From the NCBI GenBank assembly GCA_009839505.1, contig VXPO01000085.1, positions 1-42,573 on the forward strand: DNA of 42,573 bases, written 5' to 3'. The stretch comes from Gammaproteobacteria bacterium (GTDB lineage: Bacteria > Pseudomonadota > Gammaproteobacteria > Pseudomonadales > Azotimanducaceae). The translations under genes and the position numbers were made by a program. Under the pieces are notes generated by a model. It made no database searches and had not been told where the DNA came from. It was given only the letters and a program-made list of their open reading frames with translations. Within the stretch, counting starts at the first letter, position 1, and every line of letters begins with the position of its first letter. Below, one piece after another: positions 1-42,573 of the stretch.

Positions 1-49
1 CAGGTGGGGGCTGGGGCCGGACGCCGAGCCCGCGAGGCGTCTTGGCGGC
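1..49. repeat. 49-bp direct repeat, copy 1
   Basis: This sequence is identical base for base to 105-153. It is very GC-rich, has several G runs (GG, GGGGG, GGGG, GG) near its start, and contains a short internal inverted repeat (gacgcc / ggcgtc). It begins at the first base of the window, so it may extend further left or belong to a longer tandem array with a 104-bp period. The bases after it (gctag) resemble the ctag that follows copy 2. Confidence 0.85.
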
Positions 50-57
50 GCTAGCAG

Positions 58-96
58 CCTGTCGGACTTCGGCGCGCCACCGGCGAAGTCGACAGG
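58..96 (-). terminator. Hairpin downstream of frr, possible terminator or REP-like element
   Basis: Left arm 58-71 (cctgtcggacttcg) pairs with right arm 84-96 (cgaagtcgacagg) over 13 bp with one bulged base; the loop is about 12 nt. It lies between the two 49-bp direct repeats, about 60 bases beyond the frr stop. There is no T tract on either side, so it is not a classical intrinsic terminator. It could instead stabilise the operon's 3' end or be a REP-type palindrome. Confidence 0.4.
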
Positions 97-104
97 GTGA
101 TAGG

Positions 105-153
105 CAGGTGGGGGCTGGGGCCGGACGCCGAGCCCGCGAGGCGTCTTGGCGGC
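105..153. repeat. 49-bp direct repeat, copy 2, abutting the frr stop codon
   Basis: Second identical copy of the repeat at 1-49. Its last base is immediately adjacent to the frr stop codon (cta at 154-156 on the plus strand), so the repeat starts exactly where coding ends. With the hairpin at 58-96 between the copies, the layout is repeat, hairpin, repeat. Confidence 0.85.
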
Positions 154-711
154 CTAGATGACGATGAGGTCCGCTTCCTTCTCTCCTAGGGCCTCGTCGA
201 CGCGGTGGATGTGTGAATCTGTGACCCGTTGAAGGTCCTCCTCCGAACGCCGCCCGTCATCTTCGGTGGCTTCCTTCTCGCGGACTAGCTCACGCACATC
301 GGCGATGGCGTCACGCCGGATATTACGGATCGCGATGCGGGCGCTTTCGGCTTCCTGCCGCGCCTGACGGATGAGATCTCGGCGGTTCTCCTCGGTGAGC
401 GGCGGCAGCGGCAGCCTTACGAGGTCGCCCGTGCTTTGCGGTGTCAGTCCGAGGTCGCTCTTGAGTATCGCCTTCTCGATGTCCGGGACCAGGCGTTTCT
501 CCCACGGAGCTATCACCAGCGTGCGGGCTTCCTCCACGGTAATGTTCGCCACCTGGTTTAACGGCGTGGGATTACCGTAGTAGTCGACCTCGACGCCAGA
601 GACGATCGCTGGATTGGCTCGTCCCGTGCGTATGCGCGAAAACGCAGTAGTGAGCGCCCTCAGCGACTTGTCCATGCGCTCGGCGGCGTCTTCCCTGATC
701 TCATCAATCAC
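154..711 (-). CDS. frr: Ribosome recycling factor
   Basis: Cytoplasmic factor that, with EF-G, splits the post-termination ribosome. The protein has 185 aa, the usual length for the family. It shows the typical layout: an N-terminal helix (MIDEIREDAAERMDKSL), the conserved SRIRTGRANPAI stretch around residues 25-36, the small beta domain with YYGNPTPLNQVANI, and the long C-terminal helices rich in R, E and D. The start codon is GTG at 709-711, and GTGA forms a 4-bp overlap with the pyrH stop, indicating translational coupling. It is the last gene of the rpsB-tsf-pyrH-frr operon. The usual next genes (uppS, cdsA, dxr) are not seen before the window ends. Confidence 0.97.
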   Translation of the reverse strand: MIDEIREDAAERMDKSLRALTTAFSRIRTGRANPAIVSGVEVDYYGNPTPLNQVANITVEEARTLVIAPWEKRLVPDIEKAILKSDLGLTPQSTGDLVRLPLPPLTEENRRDLIRQARQEAESARIAIRNIRRDAIADVRELVREKEATEDDGRRSEEDLQRVTDSHIHRVDEALGEKEADLIVI

Positions 712-1433
712 GGCTCTCGTCCGGACCAGATTCGGGTGCCAACCTTGGCACCGCGTAGAATCTTCGTCAACGCGCCCGCCGCCGTGATGTCGAAGATGAC
801 CACCGGCAGATCATGCTCCTCGCACAGCGTGACCGCGGTCAGGTCCATCACGCCCAGCCGCCGTTCGATGACTTCCATGTAGGTAAGTTCCTCGAACCGC
901 ACGGCATCGGGGTCGGCCACCGGGTCAGCGCTGTAGACACCGTCTACCTTGGTCGCCTTCACCACCAGGTCGGCGCCGGTCTCGATGCCGCGCAGGCAGG
1001 CGGCGGTGTCCGTCGTGAACAGCGGATTGCCCGTGCCGCCGGCATGTATGACCACCCTACCCGCAGCCAGGTGTTCGAGGCTCGTACGTACCGAGTAGCC
1101 ATCGACCACCGTCGCAACGGGATGGGACGACAGCACGACGGCGGGAGTGCCGCGGGCTTCGAGCACGTCGCGGAATGCCAGCGCATTCATCAGCGTCGCG
1201 AGCATGCCCATGTGATCCCCAGTCACCCGGCTGAGGCCCACGGCCCCCAAGGATCCATCGGCACCCCGGAACAGGTTGCCACCGCCGATGACAATGGAGA
1301 TGCCGATTCCGGTATTCGCCGCGTCAACGACTTCCCGAGCGATGCGTTCCAGGGTCGATGCGTCGAGCCCTGAACCGGTGGCGCCGCCCAGCGATTCGCC
1401 GGACAACTTTATCAGAACGCGCCGTAAGCTCAT
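708..1433 (-). CDS. pyrH: UMP kinase (uridylate kinase)
   Basis: Phosphorylates UMP to UDP with ATP in the cytoplasm, in pyrimidine nucleotide synthesis. The 241-aa protein is an amino-acid-kinase-fold UMP kinase. Visible motifs are KLSGESL at the N-terminus, GGGNLFRG, DHMGMLATLMNALA, AGGTGNPLFTTDTAACLRG and KATKVDGVYSADP. The start chosen is the ATG at 1431-1433 (MSLRRVLIKLSGE), which matches the family. The frame stays open upstream to 1511, but that would add 26 unrelated residues overlapping tsf. No strong Shine-Dalgarno sequence is visible. The gap to tsf is 25 bp, and the gene overlaps frr by 4 bp. Confidence 0.96.
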   Translation of the reverse strand: MSLRRVLIKLSGESLGGATGSGLDASTLERIAREVVDAANTGIGISIVIGGGNLFRGADGSLGAVGLSRVTGDHMGMLATLMNALAFRDVLEARGTPAVVLSSHPVATVVDGYSVRTSLEHLAAGRVVIHAGGTGNPLFTTDTAACLRGIETGADLVVKATKVDGVYSADPVADPDAVRFEELTYMEVIERRLGVMDLTAVTLCEEHDLPVVIFDITAAGALTKILRGAKVGTRIWSGREP

Positions 1434-1458
1434 TCGATACGCAGCGACGCGGCAGGAG

Positions 1459-2267
1459 TCATGCGGATCCGTCGATCCCCTCGCCCACTTCGAAACGCTC
1501 GAAGCCCTCACAGGTCGCGTTGGCCGCCTTCAGGAGCTTGCCGACGGTCGTCGACGTGTCCTTGACGAAGGGTTGCTCGGTGAGGCTCGACTCGGCCAGG
1601 AACTTGCGCAGCCGGCCCTCGACCATCCGCTCGACGATCTGTGGCGGCTTGCCGCTGTCCGCAGCCTGCTCCATGAGAATGGCGCGTTCCTTGGCGATCA
1701 AGTCCTCGGGCATGTCGGCCGGGGAAACGACGAGCGGTCGCATCGCGGTGATGTGCATCGCGATATCGCGAGCAAGCGCTGAGTGGTCGTGGTTTTCGCC
1801 GCCGCTTACCGCCACCAACGCGGCCTTCTTGCGATCCTGGTGCAGATAGCCGGCAACTACGCCGTCCGGCACGGACAGGGCAACGGCCCGCCGCACATTG
1901 ACGTTCTCGCCGATCTCCTGCACCAAGCTCTGGCGTTCGTCTTCCAAGGCTTCCGCCAGACCATCCGCACCCGAGGCCAGCGCCTGCTCGACGGCACGCT
2001 CCACGAACACACCGAACTGGGCGCTGCGGGCCGCGAAGTCGGTTTCCACGTTGACCTCGACCACGGCGCCACCGGCATCGTCCAACGCAAGTCCGAGAAG
2101 ACCCTCCGACGCCGCGCGGTCCGCTTTCTTCGCCGCTTTGGCACCACTCTGGCGACGCACGACATCCACCGCGCGATCCATGTCCCAGTCGGCTTCCACG
2201 AGGGCTTTCTTGCAGTCGCCGAAGCCGACGCCGGTGCGCTCGCGCAACTCCTTGATCATCGCGGTGT

Positions 2268-2271
<4 letters not shown>
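1459..2271 (-). CDS. tsf: Translation elongation factor Ts
   Basis: Guanine-nucleotide exchange factor for EF-Tu. The protein has 270 aa. It begins with the UBA-like N-terminal domain ([28 protein letters not shown], about residues 5-32). The core carries [10 protein letters not shown] around residues 73-82, the counterpart of the TDFVAK segment that inserts into EF-Tu. The C-terminus continues through the EF-Ts core into a Lys/Glu-containing tail ([21 protein letters not shown]). The ATG overlaps the rpsB stop by 4 bp (ATGA at 2268-2271), so translation is probably coupled to rpsB. Confidence 0.97.
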
Positions 2272-3017
<746 letters not shown>

Positions 3018-3141
3018 TAGTTGTCTCCGGGTTGTCTGCATCCGTCGTACCCGGCCGTTGATACGCCGCCCATCAAGCGACCACCCGCAACGACACCAAG
3101 CGGCACGACGTCTTGTTTCGCCGCGGGGGAACCCCACGGCG
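3018..3141 (-). promoter_or_regulatory. rpsB 5' leader with 5'-terminal hairpin
   Basis: Predicted transcript leader of about 124 nt between the putative start site near 3141 and rpsB. A strong GC hairpin sits at the very 5' end: cgccg (3119-3123) pairs with cggcg (3137-3141), and gggg (3126-3129) pairs with cccc (3132-3135) around an aa turn. In several bacteria the rpsB leader binds S2 for autoregulation; whether this one does is inference, and no specific S2-motif match was established. Confidence 0.4.
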
Positions 3142-3147
3142 GGCGGC

Positions 3148-3153
3148 TTTATA
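3148..3153 (-). promoter_or_regulatory. Extended -10 promoter of rpsB operon
   Basis: On the minus strand the sequence reads TGGTATAAA, an extended -10 (TGn plus TATAAA). No good -35 hexamer lies 16-18 bp upstream, which is usual for extended -10 promoters. The expected start site is near 3141, about 124 nt before the rpsB ATG. Confidence 0.6.
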
Positions 3154-3211
3154 CCACAAACGCGGACCGTGCGGTTCCAGTTGCTAGGCGGGGCCGACAC
3201 CCCCCACGACG

Positions 3212-6200
3212 CTAAAAGCTGCCGGCCGCCATGAGGACGAACCGGGGTGCGCCGCCGCCCAGGCGTGCGTCGGATTTTCCGATCGCCCATTCGATAGCAA
3301 GTCCATCGAACTGGTGGCGCACACCGAGCCGACCGATGCCGCGGTCGGAGGTCCCGCCGTACTCCAGGAACGGCACGACGATACCGCGCCTGTCCACCCG
3401 GCCCCGCCCCGTCGCAATCCCGTAGCCGAGCCGGCTCGCCATGACCCTTCGCCCCTGCCGGTCCTCGATTCCCCCGGTCCGCACGGTCCACGGAGATATT
3501 CCGCCGAGCGAATAGGGCCGCAGGCCAGCCGACTCTTGGCGCCATACGAGCGACGCCTGCAATCCCGTCCCGTCGTCCGCAGGTAGGATCGAGAGGGTCA
3601 AGTCGGCACTGCGATCCTCGACATCCTCCTCGGCGTGGACGGCCAGTGTTCGAACGCTCGCGTCGATGCCGAGACGCCACGGCCGGTTCCGATAGCGCAC
3701 ACCCGCCGCCAGTTCCAGGCCGGCACCCGTGGCCCCGTCTCCCCAGTCCCCGCGGGCGAATGCCCGAACGAAGGTCGCCACCGAGTGCATGCAGCCCGGT
3801 GGCGCTTTTCCGGACACTTCCAGTCCCAGCCGGGCCTGCCCCACCGACAGGGCGCGTTCGCCGGCCGGACCGACCGCATCGCCCGTAGTCAGCCGCAGAA
3901 CACCGACCTCCTCGACTACCGACACATCAAACCGTTCTCCGCCCGAGAACGGGTGTCGACCGCCCACCGCCGCCAGGCGCATGGTCAGATCGGCATCGCT
4001 GCGATGGACAGTCTCGCATCGTTCCACGGATCCGTCGCCGCTGCCTGCGCCCAGCGTGGCCCAGACCCAACCCGCGCCGATCCGGCGGCCCGCGTAGGGA
4101 AGCACACTCGTCACTTCGGCCTCGATCAATCCTTCTCCCATACCGCCGCCGCAGGCGTCGACCGAGCGCTCGAAACGATAGTCCGCCGTTGCCGAGGCAC
4201 GCGCCAACGAGACGCCGGCCAGCCAATCGCCTGCACCCACGTCGGCACCGACGTAGACGGCGCCCAGGGATCCGTCATGGGAACTCGTTTCGTTCCCCCA
4301 CTGGAAGCGGTGCGCACTCCCCCGTCCCCAGACTGTCCACCCGGATCCCTTGCCATCCGTGCGTGCCGAGTCGAGCAAGAAGGAAAACGGAACCATGCTC
4401 GGCGGACTCGCCGTGCCGATCCGCCGGTCGTTCGGGTACCCGGACCGGGAAAACGTCTCGTTCCATCGGTGCGACTGGCCAACCCGCCCGGAGGTGCCGG
4501 TCCACCGGTTCCAGGCGATCGCGGCGTCCGGCACCGCGCGGTCCCGAATGCCGGGTGCCGAAGTCGTCCCGTGTTGCCCGCTGACCACGCTCCCGGGATC
4601 GCCCCGATCGGCGAAGCGGGCACCCACCGATCCGATCACACCGGTCAGGATCCCGCGACCGATCGACGCGAGGGCCGACTCGACCGCTTCGAACTCGAGC
4701 GGATCCGTGACCACGCGCACCCGGATCATGCCGTCCACCGAACCCGCAGGATTGGTGGCCGTCACTGTCACCGCGGTCTCGCCCTCCGACGTCGGAGCGA
4801 TCGACAGCCGATTCCCGACCAACGCGACCGCAGCCACACCCGGCGCTGCCGAGACCGCGGAGAAGCGCATATCCTCGCCTTGGAACTGGTCGTCCAGATC
4901 CAGCTCGTAGGGTGCTCCACCGACACACAGCATCGCCACCGCCAATTGCCCGGCCACGACGGGCGGTGCCAGGTCGTCGTCGCGGATCGTGCCGGTGGCG
5001 CTACCCGCCATCGCCGTGGCGTTTTCAAGCGCAGACAACGATATCGAGAAGGTCTCTTCGTCACGTTCGTCGACGGAGTCGTCGATGATCCGGACGCGGA
5101 TCGCGTGCGTCTGCTCGCCTCGCGCCAACGTCACCGTTCCCGCTGTCGCGATGTAGTCGCTACCCGCTTCCGCGGTGCCGTCCTGCGTCGCGTAGGAGAA
5201 TGACACCTCGGTTCCGCTCGGGAGGTCGAGCGTCACGGCGAACTCCAGCGCGCCCACATCCTCGTCCCCCGCAGCGTCGGCCACCGAGACCACCGGGGGT
5301 TCGTCGTTGTCCACGATCGTGCCCGTCGCGGATCCGTCGGCAATGGTCGCTGCCGCCGACACCGCCGACAGCATCACTACGAAGGTCTCCTCGTCGGTTT
5401 CGTCCAGCACATCGTCGACAACCGGGACGCCGATCGTCTTGACCGTTTCACCGGGCATGAACGACAGCGTTCCTCCAACCGCCCGGTAGTCGTCGCCGGC
5501 CTCGGCCGTCACGTCCATGGTCGCGTAGCTCACCTCCACCCGGCTCGTACTCTCGGCGGTCAGGGATACCGCGAAGCCGAGTTCTCCCACGTCCTCCGCA
5601 CCGGTCGCGTCGCCGATGTTCAAGGCAGGCGGGTCGTCATCGTCGAGGATCGTGCCGAGCGCCGTCGGCCGGTCGAGCGTGGCGCCCTGCGGGTTGGTCA
5701 GGCTCAATGCGAACGCCTCGTCCGGCTCGTCCACATCGTCGTCGATGACCGATACCCGGATCGTTCGCGCCAACTCGCCGGGCGGGAACGTCAACGTCCC
5801 CGACACGCTCGCATAGTCGACCGCCGCCGTGGCGACGGGGTCCGCCGTTCCCGGATCCGCCGTCGCGTAGTCCACCTTCACCGCCGTTCCGCTCGGACCG
5901 TCCAGCGACACGACGAACAGCAATTCGCCCGCTCCCTCGGCGGCATTGACATCGGCGACCGAGAGCACCGGATCCACCGCCCCGTCGTCGTCGACGATCG
6001 TGCCGAGCGCCGTCGCCCGATCGAGCGCGGCACCCTGCGGGTTGGCCAGCACCAATGCGAACACTTCGTCGGGTTCGTTGACATCGTCGTCGACGACCGC
6101 AACCGCAACCGATCGCGTCAGTTCGCCGGGCGCGAATGTCAACGTCCCCGCCGCGCTCGCGTAGTCGACCACCGGGGTCGCTACCGGGTCCGCCGTTCCC

Positions 6201-9200
6201 GGATCCGACGTCGCGAAGTCCACCGTCACCACCGCTGTACTCGGGCCGTCCAGCGTCAACGTGAACACCACTTCGCCCGCTCCTTCGGCAGCTTCGGCAT
6301 CGGCCACCGAGAGCACGCGATCAACCACCTCGTCGTCATCCACCAAGACCACCGACGCCGACGTCACCGGCAGGTTCGACTCGCCGGTCAACGTCAGTGT
6401 CTCGTCCGCCTCGTCCTCGACATCGTCCTCGGGTGCCAGCTCGAACGTCCCGCGACCACTCGACGCGTTCGCCGCGATGGCGACCACAAAGTCGGCAACC
6501 GGATCGAAGTCCACCGCGTGGGGATTTCCGCTTGCGGCCACCGAGACAGTCACGGTGGTCGCCTCTGGGCGCAGACCCCGGTCCAGCGACGCCGTCACCG
6601 TGACCGGCACCGGACCGTCGCCCTCGGATACGCGCGCCGGTTCCGCCGTCAGCAGGATCCGGCGCGACGGTTCGTCGTCGTCGAGCAGTTCCAAGGTCGC
6701 CGACGTCACCGGGAGGTCGGAGACGCCCGACACGGTGAGGATCTCGTCCACCTCCACCACCATGTCGTCCTCGGGCACCAGCGTGAACGTTCCCGTTCCG
6801 TCCGGGGCGTTGGCCGCGATCACGACTTCGAAGCTCCCCACCGCGTCGAAGTCCACCGCGTCCGACCGGCCGCTGCCGGCGACGGACACGGCCACCCGCG
6901 TCTCGACTGGGCGTGTGCCCTTGTCGAGCGCCGCCGTCACGGTTACGCGTATCGCGCCGTCGCCCTCCGACGCCCGGGGAGGATCCGCGGCCAGGTACAG
7001 CAGGACGCTGGTCGAGACCTCGTCGTCGTCCACGAGCCGAACCGCCGCCGACGTCACCGGCAGGTCGGACACGGCCGACACGGTCAGCGTCTCGTCCAGC
7101 TCTCCGGTCGAGTCGTCCTCCGGCGTCAGCGTGAACGTTCCCGTGCCGCTCCCGGCGTTCGCCGCTATGGTGATCTCGAAGTCCGGAACCGGCGCGAAGT
7201 CGACGGCGTCGGGATTGCCGCCGCCCATCACCGACACGGTCACCAGCGTCGCCCGTTGCCGGAGCGCGCGATCCAGCGTCGCCGTCACCGTCACGGGCGT
7301 CGGACCGTCGCCCTCCGTCACCCGTCCCGGCACCGCGGCAAGCAGGATCTGCTGCGACGCGACCTCGTCGTCGGTGAGAACCAGCGTGGCGGACGTCACC
7401 GGCAGGTCAGATACGCCGGAGACGGTCAGCGTCTCTTCGACCTCCTCCGTGCGGTCGTTCTCCGGCACGAGCGTGAAGGTGCCTTCGCCGCTTGTCGCGG
7501 CGGCGGCGATGGTGATCGCGAAATCCGCCACGGCCTGGAAGTCGACCGCCAGCGGATCACCGCTTCCGGCCACCGACACGGTCACCGTGGTGGCCTCCTG
7601 GCGGGCGCTCCCGTTCAGCGATGCGGTGACCTTCACTGCCGTGGATCCTCCATCCTCCGACCACCGGTCCGGTTGGACCGAGAGCGCAATGCCGCTTGAT
7701 GCGACGTCGTCGTCCGTGATCGTCACGGAGGCATCCGTCACCGGAATGTCGGCCGTGCCAGCCAGGGTCAGCGTCTCGCTGGTCTCGACCACGTTGTCCT
7801 GCTCCGGCGTCAGCGTGAACGTCTCCCGACCGGTGAGCATGCCGGCCCCGATGACGATCGAGAAGTCCGGCACCGCGGCGAAGTCGACGGCCCCGGCGTC
7901 GCCACTCGCCGCCGCCTGGACCGTGATCGTGGTCGCCTCCGTTCTGGCCCCGGCGTCGAGTCTTGCCGTCACCTCCACCGGCGTCGCTCCCGCCCCTTCC
8001 GAGACCGTGGCCGGCACCGCCGACAAGAGGATCTCGGTCGAGGTTCGTTCGTCGTCCGCGAGCGTCACCGACGTCGGGGTCACCGCCAGGTCCGACGTGC
8101 CGGTGAGGTCCAACGTCTCGTCGATTTCGTCGACGTCGTCGTCCTCCGGCGTCACCGTGAAGGTCTCCGTTCCCATGGTCGCGCCAGCGTCGATCACGAC
8201 CTCGAAGGCCGTCGAAGTCACCCCGTAGCCCACCGCACCCGGTTGCCCGCTGTCCGCCACCGACACGGCGACCGTGGTCGCCACGGTACGCGCGCTGGCA
8301 TCGAGCGTCGCCGTCACGGTAACGGGAGTGGCGCCCGCTTCCTCTCCAATCAGAGGCGGCGTCGCCGCCAGGACGATGGCGGTGGAAGACGCGTCGTCGT
8401 CAACCAGCGTCACGGCGTCGGAGGTGACTTCCAGGACCGAACTGCCGTCGATCGCGACCGTCTCGTCCGATTCGTCCAGGTCGTCGTCCTCCGGCGAGAG
8501 CGTGAAGGTTCCGCTGCCGCTGCCGTCGCCCGCCGCGATCGTGATTTCGAAGTCCGGTACGGCGGCGAAATCCACCGCGTCCGCCCGGCCGCTTGCCGAC
8601 ACGGTCACCCCGACCGTCGTTGCGACCGTCCTCGCGCCCGCATCGAGAGTCGCGGTCACCTCCACCGACGCCGGCCCTCCGTCCTCGAACACCCGGGGTG
8701 GATCCGCCGTCAGGGCGATGGTCGACGAGGTGGCTTCGTCGTCGAGGAGTTCGACCTCGGTCGACTCAACCGGCAGATCCGAGGTTCCGTCCACCGTCAG
8801 AATCTCGGTCGACTCGTCCAGCCCGTCGTCGATCGGTGTCAGGGTAAAGGGCCGGGTTGCGCTCTTGGCGCGGGCATCGATCGTGATCGTGAAATCCGGC
8901 ACGTCCTCGAAGTCAACGGCGTGTTCGTCGCCACTTCCCCTGACGCTTACCGCCACCGTTGTGGCGTCCGTCCGGGCACCGCGATCGAGCGTCGCCGTCA
9001 CTCTCACGCGCGTCGGGCCGTCGTCTTCGTCGACCCGCTCCGGCGTGGTCGTAAGCAGTATCGCCCTCGATGGCCGGTCGTCGTCGCGAATCAACGCCTC
9101 GGCGGTTCCCCGGGTGATGACCGCGCCGGTCGGATCGGACAGCTCGACGGATACCATCTCGTGCCCTTCGTAGGCGATGTCGTCGATCAGCGGGACGGTG

Positions 9201-10627
9201 ATCGTCTTCGTCGCATCCGACGGCGTGAATCTCAGGGTCCCTTCGGTGTGCTCGTAGTCCTCGCCGGCGGTGGCCGTCCCATCCTTGGTGGCGTACTTAA
9301 CGGTGACGCTCTGGCCCGCAGTGACCAGATCCGTCGCGACCACGCGAAACGTCAAGGCATCGGCGTCCTCCCATTTCCAGGGCGCGTCGCCGATCCTGAG
9401 CTCGGGGTCGTCGTTCCTTATGGTGCCGATACCGTCTGCGCCGTACGCGCGGGTCGCGTTGCGCGCATTGAACAGCGCAAGCTCGAACTCCTCGTCGGGT
9501 TCATGGGTGTCGTCGGCATTCACCGTCACCGTCACCGTCTTCACCCGTTCCCCCGGGGCGAAGGTCAGACTCCCGGCCACGCTCTCGTAGTCCTCCCCCG
9601 CCGTGGCGTCCAGGTCGCGCGTCTCGTAGTCAACGGTCGCCTCCTTGCCGCTTTGCGAACTCAGCGCCACGCGGAAGGACAGCTCGCCGGCGTCCTCGTA
9701 ACCGCTAGCGTCGGCGGCGGACACGGAAGGCGGATCGTCGTCGTCCAGGATCGTCATCACGCCCTCGCCGTCGTCGATCGCCACGTAGCGGGGATCCTCG
9801 AGCCTTATCGTGTACGTCTCGTCGGGCTCGTCGATCGCATCGTCGAACAACAGGTGCTCAAAACTAGCCCGAGACCATGATCCCGAGCGGTTTGTGTAGG
9901 TGTCCACGCCTCCCCAAAAGTTGTGGAAGTCCCCGTCGCAACGGGGTTGCCCCGTCGGTGGGGCACAGCCGATTGCGGTTCCGTCGACGAACCTAAGCGA
10001 CACGGTCATCGACCATGGCAAAGGTGGCGAAGCGACGATCGAGTAGCGCATCCACTGGGCGCCTTCAGTTCGACTCCCGTCGGTGATCGAGATCTTGTAG
10101 CTCTCCTCGTCGAGGATCGTCAGGTGGACATAGTCCACGAAGCCGATATCGGGCGGCGCGGTGAACTCGACGACGAACGTCTCGGTCCCCTCCTCGACAA
10201 GGTCGTCGATGAACTCGATCTCGGCGAAGGACGTCCTCGTGGCGTTCGCTGGAATCGTGAACGAGCCGCTCAGTGCGACGTAGTCCTCGCCCGCCGTCGC
10301 GGTGATGTCGCGGGTTTGATAGCCGATTACGATGTCGGTGCTGGACGCGGACGTCGACTGGAGCGAGAGTGTCAGACTGCCCTGGTGCTCGGGTTTTGCA
10401 GCTGCGCAGAGCACCCGGGCGCCCGCCGGTGCGTCGTCCCAGCAGTTGCTGCGCACGACACTTTCGACCGTCGGCGCAGCTTCGATGTGGATTGTCCGGA
10501 CTACCCCCGCGGGGTCGTCGGCATCCGCAGCGACAGTTGTCCACAGAATTGCGAGCAAGGGCACGATGATGCCCAATGGAAAGGACCGCGGGCGACGGCA
10601 GCCCCGCAACCGGCACACCGTTTTCAT
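3212..10627 (-). CDS. Giant autotransporter with 16 Calx-beta-type modules (surface protein A)
   Basis: Predicted type Va autotransporter, probably an adhesin, 2471 aa. The start chosen is the ATG at 10625-10627: [15 protein letters not shown], then a hydrophobic stretch and an ADA cleavage site near residue 36. The in-frame ATG at 10714 lies inside the promoter palindrome and is rejected. The passenger has four Calx-beta modules (to about 500), eight modules of a distinct 114-aa type (about 515-1430) and four more Calx-beta modules (to about 1885). Many carry acidic DDDxxDExxE motifs, as expected for Ca2+ binding. An Ig-like module follows (about 1886-1975, [12 protein letters not shown]). 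A barrel runs from about 2095 (GWTVWGRG) to the terminal Phe (MAAGSF). The linker and barrel are clearly paralogous to those of the next giant gene. The ligand is unknown. Confidence 0.9.
6337..9082 (-). repeat. Eight tandem 114-aa modules inside surface protein A
   Basis: Eight consecutive modules of about 342 bp share words such as VTVTATLD, ATTVxVSV, SGxxxAVDF, FTLxPEDD and SDLPVTSA. At DNA level the phrase gacgtcaccgg(c/g)aggt recurs about every 345 bases (near 6357, 6703, 7051 and 7393), so neighbouring units are close relatives. They differ from the ordinary Calx-beta modules on both sides, which carry DGTAxAGxDY and GTIxDDD words. This points to local amplification within one block. 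Confidence 0.85.
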
Positions 10628-10676
10628 CGACTCGACGATCCGCGGTCGTCGTCCGTCGTAGGGTCCATGCGAGCTG

Positions 10677-10719
10677 ATTATGGGAACGAGCGCACGTAGG
10701 CGCGTCCCCAACATTGGGG
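10677..10719 (-). promoter_or_regulatory. Promoter of surface protein A with shared palindrome
   Basis: On the minus strand CCCCAATGTTGGGG (10706-10719) continues as TTGGGGACGC. A -10-like CATAAT (10677-10682) follows exactly 23 nt after TTGGGG. This would centre the palindrome near -42, the position of a class II activator. No convincing -35 hexamer is present. The same arrangement precedes the other two giant genes. The predicted untranslated leader is about 43 nt. Confidence 0.55.
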
Positions 10720-10747
10720 CGATTTGACTTGGTCGTCCCGCCGTCTA

Positions 10748-10762
10748 GCCCGACGGTCGGGC
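10748..10762 (-). terminator. Hairpin after surface protein B, weak terminator candidate
   Basis: The 15-base gcccgacggtcgggc folds into a 6-bp GC stem with a 3-nt loop, 4 bases beyond the stop codon of the gene at 10767-22745. No T tract follows in the minus direction, so intrinsic termination is uncertain. Confidence 0.3.
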
Positions 10763-10766
10763 AGCG

Positions 10767-13700
10767 CTAGAAGGAGGCTCTGCAGCTAATCCCGATCTGC
10801 GTCCCGTGGAGTCCTCGTCCCACGCCCAGTTCGGCGGCGACGCGCTCCAAGTGGTTCGCGAACTCGTACCGTACGCCCACGCGGGCGTCGCCGCCGAGTT
10901 CTCCCGCACCCCATGCCGCGAACGGCCGGGTCAGGCCGCCGAAGGCCTTGGTCCCGTAACCGACCGAGGCTTCGAATCGCCAGGGTATCGTCCGCCCCTT
11001 GGCGTCGGGGCGCATCTCCAAGGCACGCAGCCCGCGGCTCCAACCGTAAGCGAGCCCGGCGTCGTCGCCCAAGCTCGACTTCATCGTCAAGGCGAAGCCC
11101 GTGCCGTCGGGTTTCGGCAGCAGGGACGCCGACGCCTCGGCACCGTAGTCGCGGTAGCCCGACGTCGAGTGGGTCGCCAACGAACGCAGCGCCACCGTGT
11201 ATCCGAGGCGCCGGTAGTCGCAGCGGTAGCGGACTCCCGCCTCCAGCTCCAGACCGGCGCCCGAACCGCCGTCGCCCCAATCGCCGCGGGCGTTGGCACG
11301 AAGGTAGGTGACCACGGATGCCGACCCCCGGGAGCGGAGATGACCCGCCTCGAGTCCGATCCGAGCCCGACCGGCGGACGCCATCCGACCCGCGACCGCG
11401 GAGGTTCCCGCATCCGTTTCAACCTCGGCGATCCCCACCTCCTCCAGCAGCGATAGACTCCAAGGAACGTTCTCCCCGAGTTCCTGGCGACCGCCGAGCG
11501 CGAACAGGCGCATCTCGAGATCAGCCACGTCGCGACGGCCCGAGTCGCAGCGTTCCAGAGTGGCCGATCCCCGCCCGAAGCCGATGGTCGCCCAGATCCA
11601 TCCCCGCTCGAGGATTGCACCCGCATAGGGACTGACGCTGTCGATCTCGGTCTCCAGCAGACCTTCGCCCTCGCCCGCGCGGCCGCAGGCATCCAACGAC
11701 CGGGCGAACCGGTAGTCGGTCTCGCCCCGGCTGTGTGCCAGCGACAAGCCGGCGACCCAATCCCCGAACCGCCCGTCCACGCCGATCTGTGCGGCGTCGA
11801 GCGTGCCCCGGACTTCTGCGTCTTCGCCGCCCTGGAAACGGCGGACGCCGCCCCGACCCCAGATGGACCACGACGTCCCGCCGGTGGCGGAGTCGGCCAC
11901 GGAGAAGGCAAGGATCCCGTCGCGGAGCGGCGGATGCGGCTGCGGGTGCAGGCCCGCAGGTGTCGACCAGTTCCCCCAGGTCAATGCGTTCGACACGACC
12001 GGCGACCGACGCTCACCGAGCAACGCCTCGAGGCCAGACGCGAGAGGCGGCAACGCTTGCGGATCCCGGTCGACGGGCCCACCAGCTGCGGCCAGGCGGT
12101 CACGTGCCGGACCGAACCGGTCCGCCACGGCGGACACCACCTCGCCGAGATGGCCACCCCCGATCAGGGCGAGCGCGCTCTCGATCGCCGAGAGTTCGGC
12201 GGGGTCCGAAACCACGAGGACATCGAACGTTCCGCTTGCCTCGCCCTTGTCGTTGATCGCGGTCACCGAAACCGTGGCCTCGCCTTCCGAGACCGGATGC
12301 ACGGTCAGCGTTCCGTCGATCATGTCGACGGCAGCCACGTCCGGGTCGGACGACACCGCCGCGAAGGTCAGTTCGTCGCCCCCGAAATAGGTGCCGAGCG
12401 CGAGTTCCCGCGGCGCGCCGCCGACGCACAGGTGGACGTTCGGCAGGGACTCGTGCGCCGACGGCGGCGCCAGATCGTCGTCCAAGATCGTGCCGCGGGA
12501 CCGCGCCTCGCTATCGGCGACGCCCTGCTGAACCACCCTCCAGACCAGCGCGAGATGTTCCTCGTCGGGCTCGACGATGGCATCGTCTATCACCGGCACC
12601 GACACCTCCGCCGCGATGACGCCGGGAACGAAGGTGAGTTCTCCGGCGGCCATCGCGTAGTCTTCGCCGACGACCGCCGTGCCGTCCTCCGTGGAGTAGG
12701 CAACCGCCACCTCTCTCCCGCTGGCCCCACTCAGGGTCACAGCGAACCGGAGCTCGCCTTCGGACTCGACCGCGGTTGCGTCGGAGACCGTCACCGTGGG
12801 CGGTTCGTCGTCGTCGACGATCTCCGCGGTGGCGGTATCGTCCGCCACGACAAGGCCTACCCCGTCCGACAACACGAGGTCGAATGACTCGTCGGGCTCG
12901 TCCAAGTCGTCGTCGACCACGGGAACGAAAACCGTCCGCGCCGTGTCGCCCCGCGAGAAGGTCGCCGAGCCGGCCGTCCGGGCATAGTCCGTCCCGGCGA
13001 CGGCCGTCGCGTCCTCCGTTCGGTAGGCCACCGTCAAGTCCCTGGGGGCCGCCCGGTCGAGCGACAAGCGGAACCCCGCCTCGCCGTCCGACTCGCCGAC
13101 GGAGGTGTCCGCAACGGTCAGGATCGGCAGCCCGTCGTCGTCCCAGATCGATCCGGTGGCCGACTCACGTCCCTCGGCAAGCGCGGCGTTGATCGGCGCA
13201 GACAGGTTCACCGCGAGGGTCTCGTCCGGCTCTTGGAGGTCGTCCTGCAGGGTCGCCACCGTGACCGTTTGCGTGGTCGCGCCGGCGTCGAAAGTAAGCG
13301 TGCCGGACGCGAACACGTAGTCGGTGCCCACAGTGGCGGTGCCATCCGAGGTGGCGTAGCGCACCGACACGGGCAGACTGGTCGATCCAACGAGCGTCAC
13401 CACGAACTCCAGGGGGTCACCTTCGAAGCCGCCGACATCGGCGATCGACAGCGTCGTGGCATCGTTGTCGAGGATCAGTCCCTCGGCACTGGCGATCGCG
13501 ATGTTGGCGCCGCTGGACGCCGACAGCGTCACGGTCAGGGACTCCGTCGACTCGTCCAGTTCGTCGTCCACCGATGGTACGGCGATGGTCCGCGCGAGGG
13601 TGCCCGGCGCGAATTCGAGGGTTCCGGAACCGGCTTGGTAGTCTCCGGGCGCAATCGCCGTTCCGTCGGACGTGGCATAGTCGACGGTCACCCGCTGGCC

Positions 13701-16700
13701 GCTCGAGCCGCTCAGGCTCACGACGAAGTCGAGGGTCTCCCCCTCTACCCCTTCGGTCGCCGCGACCCTGAGAACCGGCGAGCCGTCGTCGTCGATTACC
13801 GTGGCGGTACCCTCCTCGTCGGCAAGCACCGCCCCTTGCGGCGAAGACAGCACCGCCGAGAATGTCTCGTCCGGTTCGTCCAGGGCGTCGTCGAGCACCA
13901 CGACCGCAATCTCGAGGCGCCGGTCCTCCGGCGCGAAGGTGAGCTGCCCCGAGGTCGTTTCGTAGTCCTCGCCGGCCACGGCCTCGCCGTCGACCGTCGT
14001 GAAGTCCGCGGTGACGACGCCGCTGCGCGCGCCCGCCACCGTGACATCGAACACGGCGGTTCCGCCTTCGACGACGCGGGTATCGCCGATGGAAATCTCC
14101 GGGGCTTCGCTGCGGTCGAGAATGACGCCGACGCCGGAGTCCACCCCCAGCACGGCACCCTCGGCAGACGACAGGTTCAGCCGGAAGGTCTCGTCGGGCT
14201 CGTGGACGGCGTCGGCTGTGAGCGCCACGGTCACCGTCAGGCTGGTGTCATCGGGCGCGAAGGTCAGCGTTCCGCCAGCGAAGGCGTAGTCCGCATGGAC
14301 CGAAGCGGTGCCGTCGACCGTGCGGTACTGAACCGTGGCCGAGCGCGTCGTTGTGCCGCTCTTGGTGATCACAAAGCTGGCCGTGCCGCCCTCGGGCCCG
14401 CGTGCGCCGCCGACACTCAAGGTGGCCGACCGGTCATCGTCGAGAATCGTGCCTTCGGCGACATCCCTCGCGGCGACGGCGTTGTCCACCGCCGACAGGG
14501 TCAGCGTGAACGTCTCGTCCGGTTCGTCGGCGCTGTCGTCGCGCAACGCGATGCTCACGGTCGTTGCCAGCCCGCCGGCGGCGATGGTGACCGTACCCGA
14601 CGCCGACTCGTAGTCCTCGCCGTCGACCGCGGTACCATCGGCGGTGTCGAACCGCGCGGTCACCGCCCGTCCGCTGGGCTTGTTGAGCGAGACCGTGAAC
14701 TCAATGGTGCCGTCGCCCTCCGTGGCGATCGCGTCGGCGACCGTCAGCAGGGCCGCGCCGTCGTCGTCGATGATCTCGCCGTCGGCGGAGTCGACGGCGA
14801 GCGTCGCGTTCGCGGGCGACGACAACGCAAGGGCGAAGGCCTCGTCCGGCTCGTCGACGTCGTCGTCCACCAGCTGCACGGCCACGGTCCTGCGCGTCTG
14901 CCCCGCTGCGAAGGTCAACGTGCCGTCGACTGGCCGGTAGTCGTCGTTCTCGACCGCCGTTCCGTCCGCCGTTGCGTAGCCCACCGTCACCGTCCGGGCC
15001 GAATTCGGCTCCAACGTGACCACGAAGTCGACGCTGCCCCCCTCGACATCCCGGCCACCCGTTACCGAGAGTGCCGGCGACGCGTCGTCGTCGAGGATCG
15101 TGCCGTCCGCCGAGGGCGTCGCGACGGTCGCGTTCGCGGGACTCGAGAGGTTGAGCGCGAAGGTCTCGTCCGCCTCGTCGAGGGCATCGTCGAGGAGCGC
15201 AACGGCCACCGTCCGGGCCGTTTCGCCCGGCGCGAAGGTGAGCGAGCCCGATGTGAAGTCGTAGTCCGCGCCCGCCTCGGCGCTGCCGTCGGTCGTCTCG
15301 TAGACCACTGTCACCGAGCGCGTGCTCGACGGCGCCAGGCTCACGACGAACTCGACCGTGCCGCCTTCGACATCCTCGCCGCCCGTCACCGAGAGCCGGG
15401 GCGCCGCGTCGGTATCGACGATCGTGCCCACTGCGGTGCCGACGGCGATATTGGCGTCCACCGCGTTCGACAGCGTCAGTTCGAAGATCTCTTCCGGTTC
15501 GTCCACGGCGTCGTCGAGCAGCCGGACCGGCACCGTCGCCGATTCTTCCCCCGCGGCGAACGTGAGCGTGCCCGCGACAGCCCCGTAGTCTGCGCCCGCC
15601 ACGGCGGTTCCGTCGACCGTCGCATAGTCGACGGTCGCGGTGCGGCTGGTGGAACCCCGGCGGGCGATCTCGAACTCGAGGGTGGACCCCTCCTCCCCGG
15701 AGCCTCCGGAGACCGAGAGTACCGGCGTTCCGTCGTCGTCGGTGATGGTTCCGGTCGCCGCATCCCTCGTCAACGTCGCGTTGACCGGCGACGACAGCGA
15801 CAGCGTGAAGGTCTCGTCCTGCTCCTCGATGGTGTCGTCGGGAAGCGCCAGCGTGACCGTCGCGGCCCGTTGGAAAGGCGCCAACTCGAGCGTGCCGTTC
15901 GCGGCGACGTAGTCGCTGCCCGCGAGCGCCGTGCCGTCGGCGGTCGCGTATGCCACCTCGACGCGTTGCGCACTCGGCTCCAGAAGTGTGAACAGGAAGA
16001 CGATCTCGGTGCCCTCCACGCCGACCGTATCGGCCACGTGGAGTTCTGGCGGATCGTCGTCGTCGAGGATCACCCCGCCGCCCACGTCCCGCGCCAGGAT
16101 CGCGTTTCGAGGGCGGGTCAGGCGCACCGTGAGGTCTTCATCGGGCTCGTCCAGGGAGTCATCCAATGCCGCCACTTCGACCGTCCCTTGCCGCGTGCCT
16201 GCGCTCAGCGTCAGGACACCCCGATTCGCGGCGTAGTCGACTCCCGCCACCGCCGAACCGTCGACGGTTTGGTAGGTCACCTCCACATCGTGACCGCTGG
16301 CCGCGGTCAAGGACACCGTGAACGCCAGCGTGCCTCCCTCGCCGACCGCGGGGGCGTCGGCAACCGAGACCATCGGCGGATCGTCGTTGTCCTCGATCGT
16401 GCCCAACGCGACCGGGTCGGCAAGGCTGGTGTTGACGGGCGACGAAAGAAGCAGCACGAACAGTTCGTCCGGCTCGTCGATGTCGTCCTCAAGAAGCGCA
16501 ACCGGCAGCGCGATGCCGCTCTCGCCCGGTTCGATCGTCAACCGACCGGCCGTCGCCTCGTAGTCCTCGCCCGCCCGGGCGGTGGCGTCCAGGAACTCGT
16601 AGTCCACCGTCACGGCGCGACCGCTGGTGCCGGACAGGCTGAACTGGAACGCCAGTTCGCCGCCCTCAGGCCCGCGTGCATCGTCCACCGAGAGCAGCGG

Positions 16701-19700
16701 TGGCTCGTTGACGTCGATAATCGTACCCTCGGCGGTATCGACCCCCAGCGTGGCGCCGATCGGAGCGCTCAGCGTCATCACGAAGGTCTCGTCGTCCTCG
16801 TCCGCGTTGTCGGAAAGGAGCCCCACGGGGACCGTCCTGACGCTCCCCTCGCCTGGCTCGAATGTCAGCAACCCTGCCGCCGCGGCGTAGTCGGCGCCGG
16901 CAACCGCCGTGCCGTCCGACGTCGCATAGCCCACGGTGACGGCCTGGCTGCTGACGCCCGTCAGGGTGACGGCGAACCCGATGTCGCTGCCTTCGACACC
17001 CGTGCCGCCCGTGATGGAGAACACCGGTGGGTCGTCGTTGTCGAGGATGGTTCCCGCGGCCTCGGCAACGTCCACGGTGGCGAATTGGGCGTCGCCGAGC
17101 ACGACCCCGAGGTGCTCGTCCGGTTCGTCGACGTCGTCGTCGACCAGGGCGACTTCGACCGTGGCCGACGACTCGCCGGGCTGGATCTCCAGCACGCCCT
17201 CCTTCGCCTCGTAGTCCATTCCGGCGACTGCCGTGCCGTCGACCACGCGGTAGCCGACGGTCACGACCTGGGCGCTGACGCCGTCGAGCGCAACGTCGAA
17301 CACGAGCATCCCGTCTTCGGGGGCATCCGGCGCATCGGCGATCGAGAGGGATGGCGGCACCTCGTTGTCCTCGATCGTGCCGCGCGCGAACTCGGCGGCG
17401 AGGTCGATCCCCGACGGGTCGGAGAAGCGCACCGCGAACACCTCGTCGATCTCGTGGACGGTGTCGTCCAGCGTCGTGACGGCGAACGTCGTGGCTGACT
17501 CCCCCGGAGCGAAGCTGATCACCCCGGTGTCGGGTTCGAAGTCCTCGCCCGATCCCGCGGCCGGATTTCCGGCGAGCTCTTCGCCCTCCGCTTCGTCCGC
17601 GGCGTAGCGGACGGTCACCGTCCGACTGCTCCCGCCCACCAGGCTGGCCACGAAGGACAGCGTCTCGCCCTCGACGCCCCGTGCGTCGGCGACCGTCAGC
17701 AGCGGCGGATCGTTGCCGTCCTCGATCACGCCCTCGGCTGCGGCATCCGCCGGGGCGAGCGTGGCACCCATGGGGTCCGACAGTTCCATCTCGAACGTCT
17801 CGTCCGGTTCGTCGAGGTCGTCGGCGAGCAGTGCCACCGGCAGCGCCATCACGGCCTCGCCGTCCGGCTCGAAGGTCAACACGCCGCTGGCCGCTGCATA
17901 GTCGAGACCCGTCGCCGTGCCGTCCTTCGTGGCGTAGCGAACGGTGATCGTCTGGCTGCTGGCGGCGCTCCGGCTCACCGAGAACTCCACCTCGCCACCC
18001 TCCACGCCGCGCCCGCCGGTGATGGACAGCGCCGGAGGACCGTCGTTGTCCGTGATCGTGCCGGCACCGTCGGTGTCGTCCACGGTGGCGTTCTGCGCCG
18101 CGCCGAGAACGACATGGAAACCCTCGTCTAGTTCGTCCTTGTCGTCGTCGATGGAGGCGACCGCGATGGTGCTGCTGGTCTGCGCCGCCTCGAATGTGAG
18201 GACGGCCTGGTCGGGGACGTAGTCCTCACCCGCGACCGCCGTGCCGTCCTGAGTGCGGTAGCCCACGGTGACGCGGCGGCCGCTCGCCGGACTCAGGGTG
18301 ACCACGAACCCGAGCGTTGCACCCTCCTCCACCGCGGTCGCGTCGGCGATCGTCAGCGTCGGCAGATCGTCGACGTCCTCGATTACCCCTTCGGCCTGGC
18401 CCGTGGTGATCCTGGCGCCCCTGGCGCCCGTCAGCACGAGTTCGAATGTCTCTTCGTCCTCCTCGTCGAGGGCATCGGCGAGGAGGTCCACGTCGATGGA
18501 CTTGGACGTCTCGCCGACACCGAAGTCCAAGCTGCCGGTGTTGCTCCCCGACTTCGCCTGGAAATCTGCACCCAGGGTCGCCGTACCGCTTCGCAGTTCG
18601 TAGTCGACCGTCAACGTGCTCGCGAAGTCTCCGCTGACCGCGACCACGAAGGACACCGTCTCGCCCTCCTTGCCCCGGGCTCCGTCGACCGTCACGTGAA
18701 CATCGTCGTCCAGGATCGTGCCGACGGCGACGCGCTTCGCGAAGACGTAGGGTGGTTCTTCGCCGATGACGACCTGGCGTGGATGGTCGAGTTCGATCTC
18801 GAAGGTCTCGGTGCCCTCGGGCTCGTCGTCGTCGATGGCGGAGACGGCGATGGTTCGCCGGGACGTCCCCGGCGAAAACGTCAGTTGTCCGCTGTAGTGG
18901 GAGCTGGTGTAGTCGTCGCCCTCGGTTGCCGTGTCTTCCGTAATCTCGTAGTTCACACGGATCGCCTGGTAGTGGGCGACATCCATCGTCACCTCGAAGT
19001 TCATCGTCGGATCGGCGTCGCCCTCGTTGGCTTCCTGGTCGGTGATCGACACCTGGGGACTCGGATCGGTGTCGACGACGAGACCGTTGCCCTCGCCATC
19101 CCACCCGTAGTCCTCGAACCAGGACTGATTGCCCGACGGGCGTCCGAAGACGGCGTTGACGACTTCACTGAGACCGACCTTGAAGGTCTCCTCGTCGGGT
19201 TCGTCGAGCATGTCCTCGAGCAGCGGCACCTCGATGGTGCGGCTGGTTTGCCCGGGCGCGAACTCCAGCATCGCGTCGACCGAGTCGAAGTCGTCCGCCG
19301 TCGCCGTGCCGTACCGGCTCTGGTAGCGCATCGACACGCGCCGCTCGCTGGCCGCAGACAGCCTGACCTCGAACGCGGCGGACGTGCCCTCGTCTGCTCG
19401 GGCGTCGCGGATGCCGACATGAGGAGGCCGGTCGTCGTCCGTCACGGTGACACGGGTGGTCCATTGCGCGGGGGCGGCGACGTGACCCTCGACCACGGTG
19501 AAGTGGATGTCGAAGGTCTCGTCGTCCTCATCGACGGCGTCGCCCTTCGTTCGCACATCGAACGGGTCGGCGGCCGCTTCCTCTGCCTTGATCGACAGTT
19601 CGCGGTCGAACGTGTGATAGTCTGCCGCGCCCGCCGTGCCGTGGGCGGTCCGCGCTTGGATCTTGACCGGGTACTCGCTCAGCGTCGAGCCGGTCTCGAA

Positions 19701-22700
19701 CGACACCTGCAGACGGCGTGATCGCGCCTCGGCGATGGAGATCGCGGTCTCTCGTTCGATCACCGGCGGCGCCTCGTCGTCGACGATGGTGCCCGTCGCC
19801 TTGGCATCCCCCAGGGTCGCGTTCACCGGCGTGTGGATCTCGATCGTGAAGGTCTCGTCCGGTTCGCTCAGGTCGTTGTCGACCGATCCGACCCGGATCG
19901 TCCCGCTCGTCGTGCCGCGCGCCAGGGTGAGGTCGCCCGCATTGCCGAGGTAGTCGTGGACGAAACGCGCCGTCCCGTCCTCGAGCCGGTACTCGACCGT
20001 GATCTCCGCGGTGCTTGCCGCCGACAGCGTCACCGGGAATGCCAGCGTGCCGCCTTCCGTACCTTGCGCCGCACCAACGTTGATCACGGGCGTCATTTCG
20101 TTGTCGACGATGGTGCCGACGGCCGTGGTCCGCCGCCCGGGCGCGAAAACGACGTTCGCCGGATCGCTCAGCACGACCTCGAAGGTCTCCCGGGGTGCGT
20201 CGACATCGCCGTCGTCCGTGACGGCGACCGAGATCGTGTGTTCCGTGCCCGAACCTGCCGCGAAGGTCAGTACGTCGTCGACTGCCGTGTAGTCCTCGCC
20301 GGCCACCGCCGTGCCGTCTCGCGTCCTGTAGGCCACCGTCGCCTCCTGCGTCGGCGACTCGCTCAGCGTAACCACGAAGTCCAGCTCACCGACGTCCTCG
20401 TCTCCCTCCGCGTCCGCGATGGCGACGCTGACGCCGATCACGTCGTCGTCGAAGATCGTCGCATAGACATCGGTGTCGAGATCCTCGGGCAGGCAGTCGG
20501 GCAGGGTGAATCGGAACTGCTCGACCTCCTCGACCAGCGAGTCGTCTATCAGCGGCACGGCGACGGTCTTCTCGAGTTCCCCGGCGGCGAAGGTCAGAGT
20601 GCCGTTCGTTGTCTGGTAGTCGCTTCCACCCTCGGCCGTGTGGTCCGCAGTGGCGTACCGGACATCCCGCGTGGTCTCGCTTTCCGCCACGATCGCCACC
20701 GTGAAGTTGATCGGCCCCTCCGACTCGACGGCCGAACCGGCGCTCTCCTCGCAATCGTCGCATGGCCGGACGCCACCTTCGCCTGACACCTCCAGGACGT
20801 GGCACTCCGGCGGCGGGTCGTCGTCGATGATGGTACCCCTGCCGTTGGCGTCGCCGATCAACAGTCCGTTCGGTTGACTGAGATCCACCCAGAAGAACTC
20901 GTTGGCCTCGTCCACGTCGTCGAGCAGGGTGTCGACGCTCACGGTATGCGAGGTCCGGTTGGCGCCGATCCTCGCCTTGCCGCTGCGTGCCTCGTAGTCG
21001 AATCCGGCGCGAGCGGTGCCGTTCCTGGTCTCCCAGTCGACCGTCGTTTCAACGTTGCTGGAGTGCGACAGATCGAGCGTGAAGGAGATCGTCCGTCCCT
21101 CGGCGTTCGACGCATCTTTGATGTCGACGGTGGGCGGCCCTTCGTTGTCGCGGATCTCCACCCAGAACAGGCTGCCCGAGCTGGCCGCGCTGCCCTGCTC
21201 ATGGAAGTAGACCTTGAACCGTTCCCCGTTCGCACCTGAGGGCGGGGGTTCGTACAGGTCGTCATCGATGATCGGTACCCGCATCGACTGACCGCTGGTG
21301 ACCCCCGGGGCGAAGGTCATCGTCGCCACGGTGTGCGTGTAGTCGTCCTGCTGCACGGCGCCGCTGCAGTGGCGGACGGTGGAACATGCCGTGAACGCCT
21401 CTGTCGTTCCCGTGATGACGAACTCCTTGGCGCTCCGGTGGGACAGTTCGACCGGAATGACGGCGTTGCCGACGTCTTCGCCGACGCACAGGAAGCGGGG
21501 GATTCCACGGCACGTCGCGGGACTGTTGGCGGTCGGCCTGCCCTCGTCGTCGAGGATCGTGGCGTCGCCGTCGACGACACCCTCGGTGCCTACCGCGGAG
21601 GTGATATCGAGGCCGAGGGTCTCGTCGCCCTCCCAGACGTTGTCGTCGCGCAGACTCACCGAAACGCTGTGGCTGATTTCGCCAGGCGCGAAAGTGACGG
21701 AACCCGTCGTGGCAACGTAGTCCCTGTCCGCGACGCCGCTGCCGCTCGACTTCGCCGTGCCGTCGACCGTCTCGTACTCCACGACGATTTCTGCGTCGGA
21801 GGCATGCGTCAGCGCCAGTGTGAAGCTGATGCTCGCGTTCGTCTCCGCGGCATCTTCACCCTTGACGACGAGGTACGGATCTCCCTCGTTGACCTCGTTG
21901 TCTTCGATGGTGCCGACACCTCCCCGACCGATGTTCAAGTGGTCGACGCTGGTGAACTCGAGCTTGAACGTCTCCGGCGGCTCGATGTCCTCGTCGTCGG
22001 TGACCGCCACCGTCACCGTGGCCGACGTCGAGCCCGGCGCAAAGGTGATCGTGCCGCTGGTACTGGTGTAGTCCTCACCGGCCACCGCGGTCTGGTCCAC
22101 GGTCTTCCACGGCACCTCCAACTGCCGGGAACTCGCCCGGTCCAGATTCACCTCGAAGGTCAGGTCGCCCACGTCTTCGGCAGCGGACGGATTGGAAGCG
22201 CTGAGCACCGGCGACGGGTCGTCGTCGATGATCGTCCCCTCAGTGACGGCATGCTCGGGTGGAACTTCGAGCCCAGTACCCTCGAACAGCACGAAATGCA
22301 GAGTCTCGTCCGGTTCGTCTATCGAGTCGTCCGCGACGGGGACGGTGATGCTCGTGCTGGTCGCAGCGTCAGCGAATGTGATCGTGCCGTGGGTCTCCGT
22401 GTAGTCGATGCTGACGGTGGCCGTGCCGGAGAGCATTGCGCAGGCTGCCTGGGCGGCCGCATCGGCCAGGCTCGTCGGACAGGTTGCATAGCGAACGGAT
22501 GCCACGCCGTCCGACGGACCGACCCGGGTGACGGCGAACCGGATTCCGCCATCGTCCTCGCGGGCGAATTCCTGGGCGAGTGCCTGCGGCGTCCACAAGC
22601 TCGCCAGCAACACAAAGACCGACGCGCGAGCCGCCCGGGTGCGGTATCCACGACCCGGATCGGGTCGACTCTCGGAATCCTGCCTGGCAGTGCGTCGAAG

Positions 22701-22745
22701 CCGCCGGCTTCGTGTGTCCGGCGTACCCAGCGCAAACGTATCCAT
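10767..22745 (-). CDS. Giant autotransporter with about 30 Calx-beta modules (surface protein B)
   Basis: Predicted type Va autotransporter of 3992 aa from one uninterrupted 12-kb frame. The N-terminus has a long Arg-rich region (residues 1-41), a hydrophobic core (ASVFVLLASL) and ALA/Q cleavage after about 57; extended signal peptides occur in this class. I count about 30 modules between residues 56 and 3425, about 113 aa each, with the Calx-beta pattern (EGGxxxFxVxL, YATxDGTAxAGxDY, TLTFAPGE, DDxxDEPDExF, GTIxDDD). Repeated acidic motifs suggest Ca2+-stabilised rigidity. Residues 3426-3515 are the same LCVGGAP Ig-like module as in protein A. The barrel starts near 3623 (SWSIWGRGG) and ends ISCRASF with terminal Phe. 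The barrel has four cysteines. No enzymatic domain is visible, so an adhesin or stalk role is the likeliest. Confidence 0.9.
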   Translation of the reverse strand: MDTFALGTPDTRSRRLRRTARQDSESRPDPGRGYRTRAARASVFVLLASLWTPQALAQEFAREDDGGIRFAVTRVGPSDGVASVRYATCPTSLADAAAQAACAMLSGTATVSIDYTETHGTITFADAATSTSITVPVADDSIDEPDETLHFVLFEGTGLEVPPEHAVTEGTIIDDDPSPVLSASNPSAAEDVGDLTFEVNLDRASSRQLEVPWKTVDQTAVAGEDYTSTSGTITFAPGSTSATVTVAVTDDEDIEPPETFKLEFTSVDHLNIGRGGVGTIEDNEVNEGDPYLVVKGEDAAETNASISFTLALTHASDAEIVVEYETVDGTAKSSGSGVADRDYVATTGSVTFAPGEISHSVSVSLRDDNVWEGDETLGLDITSAVGTEGVVDGDATILDDEGRPTANSPATCRGIPRFLCVGEDVGNAVIPVELSHRSAKEFVITGTTEAFTACSTVRHCSGAVQQDDYTHTVATMTFAPGVTSGQSMRVPIIDDDLYEPPPSGANGERFKVYFHEQGSAASSGSLFWVEIRDNEGPPTVDIKDASNAEGRTISFTLDLSHSSNVETTVDWETRNGTARAGFDYEARSGKARIGANRTSHTVSVDTLLDDVDEANEFFWVDLSQPNGLLIGDANGRGTIIDDDPPPECHVLEVSGEGGVRPCDDCEESAGSAVESEGPINFTVAIVAESETTRDVRYATADHTAEGGSDYQTTNGTLTFAAGELEKTVAVPLIDDSLVEEVEQFRFTLPDCLPEDLDTDVYATIFDDDVIGVSVAIADAEGDEDVGELDFVVTLSESPTQEATVAYRTRDGTAVAGEDYTAVDDVLTFAAGSGTEHTISVAVTDDGDVDAPRETFEVVLSDPANVVFAPGRRTTAVGTIVDNEMTPVINVGAAQGTEGGTLAFPVTLSAASTAEITVEYRLEDGTARFVHDYLGNAGDLTLARGTTSGTIRVGSVDNDLSEPDETFTIEIHTPVNATLGDAKATGTIVDDEAPPVIERETAISIAEARSRRLQVSFETGSTLSEYPVKIQARTAHGTAGAADYHTFDRELSIKAEEAAADPFDVRTKGDAVDEDDETFDIHFTVVEGHVAAPAQWTTRVTVTDDDRPPHVGIRDARADEGTSAAFEVRLSAASERRVSMRYQSRYGTATADDFDSVDAMLEFAPGQTSRTIEVPLLEDMLDEPDEETFKVGLSEVVNAVFGRPSGNQSWFEDYGWDGEGNGLVVDTDPSPQVSITDQEANEGDADPTMNFEVTMDVAHYQAIRVNYEITEDTATEGDDYTSSHYSGQLTFSPGTSRRTIAVSAIDDDEPEGTETFEIELDHPRQVVIGEEPPYVFAKRVAVGTILDDDVHVTVDGARGKEGETVSFVVAVSGDFASTLTVDYELRSGTATLGADFQAKSGSNTGSLDFGVGETSKSIDVDLLADALDEEDEETFELVLTGARGARITTGQAEGVIEDVDDLPTLTIADATAVEEGATLGFVVTLSPASGRRVTVGYRTQDGTAVAGEDYVPDQAVLTFEAAQTSSTIAVASIDDDKDELDEGFHVVLGAAQNATVDDTDGAGTITDNDGPPALSITGGRGVEGGEVEFSVSRSAASSQTITVRYATKDGTATGLDYAAASGVLTFEPDGEAVMALPVALLADDLDEPDETFEMELSDPMGATLAPADAAAEGVIEDGNDPPLLTVADARGVEGETLSFVASLVGGSSRTVTVRYAADEAEGEELAGNPAAGSGEDFEPDTGVISFAPGESATTFAVTTLDDTVHEIDEVFAVRFSDPSGIDLAAEFARGTIEDNEVPPSLSIADAPDAPEDGMLVFDVALDGVSAQVVTVGYRVVDGTAVAGMDYEAKEGVLEIQPGESSATVEVALVDDDVDEPDEHLGVVLGDAQFATVDVAEAAGTILDNDDPPVFSITGGTGVEGSDIGFAVTLTGVSSQAVTVGYATSDGTAVAGADYAAAAGLLTFEPGEGSVRTVPVGLLSDNADEDDETFVMTLSAPIGATLGVDTAEGTIIDVNEPPLLSVDDARGPEGGELAFQFSLSGTSGRAVTVDYEFLDATARAGEDYEATAGRLTIEPGESGIALPVALLEDDIDEPDELFVLLLSSPVNTSLADPVALGTIEDNDDPPMVSVADAPAVGEGGTLAFTVSLTAASGHDVEVTYQTVDGSAVAGVDYAANRGVLTLSAGTRQGTVEVAALDDSLDEPDEDLTVRLTRPRNAILARDVGGGVILDDDDPPELHVADTVGVEGTEIVFLFTLLEPSAQRVEVAYATADGTALAGSDYVAANGTLELAPFQRAATVTLALPDDTIEEQDETFTLSLSSPVNATLTRDAATGTITDDDGTPVLSVSGGSGEEGSTLEFEIARRGSTSRTATVDYATVDGTAVAGADYGAVAGTLTFAAGEESATVPVRLLDDAVDEPEEIFELTLSNAVDANIAVGTAVGTIVDTDAAPRLSVTGGEDVEGGTVEFVVSLAPSSTRSVTVVYETTDGSAEAGADYDFTSGSLTFAPGETARTVAVALLDDALDEADETFALNLSSPANATVATPSADGTILDDDASPALSVTGGRDVEGGSVDFVVTLEPNSARTVTVGYATADGTAVENDDYRPVDGTLTFAAGQTRRTVAVQLVDDDVDEPDEAFALALSSPANATLAVDSADGEIIDDDGAALLTVADAIATEGDGTIEFTVSLNKPSGRAVTARFDTADGTAVDGEDYESASGTVTIAAGGLATTVSIALRDDSADEPDETFTLTLSAVDNAVAARDVAEGTILDDDRSATLSVGGARGPEGGTASFVITKSGTTTRSATVQYRTVDGTASVHADYAFAGGTLTFAPDDTSLTVTVALTADAVHEPDETFRLNLSSAEGAVLGVDSGVGVILDRSEAPEISIGDTRVVEGGTAVFDVTVAGARSGVVTADFTTVDGEAVAGEDYETTSGQLTFAPEDRRLEIAVVVLDDALDEPDETFSAVLSSPQGAVLADEEGTATVIDDDGSPVLRVAATEGVEGETLDFVVSLSGSSGQRVTVDYATSDGTAIAPGDYQAGSGTLEFAPGTLARTIAVPSVDDELDESTESLTVTLSASSGANIAIASAEGLILDNDATTLSIADVGGFEGDPLEFVVTLVGSTSLPVSVRYATSDGTATVGTDYVFASGTLTFDAGATTQTVTVATLQDDLQEPDETLAVNLSAPINAALAEGRESATGSIWDDDGLPILTVADTSVGESDGEAGFRLSLDRAAPRDLTVAYRTEDATAVAGTDYARTAGSATFSRGDTARTVFVPVVDDDLDEPDESFDLVLSDGVGLVVADDTATAEIVDDDEPPTVTVSDATAVESEGELRFAVTLSGASGREVAVAYSTEDGTAVVGEDYAMAAGELTFVPGVIAAEVSVPVIDDAIVEPDEEHLALVWRVVQQGVADSEARSRGTILDDDLAPPSAHESLPNVHLCVGGAPRELALGTYFGGDELTFAAVSSDPDVAAVDMIDGTLTVHPVSEGEATVSVTAINDKGEASGTFDVLVVSDPAELSAIESALALIGGGHLGEVVSAVADRFGPARDRLAAAGGPVDRDPQALPPLASGLEALLGERRSPVVSNALTWGNWSTPAGLHPQPHPPLRDGILAFSVADSATGGTSWSIWGRGGVRRFQGGEDAEVRGTLDAAQIGVDGRFGDWVAGLSLAHSRGETDYRFARSLDACGRAGEGEGLLETEIDSVSPYAGAILERGWIWATIGFGRGSATLERCDSGRRDVADLEMRLFALGGRQELGENVPWSLSLLEEVGIAEVETDAGTSAVAGRMASAGRARIGLEAGHLRSRGSASVVTYLRANARGDWGDGGSGAGLELEAGVRYRCDYRRLGYTVALRSLATHSTSGYRDYGAEASASLLPKPDGTGFALTMKSSLGDDAGLAYGWSRGLRALEMRPDAKGRTIPWRFEASVGYGTKAFGGLTRPFAAWGAGELGGDARVGVRYEFANHLERVAAELGVGRGLHGTQIGISCRASF
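12471..22580 (-). repeat. About 30 tandem Calx-beta modules inside surface protein B
   Basis: About 10 kb of tandem units of about 340 bp, each encoding one Calx-beta module. The N-terminal third (roughly ten modules) is more divergent and includes cysteine-containing ones. The middle and C-terminal modules are more regular, many opening with LSVTGG or LSVADA words. Repeated GAC/GAT codons give the recurrent tcgtcgtc strings on the plus strand. Confidence 0.85.
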
Positions 22746-22801
22746 GTCGACGAACAGTCGCCCCCCTGAGCCCTTGCGCGGCGTCCATCCGCGCCTCGCC
22801 C

Positions 22802-22846
22802 AAAATACGCAAGATGCTCCGACGGGGCGTCCCCAAGATTGGGGAC
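22802..22846 (-). promoter_or_regulatory. Promoter of surface protein B with shared palindrome
   Basis: On the minus strand the 18-bp GTCCCCAATCTTGGGGAC (22829-22846) is a perfect inverted repeat with 8-bp arms and a 2-bp centre. It is the best copy of the three. A -10-like TATTTT (22802-22807) follows exactly 23 nt after TTGGGG. The predicted start site is near 22795, about 50 nt before the ATG. Confidence 0.6.
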
Positions 22847-22924
22847 AAAAACGCCGGTTCTGATGGCTTGGTTGCGACTGACCGGGCCAGTCAGGTCATG
22901 GAGCGCCCCAAGCGGCTCCAGGTT

Positions 22925-25900
22925 CTACGGAACGACGGTGCTTTCCGCCTCGTGGCGCGGGGAAGTCGACAGATTGGTCAGGTGGCCGGTGGGACTCCTC
23001 AGCAGACTCATCACCCAGATGGGCTCGTCCGATTCGATCCGTACCTGCCACTTGCCCGCACCGTCGCCGAACGCACCGCCCTCGATGTCCTCGCTGTCGC
23101 CGGATTCCAGCTCAACCGAGGTCAACTCGAGCGAAGCGCCGGCGGGTACGGTCGCCCGCACCGGATCGCCCGGGGATATTCCGTCGCTATCGATGCCGGT
23201 CAAGGTCACGGCGGCGTCGATCGTGCCGGGATTGATCAGACGCAGTCGGCTGACCTGTCTGTCGTTGCTCGCCGGGTTGAGGAATACGACCCGGTAGACG
23301 TCGTCGTCGATGGGCGCGAGATCGTGCATCGCGGTGACGAAACCGTCGTCGGTGCGGATGTAGCCCAGCACCTCGATGTCGAGTTCGCTGCTGAGCTCCA
23401 ACCGCCAGGCACCCTCGCCAGCGCCCGTGCTGCCGGCAAGTCCCTTATCGGGATTCCCCAGTTCCAGATCGTCGGAGTTGAACTGCGCGGCCGCGCCGGC
23501 GTCGATCGACAGGATCACCGTCTCATAGGTCGTATCGGTGTCGTCGAACGCCTCGATCAGGACGTTCCCCGCTTGCGCCGACTGGTTGATCACACGGACG
23601 AATCCCTGCAGGTCAGGGTTCGATACGGAGGGGAACAGCGGCACGGTGACCGAACCTTCGGCACTGCCGGGCGTCTGGGGGGCGGTCGACAGGTTGGTCA
23701 GCCGTCCCTGGCTCGCCAGCAGACTCATGGCCACGATCGGCGTGTCCGAGACGACCTCCAGTTGCCACTTGCCTTCGCCGTCGCCCAGGGCGCCACCCTC
23801 GATGCCCGGGCCGGTGCCGGCTTCCAGTTCGGACGCGGTCAAGTCGATCGCGGATCCGGCCGGGAGATGGATGCGCACCTCTTCGGATTCCGTGCCGAGG
23901 TCGTCGATTCCGGTGACCGTCACGCTCGCGTCGACGTCTCCGGAATTGACTAGGCGCAGTCGGCTTTCCTGGTTGACGTTTTCGCCGGGGTTGAAGAAGA
24001 CCAGTCCGCGGTGGACGCCGGCCTCGACCGGCACGACGTCGTGCAGCGAGGTCACGAAGCCGTCGGAGGTGCGTGCATAGGACAACACCTCGATGTCGAG
24101 ATCGCTGGTGAGCAGCAGGCGCCAGTTGCCTTGGCCCGGCTGGCCGATCCCGTTGGGCAGGCCCTTGTCCGTGTTTCCGCCCTCGAGGTCGTCGGAGTTG
24201 AAGTGGGCCGCGCCGCCGGCGGCGATGCTGAGCGTCACCGGCCCGGCGCGCATGCCGTTGTCGTCGACGGCCTCGATGTCCACCTCGCCGGCCACCTCGG
24301 AGTGGCTGATCACGCGCACGAAACCCTGCCGGTCGGCGTTCGCCGCGGACTCGAACAGCGGTACGCGTCCACTCACCTCGCCTCCCCGGGCCGGCAGCCT
24401 GGCGCGGATCGTGAAGCCGCGCGCGTATATCTGTCCCGCGCTGCGGATTCGCCGATTGCCGGGGGTGTAGGTCACGGTCACGTCTTCTCCGGGTTGTACG
24501 GCTCGGGCCAGCGTCAGCACCACGGTGCTCGCGGCCACGCCGACGTCCGCGACGTTCGCCGGCTCGGCCGCGTCGGCACCCGAACCGTCGTTGCCGTCCA
24601 CCTGCACGTCGAAGGCACCCGGTTCGGGAACCGAGGACTCGTCCAGCATCCGGTCGAAACGCAGCGTCAGGCGGTCGGCCCGAGCCCGGGCGTCCACCGG
24701 CACCGGCGGCGTGTCGTTGTCCATGACCGCGACCGGCAGCGTCGCCACTTGGACCCCGTCGTAGCCACCACCACGCGCCTGATGGGCGATGCTTGCGGCA
24801 CCGTCGTCGGCGTCGCTGTCCTCGGCTGCGTCGACGGTGATGGTCCGTCCGAGTGCCCAGTCGTCGATGGCGAAAGTCACGGACGAGGGCCGCAAATCGA
24901 TGCCCGACCCCGAAACCACGCTGGCGGTCAGGATCACGGCGGACGATGGCTCCGTATCGAGGCGCACGGTATAGGTCGCGGTGCCGCCCTCGCCGACCGT
25001 GAGCATGCCGGTGGACAGCGCCACGCCGGCCCGGTCGTCGTCCACGACGGCGACCGACACGCTTTCCACGGCCACGCCTCCGTAACCGCCGCCGCTGGCC
25101 ACATGACTCACCGATGCCTGGTCGGCCGCCGTATCCTCGTCGTGGGCGGCGTGTACCGTGATGTTCTGGGCGATGGCCCAATTCGCGGCGTCGAAGGTGA
25201 GCGCGGCGGGTTCGACGCTGAGGTCGGCGCCGACGGGAGCTGAAGGCGTCACGGTGACCGGCCCGGTGGGTTCGGTGGCGAGCGACACGGCGTACGTCCC
25301 CTCGCCGCCTTCGCGAATCGACAGCGCGTTGGTCGAAAGGTCGACGGCGAGAACGTCGTCGTCCGCCACATTCACCGCCACCGCCGCCAGCGCGACGCCG
25401 TCGTAGGCGCCGCCGCCGACGGTGTGCGTGACGGTCTCCCGGGTATCCTCGCCATCGTCGTCCTGAAGTGCTTCTATGGTCACCATCTGCGCAGCCGCCC
25501 AGTCTGCCGCCGTGAACGTGAGAACCGCGGGACGGACGGCAATCGACGCACCGGCCGCAACGCTCGTCGTCACGGTCACCGGGGCGTCCGGCAACGCGTC
25601 GAGCACGACCGTGTAGGTCGTGGTGTCGCCCTCGGCGACAGACACCGAAGTCGCCGAGAAGGTCACGCCGGCGATGTCGTCGTCGATCACGGAGACGACG
25701 GTGTCCGGGACCGGCACGCCATCGTAGTCGCCGCCCCGCGCCGCGTGGCGCACGGTCACCAGCCCATCCACCGTGTCGTCGTCATGGGGCGCCCGGATGG
25801 TCACGATCTGGGTGGTGTCCCAGTCCGCGACGGTGAACGACAGGACCGCCGGCGCCACATCCAGCTCTCCGGAAGCGGTCGCCGTCACCGTCACGGGCGC

Positions 25901-28900
25901 AGTGGGTTGGGTGGACAGCCGGATGTTGTAAGTCGCGCTGCCGCCCTCCGGGACGTCGATTCTTGTTGCCCACACGACCACCCCCGGAGTGTCGTCGTCG
26001 GTCACCGTGACGTTGACGACGCCGAGCACATCGCCGTCGTAGCCGGCACCCGAGGCGGTGTGCCGCAGGGTCACCTCGTCGTCCGCCGTGTCGGCGTCGT
26101 CGCCGGCGGCAACCGCAACGGTTCGCGGCGTGGACCAATCGGTTGTCGTGATCACGATTTCGGCGGGACGGACCGTCAGATCCGCTCCAGTTGGTACGGC
26201 AACCGACATCGTCATGGTCGCCCGCGGAGCCGAGACAAGACGCACGGTGTAGTCGGTCTCGGCGTTTTCGGCTACGCCAAGGTGCGTGGTCGAGAACACC
26301 GCCTGCGGGGCATCGGCGTCCTCCACCGCGACGGCGACGCCCGGCACGTCGACCGCGCCGTAGCCCCCGCCGCTTGCCACATGGGTCACCGTCGCCGTCT
26401 CGTCGACGGCGTCGTCGTCGCCGGCCACCGTTACCGTTACCGTTCGCACGGTCATCCAGTCGGTCGGCGAGAACGTCACGGCCGAAGGTGCGACGTTCAG
26501 ATCCGACCCGGGCGGCGCGGTAGCCGTCACGGTCACCGGCCCCGTGGGTTCGGTAGTGAGAACCAGTGTGTAGACGGCGCTTCCTCGTTCGCGAATGTTC
26601 AACTCGGACGTCGAGACGTCCACGCCCTTCGTGTCGTCGTCCAACACCGTCGTGCGGACGCTGTCGACGGATACGCCGTCGTAGCCGCCGCCCGAGACGG
26701 CATGGGTCACGGTGGCCGCGTCGTCTTCACCGTCGGCGTCCTGTTCAGCTTCGACCGTCATGGTCCTGGCGGTTCCCCAGTCCGCCGGCGTGAACACGAG
26801 CCTGCCCGGGTCGACGGTGAGTCCGGAACCGGACGGTGCCGTCGCGGTCACTTCGACCGTACCGACGGGTTCGGTGTCGAGAACGACGGTGTACGTTGTC
26901 TGAGATCCTTCGTTAACCGCGAGCATCGTCGTGGAGATGACCACGCCGTCCACGTCGTCGTCGAAGACGTCGACGGTGACGTCGGACGTCGTCACCCGTT
27001 CGTAGCCGGAGCCGGTTGCGACGTGTGACAGCACCGAATAGCCGTCAACACTGTCGTCGTCCTCCTGGGCCGTCACCTCCACCGTCTGCGCCGTGCCCCA
27101 GGAAAACGTCGTGAAGGTCAGCCGCGAAGGGTTCGTCTCGATCTGGCCGATGCCCGTCGCATTGACGGCCACGGTGACCGATTCGACCGGTTCCGCCGTC
27201 AATTTCACTGCGTAGCTCGCGGACTTGCCCTCTTCGATGGTCAATGCGGGCGGATCCACCTCGACACCGGCGGGGTCGTTGGTCCGCTCGCGGAGGACGG
27301 ACAGCCGGTAGACGACCTGCGTCGCACCGTCTTGCGCGGTGACCGTGAGCGCGATCTCGTTGAAGCCCGGCTCCAGCGGAACCTGGATACCGGCCCGACC
27401 GGCATCGTCGTCGCCGGGTTCGGTGGAGAGGCCGGCGTTTCCATCCGCAGGCACGGCGAACACGGTTACGGTCGCGATGGAACGCCGGACCGTCGTCGCG
27501 TAGTGCAGGCTCGCCGGATCGAAGGTCGGGGTCAACGCGACAGTCGCTCCCGACGCCGTGTCGATGACCTCCAGCGTCAGCAGGGCGGCATCGGAGGAAC
27601 GCGGGCGTGGCGTCGCAGTCACCCGTGCGGGGTTCCCGGCGCCGTCGTCGTTGACCGCCCGAATCTCCAACTGGTACGTGGTGCCGTTCGCCAGACCACG
27701 AAACACGTACGAACCTCTGCTGCTTTGGCCCGGCCCGCTGTCGGGTATCGTCGACCAGTCCGGGTTCCAGGTCACCCCGCCGTCCGAACTGAGGCGGTAT
27801 TCGAAATGGGAGATGGTCTGACCGCCCGACGGCACCCCGGCGCGATAGTTGACGGCGACCTCGCCGTCGAGGGCGGAGGTGACGTTCGCGGTCGTTCTTC
27901 CCGGAGCGGGACAGTACGGCAGCGTCGAGGGGACAACCGTGCCCCGCTCGCGTTGGGTCGCGATGTCACTGCGGAACCTGCTGAGGGATCGGGGAACGCA
28001 GCCCCTCAGGTAGTTCCTCTCCAGGGAGAGTTCCACCAGGCTTTGGAGATCGCCGAGTTCTCTGGGGATCCGGCCGTCGAGCCGGTTGAAGTCCAGCCTC
28101 AGCACCTCGAGTCGAGTGAGGCTCCCGAACCAGTCGGGGAAGAACCCCTCCAGGCCGGTGTCGGAGATCGGCTGCTGGTACACGCTGACCTCGACGTTGC
28201 GGCCGAGGCGCAGGACTCGTAGCGACACGAGCCGTTGCAGGGAGTCGGGAATCTCGCCGCTCAGGCTGTTCGACCCCAGGTCCAGTTCGGTGAGCGCGGC
28301 GAGGTTGCCGAGAGAGTCCGGGATCGTGCCGCTCAGCCCGGGCAGATCGATGCCCACGACGCTGCGGTTGTTGCTGAGATCGAGCACGGTCAACTGCGAC
28401 AGGTTGCCGAGCTCTTCGGGAATCGGACCCCTCAGCCCGACGCCGCTGAGCCGGAGCACGGTCAGCGCGGAAAGCGAACCGAGTTCGGGCGTCAGTTCGC
28501 CGCGCAGCGAGGTCGAGTACAAATCCGTTTCCAAGTCGCTATCGAATGCCGTGACGCGCCCGTCCGACGTCTCGATGGCCATCCAGTCGCGCATGCTTCT
28601 GTCCGGGGACCAGTCCAGACTCGGCGGATCCTGCCCACCGACGACGGCTTCCCACCAGGCCATCAAGGTGTTGCAGTCGTCGATGAGACCGGCGCTGGGG
28701 GAACCCGTGACGCCGGTGACCGCGGGAGTGGTGGCCGCGCAGTACGGCGCGCGAATCACGGTGATCGTGTAGGTCTTGGTTTCGCCGTCCTCGGCGAGGA
28801 TCTCGAGCGTCATGACGTTGTCCCCGACCGCCAGCCGCATCTGTATGCCAGCCGTGTCGGGGTCGAGATCTTCGGGCGTGGCGGTCGCGACCGTCGACTT

Positions 28901-31900
28901 GACGTGGTTGGGTTCGGCGTGAATCGACACCACCGTGACGGTGTTGGCGACCTCGGCCGTGTAGGAGGTGACTGCCGGGTCGAACGCCGGCATCAGGGTC
29001 GCGGCTCCGTCGCCGTCGCTCACGGTCAGACCCTTGAGGTTCGCATCCGGCTCAGGATCCGTTCGCCCCGACACCGAGGGCGACCATGCGCCCTCGCCCT
29101 CGTCGTTGTTGGCACGGACTTGGATCTGGTACTCCGTGTCGTAGACGAGTCCGGTGATCGTGGCGCGGGTCCGTGCGACGCCCTGCGGCCCGGCCTCGAA
29201 CGCCCCGGCGTCGCCGGTGCGGTACTGCAGGTCGTAGTCGTCGATGGCCGGCCTGCCGCTGTTCGGCGGTTCCTCCCAGCGCACGTTCAAACTGGTACCG
29301 GACGTCTCCGCTATGCTCGGCGCCGACGGTGCATTGGGGGGTTCGTCGACGTCGCCGACATCGATGGCAACGTTGATCGTGTCGCTGTTGCCCATGTCGT
29401 CTTCGACCCTCACGGTCACGCGGTAGGTGATTCCCTGTTCGTGGTCGAGTCCGCCGTCAACCAGGAGCTGGCCGTCGCCGGCGTCGATGTCGAAGTGGGC
29501 CGCATCAGCGCCGAGCAGCGAATAGGTCAGCGGATCGCCGTCGTCGTCCTGGGCGGACACGGGCGAGCCGATGGGACTGCTTGGGGACGAGTTCTCTGCG
29601 ATGTTGCGCGTCGTCGAGACGCCCTCGTCGAAACTCGGCGATGCGTTGGCGCCGTCGTCGTCCGCGACCGTGACCTCGACGTCGGGGATGCCGCCCTCGT
29701 AGCCGCCGCCGGTGGCGGAGTGGGTCAGGGTGACGGGGTCGTCGTCCGCGTCGGCGTCGTCGGCGGCCGTCACGGTCACGGTCTGCGCCTGGTCCCAATT
29801 GGCGGTGGTGTAGGTCAGCATGGACGGGTTCACCGTCACGTCGCTACCCGACGTACCGCCGACCGTGACCACCGTGTCGCCCACCGGTTGGTAGTCCAGG
29901 CCAATCTCGTACTGCCCGCCGCCCGCGTCTCCTTCGACGACCGTCAACTCCGCCGGCGACACCCATCCGGTCGGCATCGTCAGGCAGGTCACCCCGGCGT
30001 CTTCGTAATGACCGCAATCGTGATCGGCTTCCGGGGTGTGGGGACAGTCGATCAGCCGCGCCTCGGTGCCGATGCAGGCCACGTCGTCCAGGTTGATGGG
30101 ACCGGTACCCTCGCCGAAGTGGGCGGCGGTCCGGACCCGGACGACGTCGACGAAACCCGCCTGCCGGCACGCGACCCGGCCGTCGAGTGCGTCCCAGCCG
30201 TCGTCGCAGACGGTGCCCCAGACGCCTCCGACGACGACCTCCACGCGCCCTTCGGCATCGTCGCTGCCGCCACTCAGGCGTAGGTCGCCCTCGGCGGTAG
30301 CGGGGTCGAAGTGGTACGTCAGCGACGACGACCAGACACCTGCGCCCTCGGCGTTGTTCGCCCGCACCTGGACCTGGTAGTGGGTGGGGGAGACCAACCC
30401 GCTGATCGTTCCGGTCGTGCCGGTCAACCCCTGCGGCCCCGCTGTGAAGGTGCCGGTCGTGCCGACCCGGTACTGCAGGTCGTAGTCGTCGACCGGGGGC
30501 CGGTCGAGGTCGCCGGGCGGATCCCAGGCGAACGTGGCGCTGTTGGCAGTCGTGGCCGTGACCCTCGGTGTCGACGGCGCCGAAGGAGGTTCGTCCACGT
30601 CGCCCACGGTGATCTCGACGCTGATCGTGTCGCTGCCGCCCTCGCCGTCTTCGACCCGGACGGAAACGCGGTAGTCGATCCCCTGCTCGTGGTCGAGGGG
30701 GCTGTTGACGAGAATCTGGCTGCTGGTTGCCGTGACCCCGAAGTGGGCGGCGTCGGTACCGAACAGCGAATAGGTCAATGGATCGTCGTCGGCGTCCGTC
30801 GCGGACACGGGCGCGCCGACCGGACTGCCGGCGGGGGAGTTCTCGGCGACGCTGCGGGAGGTGGCCGCGCCGTCGTCGAAGCTCGGCGCCTGGTTCGCGC
30901 CATCGTTGTCCGTGACCGTGACTGCGACGGTGGGGTTCGACGCGTCGTCGTAGCCGCCGCCGGTCGACGTGTGGGTAAGCGTGGCCTCGTCGTCCTGGGC
31001 ATCGGCGTCTTCGGCCGCCGTCACGGTGACGGTCTGGGACTGGTTCCAGTCGGCGACCGTGTACGTGAGCGTCGATGGGCGCGCGGTCAAGTCCGTCCCC
31101 GCCGTACCCCCGATGGTGACGACGACGGCGGCCGACGGTTCGGCGCTCAACTCGACCTCGTACTGGCCACCCTCCGTATCGCCCTCGGCGACAGACAGCG
31201 TGTTCGCCGACAGCCGCACCGTACCAAGCGCGGTGCCGTCGACCGAAGGAGTGCGGAAGGTCGCCGACGCCGACCACGCGCCGTCGCCCTCGTGGTTGAC
31301 GGCGCGCACCTGGATCTCGTAGTCCGTGCTGGGCACGAATCCGGCGATGGTGGCGGTGCTGACGAGCACATCCTGCGGGCCTGCCGTGAACGCGGCGTCG
31401 CCGTCGGCCAGGTACTGCAGGTCGTAGTGTTCGATGGCGGGCCGCCCGCTGTCCGCCGGCGGATCCCAGCGAAACGTCGCGCTCGTGGCGGTCAGGTTCG
31501 ACACCGTCGGCGGTCCCGGGGCCGAAGGGGGTTCGTCGACGTCGCTGACGTCGATGTCGACCTCGATGACGGCGAAGCCGCCAGCATCGTCATCGACCCT
31601 GACCGTGACCCCGTGGCTGGTGCTCTGCTCGTGGTCGAGGGCGCCGTTCACGCGGAGCTGTCCGCTGGACGCCACGATGTCGAACAACGCCGTGTCTCCG
31701 CCGACCAGCGAGTACGTCAGCGTCCCGCCGTCATCGTCTGTGGCGGACACCGGTGCGCCGACGAGCTGGCCCGGGGTGGAGTTCTCGGCGACGGTGCGCG
31801 AGGCCGGGCTTTCTTCGTCGAACCGCGGCGCCTGGTTGCCGCCCTCGTCGTCGATCACGGTGACGGCGACACTGGGGATCGACACGCCGTCGTAGCCGCC

Positions 31901-33892
31901 GCCGGTAGCCGAGTGGCTGAGGGTGACGGGGTCGTTGTCGGCGTCGGCGTCATGTGCGGCCGTCACGGTGACCGTCTGCCTCTGCGCCCAGTCGGTGGTC
32001 GTGAACGTGAGCACCGTGGACGTCGCGGTCACGTCGGTGCCCGAGGTCCCGTCCACGGTGACCACGACGTCCCCGGACGGCACGACGTCCAGGACGATCC
32101 CGTAGCGGCTACCTTCGGCATCCCCCTCGGCGACCGTCAGGATCTGCGGCGATACCGACACGGACGGCGGATCCGTGGCGTCGCAGACGAGCCCCACATC
32201 CTCCGAATGACTGCAGTTGCTGTTGCCGATACCCCTGTGCTGGCAGTCGATTAGACGCGACTCGGTCCCGTCGCAGCTGAGGTCGTCGAGGAGAATCCGA
32301 CCGGTCCCGGGACCGAAGCGCGAGGCGTCGTGGACCTCGAGGGCGCGCCGGAAGCCCAGTTGCCGACAGGCGACCTCCGCATTCGGATAGCCGTCGCTGT
32401 AGTCGGGAGGATCGCCCCAGCCGTCGTCGCAGACGGTCCCCCAGCTGCCGTTGAGGAAAACCGAGAGCCAGCCCTCGCTGTCGTCGGCCCCATCGCGGAG
32501 TGCCAAGTCGCCCTCTTCGCCCGGGGAATAGGTCGTGCGCAGCGTCGCCGACGCGGACCACGGGCCGGTGCCTTCGTCGCTCTTGGCGCGCACCTGGACC
32601 TCGTAGGCCGTGCCCGGCACCAGGCCGGTGATGGTCGCGGTGGTCGCCGCCACCGCCTGGGGACCCGCGGCGAACGCGCTCCCGTCGTCGGGCCGGTACT
32701 GCAGGTCGTAGCTCTCCGCAGCCGGTCGGTCGCCGTCCGGCGGCGCATTCCAAGTCACCGTCAGGCTGGTGCTGGTCTGGCTATGCGCCCTCGGTGCCGA
32801 GGGCGCCGTGGGCGGTTCGTCGACGTCGGTGACGCTGATCACGATGCGGATCGTGTCTTCGTGGCCCGCGTCGTCGGCGACTCTCACCGTCACGCGGTAG
32901 ACAACGCCCTGCTCGTGGTCCAGTGCCCCGGACGTCTGGATCTGCCCGTCGGTGGCGACGATGGCGAAGTGGGCGGCATCTGTGCCGAGCAGCGAATAGG
33001 TCAGCGGATCGTCGTCGGCATCCGTGGCGGACACCGGCGCGCCGACCGAACCGCCCGAAGGCGTGTTCTCGGCGACGCTGCGGGTCGCAGAGACCCCCTC
33101 GCCGAAACTCGGCGCCCGGTTGGCACCGTCGTCGTCGTACACCGTCACCGCGACGTCGACCGACGCGCTGTCGTAGCCGCCGCCGCTCGCCGAATGGGTC
33201 AGGGTGACGGTGTCGTCGACGGCGTCGGCGTCCTCCGCCGCGGTCACCGTGACGGTCCGCGCACGGTTCCAGTTGGCGGTGGTGTAGGTCAGCGCGGTCG
33301 GGCTCACCGTCACGTCCGTGCCCTGGGTGCCGCCGACCGTGACCATGACGTCCGACGTTGGCTGCCGCTCCAGAACGATGTCGTAGGTGCTCCCCGCCGT
33401 ATCCGCCTCGGCGACGAACAGTGCGTCCTCGGACACGACAATGGCAGGATTCCAACAGGTCACGCCGACGTCTTCGTTGTGACCGCAGTTGTGGTTCCCC
33501 AACCCTCGGTGCCGACAGTCGATCAGTCGCGATTCGTTCCCGTCGCAGCTGACATCGTCGAGGAGAATCGGGCCCGTTCCTTCGCCGAAGTAGGCACTGT
33601 CGTGGAACTCCACGACGCCGCCGGAGTAGCCCAACTGCCGACAGGCGACATCGCCGTTCGCAGTGCCGGCAGCGTCCACCCAGCCGTCGTCGCACACCGT
33701 GCCCCACTCGCCCACCGTTGTGGAGGTCGCGACCGTCCTGACCCGGAAGACCTCGAGACGTCCTTCGTGCTCGACCGCGCCGTCCCGAAGCCGCAGCTCG
33801 CCCTCTTCCTGCGCCCAGACCGGACCGGCGCAGACCAACGCCGCCATGGCGAGTACTCGGACGTACCCACAGGCTGCCGAGGTGACGTTCAT
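22925..33892 (-). CDS. Giant secreted SRCR/cadherin/FN3/LRR multidomain protein (surface protein C)
   Basis: Predicted exported protein of 3655 aa, with a signal peptide cleaved after VWA (residue 27). SRCR domains lie at about 31-147, 461-571 and 1201-1304, each with six cysteines (group A pattern). Calx-beta-like, cadherin-like and fibronectin III modules follow in four rounds; the third round lacks an SRCR. Next come a cadherin-like beta-sandwich (1616-1715) and plant-type LRRs (about 1795-1975, LxGxIPxxLGNLxxL) with a Cys pair on each side. An FN3 domain and a second beta-sandwich follow (about 1995-2205), then eight Calx-beta-like modules (2210-3066), a SwmB-like domain (3067-3165) and a 230-240-aa module present twice. 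There is no barrel, LPXTG or C-terminal Phe, so anchoring and the export route after Sec are unknown. No clear Shine-Dalgarno sequence precedes the ATG. Adhesion or host interaction is inference. Confidence 0.88.
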   Translation of the reverse strand: MNVTSAACGYVRVLAMAALVCAGPVWAQEEGELRLRDGAVEHEGRLEVFRVRTVATSTTVGEWGTVCDDGWVDAAGTANGDVACRQLGYSGGVVEFHDSAYFGEGTGPILLDDVSCDGNESRLIDCRHRGLGNHNCGHNEDVGVTCWNPAIVVSEDALFVAEADTAGSTYDIVLERQPTSDVMVTVGGTQGTDVTVSPTALTYTTANWNRARTVTVTAAEDADAVDDTVTLTHSASGGGYDSASVDVAVTVYDDDGANRAPSFGEGVSATRSVAENTPSGGSVGAPVSATDADDDPLTYSLLGTDAAHFAIVATDGQIQTSGALDHEQGVVYRVTVRVADDAGHEDTIRIVISVTDVDEPPTAPSAPRAHSQTSTSLTVTWNAPPDGDRPAAESYDLQYRPDDGSAFAAGPQAVAATTATITGLVPGTAYEVQVRAKSDEGTGPWSASATLRTTYSPGEEGDLALRDGADDSEGWLSVFLNGSWGTVCDDGWGDPPDYSDGYPNAEVACRQLGFRRALEVHDASRFGPGTGRILLDDLSCDGTESRLIDCQHRGIGNSNCSHSEDVGLVCDATDPPSVSVSPQILTVAEGDAEGSRYGIVLDVVPSGDVVVTVDGTSGTDVTATSTVLTFTTTDWAQRQTVTVTAAHDADADNDPVTLSHSATGGGYDGVSIPSVAVTVIDDEGGNQAPRFDEESPASRTVAENSTPGQLVGAPVSATDDDGGTLTYSLVGGDTALFDIVASSGQLRVNGALDHEQSTSHGVTVRVDDDAGGFAVIEVDIDVSDVDEPPSAPGPPTVSNLTATSATFRWDPPADSGRPAIEHYDLQYLADGDAAFTAGPQDVLVSTATIAGFVPSTDYEIQVRAVNHEGDGAWSASATFRTPSVDGTALGTVRLSANTLSVAEGDTEGGQYEVELSAEPSAAVVVTIGGTAGTDLTARPSTLTYTVADWNQSQTVTVTAAEDADAQDDEATLTHTSTGGGYDDASNPTVAVTVTDNDGANQAPSFDDGAATSRSVAENSPAGSPVGAPVSATDADDDPLTYSLFGTDAAHFGVTATSSQILVNSPLDHEQGIDYRVSVRVEDGEGGSDTISVEITVGDVDEPPSAPSTPRVTATTANSATFAWDPPGDLDRPPVDDYDLQYRVGTTGTFTAGPQGLTGTTGTISGLVSPTHYQVQVRANNAEGAGVWSSSLTYHFDPATAEGDLRLSGGSDDAEGRVEVVVGGVWGTVCDDGWDALDGRVACRQAGFVDVVRVRTAAHFGEGTGPINLDDVACIGTEARLIDCPHTPEADHDCGHYEDAGVTCLTMPTGWVSPAELTVVEGDAGGGQYEIGLDYQPVGDTVVTVGGTSGSDVTVNPSMLTYTTANWDQAQTVTVTAADDADADDDPVTLTHSATGGGYEGGIPDVEVTVADDDGANASPSFDEGVSTTRNIAENSSPSSPIGSPVSAQDDDGDPLTYSLLGADAAHFDIDAGDGQLLVDGGLDHEQGITYRVTVRVEDDMGNSDTINVAIDVGDVDEPPNAPSAPSIAETSGTSLNVRWEEPPNSGRPAIDDYDLQYRTGDAGAFEAGPQGVARTRATITGLVYDTEYQIQVRANNDEGEGAWSPSVSGRTDPEPDANLKGLTVSDGDGAATLMPAFDPAVTSYTAEVANTVTVVSIHAEPNHVKSTVATATPEDLDPDTAGIQMRLAVGDNVMTLEILAEDGETKTYTITVIRAPYCAATTPAVTGVTGSPSAGLIDDCNTLMAWWEAVVGGQDPPSLDWSPDRSMRDWMAIETSDGRVTAFDSDLETDLYSTSLRGELTPELGSLSALTVLRLSGVGLRGPIPEELGNLSQLTVLDLSNNRSVVGIDLPGLSGTIPDSLGNLAALTELDLGSNSLSGEIPDSLQRLVSLRVLRLGRNVEVSVYQQPISDTGLEGFFPDWFGSLTRLEVLRLDFNRLDGRIPRELGDLQSLVELSLERNYLRGCVPRSLSRFRSDIATQRERGTVVPSTLPYCPAPGRTTANVTSALDGEVAVNYRAGVPSGGQTISHFEYRLSSDGGVTWNPDWSTIPDSGPGQSSRGSYVFRGLANGTTYQLEIRAVNDDGAGNPARVTATPRPRSSDAALLTLEVIDTASGATVALTPTFDPASLHYATTVRRSIATVTVFAVPADGNAGLSTEPGDDDAGRAGIQVPLEPGFNEIALTVTAQDGATQVVYRLSVLRERTNDPAGVEVDPPALTIEEGKSASYAVKLTAEPVESVTVAVNATGIGQIETNPSRLTFTTFSWGTAQTVEVTAQEDDDSVDGYSVLSHVATGSGYERVTTSDVTVDVFDDDVDGVVISTTMLAVNEGSQTTYTVVLDTEPVGTVEVTATAPSGSGLTVDPGRLVFTPADWGTARTMTVEAEQDADGEDDAATVTHAVSGGGYDGVSVDSVRTTVLDDDTKGVDVSTSELNIRERGSAVYTLVLTTEPTGPVTVTATAPPGSDLNVAPSAVTFSPTDWMTVRTVTVTVAGDDDAVDETATVTHVASGGGYGAVDVPGVAVAVEDADAPQAVFSTTHLGVAENAETDYTVRLVSAPRATMTMSVAVPTGADLTVRPAEIVITTTDWSTPRTVAVAAGDDADTADDEVTLRHTASGAGYDGDVLGVVNVTVTDDDTPGVVVWATRIDVPEGGSATYNIRLSTQPTAPVTVTATASGELDVAPAVLSFTVADWDTTQIVTIRAPHDDDTVDGLVTVRHAARGGDYDGVPVPDTVVSVIDDDIAGVTFSATSVSVAEGDTTTYTVVLDALPDAPVTVTTSVAAGASIAVRPAVLTFTAADWAAAQMVTIEALQDDDGEDTRETVTHTVGGGAYDGVALAAVAVNVADDDVLAVDLSTNALSIREGGEGTYAVSLATEPTGPVTVTPSAPVGADLSVEPAALTFDAANWAIAQNITVHAAHDEDTAADQASVSHVASGGGYGGVAVESVSVAVVDDDRAGVALSTGMLTVGEGGTATYTVRLDTEPSSAVILTASVVSGSGIDLRPSSVTFAIDDWALGRTITVDAAEDSDADDGAASIAHQARGGGYDGVQVATLPVAVMDNDTPPVPVDARARADRLTLRFDRMLDESSVPEPGAFDVQVDGNDGSGADAAEPANVADVGVAASTVVLTLARAVQPGEDVTVTYTPGNRRIRSAGQIYARGFTIRARLPARGGEVSGRVPLFESAANADRQGFVRVISHSEVAGEVDIEAVDDNGMRAGPVTLSIAAGGAAHFNSDDLEGGNTDKGLPNGIGQPGQGNWRLLLTSDLDIEVLSYARTSDGFVTSLHDVVPVEAGVHRGLVFFNPGENVNQESRLRLVNSGDVDASVTVTGIDDLGTESEEVRIHLPAGSAIDLTASELEAGTGPGIEGGALGDGEGKWQLEVVSDTPIVAMSLLASQGRLTNLSTAPQTPGSAEGSVTVPLFPSVSNPDLQGFVRVINQSAQAGNVLIEAFDDTDTTYETVILSIDAGAAAQFNSDDLELGNPDKGLAGSTGAGEGAWRLELSSELDIEVLGYIRTDDGFVTAMHDLAPIDDDVYRVVFLNPASNDRQVSRLRLINPGTIDAAVTLTGIDSDGISPGDPVRATVPAGASLELTSVELESGDSEDIEGGAFGDGAGKWQVRIESDEPIWVMSLLRSPTGHLTNLSTSPRHEAESTVVP
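22958..24364 (-). repeat. Duplicated C-terminal module of surface protein C
   Basis: Residues about 3177-3406 and 3416-3645 are two copies of one module. Shared words in the same order are VPLF, QGFVRVI, FNSDDLE, DKGL, WRL, LDIEVL, DGFVT, HD, NPxxN, SRLRL, GxEGGAxGDGxGKWQ and LTNLST. I do not recognise the family. Its place at the very C-terminus, where a sorting or anchoring domain would be expected, makes an anchoring or secretion role possible. Confidence 0.75.
24695..27265 (-). repeat. Eight tandem Calx-beta-like modules inside surface protein C
   Basis: Residues 2210-3066 are eight units of about 107 aa with a common pattern: VxEGxxxTYTVxLxTEP, VTVTAxxxxG, TFTxxDWxxxxTVTVxAxxDxD, TVTHxxxGGGYDGV and DDDxxGV. 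The same module type also occurs singly four times in the N-terminal half, next to cadherin-like and FN3 modules. They differ from the DGTAxAGxDY modules of proteins A and B. Confidence 0.85.
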
Positions 33893-33997
33893 GCTGGCGT
33901 GGCGTTGGTAGAGGAGTGCCTGCTGTGCGTCCCGTGGATCGCCAACGCGGCCGCTCTGCGCACGCGTTTACTCCCATCCGGTCAATGAGACGACCGA

Positions 33998-34043
33998 AGC
34001 GTAGGCGAGTCCTAGGCGGTTCCGCGTCCCCAACATTGGTGAG
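33998..34043 (-). promoter_or_regulatory. Promoter of surface protein C with degenerate shared palindrome
   Basis: On the minus strand CACCAATGTTGGGGACGC lies within 34023-34041. The right half TTGGGGACGC is intact, but the left half CACCAA has one mismatch. A weak -10-like TACGCT (33998-34003) follows after 24 nt. The predicted leader is about 99 nt. The rest of the 230-bp intergenic region (33893-34122) shows nothing else recognisable. Confidence 0.45.
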
Positions 34044-34122
34044 ACGTACGTGGTCCGATGCGCGTCGCCACGGACGGAACATCGCCCTCGTCATAGTTGG
34101 TTGCCGAACGGCCCCGGGTGCG

Positions 34123-37100
34123 CTACGGCCGGAACTGAAGCACCCGGGGTTTGAGGCGCTCCGGCATGGTGACCAGGCGCCAGGCCGTCTCCAGCCACTC
34201 GCACACGAGGCGCCGGGTGTCACGCGGGTCGACCATCTCTTCCATCTGGAACCGGGACAGCGGTCCAATCGGCCCACGGGCGCTCTCGATGCGGGCCATC
34301 AGTTCGTCGCGCAGGGCGCGCGGATCCTCGGCTTCCGCGAGTTGACGCTTGTAGGCCGCCTCGATGCCCCCTTCCGGCGGGATACCGCCCACATCGGCCG
34401 CCGGCCAGGCCACGCGCACCGACGGTCTCGACCGGGGTGTCGCGTAGTTGTTCCCGGCGACGCCGAAACTGCGCCGCATGACTACGGTGAAGATCGGCAC
34501 GGTGACCTGCGAGAAAGCCACCATCCACTCGCCGCCTCGGCGGATCGCACCGGTGATCTCGTGCTCGAGGCCCACGGCGAATCCCGGGTTGTCCACCAGG
34601 TTCAGCACCGGAAGGTGGAACAGGTCGCAGAGATCCAAGTGCCGGGTGAGCTTGCTGCAACCGTCGGCGGTGAGTGCGCCCCCGTTGACGTGCTGGCTGT
34701 CGGATGCGAGCACGCCCATCGGGTGCCCGTTCATGCGGATGAAACCCGTGACCTGGTCTGTGCCCCACAGCGGACCGACCTCGAAGAAGGAGTCGCGGTC
34801 GGCCATCAGCCGGATCGCCTTGCGGATGTCGAAGGTGGTGGTTCGTTTGCGCGGAATCAGCGTGAACAGCTCCTCCTCGCGCCTGTCGGCCGGGTCATCG
34901 GTTCGCGGAGCCAAAACGGGCGGCGTCTCGTAGACCGACGACGGCAGGTAGGACAGGAACCGCCGGGTCAACTCGGCCGCCTCCTCCTCGGTGTCGGCGA
35001 GGTTGTCCACCGAGCCGTTGCGGCAGTGGATGTGCCAGCCGCCGAGGTCCTCCTTGGTGATGTCGTAGCCCATGGCATGGGCCACCACCGGTGGACCAGC
35101 CACGAACAACTGAGCGATGTCCCGCACCATCACCGAGAAGTGGCCGAGCACGGCCTTCGCGGCGCCGATGCCGACAACGCTGCCGAGCAGCATGTTGACG
35201 ACGGGGACGGTGGCCAACTGCTCGGTGTACATCGCACTGCCGAGATGTCCGGGCAGATACGAGCCGCCACCGCCCGCGACCCGCGGTCGACCCGCCTTGA
35301 TCGCACCGCGGCTCTCCTTCGCCTTGCTCTCGCCTTCCTTTTTCTGGGCCGGCACCATGGCCGCCACGCTGCCGCCGCCGGACGACCCGTCGAGCAGGCG
35401 AATCGACGGCGTCCGCATCTCCAGGGAAAGGCGGTCCAGGTAACCGCTCTTCGCACCGATGGCACCGTCGGCGTGACCGCCGCGCGAGGTGAAGTCGTCA
35501 GCGCAGACAACCGCTGAGCGACCCCCGATCTTGCCCCAGCCGCCGACGTGGTTGGCGGGTGTGAACGCGGTGATATTGCCGTCCTCGTCGTAGGACGCGA
35601 ACCCGGCGACACTGCCGACCTCCCGGAACGTACCCTCGTCGAGCAGAAGATCGATTCGTTCCCGGCAGGTCAGCTTGCCGCGGCTGCGCTGACGGACCAC
35701 GCCGGGGTCCTCCGAGCCCGGTGCCAGGCGTTCCCGTGAGAGAGAACGCATGGTGGCAACGTCCTTTAACAACGGTGCCCAAGTACCGTCCCCGGTGTCT
35801 GACTGGATACGTTGTGCGCCTGCGCTGGGCTCGATGACGGCGAAAACCTGCCCGGCCTCCACGCTGTCGCCTGCACTCAAGCCCTGCACCGCCGCCACTC
35901 TGCCATCGCAGGGTGCCGCGACCTGGGACTCCATCTTCATCGCGCTGATCACGATCATCGCGTCTCCCGCTTTCACGGCCTCGCCTTCCCGGGCGCGGAA
36001 CTCCAGGACGGAACCGGCCATGGGGCAGGCGACGGCTTCCTGCCCCTCCGCCACGTCGAGCGTGGCGACGACCGCACCCCCGGTCGGGGCCACTCCCGCC
36101 CCGGAGACGGTGGACACGCCCATAACGGTGGCCTGCTGCTGCAGCAGTGCCAGGGCACCGTTGCCATTGCCGTCCACGGCGGGTGAAAGAAGCTCAGGCT
36201 GGTCGGACAACAACGTCGTGCGCGCATCGCCCTCGCGGACGGCGGGATGGGCGAGAATCGCCTTGAGCTGGTCCAAGTTCGTGGCAAGTCCGCCGATATG
36301 GAATTCGTCCAACGCCCGACGTGTACGGTCCACGGCCGCGGCGTACGAGCCGGCAGACGAGCTCGAGGCCACAACCTTGGCCAACAGCGGATCGAACTGC
36401 GGCGGCGGAGCGTAGCCCACGTAGCCGTTGCCATCGACACGTACACCGGGCCCGGTAGGCTCCTTGTATGCGCTCAAGGTCCCGGCCCCTCGGGCCACCA
36501 CGCGCGCCTGCACGGCAAAGCCTCGCGGTGCTCCGACGGCGTGTTGGTCGACCAAGCCGAGGGATGGCAAGGAAGCCCCGGCTGCGACACGGAACTGCGC
36601 CTCGACCAGGTCAACGCCGGTCACCTGCTCGGTGACGGTGTGCTCGACCTGGATGCGCGGGTTGCATTCGATGAAGTAGTGCTCGCCGCTTTCCGGGGCC
36701 ACCAGGAACTCAACCGTGCCAGCGTTGACGTAGTTCGCAGCTTCCATGAGCTTGATGGCATCGGCGAGAATCCGACCCCGAAGCGTGTCGTCGAGGCCGG
36801 CGGCGGGCGCGGTCTCAATGACTTTCTGATTGCGCAACTGCACCGAGCAGTCTCGCTCATGCAGATGCAGCACATTGCCGTCGCCATCGGCAAGGATCTG
36901 GACCTCGATGTGGCGAGGACGTTCGACCAGTTTCTCGACGAAGAGATCGCCGTTGCCGAAGGCACCTGCGGCTTCACCCCGGCAACGCTCGAAGGACTCG
37001 GACATGGCATCCACGTCACCCACGACGCGCATGCCTCGACCGCCGCCCCCGCCCGCGGCCTTGAGCATGACGGGGTATCCCAGTTGCGCGGCCACGGCTG

Positions 37101-37542
37101 CGGCGCGATCCGCCGACTCCAGCGCTTCGGTACTGCCCGGCAGCACGGGTATCCCAAGGGACGAGGCCAAGGCGCGGGCCTGAACCTTGTCGCCGAACAG
37201 GGACAGGGTTTGCGGCGACGGACCGATGAACGTCATCCCCGCCTTGGTGCAACGAGTCGCGAAGTCGGCGTTCTCCGCCAGGAAACCGTATCCGGGATGA
37301 ACGCAGTCGCAACCCCGCTCCTTGGCAATGGCGACCAGCGCGTCGGCATCGAGGTATGCCCCGACCGGGTCGTCCACCGAGCCATTTCCAATCTCAACCG
37401 CCTCGGTCGCTATGCGCGTATGAAGGGACAACGCGTCCACCGGGGAGTACACGCCGACCGACTCGACGCCAAGAGAGGCGGCCGCCTTGGCGATGCGGAT
37501 CGCGATCTCGCCGCGATTGCTGATGAGAACTCGATGGAACAT
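34123..37542 (-). CDS. Single-chain biotin-dependent acyl-CoA carboxylase (BC-BCCP-CT fusion)
   Basis: Predicted to carboxylate an acyl-CoA using ATP, bicarbonate and protein-bound biotin. The start is the ATG at 37540-37542 (MFHRVLISNRGEIAIRI, 1139 aa) with GGAAG upstream; a 19-residue longer frame is rejected. Biotin carboxylase spans about 1-450, with the Gly-rich ATP loop at 164-171 (GGGGGRGM), HERDCSVQLRNQKVIE near 228-243 and ECNPRIQVEHTVTE near 292-305. The BCCP domain carries AMKMES, with biotin lysine K536. Carboxyltransferase halves fill about 620-1139, including DNPGFAVGLEHEITGAIRRG. A Lys/Glu-rich insertion lies near 732-756. The layout resembles single-chain long-chain acyl-CoA carboxylases; the substrate (acetyl-, propionyl- or longer acyl-CoA) cannot be read from sequence. 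It is not pyruvate carboxylase, because the CT is of the acyl-CoA type. Confidence 0.92.
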   Translation of the reverse strand: MFHRVLISNRGEIAIRIAKAAASLGVESVGVYSPVDALSLHTRIATEAVEIGNGSVDDPVGAYLDADALVAIAKERGCDCVHPGYGFLAENADFATRCTKAGMTFIGPSPQTLSLFGDKVQARALASSLGIPVLPGSTEALESADRAAAVAAQLGYPVMLKAAGGGGGRGMRVVGDVDAMSESFERCRGEAAGAFGNGDLFVEKLVERPRHIEVQILADGDGNVLHLHERDCSVQLRNQKVIETAPAAGLDDTLRGRILADAIKLMEAANYVNAGTVEFLVAPESGEHYFIECNPRIQVEHTVTEQVTGVDLVEAQFRVAAGASLPSLGLVDQHAVGAPRGFAVQARVVARGAGTLSAYKEPTGPGVRVDGNGYVGYAPPPQFDPLLAKVVASSSSAGSYAAAVDRTRRALDEFHIGGLATNLDQLKAILAHPAVREGDARTTLLSDQPELLSPAVDGNGNGALALLQQQATVMGVSTVSGAGVAPTGGAVVATLDVAEGQEAVACPMAGSVLEFRAREGEAVKAGDAMIVISAMKMESQVAAPCDGRVAAVQGLSAGDSVEAGQVFAVIEPSAGAQRIQSDTGDGTWAPLLKDVATMRSLSRERLAPGSEDPGVVRQRSRGKLTCRERIDLLLDEGTFREVGSVAGFASYDEDGNITAFTPANHVGGWGKIGGRSAVVCADDFTSRGGHADGAIGAKSGYLDRLSLEMRTPSIRLLDGSSGGGSVAAMVPAQKKEGESKAKESRGAIKAGRPRVAGGGGSYLPGHLGSAMYTEQLATVPVVNMLLGSVVGIGAAKAVLGHFSVMVRDIAQLFVAGPPVVAHAMGYDITKEDLGGWHIHCRNGSVDNLADTEEEAAELTRRFLSYLPSSVYETPPVLAPRTDDPADRREEELFTLIPRKRTTTFDIRKAIRLMADRDSFFEVGPLWGTDQVTGFIRMNGHPMGVLASDSQHVNGGALTADGCSKLTRHLDLCDLFHLPVLNLVDNPGFAVGLEHEITGAIRRGGEWMVAFSQVTVPIFTVVMRRSFGVAGNNYATPRSRPSVRVAWPAADVGGIPPEGGIEAAYKRQLAEAEDPRALRDELMARIESARGPIGPLSRFQMEEMVDPRDTRRLVCEWLETAWRLVTMPERLKPRVLQFRP

Positions 37543-37647
37543 GCCCGTCACTTCCAGCCGAAGTAGCCGGGCATCATACCTCTTGGACCAGGTCGGCAAC
37601 CCGTCGGCGCGGCCATGTTGTTACCGGCATCGTGGCAGTCGGCGCCA

Positions 37648-37738
37648 TACGGCCAATCTCGGTGATATACGGCCAAGAATTCGACCAATACGGCCAATCT
37701 TCAACCCAGATATGGCCGTCAACGCGTATTACGGCCAA
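37648..37738 (-). promoter_or_regulatory. Iteron-like array of TACGGCCAA upstream of the carboxylase
   Basis: Exact TACGGCCAA occurs at 37648-37656, 37668-37676, 37689-37697 and 37730-37738, with a degenerate tatggccg at 37711-37718 filling the gap. Start-to-start distances are 20, 21, 22 and 19 bases, close to two helical turns. In gene orientation the unit reads TTGGCCGTA. The array lies about 105-195 bases upstream of the carboxylase ATG and just beyond the hisG stop, so it is most likely a multi-site operator for the carboxylase gene. Confidence 0.7.
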
Positions 37739-37756
37739 AGGGGAGCAAGTCCGTCG

Positions 37757-38632
37757 TCAGTCGATCACCTTGTTGATCGGAAATTCGACGATCCCCGTTG
37801 CACCGGCCTTCTTGAGTTCAGGCACGATGACGCGTACCTGGGCTTCGTCGATGATCGTGCTGATGGCGACCCAATCCGGGTCGCTCAGGTGCGAGATGGT
37901 GGGGTTCTGTAGCGCTGGGAGGATCGCCGTGACGGCGTCGAGATCTTCGTTGCGCACGTTCATCATCAGACCGACGCGCCCTTCCGCGGCCAGGCAGGAC
38001 GCGAGCATGAGCGAGATGTTGTCGAGCTTGGTTTTCTTCCAAGGATCCTTGCAGGCGTCGCGATTGGCGATGAGCCGGGGTGTACTGGTCAGCACTTCCT
38101 CCACGATGCGCAGGTTGTTAGCGCGTAGCGAACTGCCGGTCTCCGTGATCTCGACGATGGCGTCGGCGAGCCGAGGCGGCTTGACCTCGGTGGCGCCCCA
38201 GGAAAACTCGACGTTCGCGGTGACACCGTGGCGGGCGAGATAGGAACGCGTCAGGTTGACCACTTCGGTGGCGATTCGCTTGCCCTGGAGGTCTTTCACC
38301 GTCTGAACGGGCGAGTCGTTTGGTACGCAAAGCACCCAGCGGCTTGGTCGGCGACTGACCTTCGAGAACACGAACTCGCCCAGTTCCTCGATGTCCGCAC
38401 CCGTTTCGAGGACCCAGTCGTGGCCGGTAATCCCGGCATCCAGGACGCCCTGTTCCACGTAGCGCGCCATCTCCTGGGCGCGGACCAAGAGGCAGTCGAT
38501 GTCCGGGTCGTCGATCTCCGGGTAGTACGACCGGCTCGGGAACGAGATACGGTAGCCCGCCCGTTCGAACAGCTCGGCGCAGGCGTTCTGCAGGCTCCCG
38601 GAGGGGATTCCGAGGTTCAGGACGTTGCTCAT
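37757..38632 (-). CDS. hisG: ATP phosphoribosyltransferase (long form)
   Basis: Catalyses the first step of histidine synthesis, joining ATP and PRPP to give phosphoribosyl-ATP. At 291 aa it is the long form with a C-terminal regulatory domain (about 215-291), which normally mediates histidine feedback inhibition. The catalytic part shows GIPSGSLQ at 8-15, the DAGITGHDW segment near 65-73, and the family signature GATEVKPPRLADAIVEITET near 146-165 followed by GSSLRANNL. The ATG is 4 bases after the hisI stop, so hisI and hisG form one transcription unit. The stop lies just before the TACGGCCAA array that precedes the carboxylase. Confidence 0.96.
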   Translation of the reverse strand: MSNVLNLGIPSGSLQNACAELFERAGYRISFPSRSYYPEIDDPDIDCLLVRAQEMARYVEQGVLDAGITGHDWVLETGADIEELGEFVFSKVSRRPSRWVLCVPNDSPVQTVKDLQGKRIATEVVNLTRSYLARHGVTANVEFSWGATEVKPPRLADAIVEITETGSSLRANNLRIVEEVLTSTPRLIANRDACKDPWKKTKLDNISLMLASCLAAEGRVGLMMNVRNEDLDAVTAILPALQNPTISHLSDPDWVAISTIIDEAQVRVIVPELKKAGATGIVEFPINKVID

Positions 38633-38636
38633 GGCG

Positions 38637-39017
38637 TCACTTCTTGTACACGTCGGCAGGATCGAAAACGCGTTCGGCGATCACTTTCGCATCACCCGTA
38701 TCCGGATCGATCTCCCGGAAGAAGCAGCTCCGGTACCCCTCGTGGCAAGCGGCACCGCCCACTTGTTCGACCTTCACTAGCACCGTGTCGGCATCACAGT
38801 CGTAGTAGATCTGTTTGAGGAGCTGCACGTTGCCGCTCTCTTCGCCCTTGCGCCAGAGCCGTTTGCGGGAGCGGCTGAAATAGCACACCCGCCGCGTGTT
38901 CAGGGTCTCGGCATACGCCTCGGCGTTCATGTACGCGAGCATCAGCACGTCGCCAGTGTCCGCGTCCTGGGCGATCGCGGGCACCAGTTCAGTATTCGAG
39001 AAGTCGGGGCCGTCCAT
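38637..39017 (-). CDS. hisI: Phosphoribosyl-AMP cyclohydrolase
   Basis: Opens the adenine ring of phosphoribosyl-AMP, the third step of histidine synthesis, as a zinc/magnesium enzyme. The protein has 126 aa and is the stand-alone cyclohydrolase; no HisE (pyrophosphohydrolase) domain is attached. Key residues are visible: [16 protein letters not shown] at 48-63, the acidic metal site DCDAD at 73-77, and metal-binding cysteines C91 (ACHEG) and C98 (RSCFF). It starts at the ATG at 39015-39017, just downstream of an extended -10 promoter. It is co-transcribed with hisG, separate from any larger his operon. Confidence 0.95.
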
Positions 39018-39044
39018 GGGATCACCGCCCTGAGAAAGCGGCGC

Positions 39045-39050
39045 ATCATA
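39045..39050 (-). promoter_or_regulatory. Extended -10 promoter of hisI-hisG
   Basis: The minus strand reads TGATATGAT, an extended -10 with TATGAT. The expected start site is near 39038, giving a leader of about 20 nt. It is too short for a his-leader attenuator, and none is seen. Confidence 0.5.
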
Positions 39051-39097
39051 TCAGGACTGTCGCAGAGCAACGGCGACGGTGCGTCCACGGGCAGTGC

Positions 39098-39103
39098 TAT
39101 GCT
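39098..39103 (+). promoter_or_regulatory. Extended -10 promoter of the ThDP enzyme gene
   Basis: The plus strand reads TGCTATGCT at 39095-39103, an extended -10. The expected start is near 39110, about 23 nt before the GTG start at 39133. This supports the GTG over the in-frame ATG at 39079, which would lie upstream of the transcription start. Confidence 0.5.
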
Positions 39104-39132
39104 CGCCCTCCTGCACGTCTGGGAGGGAAGCC

Positions 39133-40794
39133 GTGAACGGCTATGATCTGATCGCGCATTGCATGAAGGCCGAGGGCGTCCGCTGGATGCCCTGTTTCCC
39201 GGCCAACCCTTTGATCGAGGCGGCGGCGCGCGTAGGCATCCGACCCCTGGTCTTTCGCCAGGAACGGGGTGGCATCAACGCCGCCGATGGCTACGCCCGG
39301 CAGACCCGAGGGGCGCCCCCAGGGGTCTTCGCATCGCAGTCCGGCCCCGGGGTCGAAAACTCCTTCGGGGGGATCGCCCAAGCTTGGGGCGAGGCCGTGC
39401 CGATGGTCTTCCTTCCAGGTGGTGCCGGCCTCGGCGGCTACGATGTGGAGCCGAACTTCTCCGCCCGAAAGAACTACGCCTCGGTCACCAAGCTTGCCCT
39501 GTCCATCGACCGAATCGACCGCACCGCCACGCAGATACGCCGCGCCTTCCACACGGCCCGACAGGGACGCCCCGGTCCGGTGCTGGTGGAGATGCATGGC
39601 GACGTGCTCGGCCAGGAAGCCCCTGCTGGCGCGGCTGAACAGTACAAGCCCTCGACGACGATGCGCTCAGTGCCGTCACGCGGCGATATCAAGGACGCCG
39701 TTGCCGCCCTGCTCAAAGCCAAGCGTCCGGTGATCTGGGCCGGCCAAGGCATCCTTTACGCGGACGCCTGCGACGAACTGCGCACGTTCTGTGAACTCAC
39801 GCAGATTCCGGTCATCACCACCATGCAGGGCAAGAGCGCATTCCCCGACGACCACCCGCTGGCACTTGGGTCGGCCAATCGCACCGCCCCCAAGGCGGTG
39901 TTCAAATGGCTCGGGGCGTCGGACGCCGTGCTCGCCATCGGGTCGGGCTTGACGCGTACCGGCTTCGGCCTACCCATTCCAGGAGGCAAGTTCCTCATAC
40001 ATTCCACGGTGTCCGCCGAGGACATCAACAAGGACTACGCAGTAGACCTCGGTCTCGTGGGCGACGCCAAGCTCACCCTGGAAGCGATGATCGACGAGGC
40101 ACGCGCCGAACTGGGCGAGGACGGACGCGCGGAGGACACCCCGACCGTGGCCGAGATCGCCACCACCAAGGCGGAGTGGCTCGCCGAGTGGGCACCGCTG
40201 CTCGACTCGGACGAGACCCCGATCAATCCCTATCGGGTCATCCGTGAGATCAACGCGCACATCGACCATGCCGAGACGGTGCTGACCCACGACGCCGGCA
40301 ATCCGCGCGATCAGATCATGCCCTTCTACGAGGCCCACTCGCCCCACGGCTACATCGGCTGGGGCAAGACCACGCACCTCGGCTACGGCATCCCGTTGGT
40401 GATTGGGGCGAAGATGGCGGACCCATCCAAGTTCTGCATGAACTTCATGGGCGACCTCGCCTTTGGCCACACCGGCATGGAGATCGAAACGGCGGTTCGG
40501 GCCGAGATTCCCATCACTACCGTGGTCATCAACAATCTGACCATGGGCGGCTACGACACCAAGATGCCGGTGGCAATGGAGAAATACGGCGTTGGCAACC
40601 AGTCCGGTGACTACGCCGGCGTAGCCGAGGCACTCGGTGCGAAAGGCATCCATGTCAAGGACGTAGCCGGCATCGGTCCCGCCTTGGAGGACGCGAAGCG
40701 TGCCAACGCGGACGGACAGGTCGCAGTGATCGAGATACGTACGCGCCAAGAGACGAGGTTCTCGACGTACCCCGACCTGTTGGTTCCGGCGTAG
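39133..40794 (+). CDS. Thiamine-diphosphate-dependent enzyme, acetolactate synthase/decarboxylase family
   Basis: Cytoplasmic enzyme of the acetolactate synthase / benzoylformate decarboxylase superfamily; the substrate is not known. The start chosen is the GTG at 39133, just after GGGAGGG at 39121-39127, giving 553 aa (VNGYDLIAHCMKAEGVRW). The N-terminal Pyr domain has the ThDP-activating glutamate E44 in FRQERGGINAADGYAR, followed by SQSGPGVENSFGGIAQAW. A central domain spans about 185-350. The C-terminal PP domain has the Mg2+/ThDP motif from GDLAFG (D441) to VVINN (N467-N468). It lies 41 bp upstream of a phosphotriesterase-family gene, so the two probably serve one pathway. It lacks the usual ilvH partner, which argues against a biosynthetic acetolactate synthase. 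Confidence 0.88.
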   Translation: MNGYDLIAHCMKAEGVRWMPCFPANPLIEAAARVGIRPLVFRQERGGINAADGYARQTRGAPPGVFASQSGPGVENSFGGIAQAWGEAVPMVFLPGGAGLGGYDVEPNFSARKNYASVTKLALSIDRIDRTATQIRRAFHTARQGRPGPVLVEMHGDVLGQEAPAGAAEQYKPSTTMRSVPSRGDIKDAVAALLKAKRPVIWAGQGILYADACDELRTFCELTQIPVITTMQGKSAFPDDHPLALGSANRTAPKAVFKWLGASDAVLAIGSGLTRTGFGLPIPGGKFLIHSTVSAEDINKDYAVDLGLVGDAKLTLEAMIDEARAELGEDGRAEDTPTVAEIATTKAEWLAEWAPLLDSDETPINPYRVIREINAHIDHAETVLTHDAGNPRDQIMPFYEAHSPHGYIGWGKTTHLGYGIPLVIGAKMADPSKFCMNFMGDLAFGHTGMEIETAVRAEIPITTVVINNLTMGGYDTKMPVAMEKYGVGNQSGDYAGVAEALGAKGIHVKDVAGIGPALEDAKRANADGQVAVIEIRTRQETRFSTYPDLLVPA

Positions 40795-40835
40795 CACCCC
40801 AACCCAATGGGCGGAGCCAGTATCGGGAGGACCAC

Positions 40836-41783
40836 ATGATCAATTCGGTGACCGGACCCATCGAGGCCGACCAGCTCGGCTTCACGCTGATGCACGAACA
40901 CGTCATGGTGAGCGCCAGCGGCATGTACCGGAGCTACCCGGATCTGCTCGGACCCAACCGCTTCGAGCGGGCCGTCGAATGTCTCAAGGAGGCCAAGGCG
41001 GGCGGCATCGACACCATGGTCGACGCCACGACCTTCGACCTCGGCCGCGACCCGGAGCTATTGCGTGCGGTGTCCGAGGCGTCGGGCGTCAACATCATCA
41101 ACGTCACCGGCTGGTGGCTCGATGTACCGCGTTTCATCCGTCACGTCTCGCCCAGACAGATGGCTCGGGAGTTCATACGCGACATCGAGGAGGGTTTCCG
41201 CGGCACCGACGTCAAGGCCGGCGTGTTGAAATGCGCAGCGGATTTCGAGGGCGTCACCCCTGAACTCGAGATCATGAACCGCGCCGTGGCCCGTGCACAC
41301 AACGAGACGGGCGTCCCCATCATGGTGCACTCCTACCCCACCGGCCAGGTGGCTCGACGCCAGATCGCCATCTTCAAAGAGGAAGGCGTGGACCTCGAGC
41401 GGGTCAAGATCGACCACTCGAACGACACCACCGACACTGAGTACCTGAAGTGGATCCTCGACCAGGGCTGCTTTCTCGGTCTCGACCGCTATCCAGGCCA
41501 CCTGGTGAGTCCGCACATGCGCACCGTGACCATGAAGTCGTTGATCGACGACGGCTACGGTGACCGCCTGTGCCCGGCCCACGACTGCATCTGCCTGCAC
41601 ATCCTGAACGAACGTCCGGACGGCACCCTACCCGACGAGCACGACCTGGCATTGCGGAACCCAGACAAGTACCTATATATGCATCGCCATGTGATTCCGG
41701 ACCTGAAGTCGATGGGAGTGACAGACCAGACGATCGACACGCTGTTCGTCGACAATCCCCAGCGATTCTTCACGGGTACGTAG
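40836..41783 (+). CDS. Phosphotriesterase-family metal-dependent hydrolase
   Basis: Amidohydrolase-superfamily enzyme of the phosphotriesterase / lactonase-like group, 315 aa. All expected binuclear metal ligands can be placed: H20 and H22 in LMHEHV, the lysine expected to be carboxylated K132 in AGVLKCAA, H165 in VHSYP, H194 in KIDHSND, and D250 in CPAHDCIC. GGGAGG at 40825-40830 precedes the ATG by 5 bases, a strong ribosome binding site. The gene follows the ThDP enzyme in the same direction. Many family members hydrolyse lactones or esters rather than organophosphates. The natural substrate here is unknown but probably linked to the ThDP enzyme's product or substrate. Confidence 0.9.
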   Translation: MINSVTGPIEADQLGFTLMHEHVMVSASGMYRSYPDLLGPNRFERAVECLKEAKAGGIDTMVDATTFDLGRDPELLRAVSEASGVNIINVTGWWLDVPRFIRHVSPRQMAREFIRDIEEGFRGTDVKAGVLKCAADFEGVTPELEIMNRAVARAHNETGVPIMVHSYPTGQVARRQIAIFKEEGVDLERVKIDHSNDTTDTEYLKWILDQGCFLGLDRYPGHLVSPHMRTVTMKSLIDDGYGDRLCPAHDCICLHILNERPDGTLPDEHDLALRNPDKYLYMHRHVIPDLKSMGVTDQTIDTLFVDNPQRFFTGT

Positions 41784-41802
41784 GGAGGGACGCGCGATCA
41801 AT

Positions 41803-41823
41803 GCGACGGTGCTGATCCGTCGC
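41803..41823. terminator. Hairpin between convergent genes
   Basis: Perfect 7-bp inverted repeat gcgacgg / ccgtcgc with a 7-nt loop, 20 bases after the phosphotriesterase stop and 15 bases before the transposase stop. Its place between convergent genes fits a bidirectional terminator. There is no uridine run, so the call rests on position and stem. Confidence 0.45.
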
Positions 41824-41837
41824 CGTTCCCCTTCGAC

Positions 41838-42554
41838 CTAGGGATTCCCGCCCGGCACCTCCGCCGGATCGATCAACCCGATCCGCCGCCAGCCCTTCGC
41901 GAGCAGCCACGTGTGCGGCGCGGCCACCTCGCGGTCGCGGTCGGCGTCCGCGTAACGGCCGAAAGGCGGCGGCTCCCGACCCTTCCAGCCGTCGAACCAG
42001 AGACCCGAACTCGCCCCGTCCAGGACCACCGGCGGCTTCCTGCGACACCGCTCCCCGTAGTGCTTGCGGACGTTCAGGAGCACGTACGCCAGCGCCCGTC
42101 GAACCTCCGTCGGCGTCCGCTTCACCACATGGTGGAAACGATCCGCCAGCACCTTGCCCGTCCGATCGAACACCCGGTTTACGCATCTCGCGAATCGGGC
42201 GGCCAAGCTCTTCATCCCGTTGGCCAGCCGCTCCCTCCCCGCCGCCTCCACGAGGAAGTGCGCGTGGTTGTCCTGCACCGAGTAGTGAACCACCCGGAAC
42301 CCCGGCCGCGACATCCGCCGCAGCGTCTCCCGGAACGCCCGCACGAACGCCGCCCGGCGCAGCCCCGGCAGGCCGTCGAGCACCCGCAGGGTGACGTGCA
42401 CCGGGCAGTGCGCGGGAACGCCTTCGCGGGTCCGGTGCGGCACGCGGGACTTGCGGACGCGCTTGCGTCCGGCGCCGGGCCGGGCGCCGCCGCGGCCGGC
42501 GGGCCGGAACGCCAGCGTGGTCTGCTTGGGGTCTTGGCGACGCTTCCGAGGCAT
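41838..42554 (-). CDS. Y1/REP-associated-type tyrosine transposase
   Basis: Single-stranded-DNA HUH nuclease of the Transposase_17 (Y1) superfamily, 238 aa. The basic N-terminus contains GGARPGAGRKR (residues 22-32), followed by VPHRTREG and PVHVTLR at 51-57, typical of a lone-gene subgroup. The HUH metal motif is NHAHF (H97, H99). Y157 in ALAYVLLNVRKH is the likely catalytic tyrosine. There is no partner tnpB and no obvious IS ends within the window, so it may be a domesticated REP-associated protein rather than an active element. No Shine-Dalgarno sequence is seen before the ATG. It is convergent with the phosphotriesterase-family gene. Confidence 0.88.
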   Translation of the reverse strand: MPRKRRQDPKQTTLAFRPAGRGGARPGAGRKRVRKSRVPHRTREGVPAHCPVHVTLRVLDGLPGLRRAAFVRAFRETLRRMSRPGFRVVHYSVQDNHAHFLVEAAGRERLANGMKSLAARFARCVNRVFDRTGKVLADRFHHVVKRTPTEVRRALAYVLLNVRKHYGERCRRKPPVVLDGASSGLWFDGWKGREPPPFGRYADADRDREVAAPHTWLLAKGWRRIGLIDPAEVPGGNP

Positions 42555-42573
42555 GGCGGGAGGTACCGGAGGG

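Follow-up and report, generated by a model that had tools for sequence, protein, structure and literature searches.

A palindromic promoter element shared by giant export-type genes and a LuxR-type regulator gene in a gammaproteobacterium

The window, the whole stretch of 42,573 nucleotides analysed here, carries three giant genes on the minus strand, each with a near-palindrome upstream. The question is what this palindrome does and which protein reads it. The initial annotation had reported the near-palindrome with a common right side at all three genes, followed by a -10-like hexamer, and had suggested a dedicated regulator of a set of surface proteins. We found the palindrome upstream of all three genes, as two exact copies and one copy with a single mismatch, and the common right side TTGGGGACGC is present at each site.

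Palindromes and promoters of the three giant genes

The features of the window are as follows.

10706-10719, minus strand: palindrome site 1, CCCCAATGTTGGGG, exact; ACGCG after it (10705-10701)
10677-10682, minus strand: -10-like CATAAT, 37 nt from the first base of site 1; transcription start predicted near 10670
3212-10627, minus strand: giant gene 1; likely start MKTVCRLRG, export-type N-terminus, Calx-beta repeats
22831-22844, minus strand: palindrome site 2, CCCCAATCTTGGGG, exact; ACGCC after it
22802-22807, minus strand: -10-like TATTTT, 37 nt from the first base of site 2; transcription start predicted near 22795
10767-22745, minus strand: giant gene 2; 3992 aa, Calx-beta repeats in 28 stretches
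34028-34041, minus strand: palindrome site 3, CACCAATGTTGGGG, one mismatch in the left arm; ACGCG after it
33998-34003, minus strand: -10-like TACGCT, 38 nt from the first base of site 3; transcription start predicted near 33991
22925-33892, minus strand: giant gene 3; 3655 aa, SRCR, fn3, cadherin and LRR domains, C-terminal tandem module of about 240 aa

All three sites read toward the giant genes, sites 1 and 2 as exact CCCCAANNTTGGGG on the minus strand. The first span reported earlier is exact, but the second and third took in flanking bases; the hexamers do lie 23, 23 and 24 nt past the palindromes, as claimed. The longest ORF call of giant gene 1 starts inside site 1, and giant genes 1 and 2 have a C-terminal region in common. 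With up to two mismatches allowed, the window has five palindrome places, against a mean of 1.23 and a maximum of 4 in 100 shuffles. The motif is real; its third copy is imperfect, and it is not confined to these three genes.

Targets in the source genome

The source genome (G000) comprises 4.70 Mb in 181 contigs and is 96% complete. It contains 12 exact copies of CCCCAANNTTGGGG, against 0.55 expected from base composition. Allowing up to one mismatch raises the count to 22; the reversed control gives 7, so most of the one-mismatch copies are probably due to chance; window site 3 is singled out from them by its flank, its -10 and its place. An 18-base pattern recovers 13 good sites including window site 3, and its reversed control has no exact match. 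Aligned in gene direction, most of the 13 sites have A[CT]GCG after CCCCAANNTTGGGG, and 11 of them have TAnnnT at a distance of 37 or 38 nt, counted from the first palindrome base (the exceptions are CATAAT at window site 1 and CACAAT at C53a). The likeness among sites ends at the palindrome, the flank and the -10.

The genome-wide scan that the initial annotation had proposed gave this set of targets: a co-directional ORF lies downstream of all 13 sites (the 12 exact copies and window site 3), and 12 of these genes encode large export-type proteins (ORF calls of 949 to 3992 aa, that of C66 running off the contig end). The 13th encodes a LuxR/GerE-type regulator. Against the refuting case named in the initial annotation, a motif equally frequent within genes or before unrelated ones, exact copies do not lie strewn over this genome: all 12 are promoter-placed. 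ORF calls of at least 949 aa make up 12 of the 13 targets, and 5 of the 135 other ORF calls in the window and ten fetched loci reach at least 900 aa. An export-type N-terminal stretch follows the predicted transcription start in all 12 large targets (mean hydropathy 1.55-2.46, against 0.56 for the regulator); that of C81 is weaker and also lies downstream of its promoter. Six of the 13 ORF calls (C53a, C66, C68a, C81, C178 and window gene 1) start within the site, just past its first bases or as much as 98 nt ahead of it, so their starts are overcalled.

The large targets carry varied Pfam domains. Those of window genes 1 and 2 (Calx-beta) and 3 (SRCR, fn3, cadherin, LRR) are joined by sulfatase, LRR and SRCR domains in C68b, cadherin-like domains in C32 and C66, CARDB in C35, subtilase and CARDB in C178, and a TonB-dependent receptor in C29b. 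C29a and C81 have no Pfam match above cut-off, and C53a is known by its alignment with window protein 1 (55% identity over 1256 columns). The tandem module of about 240 aa in the C-terminal part of window gene 3 is common to five of the 12 large targets (the others at L037, L038, L041 and L044) and has no Pfam match above cut-off. It gives 28 matches in G000 and is matched in 14 of 16 genomes of the genus, including some without a regulator orthologue, for example G012 and G013. Exclusive control of all giant genes by the site can be rejected, as many module-bearing giants in G000 have no site. We also searched thirteen further G000 regions, nine with module loci and four from contigs with paralogues, for perfect palindromes with 7-bp arms before ORFs of at least 300 aa; only the regulator paralogue on contig C142 had this palindrome geometry. 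The regulon of giants is non-exclusive.

The regulator gene lies next to one of the giants, with the following position.

Contig C68, L043:8706-9881, minus strand: LuxR-type regulator gene (C68a), with its own palindrome upstream

It is divergent from the sulfatase-LRR giant C68b, and each of the two genes has a palindrome of its own. We compared five regulator proteins for the Pfam families GerE and PAS_8. GerE (PF00196) is found at the C-terminus of the G000 regulator (24.7 bits, cut-off 23.5) and in its relatives (35.3 bits in L122, 35.5 in L133 and 28.9 in L124; L115, at 23.4, is just under the cut-off). PAS_8 is matched weakly at residues 186-223 of the G000 regulator (21.8 bits at a cut-off of 21.8); relatives score 18.1-19.4 bits (L115, L124, L133), and L122 is unlisted. 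No NCBIfam model matches the regulator above cut-off, and its PDB hits include the NarL DNA-binding domain and VqmA.

In an AlphaFold2 model of the orthologue L115 (mean pLDDT 83.7, pTM 0.62) the chain extends N-terminal of the PAS domain. Foldseek matched the model to the ligand-binding domains of VqsR, LasR and CviR (probability 1.00, E about 1e-4, TM at most 0.71 by target length). It also matched VqmA, and phytochrome hits were slightly better in E-value than these LuxR-type receptors. The match table gives no aligned range; since PAS and GerE lie behind the N-terminal domain, the VqsR, LasR and CviR matches are taken to be to that domain. The Pfam autoinducer-binding family gave no match even at E up to 1, so it is from the fold match, of modest score, that we infer an N-terminal domain of LuxR-ligand-binding type. 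This LuxR/GerE-type protein is our best candidate for the palindrome-binding protein.

Co-occurrence of regulator and palindrome across genomes

Conservation in related genomes, which the initial annotation had raised as a check, is seen at the regulator gene itself. The orthologue is present in 9 of the 16 genomes of the genus (G000 and eight others at 67-78% identity), and in 8 of the 9 the palindrome lies within 420 bp upstream; the orthologue of G002 (L065/L121) has none, with its upstream DNA present on the contig. Among 200 genomes of the family, 14 have a regulator relative (E up to 1e-160). The extended site CCCCAANNTTGGGGAYGC occurs in 12 genomes, every one of them among these 14; none of the 186 genomes lacking a close relative has it (Fisher 1.5e-17, uncorrected for relatedness and with the 1e-160 cut fixed once the E-values were known). 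At the cut of 1e-60 used by the search itself, relatives occur in 19 genomes, which still contain all 12 with CCCCAANNTTGGGGAYGC; the five further genomes hold remoter homologues (E 1e-67 to 1e-118) and no CCCCAANNTTGGGGAYGC. G003 misses the extended site by its last base, and the reversed control gave one match in the family, in one other genome (G093). The site in G008 comes with neither a regulator nor a correctly placed -10, and we set it aside as probably chance.

Searching the wider collection gave 33 loci, 24 of them with a homologue at least 52% identical over most of the query. An exact palindrome lies upstream of the regulator start in 22 of the 24, the nearest copy 51-343 bp away, and this position before its own gene may point to autoregulation. 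The exceptions are L121 (G002) and L132. In L132, a 53% homologue, the nearest sites are at -1569 and +1529, none being just upstream; the former may precede a 483-aa gene of a shared operon. Seven remoter loci (at most 42% identity) have no exact palindrome anywhere in the locus, a scope that suits L138 and L142 also, where the query is matched in part and 'upstream' is undefined; another of the seven, L134, has CCCCAATATTGAGG at -206. Outside the 24 and the 7 are L137, which was unscanned, and L140 (61% identity over only 56 residues), which has no exact copy. By their coordinates, four genomes bear two handles (G073=G183 at L111, G071=G169 at L112, G072=G085 at L117 and G070=G176 at L131), so the collection-locus and family-genome counts overlap and are not additive.

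By record title, the loci with both regulator and palindrome come from gamma-, alpha- and 'delta'-proteobacterial and Candidatus Binatia bins. In the tree, 'delta' regulators fall among alphaproteobacterial ones (support 88/90 and 84/79), a placement that is suggestive, not proof, of transfer, as bins can hold foreign contigs. Spread by plasmids was considered and rejected: 19 plasmid records match, all below 60% identity, and the ten listed are at 23-24%. The jk18x bins are from Ircinia sponges (PMC9531527), and we infer that the bin labels RHO, COS and IRC fit the sponges of another study (PMC8163846).

Elsewhere the regulon is small and mixed. Each of 16 other homologue-holding genomes has between one and six exact sites, and the reversed control is zero in these genomes except for one match each in G061 and G070. 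In 40 chosen loci outside G000 we counted 44 exact sites. Five have tied flanks and are unorientable (L145 and L153 among them); the 39 oriented ones precede 8 giants, 6 regulator genes, 21 other genes and, in 4 cases, nothing called. One of the eight giant-preceding sites (L179) has no -10. The giants elsewhere include sulfatases (G070, G071, G010), proteins with SRCR and LRR domains (G021, G071, G005, G010), a CARDB protein (G004) and a subtilase (G011). At or close to outside sites are genes for a Rieske oxygenase, TauD, a PLP decarboxylase, TctC and NMT1-type binding proteins; in the NMT1 case another ORF lies nearer to the site. The idea of a dedicated surface-protein regulator fits G000 only: elsewhere ordinary enzyme and transport genes are included as well. 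Many G000 giants are site-less.

Two side observations concern these loci. In L161 (G070:C34) four sites within 5 kb stand before the regulator, a GNAT-like gene, a PLP decarboxylase gene and a gene of 288 aa with a start like that of the TauD-type protein in L158. A dispersed GGCGACC-N5-GGTCGCC occurs near called gene starts on three contigs (L184, L185, L191) and is likely a REP-like repeat.

The paralogue on contig C142 bears on which protein reads the palindrome.

Contig C142, L193:5451-6611, minus strand: paralogous regulator gene, 45% identical to the regulator; palindrome at contig positions 6864-6877

Upstream of it is CCCCCAATTGGGGG, in which the arms are unchanged but the 2-nt spacer is lacking, and a one-mismatch version, CCCCCAATTGGAGG, precedes the neighbouring gene; TAnnnT lies at centre +30 for both. 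In G010, a 54% relative is preceded by the same spacer-free palindrome; read in gene direction, TAnnnT stands at +31, and the opposite strand offers one at +30 as well, so this copy is no help for orientation. Across the 16 genus genomes the exact spacer-free palindrome occurs in only two places, each before such a paralogue, and other one-mismatch sites of this type in G007-G010 have no such -10 geometry. Regulator and palindrome therefore appear, in these two genomes, to change together with the distance to the promoter held constant. The regulator gene could be autoregulated through a palindrome that another protein reads; the paralogue with its matching change speaks against this, and the pairing is the best evidence that the regulator family reads these palindromes. 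Upstream (-107) of a 40% homologue in G004 (L069) there is a different palindrome, CCCCGTCANNNTGACGGGG, perhaps a third regulator-operator pair.

Proposed mechanism and comparison with known systems

For promoter geometry we used 71 distinct exact sites from loci chosen for holding a site or a regulator. The A[CT]GCG flank by itself gave an orientation for 63 of these, and 8 with tied flanks were left out (the exact pattern omits window site 3). Measured from the first palindrome base, the distance to TAnnnT is 37 or 38 nt in 55 of the 63 oriented sites; on the opposite strand this holds for 2 of 63. Assuming a start 7 nt past the hexamer, the palindrome would be centred at about -42.5 or -43.5, the place of a class II activator; the spacing claimed for the window also holds at sites of many genomes. 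No -35 hexamer can be recognised in these promoters; A[CT]GCG occupies the -35 position.

We propose, with a probability of about 0.8, that CCCCAANNTTGGGG with A[CT]GCG is the operator of an autoregulated LuxR-type class II activator driving giant exported proteins, and the three genes of the window most likely belong to this regulon. The regulator would have three parts: at the N-terminus a domain of LuxR-ligand-binding type, then PAS, and last the GerE helix-turn-helix. A dimer would sit on the palindrome at -42.5/-43.5, in the position left vacant by the absent -35 box, and would recruit RNA polymerase to the TAnnnT-type -10, so turning on its own gene and the giant exported proteins together. 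The sites, their spacing, their targets in G000 and their association with the regulator gene across genomes are observed; binding, activation rather than repression, the ligand and a role in host contact are all predictions from sequence.

Some LuxR-type proteins are repressors released by ligand, and the same regulator might act mainly in this way. The site would overlap the -35 region and could block polymerase, and several gammaproteobacterial regulator promoters (for example L059, L060, L063) have a second half-site resembling CTCCCCAACATGGG just past the -10, a usual place for autorepression. We consider repression unlikely, given a standard class II centre in 55 of the 63 oriented sites, where repressor sites need no fixed phase, and promoters in which a -35 hexamer is not recognisable. 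The element could also be an unusual -35 region for an alternative sigma factor, the palindrome being incidental; such a reading would build on the strong conservation of A[CT]GCG some 18-19 nt ahead of the -10. It is considerably less probable than repression: both arms of the 14-bp palindrome are conserved well upstream of -35, the palindrome tracks the LuxR-type gene, the one gene compared with it, across genomes, and the paralogue alters the palindrome spacing and keeps the -10 distance. Palindromes are common in a GC-rich genome, and the reversed control did yield a third or so of the real places at one mismatch, but chance or a dispersed repeat has a negligible claim against the excess of exact copies, all promoter-placed, and a likeness that stops at the site, flank and -10, unlike that of a repeat.

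Our reading of the activator as part of something wider is tentative, and we would bet somewhat against it. A ligand-responsive regulator and its own operator may pass as one module between unrelated members of sponge microbiomes (gamma-, alpha- and 'delta'-proteobacteria and Binatia). In this lineage the module may have taken over a dozen giant surface genes, largely eukaryote-like, and much of the host-facing coat would then be switched at once by a single signal from the host or the community. Proteins with eukaryote-like domains such as cadherin and fn3 are believed to assist in keeping symbionts in sponges, and fn3 and cadherin genes are reported as enriched in sponge bins and laterally transferred (PMC8163846). 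With a candidate regulator and a defined operator, the timing and the signal of such protein production become testable, and the palindrome is a simple handle for listing the regulon in any symbiont genome.

None of the titles and abstract openings searched on this subject describes such an operator, regulator or regulon. Several known systems share parts of it. CsgD and VpsT are LuxR-type regulators of biofilm adhesins with response-regulator-like receivers and other sites. They resemble the present system in the LuxR-type control of surface matrix or large adhesins; we know of no autoregulated palindrome of the present kind for them. LuxR, LasR, CviR and VqsR are linked to our regulator by fold matches to ligand-binding domains (those of VqsR, LasR and CviR), by the GerE domain and by the predicted palindrome centre near -42.5, where the lux box is centred. 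Our regulator differs from them in its extra PAS domain, the lack of a Pfam autoinducer-binding match and a different box. VqmA, which binds DPO, has both PAS and GerE and is without the N-terminal domain; the regulator described here has this extra domain, with other targets and another site.

The regulator, with its weak PAS match, is also like the PAS-LuxR regulators of Streptomyces (PimM, PteF, AmphRIV and relatives), which combine a PAS domain with a C-terminal LuxR helix-turn-helix, and differs from the PimM family in the extra domain before PAS, the site at its own gene and, in G000, giant exported targets. As far as the account in PMC9774167 goes, PimM targets are antibiotic clusters and its site is CTVGGGAWWTCCCBAG, 16 bp in the -35 region, which is likewise a G/C-armed palindrome of similar length and position but has another core and other arms than CCCCAANNTTGGGG. 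The kind of regulator is known, and PAS-LuxR, with another palindrome, is its closest described analogue (PMC9774167).
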